Positions 1 to 46,046 of a stretch of 46,046 nucleotides of DNA are shown here, in pieces. How positions within the stretch are numbered: the first letter of the stretch is position 1; the number at the start of each line of letters is the position of its first letter. The notes under the pieces are model-generated. The model worked only from the letters and a program-made list of their open reading frames with translations, ran no database searches and was not told where the DNA came from. The translations under genes were made by a program, and so were the position numbers. Source of the stretch: Pseudomonadota bacterium (GTDB taxonomy: Bacteria > Pseudomonadota > Gammaproteobacteria > Burkholderiales > Burkholderiaceae_C); assembly GCA_020161215.1 (NCBI GenBank), contig JAIUOM010000018.1:1-46046 (forward strand). Reading direction: 5' to 3'.

Positions 1-228
1 CAGCAGCGGGCCGACGCTGCCGTCGGGGTTGATCTTGGTCAGCGTCTCGAACAGGTTGTACAGCACCACCTCGGCGATGGCCGACGCGGCGCCCGCCGTG
101 GGGTCCAGGCCCGGGGGCTCCAGCGTGATGCCCAGCACCAGCGCGTCGCGGCGCGATTGGGCCAGCACCGCGCTGTGCGGCAGGGCGGCCAGGGCTGGCA
201 GGGTCAGGGCGAAATCGCGGCGTTTCAT
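1..228 (-). CDS. Peptide-type ABC transporter substrate-binding protein, N-terminal part (runs off the window)
   Basis: Reading leftward from the ATG at 228-226, 76 codons are open to the window edge. The product begins MKRRDFALTL, a twin-arginine-like motif (RRDFAL), followed by a hydrophobic stretch and an Ala-rich cleavage region ending near LAQ, so it should be exported. The mature start has the ITLEPPGLDP pattern and then VVLYNLFETL, which is typical of family 5 (DppA/OppA/NikA-like) solute-binding proteins that deliver peptides, nickel or other small ligands to ABC permeases. The ligand cannot be told from this fragment. The rest of the gene and any permease genes would lie to the left. 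Confidence 0.8.
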   Translation of the reverse strand, partial: MKRRDFALTLPALAALPHSAVLAQSRRDALVLGITLEPPGLDPTAGAASAIAEVVLYNLFETLTKINPDGSVGPLL

Positions 229-313
229 CGTCACAAGGGTCTCCTGATCTTTGGGAGGGCTGAGAGAGTGCGCATGGTAGCGCAGGGGCTTGTCCTTGCT
301 TGCTTGGGTTTTC

Positions 314-443
314 GGGCTCTGGGCCGCTGGGGCCTTTTGCATTCGCCGTTCGGGCTGAGCTGGTCGAAGCTCTGGGTTGTTGGTGTTGGTGTTGGTGTTG
401 GTGTTGTGTTGGATGCGCCTGCTGGCCGGGCGCACTTCCCGGC
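314..443. repeat. Short copy of a dispersed intergenic repeat with a hexamer tract
   Basis: This stretch closely matches 8875-8979. Both copies carry the same text up to a TGGTGT hexamer tract and the same GC-rich tail. The tract has four units here (381-404) and two at 8942-8953. The end of this copy (425-443) matches exactly the far end of the large palindrome at 9581-9599. It therefore looks like a version of that element without its centre. No gene is evident here: the reading frames over it are repetitive. Confidence 0.8.
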
Positions 444-449
444 CAGCCG

Positions 450-665
450 CACATCCAACACCTCAACGCCTGGGAACCCCCAAAAACCATAGCAGCTCAG
501 GACGATTGGACACCGACATGCGCTCTAAAAGACCACTAAATTATGTCTTCCGCGAGCCCCCGGGCGCGCAGCGTCACATCCAACACTGCAAGAGCCTGGA
601 AACCCCCAAAAACCATAGCACCCCAGGAAGATTAGACGCCGACATCCGCCCCAAAAGACCACTAA
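450..665. repeat. Two direct repeats of about 91 bp at a 125-bp period
   Basis: Units at 450-541 and 575-665 both begin CACATCCAAC, continue through CCCCCAAAAACCATAGCA, then a (C/G)CCGACAT-type block, and end AAAAGACCACTAA. They are separated by 34 bp of unique sequence. The second unit reaches the stop codon of the pseudouridine synthase gene at 662. The inner part (CAAAAA, ATAGC, CCGACAT, AAAA) resembles the mini-elements found inside the efflux genes. Together with the preceding repeat, this fills the gap between the binding-protein gene and the rsuA-type gene. No coding content is supported. Confidence 0.75.
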
Positions 666-1405
666 CCAACGCCCGAATCCCCCACCAGCAGCTCCAACTC
701 CCGCGCACCCAGCCAGCGCCACTGCCCCGGCGCCAGATCCGCCGGCAGCACCAGGCCGCCGATGCGCGCCCGGTGTAGCGTTTCGACCCGGTTGCCCACC
801 GCCGCCACCATGCGCTTGACCTGGTGGTACTTGCCCTCGGTCAGGGTCAGGCTGAGCCGGTGGCTGTCCAGGGCCGCGCAATCGGCGGCGCGCACCGGCC
901 GCGGGTCGTCGTTCAGCACCACGCCTTCGCGCAGGCGCGCCAACTGGCGCTCGTCCAGCGGGTGGCGGGTCTGCGCCTCGTACACCTTGGGCACGTGCCG
1001 CTTGGGCGAGCTCATGCGGTGCAAGAAGGCGCCGTCGTCCGACAACAGCAGCAGGCCGGTGGTGTCCTGGTCGAGCCGGCCCACCGGCTGCACCCCGGCC
1101 ACCTTGCCCGACGTCGGGCGCTGGCGCAGCGGCGCCGGCAGCAGGCTCAGCACGCTGGGCCAGGCGCTGGGCCGCTGCGAGCATTCGTAACCCGCCGGCT
1201 TGTGCAGCATCAGGTAGGCGCGCGGCTGGTACGGCCACGGCGTGCCCTCGACGCTGAACGTCAGGCCCGGCGCGGTCACGTCGATGGGCGTGGCCGGATC
1301 GGTCCGCACCTTGCCGTCCACCGCCACGCGCCCGGCCGCGATCAGGCCCGCGCACAGGCGCCGCACCCCAAAACCCTGGGAAAAAATCAAATCATCAAGA
1401 CGCAT
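662..1405 (-). CDS. rsuA: 16S rRNA pseudouridine synthase, RsuA/RluB family
   Basis: The 247-residue product has an N-terminal S4 RNA-binding domain (about residues 1-48, MRLDDLIFSQGFG...) and a pseudouridine synthase domain. The domain carries the family signature GRLDQDTTGLLLL, in which D112 would be the catalytic aspartate. A C-terminal EGKYHQVKRM block is also typical of the family. The enzyme isomerises a specific uridine in rRNA; RsuA acts on U516 of 16S rRNA. The frame stays open far upstream, but the ATG at 1405 gives the usual RsuA start and length. The gene is divergent from the efflux operon, with about 170 bp between the two starts. RluB/RluE-type specificity is the main alternative. 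Confidence 0.88.
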   Translation of the reverse strand: MRLDDLIFSQGFGVRRLCAGLIAAGRVAVDGKVRTDPATPIDVTAPGLTFSVEGTPWPYQPRAYLMLHKPAGYECSQRPSAWPSVLSLLPAPLRQRPTSGKVAGVQPVGRLDQDTTGLLLLSDDGAFLHRMSSPKRHVPKVYEAQTRHPLDERQLARLREGVVLNDDPRPVRAADCAALDSHRLSLTLTEGKYHQVKRMVAAVGNRVETLHRARIGGLVLPADLAPGQWRWLGARELELLVGDSGVG

Positions 1406-1574
1406 GGCTGCTGAACCTCCCGGCGCGACACGGGCCGGGCGGCCAACTTTACATTTCTTCAACGGCCGGTTGCCGGAGCCCTCGATCGGCGCGGCTACGA
1501 TGCGCATTGTTACGTTGCGCCCAGCCTCGCCCTGCGTGGGGCCGGGCGCCACCCCAGTCGCCAAGCCCCAGCCC
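1406..1574. promoter_or_regulatory. Divergent intergenic region between rsuA-type gene and efflux operon
   Basis: This 169-bp gap separates two divergent starts and must hold the promoters for both transcripts. I see no clear -35/-10 pair or operator palindrome in it. An in-frame ATG at 1500 could extend the fusion protein by 25 residues, but the extension is not hydrophobic and 1575 fits the membrane-anchor start better. Confidence 0.4.
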
Positions 1575-3209
1575 ATGTCCGATTCCACCCCAGGTCCCGC
1601 TCTGCCCGAACCCTCTGCCGCGCCGCGCCGCCGCTGGCCGGCCTGGCTGTTGACCCTGCTGTTCATCGGCGGCTTGGTGGGTGGCGCCTGGTACCTGGTG
1701 CAGCGCGCCAAGACCCCGGTCGGCGCCGCCGCGGGCGGCCCCGGCGGTCCGGGCGGCGGCCGGTTTGGCGGCGCGGGCGGCGGCGTCACCGTGGGGCTGG
1801 CGCGCGTGCAGCAGGGCCAGTTGCCGGTGCTGATCGACGCCTTGGGCACCGTCACCCCCGCCGTCACCGCCACCCTGGTGCCGCAGGTCGGCGGCGTGCT
1901 GACCGAGCTGCTGTTCACCGAAGGCCAGGCCGTCAAGAAGGGCCAGGTGCTGGCCCGCATCGACCCGCGCAGCTACGAGCAGGCCCTGAACCAGGCCAAG
2001 GGCCAGCGCGCCAAGGACGAGGCCCAACTGGCCGTGGCCCGCGTCACCCTGCAGCGCTACCAGACGCTGTGGAAGCAGGACTCCATCGCCCGGCAGGATG
2101 TCGACACCCAGGCCGCCCTGGTCAAGCAGCTGGAGGGCACGCTGGAGGCCGACCGCGCCGCCGAGCGCAACGCGCAGATCAACCTGGGCTACACCACCAT
2201 CCGCTCGCCCATCGACGGCCGCATTGGCCTGCGCGCGGTCGACCCCGGCAACCTGGTCACCGCCAACAGCGCCACCGGCATCGCCACCGTCACCCAGATG
2301 GACCCCATCGACGTGGTGTTTGCCGTGCCGCAAGACCGCGTGCCCGACGTGCTGGCGGCGCAAAAGGGCGGCAAGCTGCCCGTGGCTGTCTGGAACCGCG
2401 AGCGCAGCCAGCAACTGGGCGAAGGCAGCTTTCTCACGCTGGACAACCAGATCAACACCGCCACCGGCACCGTCCGGGCCAAGGCCCGCTTTGCCAATGG
2501 CGAGGGGCGCCTGTTCCCCAACCAGTTCGTCAACGTGCGCCTGCAATTGGGCACCGCCAGCGGCGTGCTGGTGCCCGTCACCGCCGTGCGCACCGGCCCA
2601 CAGGGCGACTACGTCTACGTGGTGGACGACGAGCGCGTGGCCCACATGCGCCCCGTTACCCGTGGCCTGGCCACCGTGGAGCAGGTGCTGATCGAAAAAG
2701 GCGTGCAAGCCGGCGAGCGCGTCGTCACCGAAGGCGGCGACCGGGTCAAGGACGGCGGCAAGGTGCAGACCGGCGGCGGCCCCCGGGGTGGCGCATCGGG
2801 ACCGGCGGGCGCCAGCAGCCCGCCACGCGGCGGCGCCAGCGCGCCCGGTGCGGCGGCGGTGCCCGCACCCACCCCCGCAACCGCACCCGGCAGTGTCCCT
2901 GTGCGCGAAGCGGCCAGCGGCTCGGGCGCTGGTGCAGGCAGCCGCGCAGAAGATCAGCAAAAATTGCCAGATGTCGGCGTGAACAAACAGGATGTAGCTA
3001 CAAATTCAGGAGTAACTGCGGGAGCATCCGGCGCCGCCGCCAGCGCTCCCCGTGCGGACCCGTTGGCCGACCCCGCCAGCCGCCCCGTCTGGTGGGACCG
3101 CCTGCCGCCTGAGGTGCAGCAAAAAGTGCTCGCCATGCCGCCTGAGGAGCGGGGCGCGTATTTGCGGGAGTTGAGGGAAAGGCGCAGGGCGCGGGAGGCG
3201 GGGCAGTGA
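1575..3209 (+). CDS. mdtA: RND efflux membrane fusion protein, MdtA-like
   Basis: The 544-residue product is a periplasmic adaptor that links an inner-membrane RND pump to an outer-membrane channel. It has a short cytoplasmic N-terminus, one membrane anchor (about residues 20-40, WLLTLLFIGGLVGGAWYLV) and a Gly-rich linker. HlyD-type lipoyl/coiled-coil regions follow, with GQVLARIDPRSYEQAL and the TTIRSPIDGRIGL return strand, then beta-barrel and membrane-proximal domains ending near GDRVKDGGKVQ. E. coli MdtA is about 415 residues. The extra length here is a low-complexity Gly/Pro/Ala tail after about residue 400. Residues about 461-480 of that tail are encoded by an AT-richer mini-element (2955-3012). 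The gene heads the efflux operon. Confidence 0.9.
   Translation: MSDSTPGPALPEPSAAPRRRWPAWLLTLLFIGGLVGGAWYLVQRAKTPVGAAAGGPGGPGGGRFGGAGGGVTVGLARVQQGQLPVLIDALGTVTPAVTATLVPQVGGVLTELLFTEGQAVKKGQVLARIDPRSYEQALNQAKGQRAKDEAQLAVARVTLQRYQTLWKQDSIARQDVDTQAALVKQLEGTLEADRAAERNAQINLGYTTIRSPIDGRIGLRAVDPGNLVTANSATGIATVTQMDPIDVVFAVPQDRVPDVLAAQKGGKLPVAVWNRERSQQLGEGSFLTLDNQINTATGTVRAKARFANGEGRLFPNQFVNVRLQLGTASGVLVPVTAVRTGPQGDYVYVVDDERVAHMRPVTRGLATVEQVLIEKGVQAGERVVTEGGDRVKDGGKVQTGGGPRGGASGPAGASSPPRGGASAPGAAAVPAPTPATAPGSVPVREAASGSGAGAGSRAEDQQKLPDVGVNKQDVATNSGVTAGASGAAASAPRADPLADPASRPVWWDRLPPEVQQKVLAMPPEERGAYLRELRERRRAREAGQ
2955..3012 (-). repeat. Mini-element absorbed in frame into the fusion-protein gene
   Basis: This AT-richer block of about 58 bp interrupts very GC-rich coding sequence. 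Read on the minus strand it contains TTTGTAGCTACATCCTG, CGCCGACATCTGG and AATTTTT in the same order as the elements in the mdtB-like gene and the channel gene. It contains no stop in the coding frame and adds about 20 polar residues to the C-terminal tail. Both ends are approximate. Confidence 0.65.
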
Positions 3210-3339
3210 GTTTGGAATTTGGAGGCAGCAGCGTAGTGCGCACTGACGCCAACAACGCGTCACGAGATTTCCTGGATTTCAGTGAATTCGGTCAAGCCGC
3301 TGGCGCTGCATTGATATCTGCGGAAGGCTGTGAACTTAA

Positions 3340-4581
3340 ATGGCGATAAAGTGGAAAAATTCACAGCGCTTTCAGCCTGAATTGGTAATAAAAAAAATAG
3401 GTAGCAGTCGAAATATCGATGCGTCTGGCGGGGTTTCTTTTTCTGATTTTAATGTTCAAGCAGATGTGCTTGTTTTGTGTTCGATGTTGAATTTTCCAGC
3501 GGCAGCTGAAGATTTTGATACGTCTGCGCTCGTGTGGCGAGGTTTGTTTGGTGCGGGCGAAAATTTGACGTCCCCCGATTTTTTGGTGGCAATTAATAAA
3601 GAATTTGATAGGCTTTTGGCAAGTAAGGAGTCGATTTACTATTTGCTCACTTCAATGTCTATTGATTCGAGTGATGTTCCCAGGCGAGTGAAGATTTTGG
3701 ATGCGGATATAAATTTTTTGAGAACGGGGTTTCGTCGAAAATTTTCATTGGCGCGTAATCAATTATTGTCTGAATATAGAGAGCAAATTTCGGTTGCGCC
3801 TCATGGTTATTGCAACATTACTATTAAAATCAAGTCAAAATCCGCTGACGGCGCGATTAGCAAAGCTTTTAAGGCATTGGATCTGCAGCGATCGCTTTGG
3901 TGTTTGATGGGTAATGTTTCGATGCAGTATAGCTTCGGGGGTGCGCAATTTAAGCCAATTAATGCCATTCGATTGGGCGCTGCGCATACGCTTCATACCG
4001 AAGAGGGAGATAGGGCAACTAATGGAATTTGGTTTGAGCCTGAATTCAAAGAGACGAAAGTTCATAAATTCAAAAATATGAAGGTGGTAAATAAAAATTG
4101 TCGTTGGGCTTATAAGAAAATCTCCCAATGCAGTTATGGTGAAAAAATAATATCTGCGCTTCTTCGTTATGTTCGTGCATTGGATGATTCCGATCAAAAT
4201 GCGGCTTTTGTGCGTCTTTGGGGCGCCGTAGAATCACTGGCGTCCCCAGTGTATGCGGATTATGATAAAGTTGTTCAGAGATGCGCTGCTTTTTTTGTCG
4301 ATGATAAATATCATAGACAAGTGCTTGAGCATCTCAGAGATTATAGAAATAAAAATATTCACGCTGGAGAAGATTCGGATCGCGCTCGGCTTTATTGTTT
4401 TCAATTGCAAACCTATGCTCGAGAGTTGATATGGTTTCATATCCATAATGCAGAATATTTTCATTCGTTGGATGAGGCTAATGTGTACAACGATCTTCTC
4501 GCTGGGAGGGATCGACTGTCGCGGCAGTTAGAGTTGCTTCGAAAAGCGTTTCGTTGGGCTAATCCGAAGTCGGTCAGTTGA
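3340..4581 (+). CDS. HEPN-domain protein (ApeA-like), candidate defence RNase
   Basis: The 413-residue protein is encoded by DNA visibly poorer in G+C than its neighbours: 4081-4140 has 21 G/C of 60. This suggests recent transfer. The N-terminal two thirds is not recognised. The C-terminal part looks like a HEPN domain: a helix with RLWGAVESL, a following VVQRCAAFF stretch, and an R(x)4H motif, R336-NKNI-H341, the usual metal-independent RNase site. HEPN proteins of this type often act in abortive infection or RNA cleavage. A weak GGAAGG lies 12 nt before the ATG. The gene sits between mdtA and a duplicated mdtB fragment, unrelated to efflux. The function is inferred from one motif and context. 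Confidence 0.6.
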
Positions 4582-4603
4582 TTACGGCGAGCAGAGCAAG
4601 CCC

Positions 4604-4947
4604 ATGAACCTCTCCCGCCTCTTCATCCAGCGCCCCGTCGCCACGGCGCTGTTCATGCTGGCCATCGTGCTGGCGGGGCTGCTGGGCTTGCGCATGCTGC
4701 CGGTGGCGGCGCTGCCGCAGGTGGATTACCCGACGATCCAGGTGCAGACGCTGTACCCGGGCGCCAGCCCGGATGTGATGAGCCGCACGGTCACAGCGCC
4801 GCTGGAGCGGCAGTTTGGCCAGATGTCGGGGCTGGAGCGCATGGGCAGCGTCAGCGGGGCGGGGGTGTCGGTGGTCACGCTGCAGTTCGCGCTGAATCTG
4901 GGCATGGACACGGCCGAGCAGGAGGTGCAGCAAAAGGTGCTCGCCAT
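4604..4947 (+). pseudogene. Duplicated 5' fragment of the mdtB-like gene fused to an mdtA-tail remnant
   Basis: Positions 4604-4930 repeat 5681-6007, the first 327 nt of the intact pump gene, with ten mismatches by my count and no gaps. The copy encodes the first transmembrane helix and part of the first porter domain, so it cannot work as a pump. After GAGGTGCAG (4922-4930) the sequence does not continue as mdtB. It continues with 17 nt matching the 3' part of mdtA (3120-3136) with one mismatch, and then diverges. The frame stays open to 5116, so a 170-residue chimeric peptide is possible, but only about 109 residues are RND-like. Confidence 0.85.
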
Positions 4948-5016
4948 ACTGGGCGCCTTGACCCGCGTTGGGCCCGGCAGGGCGGTGGGTCCCGGCCTGC
5001 GGTCAGTTCAGACCCC

Positions 5017-5307
5017 TCAAGGCTTCAACCGTGCCAGCGCTGTTTCGTACACCCAGTTTCGGTCGCGCTTGCCCACGGCGATGACCGTCACGACCAGGAT
5101 GTGGTCTTCCACTTGATACACCAACCGATAACCAGACTGACGGAGCTTGATCTTGTATGCATCCTTCAATCCATGCAGGGCGGCGGAGGGCACCCGTGGC
5201 GTCTCAAGTCGCTCGCGCAGCTTGCTTTTGAACTGCTGGCGAACCGTGGCGTCCAGCTTGTGCCATTCCTTGAGCGCGGAGACCTTGAATTGAAGCTTAT
5301 AGGTCAT
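5017..5307 (-). CDS. Type II toxin, RelE/ParE superfamily (StbE/RelE-like)
   Basis: The 96-residue product starts [19 protein letters not shown] and contains [20 protein letters not shown] and the C-terminal block [17 protein letters not shown]. This is the standard RelE/StbE fold pattern with the basic Lys/Arg residues used in mRNA cleavage on the ribosome. The ATG at 5307 was chosen over an upstream in-frame start at 5340, because it gives the normal family start and overlaps the antitoxin by 11 nt, as translationally coupled pairs do. The toxin would cut mRNA when its labile antitoxin is lost, causing growth arrest. The pair lies on the opposite strand to the efflux operon. Confidence 0.85.
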
Positions 5308-5545
5308 CCAGTTCGACCGCGACGGCTGCTTCGTGGGCACGCTGCTCGATCAGGCGGCGCAGTTGTTGGTCGTCGATCAGGTCCATCATGGCCTCGTAGG
5401 CGACGGCCGGCACACAATAAAACGCGGGGGCGTTGCGATTGAGCACGGCAATCGGCATGCCGCCACCGCTGGCAACGACTTTCATGGGATTGGCCTTGAG
5501 CTCCGAGATGCTCGCGGCTATGTTGGCGTGGATGGGGTGTGACAT
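5297..5545 (-). CDS. Type II antitoxin, Phd/YefM family (StbD-like)
   Basis: The 82-residue product has the Phd/YefM layout. An N-terminal DNA-binding part contains IAASISELKANPMKVV and the turn GGGMPIAVLNRNAPAFYCVP. An acidic helical C-terminus ([20 protein letters not shown]) would wrap and inhibit the toxin. It is the first gene of the pair, and its stop overlaps the toxin start. A perfect inverted repeat just upstream (5559-5582) is a likely autoregulatory operator. The module probably protects its own presence and may have helped fix the surrounding rearrangement. Confidence 0.85.
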   Translation of the reverse strand: MSHPIHANIAASISELKANPMKVVASGGGMPIAVLNRNAPAFYCVPAVAYEAMMDLIDDQQLRRLIEQRAHEAAVAVELDDL

Positions 5546-5558
5546 GTCAAGACCCTTT

Positions 5559-5590
5559 AAAAGACCTAAAAATAGGTCTTTTATTAGGTC
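5559..5590 (-). promoter_or_regulatory. Palindromic operator of the toxin-antitoxin pair
   Basis: AAAAGACCTA (5559-5568) and TAGGTCTTTT (5573-5582) form a perfect 10-bp inverted repeat with a 4-nt spacer. A further half-site, TAGGTC, lies at 5585-5590. The site is 14 nt upstream of the antitoxin ATG and lies in a locally AT-rich stretch where the promoter should be. Phd/YefM antitoxins repress their own promoter through such repeats, so this is the expected operator. Confidence 0.7.
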
Positions 5591-5680
5591 CTGTCAAGAA
5601 CCTGCCGCGTGGCGCTGCGACGTCCGGCGTGGTGAAGGATGGCGCGCGGACGGGCCAGCCCGCCGTTGGGGAGAGGCACG

Positions 5681-8600
5681 ATGAACCTCTCCCGCCTCTT
5701 CATCCAGCGCCCCGTCGCCACGGCGCTGTTCATGCTGGCCATCGTGCTGGCGGGGTTGCTGGGCTTGCGCATGCTGCCTATTGCGGCGCTGCCGCAGGTG
5801 GATTACCCGACGATCCAGGTGCAGACGCTGTACCCGGGCGCCAGCCCGGACGTGATGAGCCGCACGGTGACGGCGCCGCTGGAGCGGCAGTTTGGCCAGA
5901 TGTCGGGGCTGGAGCGCATGGGCAGCGTCAGCGGGGCGGGGGTGTCGGTGGTCACGCTGCAGTTCGCGCTGAACTTAGGCATGGACACGGCCGAGCAGGA
6001 GGTGCAGGCGGCCATCAACGCGGCCACGCCGCTGCTGCCGGCCGATTTGCCGGCGCCGCCGATCTACGCCAAGGTCAACCCGGCGGATGCGCCGGTGCTG
6101 CAACTGGCCATCACCTCCAACAGCCTGCCGCTGAACGAGGTGCAGAACATGGTCAACACCCGGCTGGCGCTGAAGATCAGCCAGATCAGCGGGGTGGGCC
6201 TGGTGACGCTGGCGGGCGGCCAGCGGCCTGCCGTGCGGGTGCAGAGCAATGCCGACGCGCTGGGCGCCATGGGCCTGGGGCTGGACGCGGTGAGCAGCGC
6301 CATCAGCGCGGGCAACGTCAGCAGCGCCAAGGGCAGTTTTGACGGGCCCAAGCGCCAGTACACGATCAACGCCAACGACCAGTTGCTGACGGCCGAGCAG
6401 TACCGCGAGCTGGTGGTGGGCTACCAAAACGGTGCGCCGATCCGCCTGAAGGACGTGGCGCGGGTGGTGCAGGGCGCCGAGAACGACCGCCTGGGCGCCT
6501 GGACGGGTATCAAAAATGATAGCGCACCACGCAATGTGGGCGCCGACATGTCGCCCAAAACATCTGAAAATAACGCCCAGCCGGCGTTGAACCCGGCCAT
6601 CATCGTCAGCGTGCAGCGCCAGCCGGGCGCGAACGTGATTCAGACGGTGGACGCCATCCAGCGCGAGCTGCCGCGCCTGGGCGCCAGCCTGCCGCAAAGC
6701 GTGCGCATGGAGGTGTTGTCGGACCGCACGCTGGGCATCCGCTCGTCGGTGGAGCATGTGCAGATGGAGCTGCTGCTGGCCGTGGTGATGGTGGTGCTGG
6801 TGATCTTTTTCTTCTTGCACAGCCTGCGCGCCACGCTGATCGCCAGCATCGCGGTGCCGATTTCGCTGATCGGCACGGTGGCGGCGATGTATCTGCTGGG
6901 CTATTCGCTGAACAACCTGAGTTTGATGGCGCTGACGATTGCCACAGGCTTTGTGGTGGACGACGCGATCGTGATGATCGAGAACATCTCGCGCCACCGC
7001 GAAATGGGCAAGCCGCCGTTCAAGGCGGCGATGGAGGGGGCGGGCGAGATCGGCTTCACCATCATCTCGCTCACGGTGTCGCTGATTGCGGTGCTGATCC
7101 CGCTGCTCTTCATGCAGGAGGTGATTGGCCGCCTGTTCCGCGAGTTTGCGGTGACGCTGGCGATCACCATTTTGATCTCGGCCCTGGTGTCGCTGACCCT
7201 GGTGCCCATGATGTCGGCGCGTTGGCTGGAGCCGCTCAGCGAGGTGCACAGCCGCCTCGGCCGCTGGGTGCAGGCGCGGCTGGACGGCCTGGTCGCCCAG
7301 TACGACCGCGGCCTGCAATGGGTGCTGGCGCGCCAGACCTTCACCCTGCTGGTGGCGCTGGCCACCCTGGTGCTGACGGTGCTGCTGTACTGGGCCATCC
7401 CCAAGTCGCTGTTTCCCACGCAGAGCACGGGGCAGCTGCAGGGGCGGGTGCAGGCGGCGTCGGACGTGTCGTTCGAGCGCATGGCCGCCTTGCAGCAGGC
7501 GGCGGCGCGCACCGTGCTGGCCGATGCGGCGGTGCAGTCCGTCAGCGCCGTGGTGGGGGTGGACGCCAACAACAACAGCATGCTGTCGGCCGGCAAGCTG
7601 ACGGTGAACCTGCGCCCGCGCGGCATGTTCGATGAGTCTGAGGCGGCCATCATGCAGCGCCTGCGCGATGCCGTGGCGCACCACGTGGCGGGCGTGCAGC
7701 TGTACCTGCAGCCCACGCAGGATTTGACGGTGGATTCGGCCAGCGGGCCAACCGAGTTCCGCTTTGACATCGAAGGCGTGGACACCACCCTGGTCAACGA
7801 CTGGGCACAGCGCCTGGTCAAACGCCTGCAGCAGGTGCCCGAGGTGCGCAACCCCACGACCGACGCTGGTGCCACCGGCCTGGCGGCCATGGTCAAAATC
7901 GACCGCGACACGGCGGCCCGCCTGGGCGTGACGGCCAGCAGCCTGGACAACACGCTCTACAACGCCTTTGGCCAGCGCATTGTCTCGACCATCTTCACCG
8001 AGACCAACCACTACCGCGTGATTCTGGAGGCGCAGCGCGACGAGGCCGCCACGCTGCACACGCTGCGCGACTTGCAGGTCAAGACCAGCGGCGGCGGCAC
8101 CACGCCGCTGTCGAGCTTTGCCGAGGTGGTGGAAGAGCCGGCGCCGCTGCAGGTGCTGCGCGTGGGGCAGTACCCGGCGGCGACGGTGGGCTTTGACACC
8201 GCGCCGGGCGTGAGCCTGGGCGCCGCAGTGCAGGCCGTGCTGGACGCCGCCCGCGCCGAAGGCCTGCCCGACACCCTGAGCCTGCGCATGACCGGCGCTG
8301 CCGGTGCCTACGAGAAGTCGCTGGCCAACCAGCTGTGGCTGATGCTGGCCGCGGTGGTGTGCGTGTACATCGTGCTGGGCGTGCTGTACGAGAGCTATGT
8401 GCACCCGCTGACGATTTTGTCCACGCTGCCCTCGGCCGGCATCGGCGCGCTGCTGGCGCTGATGGTCACGGGCCACGCGCTCGACGTGGTGGGCATCATC
8501 GGCCTGGTGCTGCTGATCGGCATCGTGAAGAAGAACGCGATCATGATGATTGACTTCGCGATCGAAGCCGAGCGCGGGCAGGGCAAGTCACCGCAGGAGG

Positions 8601-8872
8601 CCATCCACCAGGCGGCGCTGCTGCGCTTTCGCCCCATTCTGATGACCACGCTGGCGGCGCTGGCCGCGGCGATTCCGCTGATGCTGGCGTATGGCGACGG
8701 GGCCGAGCTGCGGCGGCCGCTGGGTCTGGCGATTTTTGGCGGCCTGGTGCTGAGCCAGTTGCTGACCTTGTTCACCACGCCGGTGATCTACCTGTGGTTT
8801 GACAGGTTGGGGCGCAGGTTTGGGGAGCAGGGGCCGGTGGCGGGTGTTTCAGAGGTGGAGCATGCACGCTGA
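5681..8872 (+). CDS. mdtB: RND multidrug efflux pump subunit, MdtB-like
   Basis: The 1063-residue inner-membrane pump exports drugs or bile-salt-like compounds using the proton gradient, acting with the MdtC-like partner. It shows the RND layout: TM1 ([18 protein letters not shown]), the porter domain, then TM2-TM6 with ATGFVVDDAIVMIENISRH, where the two Asp residues belong to the proton relay. A second half follows, with GLVLLIGIVKKNAIMMIDFAIEAE and LRFRPILMTTLAAL. GAGAGG precedes the ATG at 5681. Residues about 276-300 (IKNDSAPRN...KTSENN) have no place in the E. coli MdtB sequence as I recall it and are encoded by an inserted mini-element. The pump may still fold, since the site is a loop before TM2. 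Confidence 0.92.
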   Translation: MNLSRLFIQRPVATALFMLAIVLAGLLGLRMLPIAALPQVDYPTIQVQTLYPGASPDVMSRTVTAPLERQFGQMSGLERMGSVSGAGVSVVTLQFALNLGMDTAEQEVQAAINAATPLLPADLPAPPIYAKVNPADAPVLQLAITSNSLPLNEVQNMVNTRLALKISQISGVGLVTLAGGQRPAVRVQSNADALGAMGLGLDAVSSAISAGNVSSAKGSFDGPKRQYTINANDQLLTAEQYRELVVGYQNGAPIRLKDVARVVQGAENDRLGAWTGIKNDSAPRNVGADMSPKTSENNAQPALNPAIIVSVQRQPGANVIQTVDAIQRELPRLGASLPQSVRMEVLSDRTLGIRSSVEHVQMELLLAVVMVVLVIFFFLHSLRATLIASIAVPISLIGTVAAMYLLGYSLNNLSLMALTIATGFVVDDAIVMIENISRHREMGKPPFKAAMEGAGEIGFTIISLTVSLIAVLIPLLFMQEVIGRLFREFAVTLAITILISALVSLTLVPMMSARWLEPLSEVHSRLGRWVQARLDGLVAQYDRGLQWVLARQTFTLLVALATLVLTVLLYWAIPKSLFPTQSTGQLQGRVQAASDVSFERMAALQQAAARTVLADAAVQSVSAVVGVDANNNSMLSAGKLTVNLRPRGMFDESEAAIMQRLRDAVAHHVAGVQLYLQPTQDLTVDSASGPTEFRFDIEGVDTTLVNDWAQRLVKRLQQVPEVRNPTTDAGATGLAAMVKIDRDTAARLGVTASSLDNTLYNAFGQRIVSTIFTETNHYRVILEAQRDEAATLHTLRDLQVKTSGGGTTPLSSFAEVVEEPAPLQVLRVGQYPAATVGFDTAPGVSLGAAVQAVLDAARAEGLPDTLSLRMTGAAGAYEKSLANQLWLMLAAVVCVYIVLGVLYESYVHPLTILSTLPSAGIGALLALMVTGHALDVVGIIGLVLLIGIVKKNAIMMIDFAIEAERGQGKSPQEAIHQAALLRFRPILMTTLAALAAAIPLMLAYGDGAELRRPLGLAIFGGLVLSQLLTLFTTPVIYLWFDRLGRRFGEQGPVAGVSEVEHAR
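6507..6572 (+). repeat. Mini-element absorbed in frame into the mdtB-like gene
   Basis: This block of about 66 bp contains TATCAAAAATGATAGC, GGCGCCGACATGTCGCCC and AAAACATCTGAAAATAA. It is poorer in G+C than the flanking coding sequence and interrupts the conserved run between LGAW and PAIIVSVQRQPGAN. It shares the TAGC, CGCCGACAT and CCCAAAA blocks with the elements at 12980-13041 and, inverted, 2955-3012. The reading frame is kept, adding roughly 25 residues. Confidence 0.7.
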
Positions 8873-8874
8873 GG

Positions 8875-9698
8875 GGGCTCTGGGCCGCTGGGGCCTTTTG
8901 CATTCGCCGTTCGGGCTGAGCTTGTCGAAGCCTTGGGTTGTTGGTGTTGGTGTTGTGTTGGATGCGCCTGCTGGCCGGGATGTGCGCCCGGCGGCGCACC
9001 TACTTTCTTTTGCGTCGCCAAAAGAAAGTAGGCAAAGAAAAGGCGACCCTGCTGTCAGCGACCCTGCGCTTCGCTGCGGGCAACCTGCGGTGCTCGCGGG
9101 CGGGGTGCGCCGCAGAACTCACTGCGCGCTTGCAGCGCTACGTTCAAACAGCTGCGGCGAGTCAGATCACGCAGCGTGCGCGTCCTGCGGCGCACCCGCT
9201 CACCCCGCCCACTGCGCGCCTCGGCGCAGACAGAAGGGTGTGGGGGAACGCACGGGTCATCGCTGCGCTCGGCCTTGGGCTGAAACCCGGATTTCGAGGC
9301 CGAGCGCAGCGATGGCCCGTGTTGTTCCCGAGATCCCCTCTGGCCGTGCCGAGAAGCGCAAGGGCTGGGGCGGGCCTGGGCAGCGCAGCATGCCCAGGCT
9401 TTGTGGACTGACTCGCTGCGGTTGTTTGAGCGAAGCGCCGCAGGCGCGCAGCGAGTTCCGCAGCGCCGCCCCAGGCCTGAGCATCGCAGGCTGCCCCGGA
9501 GCGCAGCGCAGGGGACACGGCCAGTGGGGTCGCCTTTCTTTGGTTCCTTTCTTTGGCGAAGCAAAGAAAGGGACTGCGCCGCCGGGCGCACTTCCCGGCA
9601 TACCGCGCCACCTTGAGCGCGAACCGGTCTATTGGGACAGGGCTTCGACAAGCTCAACCCGAACGGTGGTGAGCTCGGCTCGAACGGTTCGTCGGGCA
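8875..9698. repeat. Intergenic repeat region with a 760-bp imperfect palindrome
   Basis: The 870-bp gap between the two pump genes holds no supportable gene. It starts with the dispersed repeat also seen at 314-443. From 8907 to 9666 it reads as one imperfect palindrome centred on 9286/9287. The outermost 26-bp arms (8907-8932 and 9641-9666) differ at one base. The main arms at 8982-9165 and 9408-9591 are equal in length (184 bp). The centre is a near-perfect hairpin (9252-9274 with 9298-9320). Frames stay open here only because of base composition and the mirrored sequence. Confidence 0.8.
9252..9320. repeat. Central hairpin of the large palindrome
   Basis: CATCGCTGCGCTCGGCC (9258-9274) pairs perfectly with 9298-9314. 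After one mismatch the stem extends by ACGGG/CCCGT to 9252 and 9320, leaving a 23-nt loop. As RNA this would be a very stable stem between the two pump genes. It has no T-tract, so it is not a classic terminator. It could stabilise or process the polycistronic message, or simply be the core of the repeat. Confidence 0.75.
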
Positions 9699-9742
9699 GG
9701 GCAGCGCGCGGCGCACCCAACAAGCCCAGCGAGAGGTGGCGC

Positions 9743-12700
9743 ATGAACCTCTCACGCCCCTTCATCCAACGCCCCATCGCCACCGTCCTGCTCACGCTCG
9801 GCCTGGCGCTGTCGGGCATTGCCGCCTACCTGCTGCTGCCCGTGGCGCGGCTGCCTTCGGTCGACTTTCCGGTCATCTTTGTCAGTGCCAACCTGGCCGG
9901 GGCCAGCCCGGCCGATATGGCGCGCACCGTGGCCACGCCGCTGGAGCGCACGCTGGGCGTCATCTCGGGCGTCAACGAGATGAGCTCCAACAGCCGCACC
10001 GGCTCGTCGCGCGTGGTGCTGCAGTTCGACATCGATCGCAACATCGACAGCGCCGCGCGCGACGTGCAGGCCGCCATCAACGCGGCGCGGGTGGACTTGC
10101 CGGCCGATCTGCGCACCAACCCCACCTACCGCAAGGCCAACCCGGCGGCGCAGCCGTTCATGATCCTGGCGCTCACGTCCACGTCGCGCACGCCGGGGCA
10201 GATTTACGACGCCGTGAGCAACATCGTCAGCCAGCGGCTGCTGCAGGTCGAGGGCGTGGGCGATGTCACCCTGGGCGGCGGCTCGCTGCCGGCGGTGCGG
10301 GTGGCGCTGAACCCGTTTGCGCTGAACGACCTGGGCATCAGTGGCGACGACGTGCGCGCGGCGCTGCAGGCCAACAACGCCAACCGGCCCAAGGGCACGC
10401 TGGAGGTGGGCAGCGTCGCCGACGGCCGCGCGCTGCAGGTGCTGACGCCGCCGCCGGGGCTGCGCGCGGCGGACTACCGCAACCTGATCATCGGTATGCG
10501 GGGCCAGCAGGCCGTGCGCCTCAAGGACGTGGCCGAGGTGAGCGACGGCGTGCAGGACTCGCGCACGCGCGGCATGTTCAACGGCCAGCCGGCCATCGTG
10601 GTCAACATCACCCAGCAGCCGGGCGCCAACCTGATCAAGACCGCCAACGCCATCGACGCGCTGCTGCCGCAGATGCGCGCCCAGCTGCCGCAGGACATTG
10701 CGCTGGAAAAAGCCATTGACCGCACCGGATCGGTGCGCAGCTCGGTGCTGGAGGTGGAGATCACGCTGGTGATCGCCGTGCTGCTGGTGGTGCTGGTGGT
10801 GGGCCTGTTCCTGCGCAGCTTGCGCGCGGCGGTGATCCCGGCGGTGGCCACGGTGGTGTCGCTGCTGGGCACGTTTGCGGCCATGTACGCGCTGGGCTAC
10901 TCGATCAACAACCTGACCTTGATGGCGCTGACGGTGGCCACCGGCTTTGTGGTGGACGACGCCATCGTGGTGCTGGAGAACATCTCGCGCCACCTGGAGG
11001 CGGGCGAGTCGCGCTTTCAGGCCGCGTTGCGCGGCGCGCGCGAGGTGGGCTTCACGGTGCTGACCATCAGCATCTCGCTGGTGGCGGTGTTCATCCCGCT
11101 GCTGTTCATGGGCGGGGCGGTGGGGCGCATGTTCCAGGAGTTCGCGATGACGCTGTCGATCGCGGTGATGATCTCGCTGGTGGTCTCGCTCACCACCACG
11201 CCCATGCTGTGCGCGCGCCTGCTGCGCTCAGGGGACGGGGAGGCGCCGCGCCAGTCCGCCGCCGGCTGGCTGCGCACGCGCCTGCGGGCCATCGCCCAGG
11301 GCTGGCAGCAGCGTCTGCAGGGCGGCTACCTGGCGGCGCTGGACTGGGCGCTGGCCTGGCCCTGGCTGGTGGTGGCGGTGCTGGGGGTGGTGATCGGGCT
11401 GAACGTGTACCTGTTCTCGGCCATCACCAAGGGCTTTTTCCCCGACCAGGACAACGGCCAGCTGATTGCCGGCATCCGCACCGACCAGAGCATCTCGTCC
11501 AGCGCCCTGGCCGACAAGCTGGACCGGGCGATGGAGATCGTCCGCGCCGACCCGGCCATCGCCACGGTGGTGGGCTTTTCGGGCGGGGGGCCGGCGGGCG
11601 GCGGCTTCATGGCGGCGGCGCTCAAACCTCCGGCCGAGCGGCCGGGCGTGAAGACGCGCGACGTGGTCAACCGGCTGCGCCCGCAGCTCTCGGGCATCAC
11701 CGGCATGCGGGTCTTTCTGAACCCGGTGCAGGAGCTGCGCATGGGCGGGCGCAGCAGCAACAGCACCTACCAGTACACGCTGAAGGGCGACAACGCAGCC
11801 GAGCTGCGCAACTGGGTGCTCAAGCTCTCGGCCGCCATGAAGCGCGATGCGCGCCTGACCGATGTGGACGACGACGAAAGCGACAACGGCGTGGAGACCT
11901 TTGTGCAGGTCGACCGCGACCGCGCCGCGCGCCTGGGCGTGACCATGAGCGCGCTGGACGCCTCGCTGTACAACGCCTTTGGCCAGCGCCAGGTGGCCAC
12001 CATGTACAGCGATCTGAACCAGTACGCCGTGGTGATGGAATGGGCGCCGCGCTACGCCGAGGCGCCCGTGGCGCTGCGGGATGTGTACGTGCCGTCGCGC
12101 GCGACCGGGACGACAAGCACCACCGGCACCACCGCCCTGGCCAACCCGGCGCTGCGCAACAGCTCCAGCGGACAGCCGATCTCCACCGCGCCGACCAACA
12201 TGGTGCCGCTGACGGCGCTGGCGCGTTTCTCCGACCGGGCGGTGCCCACCGCGGTCTCGCACGACGGCGGCGAGCTGTCGAGCACGCTGTCGTTCAACCT
12301 GGCCGAGGGTGCATCATTGGAGCAGGGGCGCGAGGCGGTGCTGGACGCGGTGGACGCCATTGGCATGCCCAACAGCGTGCGCGGCGAGTTCTCGGGCGCG
12401 GCGGGCGAGGCGCAAAAGCAGCAGTCGCAGCAGGCGCTGCTGATCGTGGCCGCCATCGTGGTCATCTACCTGGTGCTGGGCATCCTGTACGAAAGCCTGA
12501 TCCACCCGTTGACGGTGCTCACCACGCTGCCCAGCGCCGGCTTTGGCGCCGTGCTGACCTTGCTGGCGCTGCGCATGGAGTTCTCCGTCATGGCGCTGAT
12601 TGGCGTGTTTCTGCTGATCGGCATCGTCAAGAAGAACGCCATTTTGATCATCGACTTTGCGCTCGACGCCGAGCGCGCCCGGGGCCTGACGGCCACGCAG

Positions 12701-12961
12701 GCCGTGCGCGAAGCCTGCCTGCTGCGTTTTCGCCCCATCATGATGACCACCATCGCCGCCATGCTGGGCGCGCTGCCGCTCGCCATCGGCTTTGGTCAGG
12801 GCTCCGAGCTGCGCGTGCCCCTGGGCGTGACCATCATCGGCGGCCTGATTGCCAGCCAGCTGCTGACCTTGCTGACCACGCCCGTGGTCTACGTGCTGCT
12901 CGACAAACTGCGCCGCCGGCGTGTCAACGAATCGCAATTGGCGCGTGCCACCGCCGCCTGA
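9743..12961 (+). CDS. mdtC: RND multidrug efflux pump subunit, MdtC-like
   Basis: The 1072-residue product is a second RND pump paralogous to the preceding one (MNLSRPFIQRPIATVLLTLGLALSG against [19 protein letters not shown]). Paired heterologous RND subunits are the hallmark of MdtBC systems. The TM4 signature ATGFVVDDAIVVLENISRH carries the proton-relay aspartates. The second half has GVFLLIGIVKKNAILIIDFALDAERARG. A Ser/Thr-rich loop (TGTTSTTGTTALANP...) sits in the C-terminal porter half and looks lineage-specific. GAGAGG lies 11 nt before the ATG at 9743. Unlike the other three operon members, I see no mini-element inside it. Confidence 0.92.
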   Translation: MNLSRPFIQRPIATVLLTLGLALSGIAAYLLLPVARLPSVDFPVIFVSANLAGASPADMARTVATPLERTLGVISGVNEMSSNSRTGSSRVVLQFDIDRNIDSAARDVQAAINAARVDLPADLRTNPTYRKANPAAQPFMILALTSTSRTPGQIYDAVSNIVSQRLLQVEGVGDVTLGGGSLPAVRVALNPFALNDLGISGDDVRAALQANNANRPKGTLEVGSVADGRALQVLTPPPGLRAADYRNLIIGMRGQQAVRLKDVAEVSDGVQDSRTRGMFNGQPAIVVNITQQPGANLIKTANAIDALLPQMRAQLPQDIALEKAIDRTGSVRSSVLEVEITLVIAVLLVVLVVGLFLRSLRAAVIPAVATVVSLLGTFAAMYALGYSINNLTLMALTVATGFVVDDAIVVLENISRHLEAGESRFQAALRGAREVGFTVLTISISLVAVFIPLLFMGGAVGRMFQEFAMTLSIAVMISLVVSLTTTPMLCARLLRSGDGEAPRQSAAGWLRTRLRAIAQGWQQRLQGGYLAALDWALAWPWLVVAVLGVVIGLNVYLFSAITKGFFPDQDNGQLIAGIRTDQSISSSALADKLDRAMEIVRADPAIATVVGFSGGGPAGGGFMAAALKPPAERPGVKTRDVVNRLRPQLSGITGMRVFLNPVQELRMGGRSSNSTYQYTLKGDNAAELRNWVLKLSAAMKRDARLTDVDDDESDNGVETFVQVDRDRAARLGVTMSALDASLYNAFGQRQVATMYSDLNQYAVVMEWAPRYAEAPVALRDVYVPSRATGTTSTTGTTALANPALRNSSSGQPISTAPTNMVPLTALARFSDRAVPTAVSHDGGELSSTLSFNLAEGASLEQGREAVLDAVDAIGMPNSVRGEFSGAAGEAQKQQSQQALLIVAAIVVIYLVLGILYESLIHPLTVLTTLPSAGFGAVLTLLALRMEFSVMALIGVFLLIGIVKKNAILIIDFALDAERARGLTATQAVREACLLRFRPIMMTTIAAMLGALPLAIGFGQGSELRVPLGVTIIGGLIASQLLTLLTTPVVYVLLDKLRRRRVNESQLARATAA

Positions 12962-12969
12962 TCCCGTGT

Positions 12970-14502
12970 ATGGAATACTCACAAATTAATAGCTGCTCAG
13001 GGATATCCGGCGCCGACCACCTGGGTTTTTGGCCCAAAATCGCCACGCTGGCCATGGTCTGCGCGCTGTCCGCCTGCTCGCTGGCGCCCAAGACCGCCAT
13101 GGCGCCGATGCAGTTGCCCGCGGCCTGGAAGAACGCCGCCCCGGCCCCGGGTTGGGTGAGCGCCGACGCGGCGCGGGCCTGGTCGCAGGGCCAGTGGTGG
13201 CTGCTGTTCGACGACCCGCTGCTGCCCGAGTTGATGGCGCGCGTCGAACGCCAGAACCAGAACCTGAAACTGGCCGCCGCCAACGTGGCCCAGGCCCAGG
13301 CCCTGCTGCGCCAGCAACAGGCCGCGCTGTGGCCGCAGCTGGGCGGCCAGTTGGGCCAGCAACGCAGCGGGGGGGACGGGCGCGCCACCACCGGCTCGGC
13401 CAGCGTCAACCTGAACGCCAGTTGGGCGCCGGATCTGTGGGGCCGGGTCGGCGACGCGGTGAACGCGCAGTCGGCCAATGTGCAGCTGAGCCAGGCCGAT
13501 CTGGCCGGCGCGCGCCTGAGCGCCCAGGCCAGTCTGGCCACGGCCTACCTGGCGCTGCGCGAGACCGACGCCGAACTGGCGCTGATGGACGAGATCATCA
13601 CCGGCTACCAGCGCAGCGCCCGCATCACGCAGAACCGCTACGACGTGGGCGTGGCGCCGCGCACCGACACCCTGCAGGCCGAGTCCACGCTGCGCAACGC
13701 CCAGGCCACGCGCGAGTCGCTGGCGCGCAACCGCGCCGACTACGCGCACGCCATCGCCCTGCTGGTGGGCGAGGCCCCGGCGGCCTTGAGCCTGCCGGTG
13801 GCGTCCTGGGTCAACGCCGTGCCGGCGGTGCCCGCCGAGCTGCCCGCGCCGCTGTTGCTGCGCCGCCCCGACGTGGCCGGCGCCGAGCGCGCGGTGGCGG
13901 CGGCCAACGCGCAGATTGGCGTGGCGCGCGCCGGCTACTTTCCCAGCGTGTCGCTCAGCGCCAGCTTGGGCGGCGGTGGCGCCACCCTGGCCGACGTGGC
14001 CTCGGCCCCGGCGCTGCTGTGGTCGCTGGGGCTGTCGGTGGCGCAGACCGTGTTCGACGCGGGTGCCACCAGCGCGCGGGTCGAGCAACAGATGGCCGCG
14101 CGCGACGCCGCGGTGGCGCGCTACCGCCAGGCCGCGCTGACGGCGATGAAAGAGGTGGAAGACCAACTCAATGCCCTGGCCCGGCTGGCCGAGCAGAGCG
14201 AGCACGTGCGCGCCGCCGCCCAGGCCGCCGAACGCATCGAGCAGCAGCAGATGAACCGCTACCAGGCGGGCTTCAGTTCGTACACCGATGTCGTCACCGC
14301 CCAGGCCAGCGCCTTGGGCGCGCGGCGCAGTCTGCTGCAGCTGCAAGTGCGGCGCCAGCAAGCGGCAGTCGGCCTGATCCAGGCGCTGGGCGGTGGCTGG
14401 CAGGTGCCGTGGGGGGAGGGCGCGTCGGTCGGCACACCGGTGGGTGCGGCTGGCCGCGTGCCCGTCAGCGCCCAGGCGCTGGCTGCGGCGCCTGCGCGGT
14501 GA
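12970..14502 (+). CDS. Outer-membrane efflux channel lipoprotein, NodT/OprM family
   Basis: The 510-residue product forms the outer-membrane duct for the preceding RND complex. It has a lipobox (LSAC, Cys at about residue 36) after a short hydrophobic stretch, the WWLLFDDPLLPELMARVERQN start of the first outer-membrane-efflux repeat, and a second repeat with RRPDVAGAERAVAAANAQIGVARAGYFPS. The gene starts nine bases after the mdtC-like stop. The codons for about residues 4-24 come from a mini-element (12980-13041), so the original signal-peptide start has been rewritten. A later ATG at 13054 would leave too short a signal. The 3' end overlaps the convergent binding-protein gene by 38 nt. Confidence 0.88.
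   Translation: MEYSQINSCSGISGADHLGFWPKIATLAMVCALSACSLAPKTAMAPMQLPAAWKNAAPAPGWVSADAARAWSQGQWWLLFDDPLLPELMARVERQNQNLKLAAANVAQAQALLRQQQAALWPQLGGQLGQQRSGGDGRATTGSASVNLNASWAPDLWGRVGDAVNAQSANVQLSQADLAGARLSAQASLATAYLALRETDAELALMDEIITGYQRSARITQNRYDVGVAPRTDTLQAESTLRNAQATRESLARNRADYAHAIALLVGEAPAALSLPVASWVNAVPAVPAELPAPLLLRRPDVAGAERAVAAANAQIGVARAGYFPSVSLSASLGGGGATLADVASAPALLWSLGLSVAQTVFDAGATSARVEQQMAARDAAVARYRQAALTAMKEVEDQLNALARLAEQSEHVRAAAQAAERIEQQQMNRYQAGFSSYTDVVTAQASALGARRSLLQLQVRRQQAAVGLIQALGGGWQVPWGEGASVGTPVGAAGRVPVSAQALAAAPAR
12980..13041 (+). repeat. Mini-element forming the 5' end of the channel gene
   Basis: This block of about 62 bp contains CAAATTAATAGCTGCTCAGG, GGCGCCGACC, a run of five T and GGCCCAAAAT. 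It matches the order of blocks in 6507-6572 and in the 450-665 direct repeats (ATAGCAGCTCAGG). It begins ten bases after the proposed start codon and runs to just before the lipoprotein hydrophobic core. It has replaced the N-terminal region of the signal peptide. Confidence 0.65.
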
Positions 14503-15739
14503 GCTTGCGCTGCACGCTGTAGTTGCGCTTGGCGTCTTCGGGGTAGGCGAAGGTGACCACGCCATTGCGGACGGTGCCCAGGTACAGCATGTTCTCGGTC
14601 ATGGCGTCGTGGTCGCTGCTTGAAAAGGCGTTCTTGTAGGTGGCCACCACCCCGTAATAGGGGCGGTCGTTGGTTTCCAGGGCGCGCTTGAGCGCCGCGC
14701 CGTCAAAGCCCGGCTGCTTGATCGTGAGCATGGCGTAGGTCAGCAGGTACAGCGCGTCGTAGGCCTGGGCGGCGGCGATGGGGACCGGAATCTGATCGGT
14801 CTTGTGGTGGCGGCGGTAGTTGGACAGAAAGCTGGAGCGGCGCTCGTTGGTCGGCTCGGCGACGAAGGTCATGGCCATCAGCGTGCCCTCGGCCGCGCTC
14901 TTGGCGCTTTGGATGTAGCTTGGGAAGGTCAGGCCCCAGGGGCCGATTTGCGACACTTTCCAGCCCAACGCCTCGCGGGCGCGGCCGATCACGGCGTTCT
15001 CTGGCCCCACGGCGAGGGTGAACAAGGCCTGGGCGCCGGCGTCGCGGGCTTGCCTGACGGCGTCGGTCATGTCCTTGACGCCGATGTCGAAGCGGCCGAC
15101 GTAGACCGGCTTGAGCTTGTGCGCCTCCATCGCCCGGGTCAGGTCCTTCAGACCCGCCTCGCCGTAACCGGTGTTGTCGGCCAGCACCGCGATCCTGGTC
15201 CAGCCCCGGTGCACGGCCTCGTTGACCACGAAGGGCACCTGCAGGCTGTCGCGGGCCGAGGTGCGGAAGATGTAGCTCTGCGCCGCCGGGTAGGTGGTGG
15301 TGATCGGCGTGCCGGTGGCGCAAGGTACGATCAACGGCACCCGGGCCTTTTGGTACAGGTCCATCGACTTCAGCGCGTTGCCGGTGTTGCAAAAGCCGAT
15401 GGCGGCGATCACGCCTTCGTCGATCAGCTGCTCGGACATGCGCCTGGCGCGCTCGGGGTCGCCTTGGTCGTCGCGCACCACCAGTTCAATCTGCCGGCCG
15501 ACGTAGCCGCCCAGCGCATTGATTTCGGCCAGCGCCAGCTCCACGCCGTTGCGCATCGAGTTGCCGAAATCGGCCGAGCCACCGGTGAAGGGGCCGATCA
15601 GCCCAATCCGGACCGTGGTGGTCGAGGTGGACGCCGTGGCCAGCGGCGTGACGCCGAGCGCCAGCGTCGCGCCGAGCGCAAGCGCCATCCGGGAGAGGTG
15701 ATGGGCCCACGAGGGCCGGCGGCGCGACGAATTTTCCAT
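14465..15739 (-). CDS. Branched-chain-amino-acid-type ABC substrate-binding protein
   Basis: The 424-residue product has a signal peptide (about residues 1-37, MALALGATLALGVTPLATAS). It then shows the Peripla_BP_6 layout: VRIGLIGPFTGGSADFG at the mature start, EINALGGYVGRQIELVVRDDQGDPERA, and the TTYPAAQSYIFRTSARDS and RIAVLADNTGYGEAGLKDL blocks. Family members bind Leu/Ile/Val, aromatic acids or other small ligands and feed LivHMGF-type permeases. No permease gene is nearby. It lies 177 nt downstream of the tctCBA genes on the same strand, so it may be co-transcribed with them or act alone. Its end overlaps the convergent efflux channel gene. Confidence 0.85.
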   Translation of the reverse strand: MENSSRRRPSWAHHLSRMALALGATLALGVTPLATASTSTTTVRIGLIGPFTGGSADFGNSMRNGVELALAEINALGGYVGRQIELVVRDDQGDPERARRMSEQLIDEGVIAAIGFCNTGNALKSMDLYQKARVPLIVPCATGTPITTTYPAAQSYIFRTSARDSLQVPFVVNEAVHRGWTRIAVLADNTGYGEAGLKDLTRAMEAHKLKPVYVGRFDIGVKDMTDAVRQARDAGAQALFTLAVGPENAVIGRAREALGWKVSQIGPWGLTFPSYIQSAKSAAEGTLMAMTFVAEPTNERRSSFLSNYRRHHKTDQIPVPIAAAQAYDALYLLTYAMLTIKQPGFDGAALKRALETNDRPYYGVVATYKNAFSSSDHDAMTENMLYLGTVRNGVVTFAYPEDAKRNYSVQRKLTAQAPQPAPGR

Positions 15740-15916
15740 GGCGTACCTGGTTGGGGGCGGGTTGGACCGGACGCGATGGTAGGTGGGCGAACGCCGGCGC
15801 GCGCCCAGGGAAAACCCGGGATGAGATCAAACCCTGGCGGCACGCCGGAGCTGGGGTCGGGGGGCCCCCTCCTGGGACAGCGGCGCGATTAAGCCCTCGC
15901 GCCGTGTCCAGGGGCT

Positions 15917-17413
15917 TCAGGCTTGCGCGGCGGCCCGGCGCTTCATCAAGCGGGGCAGCACCAGCACGGCGGCGATCACGAGGATCAGGAAGATGGACAC
16001 GGGCCGGTCGACAAACACCGTCCACTTGCCTTCGCCGATCGACATGGCGTTGCGCAGTTGCGCCTCGGCCAGGGGGCCCAGGATCATGCCGACCACCACC
16101 GGCGCGGTGGGGAAGTCGAAGCGCCGCATCACCACGCCGATGGCGCCGATGACGTAGAGCAGGAACAGGTCGAACGTGCTTTGCCGCATGCCGTAGGCGC
16201 CCACGGTGGCGAAGATCAGGATGCCGGCGTACAGCTGCGGCTTGGGGATTTTCAGCAGCTTGACCCACAGGCCGACCATGGGCAGGTTCAGCACCAGCAG
16301 CATCACGTTGCCGATGTACAGCGACGCGATCAGCGCCCACACCAGCGCGGCCGAGGTGGCGAACAGTTGCGGCCCGGGCTGGATGCCGTAGTTCTGGAAC
16401 GCGCCCAGCAGGATGGCCGTGGTGTTGCTGGTGGGAATGCCCAGCGTCAGCAGCGGGATCAGCGCCGTGGTCACCGTCGCGTTGTTGGCCGCTTCGGGGC
16501 CGGCCACGCCCTCGATGGCGCCGGTGGTGCCGAACTCGGCCTGGTCTTCGCCCTTGGCCAGTTTTTTCTCGGTGGCGTAGCTGAGGAAGGTGGGGATCTC
16601 GGTGCCGCCGGCCGGGATGCAGCCAAAGGGCGAGCCGATGGCGGCCCCGCGCAGCCAGGCCGGTACGCTGCGGCGCCAGTCGCGCGCGCTCATGTGCACG
16701 CGGGTGAGGGTGTTCTGCGTCTCGACGATCTTGCCTTCGAACAGCACCGCGTGCAGCACCTCGGCCACGGCGAACAGGCCGACAGCCACCAGCACGATCT
16801 CGATACCGTCCAGAAATTCGGCCTTGCCGCCGGTGTAGCGCGGCTGGCCGCTGATCTGGTCCATGCCGATCAGGCCCACCGCCAGGCCGATGAACAAGGC
16901 CGTGAGGCCGCGCACCGTGCTTTTGCCCAGCACCGCGCTGACGGTGGTGAAGGCCAGCACCATCAGCAAAAAATACTCCGGCGGGCCCAGCTTGACGGCG
17001 TAATCGGCCACCACCGGCGCGAACAAGGTGACCACCACGGTGGCGATGCTGCCGGCCACGAAGGAGCCGATGGCCGCCGTGGCCAGCGCGGCGCCGGCGC
17101 GGCCGTTCTTGGCCATCTTGTTGCCTTCCATCGCGGTGACCATGCTGGCGGTTTCGCCGGGCGTGTTCAGCAGGATGGAGGTGGTCGAGCCGCCGTACAT
17201 GGCGCCGTAGTAGATGCCGGCAAAGAAGATCATCGAGGCGGTGATGTCGACCTTGGCGGTGATGGGCAGCAGCATGGCCACGGTGGTGGCCGGGCCGATG
17301 CCGGGCAGCACGCCGACGGCGGTGCCCAGGGCGCAGCCGAACAGCGCCCACAGGAGGTTGCTTAAAGTGAGGGCGGTCGAAAAACCCTGCATCAGGAGGC
17401 TGACGGTATCCAT
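15917..17413 (-). CDS. tctA: Tripartite tricarboxylate transporter large permease, TctA family
   Basis: The 498-residue, highly hydrophobic inner-membrane protein carries the TctA hallmarks: [19 protein letters not shown] near residue 37, [20 protein letters not shown], and [33 protein letters not shown]. With TctB and a TctC binding protein it drives ion-coupled uptake of citrate or other carboxylates. The ATG at 17413 follows the tctB-like stop by 16 nt, so the two are one operon. The substrate in this organism is unknown, since TctC paralogues vary widely in ligand. Confidence 0.93.
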
Positions 17414-17429
17414 GGCGCGCCTTTCTGTT

Positions 17430-17990
17430 TCAGATCCAGCCCGAGGCCGTGAGGCCCGGCAGGTTGATGGCCAGGAACTTGGTGAACAGCCAGAACACCG
17501 GGGCCGCCAGCACCACGCCGGCGATGGTGTCGGTCAGCCAGGTGTCGTGCGGCTTGCCGAAGGCGCGCTTCAAGCCCTGCACCGCCAGCACGTAGGTGAG
17601 CGCGCAACTCAGGATGAAGCCGATGTGCTCGATCAGCGCCGCGTTCAGCAGCAGGCCGGCCGACACCCAGACGAAGCCCATCCAGTCGGGGCGCTCATCG
17701 CCTTCGGCTTCCTCCATGTTGCGGTAGCCGCCGGTGCGCGCCTCGCGCAGCAGCAGCGCGCCGCAGACCATCAGCGCGATGGCCACCATCCAGGGCAGAA
17801 AATTGGCGCCGACGCCGCCATAGCCGGCTTCGGACGGGATGTCCTTGGCGCCGTAGGCCATGGCGGCGCCGACGGCGATCACGGCGCCGCTGACCAGGGT
17901 TTCCCACAGCAGCGTCTTGCGCGAAGGGTGGGCGGGCGCTGGGTGATCAGGGCGCAGTTCGGGGGGCAGATTGGGTTGCGGACTCGTCAT
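17430..17990 (-). CDS. tctB: Tripartite tricarboxylate transporter small permease, TctB family
   Basis: The 186-residue membrane protein has a polar Pro-rich N-terminus and about four hydrophobic segments, for example [33 protein letters not shown], and the C-terminal [25 protein letters not shown], which is the TctB pattern. The ATG at 17990 was chosen because AGGAGG lies just upstream; an in-frame ATG at 18011 lies beyond that ribosome binding site. It is the middle gene of a C-B-A operon and would form the small membrane subunit of the transporter. Confidence 0.88.
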
Positions 17991-18046
17991 GCGGTCCTCC
18001 TCGGGGCGCACGTGCCGCCAGCGCCAGCGGGCGGCGGCATGTGCTG

Positions 18047-18104
18047 ATTGCTTTTAATTTTGTAGCATCTGGCCTAATGTACAAAACGGCATGAATGGGT
18101 TTTA
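18047..18104. repeat. AT-rich mini-element at the tctC stop codon
   Basis: A block of about 58 bp, AT-rich against its surroundings, contains TTTTGTAGCATCTGG and ACAAAACGG and runs up to the TAA of the tctC-like gene (18104-18102). It is a weaker member of the TAGC-cored mini-element group seen in the efflux operon. It lies between tctC and tctB on the transcript and could tune the excess of binding protein over permease, but that is inference. Confidence 0.45.
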
Positions 18105-19073
18105 GCCTTGAATCATGCCGGACTTGACCATGACCGCGCGCAGGCTGGCGAATTCGTTGTCGACGAACTTGGTGAAGTCGTCGCCGGTCAGCACGGCCGG
18201 GCTCCAGTCGTTTTTCTTCAGCGCTTCCAGCCACGACGGGGCCTTGGTCGCGGCGACGATGGCGTCGGTCAGGGTCTTGCGCTGGGCCGGGGTGATGCCG
18301 GGGCCGCCGAACACGCCGCGCCAGTTGCCGATCTCGACGTTGATGCCCAGCTCCTTCAGGGTGGGCGTGTCCTTGACGCCGGCCAGGCGCTGTGGCGAGG
18401 TGGCGGCGATGGGTTTCATCTTGCCGGTGTTGATGTACTCGGCGAACTCGCTGTAGCCCGAGCCGCCCACGGTGACGTTGCCCCCCAGGATGGCGGCCGT
18501 GGCCTCGCCGCCGCCGCGGAAGGCCACGTAGTTGATCTTGCTTGGGTCCACGCCCACCTCGCGCGCGATCATGGCGGCGGCGATGTGCTCGGTGGAACCG
18601 CGCGAGCCGCCGCCCCACTTGACGCTGCCGGGGTCTTTCTTGAGCTGCTCGATCACGTCCTTCATGGTCTTGAAGGGCGAGTTGGCGGGCAGCACGTAGA
18701 CGGCGTATTCGGTGGTCAGGCGCGCCAGCGGCGTGGCCGACATCAGGTTCAGCGGCGAGCGGCTGCCGATCAGGCCACCGACCATGGTGGTGCCGGTCAT
18801 GATCATCTGGTTGGCATCGCCCTTGGCGCTGGCCAGGAAGGGCGCCAGGCCCAAGGCGCCGGAGGCGCCGCCCTTGTTCTCGTAGACCACGGTGGCGGCT
18901 TGCTTGGCGTCGAGCAGGGCCTTGCCCAGGGCGCGGCCGGTGGTGTCCCAGCCGCCGCCGGGGTTGGCCGGGATCAGCATCTTCAGGTTGGCGCCGGCTT
19001 GGGCCCAGGCCTGGGGCAGGGCACCCGCGGCGGCCAACGCGGCCAGGGACTTGAGAAATAGGTCACGACGCAT
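18102..19073 (-). CDS. tctC: Tripartite tricarboxylate transporter substrate-binding protein, TctC/Bug family
   Basis: The 323-residue periplasmic binding protein opens MRRDLFLKSLAALAAAGALPQAWAQ, a twin-arginine-like signal peptide, followed by LKMLIPANPGGGWDTTGRALGK, the Bug-family ligand loop. The typical VENKGGASG-like (here YENKGGASGALG) and FRGGGEATAAILGG blocks follow. It captures a carboxylate and hands it to TctAB. It is the first gene of the tctCBA operon, and its promoter must lie in the 139-bp gap shared with the divergent Hsp15 gene. Bug proteins are greatly expanded in Burkholderiales, which fits the suggested host. Confidence 0.92.
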   Translation of the reverse strand: MRRDLFLKSLAALAAAGALPQAWAQAGANLKMLIPANPGGGWDTTGRALGKALLDAKQAATVVYENKGGASGALGLAPFLASAKGDANQMIMTGTTMVGGLIGSRSPLNLMSATPLARLTTEYAVYVLPANSPFKTMKDVIEQLKKDPGSVKWGGGSRGSTEHIAAAMIAREVGVDPSKINYVAFRGGGEATAAILGGNVTVGGSGYSEFAEYINTGKMKPIAATSPQRLAGVKDTPTLKELGINVEIGNWRGVFGGPGITPAQRKTLTDAIVAATKAPSWLEALKKNDWSPAVLTGDDFTKFVDNEFASLRAVMVKSGMIQG

Positions 19074-19212
19074 GAAAAGGCTCTCCTGATGGAAAAACGG
19101 CCGAGTGGAAGAAAAAAATCCAACCCACCATCATCCCTCAGTCGCCCGGTCTTGCGTGCATTTGCCGTTCAGGGAAAACACGTATCCACGTCACACGGCA
19201 GAATGTCTAGCA

Positions 19213-19644
19213 ATGGCTGAGCAGCGAGATCGACAACGTATTGACAAGTGGCTGTGGGCGGCGCGCTTTTACAAAACCCGGGCGCTGGCCGTGGAGGCCA
19301 TTGAGCGCGGCCGGGTGCAGGTGGCCGGGCAGACCGTGAAGCCGGCGCGCGAGATCAAGCCGGGCGACGCAGTCAGCCTGCGCCAGGGCGAGGTGGCGCG
19401 CGAGGTGGTGGTGCGGGGCCTGAGCGCGCAGCGCGGCCCGGCGCCGGTGGCCCAGCAGTTGTACGCGGAAACCGCCGAGAGCATCGCCGCGCGCGAACAG
19501 GCGGCGCTGGCTCGGCGTCTGTCGCCCGAGCCCGCGCACGCCATCGCCCAGGGGCGCCCCACCAAGCGCGACCGGCGCGCGCTGGACGGCCAACGGCGCG
19601 GCGACTGGGACGATCGCTGGTCGGCGGTGCTGAACGATGAGTGA
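19213..19644 (+). CDS. hslR: RNA-binding S4 heat-shock protein, Hsp15 family
   Basis: The 143-residue basic protein has an S4 domain at about residues 9-70 (RIDKWLWAARFYKTRALAVEAIERGRVQVAG). A charged tail with RPTKRDRRALDGQRRGDWDDRW follows, as in Hsp15. Hsp15 rebinds nascent-chain-carrying 50S subunits released during heat stress and helps recycle them. The frame is open upstream, but the ATG at 19213 gives the normal family start. The stop is 9 nt before the alpha/beta hydrolase gene, so the two are probably co-transcribed. Confidence 0.87.
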   Translation: MAEQRDRQRIDKWLWAARFYKTRALAVEAIERGRVQVAGQTVKPAREIKPGDAVSLRQGEVAREVVVRGLSAQRGPAPVAQQLYAETAESIAAREQAALARRLSPEPAHAIAQGRPTKRDRRALDGQRRGDWDDRWSAVLNDE

Positions 19645-19653
19645 GAGACGAAC

Positions 19654-20532
19654 ATGACCGAACAGCCGATTTCCGGCGTCCCTTCCTTGCTGCCGCTGGC
19701 CGTGCGCGAGCGCCTGGGGCGCGGCCGCCGTCTGGACACCGGGCACGGCGTGGCCTGGCACGCCTGGGCGCCCGAGCGCGAGGCGATACCCGGTGCCCCG
19801 CCGGTGGTGCTGTTGCATGGCGGCAGCGGCTCCTGGACGCACTGGGTGCTGAACATCGTCCCGTTGCTGGACGCGGGGCGGCGCGTGCTGGCCGCCGACC
19901 TGCCGGGATTTGGCGATTCGGCGCCCTTGGCGCAGGGGCACGACGCCGACGCCATGCTGGCGCCGCTGGCCGCCAGTCTGGGCGAGCTGGCGGCCGGGCA
20001 GGCGGTGGATTTGGTGGGGTTTTCCTTTGGTGGCATGGCCGCCGGCATGCTGCTGGCCGAGCACCCGGCGCTGGCCCGGCGGCTGGTGGTGGTGGGCGCG
20101 CCGGCCATGGGCGTGGCGCCGGAACGGCCCATTGAACTGCGGGCCTGGCGCCATCTGAAGACGCCACAGGCGCAGGCCGAGATGCACCGCCACAACCTGG
20201 GCGTGCTGATGCTGCACGACCCCGACCTGATCGATGGCCTGGCCCTGGAGGTGCACGCCACCAACGTGGTGCGCGACCGTGTGCCACGCCGGCGCCTGTC
20301 GCGCACCGACATCCTGGTGCGCAGTCTGGCCAGCGTGCCGTGCCCGGTGCATGCCATCTACGGCGAGCACGACGTGCTGTACGTCGGCCAACTGCCCCAG
20401 CTGGGCGAGGCCCTGGCACGCGCCGCACGCGACTTTCGTGGTCTGCAACTGATTGCTGACGCCGGGCACTGGGTGCAGTTCGAGGCGCCACGGGCCTTCG
20501 ACGCCGCGCTGCGTCGCGTCTTGACCGACTGA
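19654..20532 (+). CDS. Alpha/beta hydrolase
   Basis: The 292-residue cytoplasmic protein has the alpha/beta hydrolase landmarks: an oxyanion loop LLHGGSGSWTHW, a nucleophile elbow GFSFGG with S124, an acidic residue region HAIYGEHDVLY, and the C-terminal histidine in DAGHWVQFE. No signal peptide is visible. The substrate cannot be predicted; epoxide hydrolase-like, meta-cleavage hydrolase-like and simple esterases share this pattern. It follows the Hsp15 gene by 9 nt with a weak GAGAG-type ribosome site. Confidence 0.85.
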   Translation: MTEQPISGVPSLLPLAVRERLGRGRRLDTGHGVAWHAWAPEREAIPGAPPVVLLHGGSGSWTHWVLNIVPLLDAGRRVLAADLPGFGDSAPLAQGHDADAMLAPLAASLGELAAGQAVDLVGFSFGGMAAGMLLAEHPALARRLVVVGAPAMGVAPERPIELRAWRHLKTPQAQAEMHRHNLGVLMLHDPDLIDGLALEVHATNVVRDRVPRRRLSRTDILVRSLASVPCPVHAIYGEHDVLYVGQLPQLGEALARAARDFRGLQLIADAGHWVQFEAPRAFDAALRRVLTD

Positions 20533-20569
20533 ACGCTCCCTACGGGGCCCACCGACACCTGCTGGCGGT

Positions 20570-20598
20570 GCGCGGTCGTGCGCGCCACGACGCCGCGC
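20570..20598 (+). terminator. GC-rich hairpin after the hydrolase gene
   Basis: GCGCGGTCGTG (20570-20580) pairs with CACGA plus CCGCGC (20586-20590 and 20593-20598) around a 5-nt loop, with a 2-nt bulge. It begins 38 nt after the hydrolase stop. It lacks a T-run, so it may be a weak terminator or a 3'-end stabilising stem. The AT-rich stretch 20630-20665 that follows probably contains the promoter of the tannase-family gene. Confidence 0.35.
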
Positions 20599-20734
20599 GC
20601 CTGAAGCTTGGGAGATCAAGGGTAAACACCAGTCAAATTGATTATCAAAAGAAACTAAATTCGCGCTGCGACGACTCCAGTCCCAAGCGGTCGAGACTGC
20701 GGGGCGCCGAAGGCCCATCACCTCAGGAGACAAC

Positions 20735-22471
20735 ATGACACGAACACCCTTGCGCCCACCGCACCTCGCTTGGGCCCTGGCCCCCGCGCTGGGCTTGCTG
20801 CTCAGCGCCTGCGGCGGAGATTCCGACAAGCTGCCGCGGCTGGACGCGGCCAAGCCTGGCACCTTGCAGGCCTGCGTGCAGCTGGGCACCGCGGTGCTGG
20901 CCGGCACCACCATCAGCTCGGCGACCGAAGTGGCCGCTGCCGGGCTCGTCGTCACCGGTGCGGCCACCGTGCCGGCGCACTGCCTGGTCAAGGGCGAGAT
21001 GAACCGTCGCACCAGCGCCGTTGATGGCAAGAGCTACGCCATCGGCTTCGAGATGCGCCTGCCCACGGCCTGGAACGGGCGTTTCTTCTACCAGGCCAAC
21101 GGCGGCATCGACGGCAGCGTGGTCACGGCGGCGGGGCCTACCAGCGGAGGCTCCCCGGTGTCCAACGCACTGACCATGGGTTTCGCGGTGATCAGCTCCG
21201 ACGCTGGGCACCAGCCGCCCGCGCCGTTTTTCGGCGTCGATCCGCAGGCGCGGCTGGACTATGGCTATGCCGCCGTGGGTTCGCTCACGCCCATGGCCAA
21301 GAACCTGATCAAGGCCGCCTACGGCCGCACGCCCGACCGCTCGTACATCGGTGGTTGCTCCAATGGTGGGCGCCACGCGCTGGTGGCGGCGGCGCGCTAC
21401 GGCGATCAATACGATGGTGTGTTGGCGGGCGCGCCCGGCATGCACCTGCCCAAGGCGGCAGTGGCGCAGCTGTTCAAGGTGCAGCAATACGCCAGCATCG
21501 CCAGCGGCACCGTGGCCAGCGGTGCGGATGCGGGGCAGCCTGACATCAGCACGGCGGTCACGCCCGCCGAATGGGCGTTTTTGAGTGGCCGCATTACCGC
21601 CAAATGTGACGCTCTGGACGGTGTGAGCGACGGCATGGTGCAGGCGCCGGTCGCGTGTCAGGCGGCGTTCAACATCGCCACCGACGTGCCGACATGTACC
21701 GGAGCGCGCGACGGCGCTTGCTTGACCACAGCCCAAAAGGATGTGTTGACACGGATCTTCGCTGGCGCGGTGACGCCTCGCGGCCAGGGCATCTACAGCA
21801 AGTTCTACTGGGACCCCGGTGTGTCGGGCAGCAACTACGCGTCGTGGCACTATGCCCAGTCCACCCAGCGCGATCCGGGCGCGGTGGCCTTCATCTTCAA
21901 CTCGCCGCCTTGGACGCAGGCCGACTTCGTGGTCACCACCGGGCTGAAGTTCGCGTTGGGCTACGACCTGGACGCGGGCTACCAAAAGATCTTTGCCACC
22001 GACACCACCTACACCGAGTCGCCCTGGTCGTTCATGACGCCGCCGCACGAAACCGACCTGTCCGTCGTGCGGGACCGTGGTGGCAAGGTGCTGGTGTACC
22101 ACGGTGCGGCGGACCCGATTTTCTCGGCCGCGGACACCGTCGATTGGTACCAGCGTCTGACGGCGGCCAACGACAGTCACGCCGATGACTTTGCCCGCCT
22201 GTTCCTGGTGCCCGGCATGAACCATTGTTCTGGTGGCCCCAGCGCCGACCAGTTCGACGCGCTCACCGCGCTGGTGAGTTGGGTCGAGCAAGGCCAGGCG
22301 CCCGAGCGCATCACCGCCCGCGCCCGCGGTGTTGGCGCCAACGTGGTCAACACCGAGGTGCCTCCCAGCTGGGGCGTCGCCCGCACGCGCCCGCTGTGCC
22401 CCTACCCGCAAGTGGCGCAGTACAAGGGCAGCGGTGACGTGGAAAACGCCGACAACTTCAGCTGCCGCTGA
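20735..22471 (+). CDS. Tannase/feruloyl-esterase-family lipoprotein
   Basis: The 578-residue product starts with a lipoprotein signal ending in LLSACGG. It carries the CS-D-HC signature of the tannase/feruloyl esterase family: C208-S209 in GGCSNGGRH, D460 in HGAADPIFS, and H497-C498 in PGMNHCSGG. The two Cys are expected to form the disulfide that holds the catalytic Ser and His together. Family members cleave esters of phenolic acids such as gallate or ferulate, or related aromatic esters. A lid domain lies between about residues 215 and 450. AGGAGA precedes the ATG. A MarR-type regulator follows 47 nt later and may control it. Confidence 0.88.
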   Translation: MTRTPLRPPHLAWALAPALGLLLSACGGDSDKLPRLDAAKPGTLQACVQLGTAVLAGTTISSATEVAAAGLVVTGAATVPAHCLVKGEMNRRTSAVDGKSYAIGFEMRLPTAWNGRFFYQANGGIDGSVVTAAGPTSGGSPVSNALTMGFAVISSDAGHQPPAPFFGVDPQARLDYGYAAVGSLTPMAKNLIKAAYGRTPDRSYIGGCSNGGRHALVAAARYGDQYDGVLAGAPGMHLPKAAVAQLFKVQQYASIASGTVASGADAGQPDISTAVTPAEWAFLSGRITAKCDALDGVSDGMVQAPVACQAAFNIATDVPTCTGARDGACLTTAQKDVLTRIFAGAVTPRGQGIYSKFYWDPGVSGSNYASWHYAQSTQRDPGAVAFIFNSPPWTQADFVVTTGLKFALGYDLDAGYQKIFATDTTYTESPWSFMTPPHETDLSVVRDRGGKVLVYHGAADPIFSAADTVDWYQRLTAANDSHADDFARLFLVPGMNHCSGGPSADQFDALTALVSWVEQGQAPERITARARGVGANVVNTEVPPSWGVARTRPLCPYPQVAQYKGSGDVENADNFSCR

Positions 22472-22518
22472 TTGCTGGCCGCCAGCGCGCCGCGCGGGGC
22501 CGCTGGCACAATCGAGCC

Positions 22519-23016
22519 ATGTGGAACACCCTGGATGGCGATGCAGCCGCGCGCACGCACACACGCACGGCGCGAGGAGCGGTGGGCGCCGCCGCCGTGG
22601 ATGGCGGCTTTCTGCGCGGCCTGGTCGGCTACAACGCGCGCCGCGCCGGTGTGTCGATCCTGGGCCTGTTCAAGGAGCGCATGCAGGTGTTCGATCTGCA
22701 GCCGGTGGATTTTTCGGTGCTCAGCTTGATCCGGCACAACCCTGGCATCACCGCGCGTGCGATCTGCGATGAACTGAACCTGATGGCGCCCAATCTGGTG
22801 CGCCTGATGGCACGACTGGACGAGCGCGCGCTGGTGCGGCGCCAACCCCATCCGACGGACGGGCGGGCCTGGGGGCTGTCGCTCACGCCCGAGGGCGAGC
22901 GGCTGATGAGCCAAGCCGAGCCCGCCGCCGCCCAGCTCGAGGTGGACGCCACCGCCGATCTGAACGACGAAGAGCGCGCGCAGCTGATCCGGCTGCTGCA
23001 GCGGATCTATCTCTGA
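22519..23016 (+). CDS. MarR family transcriptional regulator
   Basis: The 165-residue product has the MarR winged-helix layout: a dimerisation N-terminus, the helix-turn-helix ITARAICDELNLMAPNLVRLMARLDERALV, and the wing RRQPHPTDGRAWGLSLTPEGERLM. MarR proteins usually repress neighbouring genes and release DNA on binding phenolic ligands. A role in sensing aromatic acids released by the adjacent esterase is plausible but is inference. The first 25 residues are low complexity, and a later start is possible. Confidence 0.85.
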   Translation: MWNTLDGDAAARTHTRTARGAVGAAAVDGGFLRGLVGYNARRAGVSILGLFKERMQVFDLQPVDFSVLSLIRHNPGITARAICDELNLMAPNLVRLMARLDERALVRRQPHPTDGRAWGLSLTPEGERLMSQAEPAAAQLEVDATADLNDEERAQLIRLLQRIYL

Positions 23017-23044
23017 CTCTGAACTTTTGTTACAGGAAGTTGTC

Positions 23045-23698
23045 ATGCCTACCCCGATGAAGATTGATTTCGTCTCCGACGTCGCCTGTCCCTGGTGCGC
23101 CATCGGACTGGCATCGCTGAACCAGGCGCTGATGCGCAGCCAGGACGCGGTGCAGGCCACGCTGCACTTCCAGCCTTTCGAGCTGAACCCGGACATGGCG
23201 CCGGGCGGCGAGGACATTGGCGAACACCTGACGCGCAAGTACGGCTCCACGCCCGAGCAGCAGGCGCAGATCCGCGAGACCATCCGCCAGCGTGGCGCCG
23301 ACGTCGGCTTCGTGTTCAACCCGCAGGGGCGCGGGCGCATTTACAACACCTTCAACGCACATCGGCTGCTGCACTGGGCTGGGCTGGAGGGGGAGGGCCG
23401 CCAGTTGGCCCTCAAACAGGCGTTGCTGCAGGCCTACCATGGCCGGGCGGAAGCGGTCGAGCAAGACGATGTGCTGCTGGCCGCGGTGGCCCAGGTTGGC
23501 CTGGACGTGGTGCGTGCCCAGGCCATCCTGGCTGGGGACGAGTACGCTGGCGAGGTGCGCGCGGCCGAGCGCCGCTGGCACCATGCCGGCATCCACTCGG
23601 TGCCGGCGGTGATCATCAACGACCGGCACCTGATCAGCGGGGGTCAGCCGCCCGAGGTGTTCGAGCAGGCGCTGCGCCAGTTGGCGACGGCGCCATAG
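23045..23698 (+). CDS. DsbA-family thioredoxin-fold protein, FrnE-like
   Basis: The 217-residue product starts MPTPMKIDFVSDVACPWCAIG, with a C15-P-W-C18 redox motif at the start of the thioredoxin fold. A helical insert and the late cis-Pro block SVPAVIINDRHLISGGQPPE follow. This is the pattern of cytoplasmic FrnE-type DsbA proteins, which act as disulfide isomerases or oxidoreductases. No signal peptide is present. AGGAAG precedes the ATG at 23045. The start lies 28 nt after the MarR gene, so the two are probably co-transcribed. Confidence 0.87.
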   Translation: MPTPMKIDFVSDVACPWCAIGLASLNQALMRSQDAVQATLHFQPFELNPDMAPGGEDIGEHLTRKYGSTPEQQAQIRETIRQRGADVGFVFNPQGRGRIYNTFNAHRLLHWAGLEGEGRQLALKQALLQAYHGRAEAVEQDDVLLAAVAQVGLDVVRAQAILAGDEYAGEVRAAERRWHHAGIHSVPAVIINDRHLISGGQPPEVFEQALRQLATAP

Positions 23699-23793
23699 GC
23701 GTGTGCACGGGGTGTTAGGGAGATGGCGGGTTCTCGGGGACAATCGGGCCATTCGCTGCCTGCTTGCTGGGCCGTCATCTCGGGACTGACATC

Positions 23794-24456
23794 ATGCGCA
23801 TCCTTCTGGCCGAAGACGACGAACTGTTGGGCTCGGGCTTGAAAGCCGGCCTGGGGCAACATGGCTTCGTCGTCGACTGGGTCCGCGACGGCGTGGCCGC
23901 CGAACGGGAATTGATGACCGGTCAGTACGCGGCCGCGGTGCTGGATCTGGGCTTGCCGCGCCAGGACGGCATGGATGCACTGGCCGCCGTGCGCGGCCGC
24001 AAGCTGCATACCCCGGTGCTGATCCTGACCGCGCGCGAGGCCATCGATGCCCGCATTCGGGGCCTGGATGGCGGGGCCGACGATTACATCGTCAAACCGG
24101 TCGATCTGGGCGAGTTGAGCGCGCGCCTGCGCGCCCTGGTGCGGCGCGCGCATGGCGAGTCGCAGACCCGGCTGTCGCTGGGTGACGTGACGCTGGACCA
24201 GGCCGCGCGGCAGGTGTGGCGGGACGAGCAACTGATCGAGCTGTCGGTGCGTGAATTCGATCTGCTGCACGTGTTCATGCTCAACGCCGATCGGGTGCTG
24301 GGGCGCGAACAGCTGGAAAAGCACCTGTACGGCTGGGGCACCGAGGTCAGCAGCAACGCGATTGAGGTCCACGTGCACAACCTGCGCCGCAAGCTGGGCA
24401 GCACGCTGATCGAGACGGTGCGTGGGGTCGGCTACGTGGCGCGGCGTCCGGTCTGA
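23794..24456 (+). CDS. Two-component response regulator, OmpR/PhoB class (QseB/PmrA/TctD-like)
   Basis: The 220-residue regulator has a receiver domain with the acidic pair in LLAEDDE, phospho-acceptor D51 in AAVLDLGLP, and the conserved Thr/Lys positions (LILTARE, DYIVKPVD). A winged-helix DNA-binding domain ends SNAIEVHVHNLRRKLGSTLIETVRGVGYV. The ATG at 23794 gives the standard start. The partner kinase begins 94 nt downstream. Targets are not known; the system could act on the tct genes or on the exopolysaccharide cluster beside it, but nothing in the sequence proves that. Confidence 0.9.
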   Translation: MRILLAEDDELLGSGLKAGLGQHGFVVDWVRDGVAAERELMTGQYAAAVLDLGLPRQDGMDALAAVRGRKLHTPVLILTAREAIDARIRGLDGGADDYIVKPVDLGELSARLRALVRRAHGESQTRLSLGDVTLDQAARQVWRDEQLIELSVREFDLLHVFMLNADRVLGREQLEKHLYGWGTEVSSNAIEVHVHNLRRKLGSTLIETVRGVGYVARRPV

Positions 24457-24550
24457 GAGGCGATGTGAGCGTGCCCGCCATGCTCGACGATGCCGGGCGT
24501 ACCGGGCCCACTGAGCCAGCCGCTTCCTGCCTCGCCCTCCCGGGTTGGTC

Positions 24551-25936
24551 ATGACGCTGCGCGTGTACTCGCTCAGCCAGCGGCTGACCACCACGGTGCT
24601 GGCTTTTGCCCTCATCGTGTGGGGCTTCACGCTGGCGATCTCCTGGACCATGACCGACCATGAGCTGAACGAGCTGCTGGATGCCCACCTGGCCCAGGCG
24701 GCGGCATTGCTGGCATCCGGCGCCGTCGAGAATCGCGTGACGGATCAGGACAGCGTGCGGCAGGCGGCGATCCTGATGCACAAATACCAGTCGCGCGTGG
24801 CTTTTCAGATCTGGCAAGGGGGACGCTTGCGCGCGCGCTCGGCCGATGCGCCCGAGGCAATGCTGGCTCAACCCGGCACGCTGGGCTTGTCCACGCAGCT
24901 GCTGAGCGGCACGGCCTGGCGCGTGTTCAGCGTCGCGCCTGCTGGCGACCCCGGCGGGGGTGTGATTCACGTGGGCGAGAAGGTTTCCGCGCGCCGCCAT
25001 GTGCTGCTGGCCAGTCTGCGCGGGGCATTGCTGCCATTGCTGCTGGCCCTGCCGTTCCTGGCCATCGGCATCGCCTGGACGGTACCGCGCGCGCTGCGGC
25101 CGCTGCGCCAGCTGCGCGACACCGTGGCGGCGCGTCGCCCAGTGGCGCTCGATCCTTTGCCCGAGGGCGACGTGCCACCCGAGGTGCGCCCGCTGGTGCA
25201 GGCGCTGAACGCGCTGTTTGGACGCGTGGCCGAGCAGATGGAAATCGAGCACCGTTTTACCGCCGACGCCGCGCACGAGTTGCGCACCCCGATTGCCGCC
25301 ATTCGCATGCAGGCCCAGGTGGCGCAGGGTGCAACCAGTGACGAGCAACGCGCCGAAGCGCTGGCCGCCACCATTGCCGGCTGCGACCGGGCCACACACC
25401 TGATGGACCAATTGCTGCTGCTGGCGCGGCTGGATGCCGACGTCGCCGGCGAGGCCTTGCGTGGCGGCGAAGGGGTGGTCTCGGTCGATCTCGTCGCCGT
25501 GGTGGCGGACCGGGTGGCGGAACTGGCCCCGATGGCACTGACGCGCGCTCAGCGCATTCAATTGGTGGCGCCAGACTACCCCGTGCCCGTGCACATGCGG
25601 GCAACCCTGCTGGCGGTGCTGGTGCGCAACCTGCTGGACAACGCGCTGCGTTACGGGCCAAACGAGAAAAAGATGGTGGTACGCATTCGGCCACCGACTG
25701 CCGGCAAGGGGATTGAGTTGACGGTGGAAGATGCCGGCCCGGGCCTGTCGGATGCCGCCATCGGCCGACTGGGTGAGCGTTTTTTTCGGCAGGTGGGCAG
25801 TACGGCCAGTGGCAGCGGTCTGGGCTGGTCCATTGTCCAGCACGTGGCCCGTTTGCACGGACTGCGGTTGGTGATTGATCGGAGTCCGGGCCTGGGGGGC
25901 TTGCGCGTGCGGGTGCAGTGGCCTGGGGTGCGTTGA
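24551..25936 (+). CDS. Sensor histidine kinase (QseC-like)
   Basis: The 461-residue membrane kinase has TM1 at about residues 14-33, a periplasmic sensing region of roughly 120 residues and TM2 at about 158-178. A HAMP-like linker, the H-box FTADAAHELRTPIAA with H242 as phosphorylation site, and an HATPase domain follow. The ATPase part carries the N box NLLDNALRYGP, G1 box EDAGPGLS and G2 box GSGLGWSIV. The ATG at 24551 was preferred to an in-frame TTG at 24545. The ligand is unknown. It is paired with the response regulator directly upstream. Confidence 0.9.
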   Translation: MTLRVYSLSQRLTTTVLAFALIVWGFTLAISWTMTDHELNELLDAHLAQAAALLASGAVENRVTDQDSVRQAAILMHKYQSRVAFQIWQGGRLRARSADAPEAMLAQPGTLGLSTQLLSGTAWRVFSVAPAGDPGGGVIHVGEKVSARRHVLLASLRGALLPLLLALPFLAIGIAWTVPRALRPLRQLRDTVAARRPVALDPLPEGDVPPEVRPLVQALNALFGRVAEQMEIEHRFTADAAHELRTPIAAIRMQAQVAQGATSDEQRAEALAATIAGCDRATHLMDQLLLLARLDADVAGEALRGGEGVVSVDLVAVVADRVAELAPMALTRAQRIQLVAPDYPVPVHMRATLLAVLVRNLLDNALRYGPNEKKMVVRIRPPTAGKGIELTVEDAGPGLSDAAIGRLGERFFRQVGSTASGSGLGWSIVQHVARLHGLRLVIDRSPGLGGLRVRVQWPGVR

Positions 25937-25993
25937 CGTCAATGCCCGATGAATGATGAAGTTGCCACGGTGCAGCCGAGGGGCCGACCATTA

Positions 25994-26010
25994 CCACGGG
26001 TGACCCGTGG
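25994..26010 (+). terminator. Probable terminator of the two-component operon
   Basis: CCACGGG, a 3-nt loop and CCCGTGG form a perfect 7-bp stem 58 nt after the kinase stop. T-rich sequence (TGTTGTTTTGTTACC) follows within ten bases. This suits a factor-independent terminator separating the kinase from the exopolysaccharide cluster. The T-run is interrupted, so efficiency is uncertain. Confidence 0.5.
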
Positions 26011-26298
26011 CCTGGTGTGTTGTTTTGTTACCTTGTGAAAACTACGTATTTGCCCTCTGATCGCTCATACGGGGGGTGGTGTGAGCCCGCCAATAGCGAG
26101 TAACCTGGGAATTGACAAGCGCTTTGTTCGTCTTTGATCAAGAAATTCTCTTAAAACAAAAATATTCACAGAGGGTTGGCGTTACATAAATTGCATGAGG
26201 TGCAACATCATGAGAGCTGTCAAGATTGTTGTTCGGGGAATTGCTAATACGTGTAACATGCGCAGCTAATAATATTAGAGAAGCTTAGGGAGTACGAT
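26011..26298 (+). promoter_or_regulatory. AT-rich control region of the exopolysaccharide cluster
   Basis: This stretch has no gene and is much richer in A+T than its surroundings. It contains a TTGACA at 26112-26117 without a good -10 at normal spacing. It also has an interrupted palindrome TTGCA-N5-TGCAA (26191-26205) and a perfect palindrome CTAATA-A-TATTAG (26266-26278) that ends 20 nt before the first gene. The palindromes are candidate regulator sites; the second may instead affect translation. I could not fit a known riboswitch or a proper sigma-54 site. Confidence 0.5.
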
Positions 26299-27309
26299 AT
26301 GGATACGCGGGTACTGGCAGACTCGACGGTTCGCATAGATTTGGGCGTTGCAGGATTGCCCGAAGAAGCCCGGGGCCTCTACCTCGGGGGGCTCTATGCG
26401 TTGAAGGCAGGGACTTCGTCCGCACGGTATCCGTTGCTGGTTGGCAGCGTGCTGGATGCCGTGCAGCGAGGCATTCCCTGCACTTTCGTGCTTCGCGGGC
26501 AGCCAGAGGTCTTCATCGCGCGCATGGAAGAGTCTGGGCGGATGGATCTGGCCGCGCTGGCGGCCGACCATCGCGTGCATTTTCTGCTGATGCAGGGCGA
26601 GTTCCAGAAAAAAGCGTTTCGTTCCGGCATGCCGGTGATGCTGGAGGAGCTGCAGTACCACGGCGTGCCGGAGGACAGCCTGGTGTTGTTCGACAATGCC
26701 GACGACATGCTGGCCGTGCACGACCAAGAGGCGATTTCCTCCCAGGTGGACGATATCGGGGCCTGGTGCAGGGCCAGGCGGGTGGCCTGCCTGATGGTGT
26801 TCACTCACCTGGAGGCATCGACCAGCGCCGCCATCAACAGCGTCATGGACACCTTGACCGGCGTGGCCAGTATCGATGCCGAGCGTGAGGGACTGGCTCT
26901 GAATTTCGAGTATTGGCGCTCCCCGGAGGGAGCGCTGCTGGCGCGTCAGTTCCGGTTGACGTCTCGCGCTTCGGGCCTCTACGAGGCCGCCCCCTGGACA
27001 CAAATGGACCCTGGGTTGCTGCAGACCCTGCTGGCTGCGTCTCGCCTGATTCCCCAGGCGCCGCCGGTGGGGGCTGGAGTGGCTACGGGGCCCATCGCGG
27101 CAGATGCTGAAGGTTCGTCGATGGCGTTGGATTCGTCGGTGCGGACCGAAGCGCATGCGGTGGTTTCGGCCGACGCGTCGGTGTTGCGCAGTGGTCGTCC
27201 GCGCGGCTGGGCCAGCGGACACGAAGGCCTGGGGCGTCGGCGTGGCGTCAGCGCGAAGGCCACCCGGAGCAAGCAGAGCGCCGACGAGCAACCGGCCAGT
27301 GGGGCATGA
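26299..27309 (+). CDS. BcsE-like N-terminal domain protein, first gene of the exopolysaccharide cluster
   Basis: The 336-residue cytoplasmic protein resembles the degenerate RecA-like N-terminal domain of the cellulose regulator BcsE. It has GGLYALKAG followed by a helix and VQRGIPCTFVLRG, the core strand VACLMVFTH, then a TLTGVASI block and LNFEYWRSPEGALLARQF at the end. BcsE binds c-di-GMP through a C-terminal GIL domain and recruits BcsQ/BcsR to the synthase. Here the GIL region is absent, and residues after about 240 are a low-complexity basic tail. The identification is by pattern only. Context (BcsQ, BcsB, BcsD downstream) supports it. Confidence 0.55.
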   Translation: MDTRVLADSTVRIDLGVAGLPEEARGLYLGGLYALKAGTSSARYPLLVGSVLDAVQRGIPCTFVLRGQPEVFIARMEESGRMDLAALAADHRVHFLLMQGEFQKKAFRSGMPVMLEELQYHGVPEDSLVLFDNADDMLAVHDQEAISSQVDDIGAWCRARRVACLMVFTHLEASTSAAINSVMDTLTGVASIDAEREGLALNFEYWRSPEGALLARQFRLTSRASGLYEAAPWTQMDPGLLQTLLAASRLIPQAPPVGAGVATGPIAADAEGSSMALDSSVRTEAHAVVSADASVLRSGRPRGWASGHEGLGRRRGVSAKATRSKQSADEQPASGA

Positions 27310-27427
27310 GGAGTGCTGTCACGATCTGTTCTCGCTTTTCGATGGAGATGGCGCGGCGGAGCGGCAGCTGGCGCGTTGCCCCCGGCACGCCAGCTCGGAT
27401 CGAGTGTGGACATGAACGTGGGCTGAA

Positions 27428-29176
27428 ATGGCGATGACAAACAACAAGGATCCCCGGGCTTCCAAGGGAAAAAAAGGAGAAATCGGCCTGCCGGGTAGGG
27501 CGGCTGGCGCAATCGTCTCCTGGGTCGGCGTGACCGCGCTGTGGGTGTGTCTGCCAGTGAGCGCTCAGGTGGAGCGCGTTGCGTCCGACATGCTGGTGTC
27601 GGGCGAGGCGTCGCAAGCCGCGCATGGGCTGAAGATACTGACCGAGCAGCCCTGGAATCACGATCTGCGGTTGCAGGTGGCGGACGATCTGCTGCGCTCG
27701 GGGCGTGTGGCGGAAGCCAGGGCCCAATTGGAGGCCCTCGAGGGCACGCCGTTAGCCGCCGAGGCCGCCAAGCGCCAGAGGGCGCTGCAGCGGGTGTTGC
27801 GTGAGCACCAGCTTCGCCCCCTGGCGGTGTTCACCGCCACGACGGATTTGGCTGGAACCAGTTTGTCGGAGCCGCGCCTCAGCACGCCATCAGGGGACCT
27901 TATTCCGTTGGCGCCATTTCGTTATGTGCCGTCTACGCCCGCGCCCGTCGAAACGCCTGCGGCACCTGGGGCACCTGCCGCGCCAAGCACCCCCTCCCGC
28001 AATCCCGAGCAGCAACAGCTCGTGACCATGGGGCAGGAGGGTGACTACTACGCACTGGGCACAGAGGGCCTGGCGCTGATGAAGAAGGAAAAGCTCGACG
28101 ATGATCTCAAGCTGAGCATTGCCAACGCGCTGGCCTGGACGGGTCGACTTGACGATGCCGACGACGTCTACAGCCAATTGTTATCAGGTCCGCGGGCCAA
28201 CGACGCGCGCATCGGTCTGGCGAACATGCACCGCTGGCAAGGCGAAGACTATTTGGCAGCGCCCTTGTACCGGGAGGTTCTGGCCACGCAACCGCAGAAC
28301 CCCGAGGCCATGAATGGTTTGCGTCTGACGGAACGCGAGCTGCGGGCGCGGACCCGGGTCACGGTCGGTGGAACCCACGATTCCGATGACGTGCGGCGCC
28401 GGTATGCCAGCATCAGCCATCAATGGCGTGAGCCCGGCGGCGCTCGGATCTGGGAGATCGAAGGCAGCGGCGTGCGGGACACGAACCCGACTTTTGGCAT
28501 TAATCAGCCTGAGGTGGCCTTGCGTTATTCCGCGCTGGACATTCCTTTCCAGCCCAGCGCAGAGGTCAGTGTCGACGACCATTCCGCGTACGCCAATGGC
28601 ACTGTGCGTCTTGGGCAGATGCCCATCTGGGTGACGGCGGGGCGGGTCAACTGGGGCCGCATGGCCATCAATCCCTTGGCGATCGATGCCCATCTGTGGG
28701 CCTGGCACATCGGCGCGCGTGCCACCGTCAACGGCGTGTACGGCAGTGCCTCGTTCCGTGCCGATGCCTACGGTATCTCGGACAGCAACAACGTGCAGAC
28801 CGCCAGCGTGCGCTACGTACCTTCGTTCCGTCCGCTGGGGCCAAACATCAAGCCCTTGATCGGCATCGACATGCGCAACGCCAAGTTCAGCTCACCCAGG
28901 TACTGGTCGCCTTCGGATGGTGGCTACGGCTTGGGTTACCTCGGTGTGTTGGGAGAGTGGAGCAGTGAGGACTGGAGTTTCTACGCCTCGATGCAGTACG
29001 GCTGGCGACTCTTTGGGGAAGCCGGTCCCAGCTGGAGCTTCTCGTCGGGCGGGCGTTACTGGGTCAACAACGACTGGGCGGTGGGCATGAACCTGTGGGC
29101 CATGAAGAGTCAGCGTGACTCCAGGTCCTACCGCGCCCAATCGTTCTCGGTGTACCTGGAGCGACGGTGGAACTGA
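27428..29176 (+). CDS. TPR and outer-membrane beta-barrel exopolysaccharide exporter (PgaA/BcsC-like role)
   Basis: The 582-residue product has a long basic N-terminus and then a signal peptide ending about residue 46 (LWVCLPVSAQ). TPR-like helices follow (LRSGRVAEARAQLEAL; NALAWTGRLDDADDVYSQLL; LYREVLATQPQNPEAMNGL), broken by a Pro/Ala linker near residues 175-195. From about residue 305 the sequence becomes alternating aromatic/polar strands, ending SVYLERRWN, typical of an outer-membrane barrel. PgaA and BcsC share this TPR-plus-barrel plan and carry the polymer across the outer membrane. It is about 10 nt overlapping with the glycosyltransferase gene, so the two are translationally coupled. 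Confidence 0.7.
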   Translation: MAMTNNKDPRASKGKKGEIGLPGRAAGAIVSWVGVTALWVCLPVSAQVERVASDMLVSGEASQAAHGLKILTEQPWNHDLRLQVADDLLRSGRVAEARAQLEALEGTPLAAEAAKRQRALQRVLREHQLRPLAVFTATTDLAGTSLSEPRLSTPSGDLIPLAPFRYVPSTPAPVETPAAPGAPAAPSTPSRNPEQQQLVTMGQEGDYYALGTEGLALMKKEKLDDDLKLSIANALAWTGRLDDADDVYSQLLSGPRANDARIGLANMHRWQGEDYLAAPLYREVLATQPQNPEAMNGLRLTERELRARTRVTVGGTHDSDDVRRRYASISHQWREPGGARIWEIEGSGVRDTNPTFGINQPEVALRYSALDIPFQPSAEVSVDDHSAYANGTVRLGQMPIWVTAGRVNWGRMAINPLAIDAHLWAWHIGARATVNGVYGSASFRADAYGISDSNNVQTASVRYVPSFRPLGPNIKPLIGIDMRNAKFSSPRYWSPSDGGYGLGYLGVLGEWSSEDWSFYASMQYGWRLFGEAGPSWSFSSGGRYWVNNDWAVGMNLWAMKSQRDSRSYRAQSFSVYLERRWN

Positions 29177-30516
29177 AACGGATCCGAGTCTACGTGCTTC
29201 TGGCTGTGCTGTTGGCCAGCTTGGCATTGCTGGCGGGCATGAGCTTTCAGTCGCTGCGCAACAATGAAGGCGCGTACCTGATTCTTTTCGAGAACGCCAT
29301 CCTGGCCAGCATCTCCACGTACCTGCTGTTCATCCTGGGTATCTTGCTGGTGCGCTACGCGATCCTGATGGTGTATTCGTTTCTCGACCATCTAGAATCG
29401 CTGCGCCGCATTGAGGCCGCTCAGGATATTCGCCCGGACGATCAACTGCCCATGGTGTCCTTGGTGGTGCCGGCATTCAATGAGGGGGTGGTGATCCAAC
29501 CTGCTCTTCGGTCCCTGCTCGAACTGGACTACCCGAATTATGAGGTCATCGTTGTGGACGATGGCTCCACGGACGACACCTACGACAAGGCCATGGCGGT
29601 GGCAGCGGAGTCGCAGCGTGTCCCGGTCAGGGTTTTGACCAAGCGCAATGGAGGCAAGGCCGAGGCGCTCAATACGGGCATGGCGGTCGCGCGGGGTGAA
29701 TTGATCCTCAACATGGATGGGGATACCAAGCTGTCCCGCAACACCTTGCGCGTGTGCGTGCCGTATTTCGACAATCCTCGCGTCGGGGCGGTGGCCGGCA
29801 ACGTGAAGGTGGTGAACCGCGAAAACCTGTGGTCGAAGATTCAAGCCCTCGAATATGTCGAAGGCTTGGCCATGGCACGCAAGGCCCAGAGTTTCGTACG
29901 GGCCGTGAACATCATCCCTGGCCCTCTGGGCATGTTCAGAAAATCCGTGCTGCGCGAGGTGGGTGGTTACGACCACGATACCTTCGCCGAGGATTGCGAC
30001 CTGACGCTGAAGATGCTGATGCGCGGCTGGCACGTGGTGTACGAGCACCGTGCCGTGGCTTGGGTCGAGACGCCAACCAGCCTGTTGAATCTGCTCAAAC
30101 AGCGCTACCGCTGGACGCGCGGCATTCTGCAGGCCACGACCAAGCACCGGTGGGCTCTGTGGCAGCCTGGACGCGCCGGGGTCAATTTTTTCATTCTCTG
30201 GTACATGCTGTTCGAGGGCGTGATCTGGCCTTTCACCAACGTGCTGGCCAACGTATTCTTTATTTACGCCAGTTTGCAGTATGGTTTGATCAGCCTGCTG
30301 TTTTATTGGTGGCTGCAGCTGACCATCCTCGATGTGGTGGCTGCGGGATATTGCGTCATCATTGAAGACGAAGATCCCGGATTGATCTTGCATTCATTGT
30401 TTTTTAGATTGTTTTATATCGTGATCATTGATATCGCCAAGGTTTTTGCCACCATCGAGGAGTGGCGAGGCCAATCCATGACCTGGGGCAAGTTGGAACG
30501 AGAAGGAAAACTCTGA
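29167..30516 (+). CDS. Processive family 2 glycosyltransferase, PgaC/HmsR-like polymer synthase
   Basis: The 449-residue inner-membrane enzyme has two N-terminal membrane helices (about residues 7-24 and 44-72), a cytoplasmic GT2 domain and three or four C-terminal helices. All processive motifs are present: DDG (131-133), DGD (184-186), AED (274-276) and QRYRW (312-316). The overall order resembles poly-beta-1,6-GlcNAc synthases and chitin-synthase-like NodC proteins, so a UDP-N-acetylhexosamine donor is likely. Donor and linkage cannot be proven from the sequence. The start is GTG at 29167, inside the exporter gene. This is the only fully equipped synthase in the cluster. Confidence 0.85.
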   Translation: MELKRIRVYVLLAVLLASLALLAGMSFQSLRNNEGAYLILFENAILASISTYLLFILGILLVRYAILMVYSFLDHLESLRRIEAAQDIRPDDQLPMVSLVVPAFNEGVVIQPALRSLLELDYPNYEVIVVDDGSTDDTYDKAMAVAAESQRVPVRVLTKRNGGKAEALNTGMAVARGELILNMDGDTKLSRNTLRVCVPYFDNPRVGAVAGNVKVVNRENLWSKIQALEYVEGLAMARKAQSFVRAVNIIPGPLGMFRKSVLREVGGYDHDTFAEDCDLTLKMLMRGWHVVYEHRAVAWVETPTSLLNLLKQRYRWTRGILQATTKHRWALWQPGRAGVNFFILWYMLFEGVIWPFTNVLANVFFIYASLQYGLISLLFYWWLQLTILDVVAAGYCVIIEDEDPGLILHSLFFRLFYIVIIDIAKVFATIEEWRGQSMTWGKLEREGKL

Positions 30517-30517
30517 T

Positions 30518-30739
30518 ATGGATTTGCTCTCTATTCTGGCGACAGTCATTCTGGCAACCACCATCGCCACGGTGTTGATTGGGGTTGCCGCCTATGCGGC
30601 TTTTAAATTGCGTGACAAACGCAGGCCTAAATCCAACCCAATGATGGGCGACGAGGCTTCAGCTGTGCGCGAACCGATCTTCTTTACTCGGTATGTTCCT
30701 CAGCCACGAACGCCAACGTCGGAAGGGTTCCTTGAGTGA
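30518..30739 (+). CDS. Small membrane protein, possible synthase partner
   Basis: The 73-residue product starts 2 nt after the glycosyltransferase stop. It has one strong membrane helix (about residues 5-31, LATVILATTIATVLIGVAAYAAF), then a basic stretch LRDKRRPK and a polar tail. Its position and size suggest a small partner subunit like PgaD or BcsF, but there is no clear sequence signature. The stop overlaps the GTG of the deacetylase gene (GTGA), so translation is coupled. I do not recognise a family. Confidence 0.65.
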   Translation: MDLLSILATVILATTIATVLIGVAAYAAFKLRDKRRPKSNPMMGDEASAVREPIFFTRYVPQPRTPTSEGFLE

Positions 30740-32607
30740 CACGGACTGCTGTCCAAGATGAACGTCTGCCAACCGCTCGTGCGCGTTGGGCGCAGCGTAT
30801 CGGGATTTATTTACCTTCGTATTTCATACTCGGAATTGCGATTCCGGCGTTGGTTTATGTGCTGGTGATGGCCCTGCTCGGGTGGCGGATACCGGTGTTT
30901 GGAAGCAGCGCCGCAGTCGCCTTCAGTGATTCTCAAGGTACTGTTTATTTGTTTGCTTCGAAATCGACACGAGATTACATGTCGCGGGTTGGTGGAAATT
31001 ACAACGTCGTGCTGGATCCATGGCGAGCCTATTTCGCAGAGCGCAAGCGTGGTTTTCGCGAGGTGGATGATCTGGGGAGCTTGCCGAATCAGGCCACGGG
31101 CAGTGTTCTGATTCTGCCGTCGACGGTAGCGCTGAGTGATTCCGACCGCAGCCGTATCCATGGCTTTCGTGCGCGGGGTGGCTCGGTGTTGGCAACGTGG
31201 GTGGCCGGTGCACGCAATGCCGCTGGAGATTGGCAGGGTTGGCAGTTTCTTGAGCAGTTGGGCGTTCAAGTGGTTGGTGAAATGACCGACAACGAGGAGC
31301 GTCAGCTGGTGCTGAACGGCGAATCGCCGGTGTCGCACACACAACCGGCCGGTCAACGCATCTGGATGAGCAAGGCCTCGGAGCCCCTGCTGCGCCTGCG
31401 AGGCGAGATGGTGGCGGGTCGCTTCACCAACTGGGCTCGCGTGGTGGATTCGGCTCGGCGTGCCGAAGGTGCGGTTCTTTATGCCGAAGGCTCCGCGACG
31501 GCGGGTCGCTCGGTGGTGTTTGGATTTGCTGAAACCACCTGGGAGTCGCATCCGGCGCCCATGTACCCGTTGATCGATGATGTGTTGCAGTGGCTTCGCC
31601 GCGAACCTGCCGTCGTTCGTGCCGCCTGGCCAGAAGGGAAGAAGGCGGCCAATGTCATTGAGATGGATACCGAAGAAGGTTTTCCAAATGCGTTGCGTTT
31701 GGTCGAGCAGCTGCGCCCGCAGGGCATCCCAGCGACCTTCTTTCTGTTGACCTCAGTGGCGCGTCAGCATCCCGAAATCGTGACTGAACTGGCGCGGGAC
31801 TACGAAATCGGCTACCACGGTGATGTGCACGAATCTTACAAAGGTCAGCCAGAAGCCGTTCAAGAGCGTCGTCTTGAAACCATGAAGGGGCAGTTGCAGT
31901 CGGTGTTGCCCGATATCCGGCAGGTGCTGGGCTTCCGTGCTCCGCTGGAAGGTTATGACGACACCACCCAGCGCCTGCTTCAAAAGGTGGGTATCCGGTA
32001 CCATGCAGCGGATCCAAACAGCACCGAAGGCAGGTTGCCATTTGTTTTCAAGATGGAAAACATCAAACCTGAGGACGCATTGATCGTATTACCGAGAACG
32101 CAGCGAGATGACATCAACTTCAACAAGGAAAAGCTTGATTTGGAGCAAATCAGTCAGGCCTTGATCGATGATTTTGATATGACTGCAGATACAGGGGCCT
32201 TGGGTTGGTTGAGTTTGCACAGTCAAAATTTTGGTGCGGATGCACCCTTGGCGCAAGCGTTGCCAAGCTATTTACAGCATCTCAAGCAACGCAATATGAA
32301 TATCTGGTACGCACAGGCCGGTCAGGTTGCGGCCTGGTGGCGCGAACGCGAACGATTCAAAGTCGGGGTAGATCAGACTGGTCGGCGGATCGATTTGAAT
32401 ATTACCGTGACACGTGGTAAACCGATTGAACGGGCCAACGTGATTGTGATGTTGCCGTTCAAGAACGCGGTATCGACCATTAGAAGTACCAAAGTGGGCA
32501 TTACCGATCCGATTACCATTCGGTTAGACCCTTTCCGGACCATGGTGAAATTTCCGCCGCTCGCTCCGGGGGATTACAGTTACCGAGTGACTTTTGATGT
32601 GAAATAG
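30736..32607 (+). CDS. Membrane-anchored CE4 polysaccharide deacetylase with an N-terminal amidotransferase-like domain
   Basis: The 623-residue product has one N-terminal helix (about 29-49). Residues about 60-290 form a domain with LILPSTVALSDSDRSRIHGFRARGGSVLATW, which looks like a ThuA or glutamine-amidotransferase-like fold. A NodB/CE4 domain follows, with metal and catalytic motifs D311-T-E-E, H361-G-D-V-H365 and R401-A-P-L-E-G. About 100 C-terminal residues form a beta-rich module. Such enzymes remove N-acetyl groups from GlcNAc polymers in the periplasm, as PgaB does for PNAG. The DTEE form of motif 1 is a variant of the usual TFDDG. The start is GTG, overlapping the previous gene by 4 nt. 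Confidence 0.82.
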   Translation: MTRTAVQDERLPTARARWAQRIGIYLPSYFILGIAIPALVYVLVMALLGWRIPVFGSSAAVAFSDSQGTVYLFASKSTRDYMSRVGGNYNVVLDPWRAYFAERKRGFREVDDLGSLPNQATGSVLILPSTVALSDSDRSRIHGFRARGGSVLATWVAGARNAAGDWQGWQFLEQLGVQVVGEMTDNEERQLVLNGESPVSHTQPAGQRIWMSKASEPLLRLRGEMVAGRFTNWARVVDSARRAEGAVLYAEGSATAGRSVVFGFAETTWESHPAPMYPLIDDVLQWLRREPAVVRAAWPEGKKAANVIEMDTEEGFPNALRLVEQLRPQGIPATFFLLTSVARQHPEIVTELARDYEIGYHGDVHESYKGQPEAVQERRLETMKGQLQSVLPDIRQVLGFRAPLEGYDDTTQRLLQKVGIRYHAADPNSTEGRLPFVFKMENIKPEDALIVLPRTQRDDINFNKEKLDLEQISQALIDDFDMTADTGALGWLSLHSQNFGADAPLAQALPSYLQHLKQRNMNIWYAQAGQVAAWWRERERFKVGVDQTGRRIDLNITVTRGKPIERANVIVMLPFKNAVSTIRSTKVGITDPITIRLDPFRTMVKFPPLAPGDYSYRVTFDVK

Positions 32608-32660
32608 TTGGCTGTTTTGTCGCAGTCTGCGATGTCAATATTTGGGAAGATTAAAAAATC

Positions 32661-33131
32661 ATGACAATGAATGTTGAGGATTTGAAGGAATATTTCCGGA
32701 TTCAACAGTCTTCGCTGCAGTGGGGGCCGGTTTTGGCAGCGATGGGCGCGGAGCTCAGCGCGCAGTCCGATGCCGAGACCTTGCGCCAACTGTTTGCCCG
32801 GGTGGGTCGGCGAATGGCCGACGACGTCATGGACTCGGAAAAAGACATTCGCACACTGCGGGAGTTGGTGGAACTGCTCAACGACCTATGGATGCGGGTG
32901 AACTGGGGCTGGTTGGACATCAAGGAGGACGGCGGGCGGCTGGAGGTGTCGCATTTCTGCGCGCCGCTGACAGATGCTTTTGGTGTCGAGTCTCTGGGGT
33001 GGAGCGTGGGTTTGCTGGAGGGTTTTTATGAGCGGGTGTTCAAACGTCTGGGGGCCGACGAATCCGCCGCACTGAGAGCTCAGCAGCCCATCGGCGATGG
33101 CGCCGTGCTTCGCTTTCAGCTGACATATTGA
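32661..33131 (+). CDS. bcsD: Cellulose synthase subunit D-like protein (BcsD/AcsD family)
   Basis: The 156-residue soluble protein matches the BcsD pattern: an N-terminal YFRIQQSSLQW, the helix LRQLFARVGRRMADDV, a middle block LNDLWMRVNWGWLDIKEDGGRLEVSH with conserved aromatics, and GFYERVFKRLGA near the end. In Komagataeibacter AcsD forms a periplasmic octamer whose channels guide glucan chains into crystalline fibres. No signal peptide is seen, as in other BcsD proteins. It lies 53 nt after the deacetylase gene. Its presence suggests that several nascent chains are packed together. Confidence 0.8.
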   Translation: MTMNVEDLKEYFRIQQSSLQWGPVLAAMGAELSAQSDAETLRQLFARVGRRMADDVMDSEKDIRTLRELVELLNDLWMRVNWGWLDIKEDGGRLEVSHFCAPLTDAFGVESLGWSVGLLEGFYERVFKRLGADESAALRAQQPIGDGAVLRFQLTY

Positions 33132-33153
33132 GTAATCGACCCGAGGTAGGTAG

Positions 33154-34197
33154 GTGAGTACTTCGAACGAATATGGTTTATTTGGCGCTCCTCAGGGAGC
33201 GGGGAACGATGACGCGCCAGCGTCGGAATTCGGTGGGCCCGGCACGGGTGGTTCAGATTCGGAATGGACGTTGTTGCGCTCCGTCAACGCGCGCCACGGC
33301 GTGACGGTGCAACCGCTGCCCGAAAAGGACAAGTCGCAAGCATGGCGCACCCCGACGGTTTCGTCGGGTGAACCAGCGAATACCATCGTGTCCTCGCGTG
33401 TGTCCGAGGAGTCCACTCGGATGGCGACGGGGCTTGCGATGATGGCCAAGCGCGGACTCCGCGCGCAGCATGCGGTTGCGCGGGCTCCAGCCGAACCTAC
33501 GCCTGCCGAGCAGAGGGACGCGCCTCTTCCCACCCGGACGGTGGAGCCTCGGCATCTGGCGGCGCGGAGGCCGTTGCCGGCAACGGCCTCCGAATTTCCC
33601 CTCGCGACACCAGAGTCGGTGACCCAGATGGTCGCATCGGCCCCGCGCGAGGAACCGGTGGTGACTGGGTTTGTGCCGGCGAAATCTGAACCGGTCCAGG
33701 ATATGGCTCGGGTCGAGTCTGATGATCGAGCGCGAGCGTTGGTGCCGGCGCAGGAGCCTCATGTCGATCGAGAGGGGCGGCCAAGCATCTCTCCCGAGCA
33801 TGTGGTGAGTCCTCCTGTGGAGACACAGGAGTCGACAGTGGAGGCGCGGCGTCCGGTTGGCGCGGACGAGCCCTTCGGGAGTGGTGGGGTAGGGGGCGGT
33901 GCTTCGGTTCGGACCGAGGTGAAGCCGAAGGCTAACCCGTCCGATGCGATGAACCAGGGCGGTCTGCAGCAGCTGTTCTCTAGAGATCGAAGCTTGGAGC
34001 AGGGGCCGCTTGGTGAGGTATTGGAGTCGGATGCCGTGAGCATTCCACCGGCGCAAGAAAGTCGCGTGCCGGAAGCGTCGGATCAACTGCAGGATGTCTT
34101 CATGCGTTTGCGTCGTTCGACGCGCCCGCAGGAGCCGCAGCCTGCCTCGGAGGCGCCACGGCGCCACGGATTCTTGAGTCGATTGGGTAAGCGATGA
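33154..34197 (+). CDS. Low-complexity BcsO/BcsP-like accessory protein
   Basis: The 347-residue product is mostly disordered, rich in Pro, Ala, Glu, Ser and Arg. A short ordered segment sits near the start (SEWTLLRSVNARHG) and another at the end (LQDVFMRLRRS, then RRHGFLSRLGKR). Pro-rich proteins with such terminal motifs sit directly before bcsQ in several cellulose clusters and are called BcsO or BcsP. They are thought to organise BcsD or BcsQ inside the cell. The start is a GTG at 33154 and the stop overlaps the next ATG (ATGA). Confidence 0.6.
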   Translation: MSTSNEYGLFGAPQGAGNDDAPASEFGGPGTGGSDSEWTLLRSVNARHGVTVQPLPEKDKSQAWRTPTVSSGEPANTIVSSRVSEESTRMATGLAMMAKRGLRAQHAVARAPAEPTPAEQRDAPLPTRTVEPRHLAARRPLPATASEFPLATPESVTQMVASAPREEPVVTGFVPAKSEPVQDMARVESDDRARALVPAQEPHVDREGRPSISPEHVVSPPVETQESTVEARRPVGADEPFGSGGVGGGASVRTEVKPKANPSDAMNQGGLQQLFSRDRSLEQGPLGEVLESDAVSIPPAQESRVPEASDQLQDVFMRLRRSTRPQEPQPASEAPRRHGFLSRLGKR

Positions 34198-34961
34198 AGC
34201 TCGTGGGTGTCATTTCACCAAAAGGCGGCGTGGGTAAGACCACGGTGGTGGCCAATCTGGCTGGCAGTCTGACCAGGCTGGCCGGGGTCGGACAGGTTTC
34301 GGTTTTGGACCTGGATCCTCAAAATGGACTGGGTTGGCATTTCGGACAGGTGTTGGAGCTGGATCAAACCGGTGTTTGTCGCGCCTCGGTAACGGGACGT
34401 TCGCCCTGGTCCGCCCGGGTGGAAACGCAGCTTGGCGTCGACTATCTGCCGTATGGCTGGGCTGCTGAGAGCGAGCGTGAGGCGTTCGAACAACTGTTGA
34501 CGTCCGATATCGACTGGCTCGGCCGCCTGGCCACGGAGCGCCCGGACACCGACACGGAGGTGTGTGTGGTGGACACGGCCCCCGGAGATTCGGCCTACCT
34601 GCGTCAGGTGCTGCATCACGCCGACATGGTGGTTACCGTGCTGCTCTCTGATGGAGGCTCCTACGCGACGATGACCGATCTGGAGCAGTATCTGTCCGAC
34701 ATGCTGGTGGTGCGTCCCGGTGTCCCGGTGCTGCAGGTCATCAACCAGGTGGATCGCTCCGAGCGCCTCAGCCGGGATGTGACCGCGGCGATGACGGCCT
34801 CGCTCGAAGAGGCCTCGGCGTACGTCGTCGTGCACCGGGACGAGGCCGTGGCCGAGGCGCTGGCATGCCAGAGTTTGGTGGCCCAGCACGCGCCGCACGG
34901 GCAACCCAGCCAGGACTTTGACCGTCTCGCGGCGGCGGTGTGGCGACAACTGGCCTCATGA
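34194..34961 (+). CDS. bcsQ: BcsQ-type ParA/MinD-family ATPase, first copy
   Basis: The 255-residue protein has the deviant Walker A KGGVGKT (residues 10-16), DLDPQNGLGWHFG and the switch VVDTAPGDSAYLRQVL, matching BcsQ (YhjQ). BcsQ locates the cellulose synthase at the cell pole and is needed for synthesis in E. coli. A central INQVDRSERLSRDV block precedes a C-terminal VHRDEAVAEALA motif, also typical. The gene overlaps the BcsO/P-like gene by 4 nt and the BcsA-like gene by 1 to about 20 nt. A second paralogue is encoded at 40622-41371. Confidence 0.85.
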   Translation: MKLVGVISPKGGVGKTTVVANLAGSLTRLAGVGQVSVLDLDPQNGLGWHFGQVLELDQTGVCRASVTGRSPWSARVETQLGVDYLPYGWAAESEREAFEQLLTSDIDWLGRLATERPDTDTEVCVVDTAPGDSAYLRQVLHHADMVVTVLLSDGGSYATMTDLEQYLSDMLVVRPGVPVLQVINQVDRSERLSRDVTAAMTASLEEASAYVVVHRDEAVAEALACQSLVAQHAPHGQPSQDFDRLAAAVWRQLAS

Positions 34962-37057
34962 TGCTTGAGCGGCTTCTCTGGCTGTGGCGTGACCGTTGGG
35001 GGCTGGCGACGCCGGCTGTTCCGACGGTGGCGCTCACCAAGCCACCGGCCCGCCCTGTCGGGCAGCGTCTTGCGCGCTGGTCGGTCTGGGATCTGCCGGG
35101 CGTGCCGCTCCTGTCCATGCTGATCGCCTCGCTGCTGTTGTTGGCGGTGATTGGTTTGGAATTGAGTCTTGCTGGGCAGGCGTGGTTCGCCGCGGCCCTG
35201 CTGGTGACGGCCATCTACCTCAGTCGTCATCGTGGGTTCATGGCCAACGTGATGATCCTGGTCTTGTCCTTCATCGCCACGGCGCGTTACTTTGTGTGGC
35301 GGTTCGAGGCGACGATTCCTCGTGGTCTGGGCGTGGAGCATTGGATCGGTTGGTTGGAATGCGTGGCGGAGCTGTTCCTGTGCCTATGGGTCGCCCTGCT
35401 GCTGCTACGCGCTGCCTGGCCGCTGGAACATCCGCAGCGCGCGATGCCCAGCATCCGGCAGGAATGGCCGATGGTGGATTTCGTGTTGCGGTGCGGCGAA
35501 TGCTCCCTGAGCGAGGTGGAGCAGGGTCTGCGTTCGATTCTGGAGCTGGATTGGCCGGCTGAGAAAACCCACGTATTCGTGTACGACGATGCGGAGCGCG
35601 CCGATGTGCGCGAACTGGCACGGCGCTGGGGGTGCGGCTACCTGGCGCCCACCGCCGACCGGGGTCACGAGGACTGGCTGATCGCGGCTGCCTCGGCCAG
35701 CCGTGGCGCCTTCTTGGTTACGCTGGATGGGCACGATCGTTGTGCGCCGGGTTTCCTGCGCGCGGCCAGTGCCTGGATGCTTTTCGACATGGCGCTGGCG
35801 CTGACTCACACTCCGGGGCATGCCATTGCTCCGACGCTTCATCCCCGACTTCAATCGCGTTTCGATTCTCGTTGGCAGGGGGGCGGGGTGGCGATGATTC
35901 GGCGCGCCGCGTTGCTGGATCTGGAGAGTGCTGAGCGCCGTGCGGAAGGGCTGGCCGAGCGCTTGCTTGACGAAGGCCTGGCGGTGGCCTGCGTTGGGCG
36001 TTCCTCCCGCGGTTCGGCCGCCGAACGCTTGCCGGCCGAAGACGAAGCCTGGGTGCGAATCGACCATCCCGGCGGCGACAAGGCTGGAGTTTTCAGGGAT
36101 GGCGTGCAGGGGCTGTGGCGCACCCTTGGCATTTTCATTCCGGTGGCCGGATTGATCGTCGCGGCGGTGCCGGTGTTGGAGCTGTTGTTTCGCCTGAACG
36201 TCATCGACACCTCGCTTGTCGCGCTGGCGGCGTACCTGGTGTCGCACGTGGTTCATGGTTACATCGCCGTTCGGCGCCTGCGGGTTTCGCACCGCGACTC
36301 GTTCTGGCATGAACTGCGCGAAAACGGTGCCGCTGTCCACGTGGCTTTGGCCAGCGCCGGACTGGTGCTGCGCACCGGTTTGCGTCGGCTGGTGCGCGCC
36401 GTTCCGGACGTGCTGCGACAGGCGCTGCGCCCATCCGGCGAGGAAGGTCGTCAGGCCTGCCTGCGCACCGCCTGGATCGGGCTCAACGGCCTGGCCGTGC
36501 TGGCCGGTCTGTGGCACCTGTGGGGCGCGGCGGCGGGATGGCCACTGGTGGCGTTTTTCGTGGTTTGGGCCGGGTTTCAGGTCTTCCATGGTTTGGCGAT
36601 GTTCGCAATCGACTGGGAGCAGCGTTTCAGGCGCTGGAGCGATCAACGACACCTGCACGTGCCGGCCATGCTCACACTGGCCCGTGGCAAGACCATGGCT
36701 TGCGAGACCACTAACTTTCCCCAACGCAACCTGGAGTTGACGCTGCCGGACGATCCCAGGCTGGAGCGTGGCCAGCGAGTCCGGCTGGCGTTGCTGCCCG
36801 ACGTGTCCGAGAGCATGCTCAATGCCCAGGTGATGGAACTGGATCCACGCGCCCGACAGGTGCGCTTGCGGATCGATGATCAATTCGAGCAACGCTGTGT
36901 CGAGCTGGCTCGGCAGTTGCGGCGGCCGCCGCCGGATTGGCCGGCATGGCTGCCAGGACCCCAAATCCTTTGGTGGATCCCCGGGAGGGTGCAACGCACG
37001 GTGCAACGCACCGCGAGACGCCTGCGCAGTTGGTGGGCGTGGATTGCACGGGTGTAG
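34961..37057 (+). CDS. BcsA-like membrane protein with degenerate synthase and PilZ motifs
   Basis: The product of about 698 residues follows BcsA in order: N-terminal helices, WPMVDFVLRCGECSL where BcsA has VDVFIPTYNE, LDWPAEKTHVFVYDDAER, a GGGVAMIRRAALLDL block, RDSFWHELREN, and a C-terminal beta region. The catalytic set is broken. The first DD remains, but DxD reads LDGHDR, TED is missing and the QxxRW segment is absent. In the PilZ-like part the second Arg of RxxxR is Gln and D/NxSxxG reads NFPQRN, so c-di-GMP binding is doubtful. It is therefore probably a non-catalytic scaffold or channel for BcsB. The ATG at 34961 is used; an upstream ATG at 34940 is also in frame. Confidence 0.75.
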   Translation: MLERLLWLWRDRWGLATPAVPTVALTKPPARPVGQRLARWSVWDLPGVPLLSMLIASLLLLAVIGLELSLAGQAWFAAALLVTAIYLSRHRGFMANVMILVLSFIATARYFVWRFEATIPRGLGVEHWIGWLECVAELFLCLWVALLLLRAAWPLEHPQRAMPSIRQEWPMVDFVLRCGECSLSEVEQGLRSILELDWPAEKTHVFVYDDAERADVRELARRWGCGYLAPTADRGHEDWLIAAASASRGAFLVTLDGHDRCAPGFLRAASAWMLFDMALALTHTPGHAIAPTLHPRLQSRFDSRWQGGGVAMIRRAALLDLESAERRAEGLAERLLDEGLAVACVGRSSRGSAAERLPAEDEAWVRIDHPGGDKAGVFRDGVQGLWRTLGIFIPVAGLIVAAVPVLELLFRLNVIDTSLVALAAYLVSHVVHGYIAVRRLRVSHRDSFWHELRENGAAVHVALASAGLVLRTGLRRLVRAVPDVLRQALRPSGEEGRQACLRTAWIGLNGLAVLAGLWHLWGAAAGWPLVAFFVVWAGFQVFHGLAMFAIDWEQRFRRWSDQRHLHVPAMLTLARGKTMACETTNFPQRNLELTLPDDPRLERGQRVRLALLPDVSESMLNAQVMELDPRARQVRLRIDDQFEQRCVELARQLRRPPPDWPAWLPGPQILWWIPGRVQRTVQRTARRLRSWWAWIARV

Positions 37058-37080
37058 GGCTTAACTCAAATGGAAATATC

Positions 37081-39393
37081 ATGGATCAAGGGAAGATGAG
37101 ACAGCCTTTCTCTGTTCTTCACGCACTCAGGAAGCCGGTGGTGGGTGTGCTGGTGGCCAGTCTTTCAGGTATGGGGGTGGTGCCGGTCTGGGCTCAGCGC
37201 GCGACCGCCACCTCGGCCGAGCGGGTGGAGCGCAAGGACGCGGGTACGGAGGCTGGTGCCGCCACCACGCAAAGCCAGCAACGCGTGGTGTCCATGTCGC
37301 TCAAGCAGTTGGGGGCGTGGTCGTCCATTCGACTGCGGGGCGTGGAAGGGCACCGGAGCCTGTTTCTGACCGTCCGTGCCGACGAAGTGGTGGTGTCCGC
37401 GCGTTTGCGCCTGGCTTACGACTATTCGCCAGCCCTGATTCCGGAGTTGAGTCACCTGGCCATTGCCCTGAACGATCGGGTCGTGACGGTGGAGGGGTTG
37501 CCGGCCGGCAAAAACCTGGGCAACGTGCGAGACATCGCCCTGAATCCCCGCTGGTTCAAGGAGCTCAATGAGCTTCGGTTGTCGTTCATCGGGCATTACA
37601 CCCGCCAGTGCGAGGACCCTTACCACTCCTCCCTGTGGTTGTCGGTCAGCGATCTGAGTCGGCTCGAGTTGACCTTGGCGCCGGTGTCCTCCATCGGCGA
37701 TCTGCGACACCTTCCAGCACCCTTTATCGACCGTCAGGAAGCCGAAGCCCTGATGCTGCCGTTTGCGTTTTCCAGTGCTCCTTCGCTGGGCACGCTGGAA
37801 GCGGCAGGCACCGTGGCGTCGTGGTTCGGTGCCGAGGCGGGAACACGTGGCGCCACGTTCCCCGCGCGCTTGGGTGAATTGCCCGAGGGCAACGGGGTCG
37901 TGTTCCTGAAAGGTGGCGAGTCGATCGGCCCGATCCGCTCCAGCGCCGCGTCCAACATCTCCATTCAGCAGCATCCGAACAACCCCTTGGCCAAGCTGCT
38001 GGTGGTTTCGGGCGCCAATGAGGCCGAACTCCAGCGGGCCGCGCATGCCCTGGTGCTCACGCACCGCACGCTGGGCGGCACCAGCGCCAATATCACCAAG
38101 GAAACGCAGGCGGCGCCGCGCAAGCCCTACGACGCGCCTGCTTGGGTGCGGCTGGATCGCCCGATGAAGTTTGGCGAACTGGTCAAGCCAGAGGAGCTAC
38201 GGGTTCAGGGCTACTTCCCGGAAGTGGCGCGCATGAATTACCGCGTCCCGCCCGATCTGTTCACTTGGCGCACGGAAGGTGTGCCGGTGAACCTGAAGTA
38301 CCGCGCCACGCGGTTGCCCACGCAGAAAAATTCCAGCCTGTCCCTTGCGGTCAACAACAACTTCCTGGGCGCGGTACCGCTGAACGAGCTGGAACCCCAT
38401 CCGACCAATCCGAAGATGTTGCTCTCGACCGGACGGGACGCGCTGGTCCGGGATCTGGCCCTGCACCTGCCGCCGCACGTGGCGACCGGGCGCGATCAAC
38501 TGCAGATGACCTACGCCTTCGACATCGTGCGTGAGGGCATTTGCGGTGACTTGCCTCCTGACAACCTGATGGGCGCGGTCGACCCCGAGTCGACCATCGA
38601 TTTCAGCGGCTTCCCACACTACGCCGCCATGCCCAACCTGGCGTACTTCGCCAAGCTGGGCTTCCCCTTCACGCGGATGGCCGATCTGTCCGAGACGGCG
38701 GTGGTGCTGCCGGCACGGGCCGACGCCCAGGAGACCAGTCTTTATCTGGCCGTAATGGGCCGCATGGGGGAGTCCACCGGCTACCCCGCCTTGCGTCACC
38801 GCGTCATCTCGTCGTCGGAGCTGGAGCAGTTCGCCGATCGGGACCTGATCGTGATCGGTTCTGGCGACAGCCAGAGCTTGATGAAGCAATGGGCCGATCG
38901 CCTGCCGGTCACGCACGAAAACGGCGAACGTCGGGTTCGCGAGTCGCTGCGCAGCTGGCGACCCACGTACCGCTGGGAGCAAAAGGATATCGACGACGTG
39001 GCCGATCCTGGCTCCGTGCTCAATCTCTCCGATTCGGCTCAGTTGTCCCTCGTCATGGGCATCGAATCGCCGCTCAAGGCCAAGCGCAGCGTGGTGTTCC
39101 TGTACGCGGACCGGGCCGCCGACCTGCGCAAGCTGGGCAATGCGCTGACCGACTTCGAGCGCGTATCGTCCTTTCGGGGTGACATGGCCGTGGTCGATGA
39201 CAAGCTGATCCGCCAGGCCAAGGTTGGCCCGACGTATTACATTGGCGAATTGCCCCTGGAGCGGCGGGCACGCTGGTTCTTCCAGGATCAACCCTGGTTA
39301 CTGGCCGTGGCGGCTCTGTTGGCCGTGCTGCTGCTGTCGGTGCCGATATACCGCATCCTGCGGCGCGTGACCACACGTCGCAAAGGGGGGTGA
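37081..39393 (+). CDS. bcsB: Cellulose synthase regulatory subunit BcsB-like protein
   Basis: The 770-residue product has a signal peptide (about residues 1-39, ending PVWAQ) and a long periplasmic region of alternating beta-sandwich carbohydrate-binding and flavodoxin-like domains. Typical BcsB blocks are SSIRLRGVEGHRSLFLTV, a CEDPYHSSLWLSV patch, NNNFLGAVPL, and a C-terminal helix LLAVAALLAVLLLSVPIYRIL that packs against BcsA. BcsB guides the emerging glucan through the periplasm. It begins 23 nt after the BcsA-like gene. That BcsB is well conserved while BcsA is degenerate suggests that BcsB still has a working role. Confidence 0.87.
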   Translation: MDQGKMRQPFSVLHALRKPVVGVLVASLSGMGVVPVWAQRATATSAERVERKDAGTEAGAATTQSQQRVVSMSLKQLGAWSSIRLRGVEGHRSLFLTVRADEVVVSARLRLAYDYSPALIPELSHLAIALNDRVVTVEGLPAGKNLGNVRDIALNPRWFKELNELRLSFIGHYTRQCEDPYHSSLWLSVSDLSRLELTLAPVSSIGDLRHLPAPFIDRQEAEALMLPFAFSSAPSLGTLEAAGTVASWFGAEAGTRGATFPARLGELPEGNGVVFLKGGESIGPIRSSAASNISIQQHPNNPLAKLLVVSGANEAELQRAAHALVLTHRTLGGTSANITKETQAAPRKPYDAPAWVRLDRPMKFGELVKPEELRVQGYFPEVARMNYRVPPDLFTWRTEGVPVNLKYRATRLPTQKNSSLSLAVNNNFLGAVPLNELEPHPTNPKMLLSTGRDALVRDLALHLPPHVATGRDQLQMTYAFDIVREGICGDLPPDNLMGAVDPESTIDFSGFPHYAAMPNLAYFAKLGFPFTRMADLSETAVVLPARADAQETSLYLAVMGRMGESTGYPALRHRVISSSELEQFADRDLIVIGSGDSQSLMKQWADRLPVTHENGERRVRESLRSWRPTYRWEQKDIDDVADPGSVLNLSDSAQLSLVMGIESPLKAKRSVVFLYADRAADLRKLGNALTDFERVSSFRGDMAVVDDKLIRQAKVGPTYYIGELPLERRARWFFQDQPWLLAVAALLAVLLLSVPIYRILRRVTTRRKGG

Positions 39394-39405
39394 CGGAGCT
39401 GTCAG

Positions 39406-40572
39406 ATGAAGTGGTGGCGGATACGCGTGTGCTTGTGCTTATGGGGTGCGCTGTGCGCGCTGCCCGGGTGGGCCCTGGACGACGATCTGGCCACCGAGCA
39501 GATGATCGCCGAGGCCCGGCAGTGGGTCACGCGCGGGCGTGAGGATTTGGCCGCCGAGGTCTGGACGCGCTTGCTGGCCACGCGGCCCCAGCACCCCATG
39601 GCGCTGGTGCAACTGGGTCTGATCCAAGCCCGCGCGGGGCGGCTGGACGCCGCCAGGGGGCTGCTTGAGCGCGCCCAGCGGCTACCCAAGCCCCCTGCCG
39701 ATCTGGATACCTTGAAGCGCGCGCTGGCACCTTCTCAATCTGGGGCCGCGAATGCGGTGGCGGCCAACTCCCCGGCGCCGGCACCCGCACCGCAGTCACC
39801 AGCTCGAAAGATCGCCGATGAGGCCGTGAGTCGTCCGGTGGCGGAACCGCCCTCGCGTTCGCGGCAGGCGCAGGCACCCAAGGAACCTGACAAGCCCGAA
39901 AGGACCGCGCGGTCGGCGGAGAAAAAGGGCAGCGCCAGCAAAGCCGAATCCGACCAAGTGGCCACCACCAGCAAGCGCCGCGAAGCGCTGCCGAAAACCT
40001 CTTCGCGCGAGTCCGCCGCTGCCGAGGCGCCGCCGGCGCCGGATACCGTCCGCGCCCGCACGAGCGCCACCGGTCCTGGGCGATCGGAAGACCGGTCCGC
40101 ATCGGCCAGGGCAGCGGCAGCCACTGATCCACTCGCCGAACTGAAATCCGGTTCCGCCGTCGAGGAGCGCTGGGGCGATACCCGGCAGAAGCTGGAGCAA
40201 CTGGTGCGTGCCCAACCCAACGACCCGCGCTACCTGCAGGCGCTGGCCGTGCATCTGACCCATCGGGAAGCTTCGCGCCGCGAAGGTGTGCGTCTGCTCG
40301 ATTCCCTGACCCAGCGCGGCGTGGCCAGCCCGGAGGCACGGCAGGCTTGGCGGCAGGCCTTGCTCTCGCTTTCTCCGCGGCAGGGCGACGACAAATTGTT
40401 CGCCAGTTACCTGGCCCGGTACACCGACGTCGACGTGGCGGCGCGCGCCCGCATGCTTCAGGCCAGCGAGACGCGGCCTGCCACAACCCGGCTGCTTGAG
40501 AGCCGCACGCACGAATCCGGAGCCACGGAAGCAGGCCTCGCCCCTGCGGGTAAGTCCGTAGCCACATGGTGA
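39406..40572 (+). CDS. Periplasmic TPR protein, BcsC N-terminal-like
   Basis: The 388-residue product has a signal peptide (about residues 1-23, CALPGWALD). A TPR pair follows (EARQWVTRGREDLAAEVWTRLLATRPQHPMALVQLGLIQARAGRLDAARGLLERAQ, about residues 34-90). A low-complexity linker rich in Ala, Pro, Glu, Lys and Arg fills about 105-250, and more TPR-like helices come after it (VRAQPNDPRYLQALAVHL). This is the start of BcsC, which normally continues into many TPRs and an outer-membrane barrel. Here it stops after 388 residues with no barrel. The barrel function may be supplied by the exporter at 27428-29176. It begins 12 nt after bcsB. Confidence 0.65.
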   Translation: MKWWRIRVCLCLWGALCALPGWALDDDLATEQMIAEARQWVTRGREDLAAEVWTRLLATRPQHPMALVQLGLIQARAGRLDAARGLLERAQRLPKPPADLDTLKRALAPSQSGAANAVAANSPAPAPAPQSPARKIADEAVSRPVAEPPSRSRQAQAPKEPDKPERTARSAEKKGSASKAESDQVATTSKRREALPKTSSRESAAAEAPPAPDTVRARTSATGPGRSEDRSASARAAAATDPLAELKSGSAVEERWGDTRQKLEQLVRAQPNDPRYLQALAVHLTHREASRREGVRLLDSLTQRGVASPEARQAWRQALLSLSPRQGDDKLFASYLARYTDVDVAARARMLQASETRPATTRLLESRTHESGATEAGLAPAGKSVATW

Positions 40573-40621
40573 AGCACCGGTTGCCTTGGTGCACGCAGAC
40601 AAAACGACAATAGGGAGGTTC

Positions 40622-41371
40622 ATGCACATCATTTCATTCGTATCGGGCAAGGGCGGCAGTGGCAAGACCACGCTGACCGCCAACGTTGCCGTGGCGCTGG
40701 CGCGGCGCGGCCATTCCGTGGTGGCCATTGATCTGGACCCGCAGAACGCCCTGGGTCTGCACCTGGGACTGGAGGCCACGGAAGAGGGCGGTCTGGCGCG
40801 TGAAGGCATTCGGCGCAGCGCCATGTTCGAAAGTCCGTTCGGGGTGCACTTCATTCCCTTCGGGCGCCTGACCACCGAGGAATTGCCCGAGTTCCACGCC
40901 TTTCTTCGCGACCACCCCGACTGGCTGGCGCAGAGCTTGGCCGCCTTGCCGCGCTCGGAGTTCCGTTTCGTCCTGCTCGACACCCCACCTGGGCCCACGC
41001 CCTACCTGCGACAAGCGCTGCATGCCGCGCACCGGGTGCTGGTGTGTGGGTTGGCCGACGCCGCGTCCTACGCCACGTTGCCGCAGATGATGGCCCTGGT
41101 CGAGGAGTACACGCACGACCGACCGCAGTTCCTGGGCGCGCACCCGATCATCAACCAGATGCCCGTGAACGGGCGCCTGGGGCACCAGGTTCGCTCGGCC
41201 GTGGCGACCGAATACGGTGCCACGCTGGCGCCGGTCTCGGTCCACCGCGACCCGCGGGTGGCCCATGCGCTGGCCAGCGAGCAACCCGTGGTCGAATACG
41301 ATCCCGCCGCCATGGCTTCACTGGACATCGAGTACTTGGCCGACTGGTTGATTGATCTCGCCGATCTCTGA
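40622..41371 (+). CDS. BcsQ-like ParA/MinD-family ATPase, second copy
   Basis: The 249-residue protein has Walker A GKGGSGKTT (K10), IDLDPQNALGLHLGL, VLLDTPPGPTPYLRQAL and INQMPVNGRLGHQV, matching BcsQ, but it is clearly diverged from the copy at 34194-34961. GGGAGG lies just upstream of the ATG at 40622; an in-frame ATG at 40586 lacks such a site. A second BcsQ in one operon is unusual. The two may form a heterodimer or localise different parts of the machine, such as the BcsA/B scaffold and the acetylation module. Confidence 0.82.
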   Translation: MHIISFVSGKGGSGKTTLTANVAVALARRGHSVVAIDLDPQNALGLHLGLEATEEGGLAREGIRRSAMFESPFGVHFIPFGRLTTEELPEFHAFLRDHPDWLAQSLAALPRSEFRFVLLDTPPGPTPYLRQALHAAHRVLVCGLADAASYATLPQMMALVEEYTHDRPQFLGAHPIINQMPVNGRLGHQVRSAVATEYGATLAPVSVHRDPRVAHALASEQPVVEYDPAAMASLDIEYLADWLIDLADL

Positions 41372-41409
41372 TCGACGATCGAGCGCATTCACCCTTCGAC
41401 CCATTGGTT

Positions 41410-42597
41410 ATGCGATTGAATGCGCGACGACTCCTGAATGGCCTGGCCGGGCTGCTGCTGCTGGGGTTGCTCGCGTGCACGCAGGTGGCCTCGCCACCTC
41501 CCCCAGGACAGACACGCCCGGTGGCCTGGGGTTACGTGGCCTGGTGGGTGCCGCAAGCCTGGATCAACGCACCCTTGAACCGCATGGAACGGGTGCTGTT
41601 CTTCGAAATTCGGATGGAACGCGACGGCTCCGTTCGAGACATGCACGGCTGGCCGGGGGCGTTTCCCGAGTTGCGTGCCCTGGTGCAGCAACATCGGATC
41701 CCGCTGGACCTGACGCTGACCCTGCACGATCTGGGGGACTTCAACAGCCTGTTTCGTTCCGCCGAGGCCATTGCCCGTTTTCTGGGCGTGGCCGAACGTC
41801 TGGCCAGCGATCCAGGCGTGAGCGGCGTGCAGTTGGACGTTGAAATTTACGAGCATCCGGATCAAAACGCCCTGGTGGCGTTTCGGCGTTTCACCGCCGA
41901 GCTGGCGGACCGGCTGGCCGCCATGAAGCCCCCGAGAGTCCTGTCGGTGTTTCTGCCGATCGGTGCCGAGCAGCAGATTTACGACCGAGACAGCCTGCGG
42001 CGCGTCGGCTACGCGGTGCTGCAGGGCTACGATGCGCACTGGCAAGGCAGCCCCACGTCGGGCCCGATAGCGCCCCTGACGGGACCGTGGCGCATGACCT
42101 GGGGCAAGGCCCTGACCGAGGCGGCGCGGCTGGGGCTGGACAAAAAGCGCATCCTGATGGGGTACCCGCTGTACGGCTACCAGTGGTCCATGCGCCAGCG
42201 CGGCCTGTACGCGCAGACTTCTGGTCCAGGGGAAGTCGTCACCCTGGCTCCCCAGCTGCAGCGTCCTGGCAACAAACCCACCGACAACGTGCGCGACAAG
42301 ATCAAGCAGCACGGCTGCGGCCGTGACCCCTACATCGCCTCGTCGTTCTACGAATACCAGAAGCCGGACGGCCAGTGGGTGACCGGGTGGTTCGAAGGCC
42401 CGGCCGATCTGGACCGCAAACATCGGTTTCTGATGGACCAGGGCGTGCGTGGGACGGCGTTTTTTGCACTGGGGTACGACAGCTATGTGCTGGTCGATCG
42501 TTTTGTTGGGCGCAATGATCGGCTGGCCGCCGGTGGGCCCCTGGATGTAGGAGGGAACGAAACGTGCAGTGGATGCGGCCTGGGGTGTGGGTCGTGA
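41410..42597 (+). CDS. GH18-like lipoprotein (putative amino-sugar polymer hydrolase)
   Basis: The 395-residue product has a lipoprotein signal (LLGLLACTQ, C23) and a TIM-barrel-like order with WGYVAWWVPQAW at strand 1. VSGVQLDVEIYEH aligns with the GH18 active-site strand DGxDxDxE. D144 and E146 occupy the last Asp and the catalytic Glu; the first two Asp are replaced by Ser and Gln. Later blocks VLQGYDAHWQG and ILMGYPLYGYQW fit GH18 substrate strands. GH18 enzymes cleave beta-linked GlcNAc polymers with help from the N-acetyl group, unlike the GH8 BcsZ of cellulose operons. It may trim the polymer or only bind it. The ATG at 41410 was chosen. Confidence 0.72.
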   Translation: MRLNARRLLNGLAGLLLLGLLACTQVASPPPPGQTRPVAWGYVAWWVPQAWINAPLNRMERVLFFEIRMERDGSVRDMHGWPGAFPELRALVQQHRIPLDLTLTLHDLGDFNSLFRSAEAIARFLGVAERLASDPGVSGVQLDVEIYEHPDQNALVAFRRFTAELADRLAAMKPPRVLSVFLPIGAEQQIYDRDSLRRVGYAVLQGYDAHWQGSPTSGPIAPLTGPWRMTWGKALTEAARLGLDKKRILMGYPLYGYQWSMRQRGLYAQTSGPGEVVTLAPQLQRPGNKPTDNVRDKIKQHGCGRDPYIASSFYEYQKPDGQWVTGWFEGPADLDRKHRFLMDQGVRGTAFFALGYDSYVLVDRFVGRNDRLAAGGPLDVGGNETCSGCGLGCGS

Positions 42598-42692
42598 AAT
42601 GAGGGTGAAGCCGATCCCGCGGCGGCTTGAGGCCGATCGGTCGGGGCGGTTTCGGATGGGGCCTGGTGGGGCTCCTGGGCGGAGGAGTCTCC

Positions 42693-44078
42693 ATGGTTTT
42701 CAGTTCAAACATATTTCTATTTGCATTTCTTCCGCTGTTTCTGCTGTGCTACTACCTGACGCCGTGGCGTGGGAAGTCGGCGCTGATCCTGTTGTTCAGC
42801 TATGCGTTCTACGCCTGGTGGCGACCCGATTTCCTGGCCTTGCTGGTGGGCGTCACGGTGGGCAGCTACTGGTTTGCCATCGCCATCGACAACCAACCCG
42901 ACGCGGCCCGGCGCAAGACCCTGCTGTCCATTGGCGTCACGCTGAACCTGCTGACCCTGGGGTACTTCAAGTACGCCAATTTCGGCATGGACAGCCTGAA
43001 CGTCGTGCTGGCGTCCGTCGGGCTGCAGCCGATCGAGTTCATGCGCGTGCTGCTGCCGATCGGCTTGTCGTTCTACATCTTTCACGCCATCAGCTACCTG
43101 GTCGATATTTACCGGCGCGAGGCACCCCCGGCGCGCGACCTGATCGACTTCGCCGCGTTCATCGCGCTGTTTCCGCACCTGGTTGCCGGCCCGGTGTTGC
43201 GCTACCACCTGCTGGCCGAGCAGTTTCGTTCGCGCGTGCACTCGCCCAGCCGTTTCGCGCGCGGCTGCGCCTTGTTCATGCTGGGGTTTTGCCAGAAGGT
43301 GCTGATTGCCGACGTCGTCGCGCCCTTGGCGGACGCGGCCTTCGCCTTGCAGGCCCCCACCGCCGGCGACGCCTGGGTGGGCGCCATCGCCTACACCATC
43401 CAGCTGTTCTTCGATTTCAGCGGCTACTCCACCATGGCCATCGGCCTGGCGCTGATGATCGGGTTCATCTTTCCCGAGAACTTCAACGATCCGTACGTCT
43501 CCGCGTCGATCACCGAGTTCTGGAAGCGTTGGCATATGTCGTTGTCCAACTGGCTGCGTGAGTACCTGTACATCTCGCTGGGCGGCAACCGCAAGGGTGT
43601 GCGCCGGACCTACATCAACCTGTTTCTGACCATGCTGTTGGGTGGGCTGTGGCACGGAGCCAACTGGACTTTCGTCGTCTGGGGGGCCTGGCATGGGGGT
43701 ATCCTGGCCATCGAGCGCTACCTGGAGCAACGCTTTGGGCCCTCGCGCCTGCCCCACGTGGTGCGTGTCGCCAAGACCATGCTGCTGGTGATGATCGGCT
43801 GGGTGCTTTTCCGGGCCGTGGATCTGACCGCCGCCTTGCGCATGTTCGGCGGCATGGGGGGGCTGAACGGCTGGGGTTTCAGCCCGCTGTTTGCCTGGCA
43901 GCTCTCGCCCGACCGCATCGGCGTGATGCTGCTGGCCATCGTGCTGGTGTACATCTCACCGTGGCTGAAGGCCCGCCATGGCTGGTGGTTGCGCTACCTG
44001 CTGATACCGCTGTTCCTGTGGGCCGTGGCGACCTTGTCGTCGCAGTCGTTCACGCCGTTCCTGTACTTCCAGTTCTGA
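42693..44078 (+). CDS. MBOAT-family O-acetyltransferase, AlgI/WssH-like
   Basis: The 461-residue multi-pass protein shows the AlgI pattern: MVFSSNIFLFAFLPLFLLCYYL at the start, YFKYANF, LPIGLSFYIFHAISYLVDIYR, LFPHLVAGPVLRY, FDFSGYSTMAIGLALMIGF, WHMSLSNWLREYLYISLGGNRKG, and LLGGLWHGANWTFVVWG with H321 as the catalytic histidine. It passes acetyl groups from a cytoplasmic donor to a periplasmic partner, as in alginate or acetylated cellulose synthesis. GGAGGAG precedes the ATG at 42693. About 95 nt separate it from the GH18-like gene. The next gene encodes the expected partner. Confidence 0.92.
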   Translation: MVFSSNIFLFAFLPLFLLCYYLTPWRGKSALILLFSYAFYAWWRPDFLALLVGVTVGSYWFAIAIDNQPDAARRKTLLSIGVTLNLLTLGYFKYANFGMDSLNVVLASVGLQPIEFMRVLLPIGLSFYIFHAISYLVDIYRREAPPARDLIDFAAFIALFPHLVAGPVLRYHLLAEQFRSRVHSPSRFARGCALFMLGFCQKVLIADVVAPLADAAFALQAPTAGDAWVGAIAYTIQLFFDFSGYSTMAIGLALMIGFIFPENFNDPYVSASITEFWKRWHMSLSNWLREYLYISLGGNRKGVRRTYINLFLTMLLGGLWHGANWTFVVWGAWHGGILAIERYLEQRFGPSRLPHVVRVAKTMLLVMIGWVLFRAVDLTAALRMFGGMGGLNGWGFSPLFAWQLSPDRIGVMLLAIVLVYISPWLKARHGWWLRYLLIPLFLWAVATLSSQSFTPFLYFQF

Positions 44079-44088
44079 GGAGATCGCC

Positions 44089-45231
44089 ATGTCCGATCAA
44101 GCGTTGTACCAAGAACCCCCAGGACCCGCCCGCCCGCACACCTTTCTGGCGACCATCGTGTTCGTGCTGGCCGTGCTGGCCGGCGTGAGCCAGGTGCTGG
44201 GCGCGCTGCGCGACCCATCCAAGCTGCAGGTGCCCTGGAACTGGTCCGATTTCTGGCAAGGCCACACCACGCAAAAGCTGGAAAAGCAAATCGACCATCA
44301 CATGCCGGCGCGCGAACGGATCATCGCCTGGGCCAACAGCGCCCGCTACCTCATCATCCACGGCGGTGGTGAGCAGGTGCGGGTGGGGCGCGACGACTGG
44401 TTGTTCCTGACCGAGGAGTTGCGCTACGCCAAGGTCAAGGGCCAGCCGCTGCAGGCGCGTGCCGACCTGCTGCGCGACGCCAGCCAGGCGTTGGCCGGGC
44501 AGGGCGTGCGGCTGCTGGTGGCACTGGTTCCCGACAAGGCCCGGGTGCAGGAGTCCTACATGGCGTTCGGACACTACCCCGACGCCAACCGGCCCCGCTA
44601 CACCGAGGGCCTAGAGGCCCTGCGCCAACGCCAGGTCGCGGTGGTGGATTTGCTCACCCCCATGGCCAAGGGCGCCACGGCCGAGCCGGTGTACTACCGC
44701 AGCGACACGCACTGGAACCAGCGCGGCGCCGAGATCGCGGCGCAGGAGATCGCGCGCACGGCGCAGGGCATGCGCCTGCAGCTCGACCCGGCCAGCTTCG
44801 AAACCACCCTGGCCGCCGCCCCGGTCGAGCGGGCCGGCGATCTGATCCGCATGATGGGTCTGGAGCACATGCCCAACGCGCTGCGCCCGACGCCCGACCG
44901 CGAGGCGCCGGCCACCACCCGCAAGACCAGTGCATCGGGGGGCGGGGGCTTGCTGGGCGACAGCGCGGTGCCCGTGACCCTGGTCGGCACCTCGTACTCC
45001 TTGCGCGGCAATTTTCATGGCTACCTGCAGCAAGCCCTGCAGGCCGAGGTGCTGAACACCGCCAAGGACGGCGGTGGCTTCCTGCAAGCCATGACCGACT
45101 ATCTCAAGGACGAATCCTTCCGCAGTGCCAAACCCAAGTTGCTGATCTGGGAATTGCCGGAGCGCTTCCTCAAGGACCCGCTCGACAAGGAGCCCGACTG
45201 GCTGCGTCAGGTTGGCCTGACCAGCCGCTGA
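44089..45231 (+). CDS. SGNH-type polysaccharide O-acetyltransferase, AlgJ/AlgX-like
   Basis: The 380-residue product has an N-terminal anchor (about residues 18-38). It then shows the AlgJ/AlgX catalytic layout: VGRDDWLFLTEEL near residue 100, the D206-T-H208 motif in YYRSDTHWNQRG, and a serine block LVGTSYS (300-304). WELPERFL near the C-terminus is also typical. It completes O-acetylation of the polymer in the periplasm with acetyl groups supplied by the MBOAT protein 10 nt upstream. The pair resembles AlgI/AlgJ of alginate and WssH/WssI of acetylated cellulose. Confidence 0.88.
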   Translation: MSDQALYQEPPGPARPHTFLATIVFVLAVLAGVSQVLGALRDPSKLQVPWNWSDFWQGHTTQKLEKQIDHHMPARERIIAWANSARYLIIHGGGEQVRVGRDDWLFLTEELRYAKVKGQPLQARADLLRDASQALAGQGVRLLVALVPDKARVQESYMAFGHYPDANRPRYTEGLEALRQRQVAVVDLLTPMAKGATAEPVYYRSDTHWNQRGAEIAAQEIARTAQGMRLQLDPASFETTLAAAPVERAGDLIRMMGLEHMPNALRPTPDREAPATTRKTSASGGGGLLGDSAVPVTLVGTSYSLRGNFHGYLQQALQAEVLNTAKDGGGFLQAMTDYLKDESFRSAKPKLLIWELPERFLKDPLDKEPDWLRQVGLTSR

Positions 45232-45241
45232 AAGGTGCGCC

Positions 45242-46033
45242 ATGTTTTCCTGCCTGCTTACTTCGCCGACACTTGATCCAACCCCGTCGCCAGAGGCGCG
45301 GCCCCCTGGTCGCCTCCTGGTCGCTGGTGTCCTGCTGAGCCTCGGCTTGGCGCTGGCGGGTTGCGCGGGTGTGTCCGGCCAGCGCGGCGCCAACGGTGCC
45401 ACCGGCGCTGCATCCAACGGCGACAGCAAGCCGGCCCCGGTCGGCGTGCTGGCCGTGCCCAAACCGGGTTTCTTCGTGCCGGCCGAGGCCTTCGACAAAA
45501 ACGGCAGGCTGGTGCAGCCGATCGTGGCCGACAACCTGGCCCCGACCGCGTCCGCGGCGGCGCAAGCCCAGTTCAAGCGCGAGGTGCTGGTCTACGACGG
45601 CTCGGCCAACCGCTCTTATTTTTCCGGCGGCGGGCTCGACGGGCGCTTCAGCGCCCAGTTCTGGGTTGGTCTTCTGGCCAAGTACAAGTTCCGTTACCGC
45701 GCCATCAGCGACGTCGAGGACATCGAATCGGCCGCGCCCTCGGTGCTGGTGCTGCCTTCCACCGTGGTGTTGAACGCGCGCGAACGCCAGGCCATCGTCA
45801 ACTTCCGCGCGCGCGGAGGCAGCGTGGTGGCGACCTGGCTGACCGGGGTGCGCGATGAGGGCGGGGCCTGGCGCGGCTTCGGTTTCATGCAGTCGGCGCT
45901 GGGCGCCAAGGTCGAGGGCTACACCGGGCCGACCGACCAGGTGCGCTACCTCAACATCGACGGCGACACACCGCTGGCGCACGGCCTGCCGGCCGGCGTG
46001 CGGGTCTGGACGGACCGGCCCAAGGAGTGGTAG
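45242..46033 (+). CDS. Lipoprotein paralogous to the deacetylase N-terminal domain, ended by a TAG
   Basis: The 263-residue product has a lipoprotein signal (LALAGC, C41). Its part from about residue 120 is clearly homologous to residues about 70-210 of the CE4 deacetylase at 30736-32607: VLVLPSTVVLNARERQAI against VLILPSTVALSDSDRSRI, and FRARGGSVVATWLTG against FRARGGSVLATWVAG. It stops at TAG (46031-46033), where the paralogue continues with EPLL and this sequence continues PMLL in the same frame. It could be a complete short protein, or the first part of a longer gene broken by GAG-to-TAG. The window ends 13 nt later. Confidence 0.72.
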   Translation: MFSCLLTSPTLDPTPSPEARPPGRLLVAGVLLSLGLALAGCAGVSGQRGANGATGAASNGDSKPAPVGVLAVPKPGFFVPAEAFDKNGRLVQPIVADNLAPTASAAAQAQFKREVLVYDGSANRSYFSGGGLDGRFSAQFWVGLLAKYKFRYRAISDVEDIESAAPSVLVLPSTVVLNARERQAIVNFRARGGSVVATWLTGVRDEGGAWRGFGFMQSALGAKVEGYTGPTDQVRYLNIDGDTPLAHGLPAGVRVWTDRPKEW

Positions 46034-46046
46034 CCCATGCTCCTGT

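Follow-up and report, generated by a model that had tools for sequence, protein, structure and literature searches.

Which polymer can be made by a locus in which Bcs-, Pga- and alginate-type genes stand together, and in which the cellulose synthase itself appears degenerate? The window, that is, the whole stretch of DNA analysed here (46,046 nucleotides), is an entire contig (C43). As the earlier note had proposed, a single tightly packed cluster occupies its end, with 16 plus-strand genes between 26299 and 46033 whose spacing ranges from small overlaps up to 118 bp. All the genes named were found, each as an open frame on the plus strand, and most have Pfam or NCBIfam matches:

26299..27309, + strand: BcsE, N-terminal domain only, 336 aa (PF10995, 2.6e-15, profile 5-208 of 513)
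27428..29176, + strand: exporter resembling PgaA, BcsC and PelB, with a TPR part and a predicted 16-strand outer-membrane barrel (AlphaFold2 and Foldseek)
29167..30516, + strand: PgaC-like processive GT2 with intact catalytic motifs (PF13641, 1.4e-37; PgaC_IcaA, 223 bits)
30518..30739, + strand: 73-aa single-TM protein (TM73) with a conserved tail, probable GT2 partner (adjoins the GT2 in 61/63 loci)
30736..32607, + strand: CE4-type deacetylase with a membrane anchor and an extended N-terminal part (PF01522, 2e-12)
32661..33131, + strand: BcsD (PF03500, 6.1e-15)
33154..34197, + strand: BcsP-like disordered linker (place between BcsD and BcsQ; N-terminal motif table)
34194..34961, + strand: BcsQ, first copy (TIGR03371, 168 bits)
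34961..37057, + strand: degenerate BcsA (pseudo-cellulose synthase), 705 aa (motif table, tree, dN/dS, TIGR03030 in two pieces)
37081..39393, + strand: BcsB (PF03170, 4e-199)
39406..40572, + strand: what appears to be left of BcsC, its N-terminal TPR part, without barrel (no BCSC_C; comparison with intact operons)
40586..41371, + strand: BcsQ, second copy (TIGR03371, 196 bits)
41404..42597, + strand: GH18-like lipoprotein (PF00704, 5.2e-14)
42627..44078, + strand: MBOAT protein, AlgI-like (PF03062, 8.3e-33)
44089..45231, + strand: AlgX/AlgJ-like SGNH O-acetyltransferase (PF16822, 8.7e-76)
45242..46033, + strand: N-terminal part of a CE4-type lipoprotein, ending at the contig end (47% identity to the homologue in genome G121)

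For BcsA the longest frame starts at 34940 and the gene was taken as 34961-37057, while the longest BcsB frame starts at 36937 and its probable ATG lies at 37081. No Rfam family reached its gathering score within the window, a promoter scan of 25900-26400 returned one weak plus-strand site (0.6 expected by chance), and no match to the GT2 at E 1e-60 was found among 72,556 plasmid records. The earlier note had suggested searching other genomes for this arrangement, and indeed the gene set recurs elsewhere, with its order kept or as co-occurring blocks. The cluster is therefore not a product of chance.

The GT2, described beforehand as complete and PgaC-like, has its motifs intact, DxD, ED and QRYRW being present in all 63 rows of the alignment, but its score against the PgaC equivalog TIGR03937 lies below the cut-off of 422 bits. 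TM73 has no Pfam match, and its assignment as a BcsF homologue was rejected, since E. coli BcsF scored -0.4 bits against the TM73-family profile. The motif Asp and two His of the CE4 enzyme are kept in 33-34 of 34 rows. For the putative TPR/barrel exporter, the AlphaFold2 model (pLDDT 80.6; 347/582 residues at 90 or more) predicts the expected barrel, and its best Foldseek matches were BcsC (9b8a), PelBC (9h80) and 4y25, an entry titled polysaccharide outer membrane secretin, which we take to be the PgaA structure. Against the PgaA equivalog TIGR03939 it scored 25 bits (cut-off 366.65), the fold class being similar. The Pga system for PNAG combines the PgaC GT2, a small membrane partner, a CE4 deacetylase and a TPR-barrel exporter. 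The cluster resembles it in all four components; however, none of its proteins reached the NCBIfam cut-off for PgaA or PgaC or matched the PgaB model, and here Bcs genes are coupled to the set.

The protein annotated in the earlier note as a degenerate BcsA is indeed one. DxD, TED and QxxRW are all missing, and the CelA model (TIGR03030) aligns in two pieces only (11-271 and 408-655), with 137 bits against a cut-off of 699; an intact relative used as positive control (L158) scored 884 bits over 6-709. Nineteen further proteins are degenerate too: TED, QxxRW and the gating motif are missing from all 20, and in each the PilZ motif DxSxxG is replaced by NFP. These 20 rows formed one clade against 40 other rows in the BcsA tree (support 100), in which the tool flagged long branches, and the BcsB tree divided in the same way with equal support (18 versus 22 rows, one intact row being very long). 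The dN/dS values of degenerate BcsA (0.155-0.258, six pairs) indicate purifying selection, those of intact BcsA being 0.054-0.141 (five pairs); several of the underlying dS values exceed 1 and are near saturation. The 20 open relatives and these ratios speak against an assembly artefact or a pseudogene as the source of the protein. Judged from sequence, the window's pseudo-BcsA is a member of a conserved clade and not a local wreck. An AlphaFold model built from two rows was poor (pLDDT 43.9) and was left unused.

An intact PgaC-like GT2 is present in 20/20 genomes with degenerate BcsA, a count to be read knowing that 17 of the 20 were found via the GT2 and that many genomes are drafts. In the GT2 tree, these 20 genomes and three in which no BcsA was found formed one clade (support 99), including cases with 60 kb between GT2 and Bcs genes, and the GT2s of 17 genomes with intact BcsA only fell outside it. 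Among 299 genomes of the family, the three with degenerate BcsA were all among the six with the GT2, and the 27 other BcsA loci retain TED and QxxRW. Matching GT2 and BcsA clades could partly follow host phylogeny. We regard the genetic coupling of the GT2 cassette and the degenerate Bcs set as well supported.

One alternative is that the two are independent neighbours, a GT2/CE4/barrel cassette with its own polymer beside a cellulose operon in decay. In keeping with this, GT2 and TM73, often with CE4, occur in Campylobacterales and others with no Bcs genes detected in the neighbourhood, G121 has its cassette and its Bcs operon at separate places, and the dN/dS of degenerate BcsA is two to three times that of BcsB in the same pairs. 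Decay is nevertheless hard to reconcile with 20 open full-length frames, a common NFP motif and dN/dS well below 1, or with the pairing of one GT2 clade with one BcsA clade. Moreover, the partners are as conserved as in intact operons. In four species pairs holding both operons (the pairs overlap), BcsA was less conserved in the degenerate operon in 4/4, whereas BcsQ1 (4/4), BcsQ2 (3/3) and BcsB (3/4) were more identical there; the dN/dS of BcsB and BcsQ1 differed little between operon forms, and the sign of the difference was not consistently the expected one. We therefore consider two unrelated systems unlikely.

The degenerate operons retain BcsD, the BcsP-like linker, BcsQ and BcsB, and both BcsQ copies of the window exceed the TIGR03371 cut-off of 158. 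The linker, first described as BcsO/P-like, is a BcsP candidate: its position and its 11% Pro are as expected for the proline-rich BcsP, and most relatives show a clear N-terminal motif (BcsP has a BcsR-like N-terminus), which is eroded in the window copy; the libraries searched contain no BcsP family model that it could match. BcsE is near full-length in G121 and G564, with frames of 545-741 aa in relatives versus 336 aa in the window, and its C-terminal part carries an RxGD motif in 30/31 relatives.

Other components are gone. At the BcsC position, the nine nearest intact operons have frames of 1260-1444 aa with BCSC_C, which the window's TPR protein at 39406 lacks, in agreement with its description as BcsC-N-like. 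BcsZ (GH8) was found in 0/20 degenerate operons (one, L172, ends before the expected place) versus 9/9 nearest intact ones. Because our own profiles were built from one to four sequences each, and the GH8 profile found none in 11/28 intact loci, whether truly absent or not, this absence carries less weight than the Pfam results for the window's genome, in which neither GH8/BcsZ (PF01270) nor the BcsC barrel (PF05420) nor an intact BcsA was found. Three additional weak BcsA-profile matches were seen: two with neither QxxRW nor TED (G000, contig C196; G714, contig C74), and one of 509 aa with QVTRW and AED, too short for BcsA (G716, contig C232).

These losses bear on a second alternative, in which the degenerate Bcs set has no link to the GT2 and instead assists, in a regulatory or stoichiometric role, a cellulose synthase that remains. 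Both BcsA forms do occur together in 7/20 genomes, 6/7 of which have BCSC_C, as do 14/15 intact-only genomes searched. However, no intact BcsA was detected in 13/20, the window's genome included, and 12 of these 13 also lack BCSC_C (the other, G710, has a partial match), which makes such a helper role very improbable. Since 17 relatives with the same cassette have intact BcsA as the only form in the genome (e.g., Gallionella sp. STB_51, G564) and seven have both forms, two polymers could be produced there, one by the GT2 and one by cellulose synthase. Finally, although the pseudo-BcsA keeps most of its GT-region length (mean gap 14%) and a DxD pattern in 6/20, it is scarcely credible that residual glycosyltransferase activity lets it join the GT2 in making or capping the polymer, as gate, TED and QxxRW are lost in 20/20, DxD in 14 including the window's, and conservation of the GT region falls from 84% among nine intact BcsA, where it is the most conserved part, to 32%.

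The downstream genes would provide for modification of a polymer, and the matches obtained bear out their reading as GH18-like, AlgI-like and AlgJ-like. D-x-E is present in 13/13 rows of the GH18-like protein, the upstream Asp position being Gln in 10/13; both motif His of the MBOAT protein and the Asp-x-His and Ser motifs of the AlgX/AlgJ-like protein are present in 14/14 rows. By these alignments, the deacetylation and O-acetylation enzymes retain their predicted active-site residues. AlgF and a second AlgX lie on a separate contig (C208), so that the alginate-type O-acetylation set (MBOAT AlgI, AlgX/J, AlgF) is complete across the genome. The last gene stops 13 bases short of the contig end and matches residues 95-243 of the 655-aa G121 homologue, in a lipoprotein family of 655-725 aa; the deacetylase-domain lipoprotein noted before thus belongs to a CE4-type family, but what is present is an N-terminal part and no complete deacetylase. 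Its continuation on C208 was rejected: there is no sequence overlap, and by profiles the frame beside AlgF is unrelated.

We favour, as the probable reading, a polymer other than cellulose, which the GT2 would synthesise, the accompanying enzymes would deacetylate and O-acetylate, and recycled Bcs parts would serve as a scaffold for export. The idea of cellulose machinery reused by a PgaC-like enzyme, put forward in the earlier note, fits the conserved degenerate clade, the intact GT2, their co-occurrence and matching clades, and the absence of detected intact BcsA, BcsC barrel and GH8 from the genome. We infer the chemistry of the polymer, whose unit is probably an N-acetyl-hexosamine, and GT2 and Bcs proteins may be physically coupled. 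In this scaffold model, the degenerate form would have arisen once, from a BcsP-BcsD-BcsQ-type Bcs operon of betaproteobacteria already in possession of the GT2 cassette: BcsA would have lost catalysis and the PilZ signature, BcsZ would have been dropped and BcsC reduced to its TPR head, while BcsB, BcsD, the BcsP-like linker, both BcsQ and the BcsA membrane shell were kept as scaffold. The GT2 and its 73-aa partner would carry out synthesis and inner-membrane passage, and BcsB and the TPR proteins would guide the polymer across the periplasm, where CE4 may N-deacetylate it, the AlgI/AlgX(/AlgF) set O-acetylate it and GH18 trim it, before export by the cassette's own barrel. A cytoplasmic BcsD-BcsP-BcsQ assembly, docked on pseudo-BcsA, could arrange the export sites in a row, a role that has been proposed in cellulose systems. 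More tentatively, and with somewhat less than even confidence, we picture the dead cellulose synthase as a structural subunit, with BcsB and the BcsD-BcsP-BcsQ cytoskeleton organising and guiding an O-acetylated fibre, similar to chitosan or PNAG, that the other synthase makes.

Known systems share parts of this arrangement. BcsD, a BcsP-like linker, BcsQ and the BcsA-BcsB order recall the type I and hybrid Bcs systems of betaproteobacteria, as far as excerpts of PMC11470070 describe them, but the cluster differs from these in its catalysis- and PilZ-degenerate BcsA, the lack of BcsZ, the TPR-head BcsC and the added GT2 cassette; its BcsE is a feature of type II. Alginate-type O-acetylation genes beside Bcs-type genes are also found in the Wss acetylated-cellulose system of pseudomonads, there with a working cellulose synthase (PMC10302187 and PMC6478803, in excerpt), whereas none was detected in the window's genome. 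The BcsA-like Orphan proteins of pseudomonads, proposed in the available text of PMC10237404 to be cyclic beta-glucan synthases, are likewise BcsA-related with a non-cellulose role; unlike them, the window protein is catalytically degenerate and lies inside a bcs operon. Our literature search, whose scope excluded the bcs-operon review PMC4676712 and a 2024 BcsD paper, where an earlier mention is possible, returned no description of the degenerate clade or the gene set.

Overall, these data suggest that a cellulose framework without its catalytic core, which this bacterium and scattered relatives carry together with another, intact synthase, now serves a new matrix polymer, and a previously undescribed biopolymer may lie behind the locus. 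The mere presence of bcs genes is no proof of cellulose production. Species with both operons, such as the cultured Noviherbaspirillum malthae CC-AFH3, and species with the degenerate one only, such as the cultured N. galbum 17J57-3, in which no intact BcsA was detected, offer a natural experiment on the roles of Bcs accessory proteins beyond cellulose polymerisation: BcsB, BcsD and BcsQ are predicted to be able to serve a non-cellulose chain, and one could test whether the Bcs scaffold acts independently of the synthase.

The earlier note had proposed a hybrid exopolysaccharide cluster of Bcs, Pga and alginate-type acetylation modules, and its gene list was borne out: all sixteen plus-strand genes are present, filling 26299 to the contig end with spacing from small overlaps up to 118 bp.

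Cluster genes in order (26299 to contig end, all plus strand)
1. BcsE N-domain protein
2. TPR-barrel protein
3. 29167-30516, GT2, a PgaC-like processive glycosyltransferase
4. TM73, a 73-aa single-TM membrane protein
5. CE4 deacetylase
6. BcsD
7. BcsP-like linker
8. BcsQ (BcsQ1)
9. 34961-37057, degenerate BcsA
10. BcsB
11. Short TPR protein
12. Second BcsQ (BcsQ2)
13. 41404-42597, GH18
14. MBOAT
15. AlgX
16. 45242-46033, second CE4-type lipoprotein, start only

The host genome is a 98% complete draft (4.52 Mb, 250 contigs) in which the window is the entire contig C43, and it has the same family code as G130, a Comamonadaceae bin. Its AlgF and second AlgX sit on contig C208. The family of the truncated lipoprotein (L045:453-4171 and relatives) adjoins AlgF and a second AlgX, often divergently from BcsE. 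Elsewhere in the window, an AcrB-type transporter family is represented by two separate frames around a lower-G+C stretch (4604-5116, profile positions 2-112; 5639-8872, best stretch 268-1020), and a tannase/feruloyl esterase family gene (20735-22471; PF07519, 1.2e-131) is followed by a MarR-type regulator (22519-23016).

The CelA model matched the 705-aa window BcsA in two pieces only, 11-271 and 408-655. We gathered BcsA-like proteins from GT2-bearing genomes, namely 37 genomes covering 39 named loci less L056 and L080, plus the window's genome, G121, G130 and G564. Degenerate proteins made up 20 of the 45 sequences in the motif table; all 20 had lost the gating loop, TED and QxxRW and carried NFP in place of the PilZ DxSxxG. 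The DxD pattern survives in six of them (G130, L142, L150, L170, L182 and L183) and is missing from the window protein. The catalytic motifs were kept in the other 25 sequences, and also in three Undibacterium BcsA-BcsB fusions. These fusions (L166, L168 and L169) are single frames of 1510-1517 aa with an intact BcsA, from three species that also hold the GT2 cassette. By genome, 13 had only the degenerate form, 7 both and 17 only the intact form, and none was found in 4. In a tree of 60 BcsA proteins (long branches flagged), a branch with full support separated the degenerate ones from the rest, and their BcsB partners split off likewise (18 vs 22). Because the window BcsA is only 25% identical to the degenerate G121 protein, 20% to the degenerate G130 protein and 25% to the intact G564 protein, the degenerate form is judged to be drifting fast with its reading frame retained.

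The degenerate BcsA is not a pseudogene. Its dN/dS (Nei-Gojobori) was 0.155-0.258 in six pairs; for BcsB of those pairs it was 0.066-0.122, one pair giving no computable value, and for intact BcsA 0.054-0.141 in five pairs. Both operons could be compared in four species pairs, with species shared between pairs.

Percent identity in species pairs holding both operons (degenerate/intact operon)
G735/G730: BcsA 61/84; BcsB 81/71; BcsQ1 82/75; BcsQ2 83/68
G720/G735: BcsA 53/81; BcsB 78/73; BcsQ1 75/68; BcsQ2 83/70
G735/G731: BcsA 71/92; BcsB 89/88; BcsQ1 95/93; BcsQ2 92/84
G731/G728: BcsA 92/96; BcsB 96/97; BcsQ1 99/97

Constraint on BcsA is therefore reduced in 4/4 pairs, with the partners equally or more conserved; the greater conservation of BcsB in the degenerate operon is clear in 2/4. 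In dN/dS, BcsB and BcsQ1 differed slightly between operon forms and in no consistent direction; BcsQ2 agreed in direction in 3/3. The GT region, the most conserved part among nine intact BcsA proteins (84%), falls to 32% within the degenerate ones, in which conservation is now highest from the N-terminus through TM4 (38%). In E. coli, the groove of BcsA TM1-3 holds the BcsB anchor, and the GT-PilZ side is where BcsQ and BcsR (in models, BcsP) dock (PMC11470070).

In a sample of 299 family genomes drawn independently of GT2, the degenerate BcsA occurred in 3 and GT2 in 6, and all 3 fell within the 6; simple counting, with kinship ignored, puts the chance of such an overlap at about 5 in a million. 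The remaining three GT2 genomes were G012, with an intact BcsA (L028), and the drafts G083 and G291 (85% and 58% complete). TED and QxxRW were kept in all 27 BcsA loci fetched from the other family genomes. In G121, about 60 kb lie between GT2 and the degenerate operon, and both are nonetheless retained. One clade of the GT2 tree (support 99) comprised all 20 degenerate-BcsA genomes, 17 of which had been found via GT2, and 3 genomes without any BcsA found; the 17 intact-only genomes all lay outside it. Part of this agreement could stem from host phylogeny.

Other cellulose-specific parts are also missing. With a single-sequence profile, GH8 (BcsZ) was found in 0/20 degenerate operons (L172 ends inside BcsB), 17/28 intact loci and 9/9 of the nearest intact ones. 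The BcsC barrel (PF05420) was missing from 12/13 degenerate-only genomes, with a partial match in G710, and found in 6/7 both-form and 14/15 searched intact-only genomes (G729 and G743 left out). The place of BcsC, occupied by 1260-1444 aa in the nine nearest intact operons, held a 162-392 aa frame in 10 degenerate loci and frames of 901 and 925 aa in two Noviherbaspirillum loci; no frame was found by profile in 6, and two were cut by contig ends. BCSC_C was found neither in the window's short TPR protein nor in the two Noviherbaspirillum frames. A search of the window's genome recovered one BcsB and no intact BcsA, BCSC_C or GH8.

A GT2 alignment used to scan the GTDB species genomes found 63 loci, all keeping DxD, ED and QRYRW. 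The 41 closer ones (at least 56% identity) were nearly all from betaproteobacteria, including Rhodoferax, Polaromonas, Hydrogenophaga, Noviherbaspirillum, Undibacterium, Gallionella and Polynucleobacter, plus Silanimonas; 30 carried BcsE, TPR barrel, GT2, TM73 and CE4 on one strand, and contig ends cut some others. The 22 distant loci (42-52%; Campylobacterales, Myxococcota, Acidobacteria and others) were mostly GT2-TM73, often with CE4, and a TPR protein lay upstream in all four inspected. These loci (L089-L108, L110 and L111, including Lentisphaeria; TM73 in 21, CE4 in most) make up a broader GT2 family that has a small membrane partner of its own. In the GT2 tree, L057, on a contig filed as Moraxellaceae, and L052, from a Comamonadaceae bin, are at zero distance, probably a binning error. 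CE4 Asp and His were kept in 33-34 of 34 rows. The cassette TPR protein was predicted to form helices and 16 strands (pLDDT 80.6), and the best solved fold matches of the model were BcsC, PelBC and 4y25, which we take to be PgaA. Since GT2 was absent at E 1e-60 from 24/24 other genomes sampled in the window's genus (several incomplete) and G+C is lower at 28-34 kb (0.57-0.61 vs about 0.68 at 16-26 kb), acquisition is suggested.

Although parts of the cluster are shared with type I/hybrid Bcs, Pga and alginate/Wss systems, it does not pass the sequence-based tests of a working cellulose system, nor those for PgaA/PgaC of a Pga system. No description of such a system was found in the literature searched, two key papers being outside that search. 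Weaker c-di-GMP control is suggested here, since the PilZ signature is gone and the window's BcsE also lacks the part in which 30/31 longer relatives bear RxGD. In the GH18 of these operons (the window's and 12 relatives), D-x-E is kept in 13/13 rows and the upstream Asp of DxDxE is Gln in 10/13, possibly altering catalysis. With a deacetylase, a GH18 and a GT2 from the PgaC/NodC/hyaluronan-synthase class in one cluster, the putative product is an N-acetyl-hexosamine chain, its sugar and linkage being inferred. In the most economical reading, a GT2 chain on a Bcs scaffold, GT2 with TM73 would make and extrude the chain, BcsB held by the degenerate BcsA would guide it, and BcsD-BcsP-BcsQ would arrange the sites; CE4 would deacetylate the chain, MBOAT, AlgX and AlgF would O-acetylate it, GH18 would trim it, and export would proceed through the TPR barrel.
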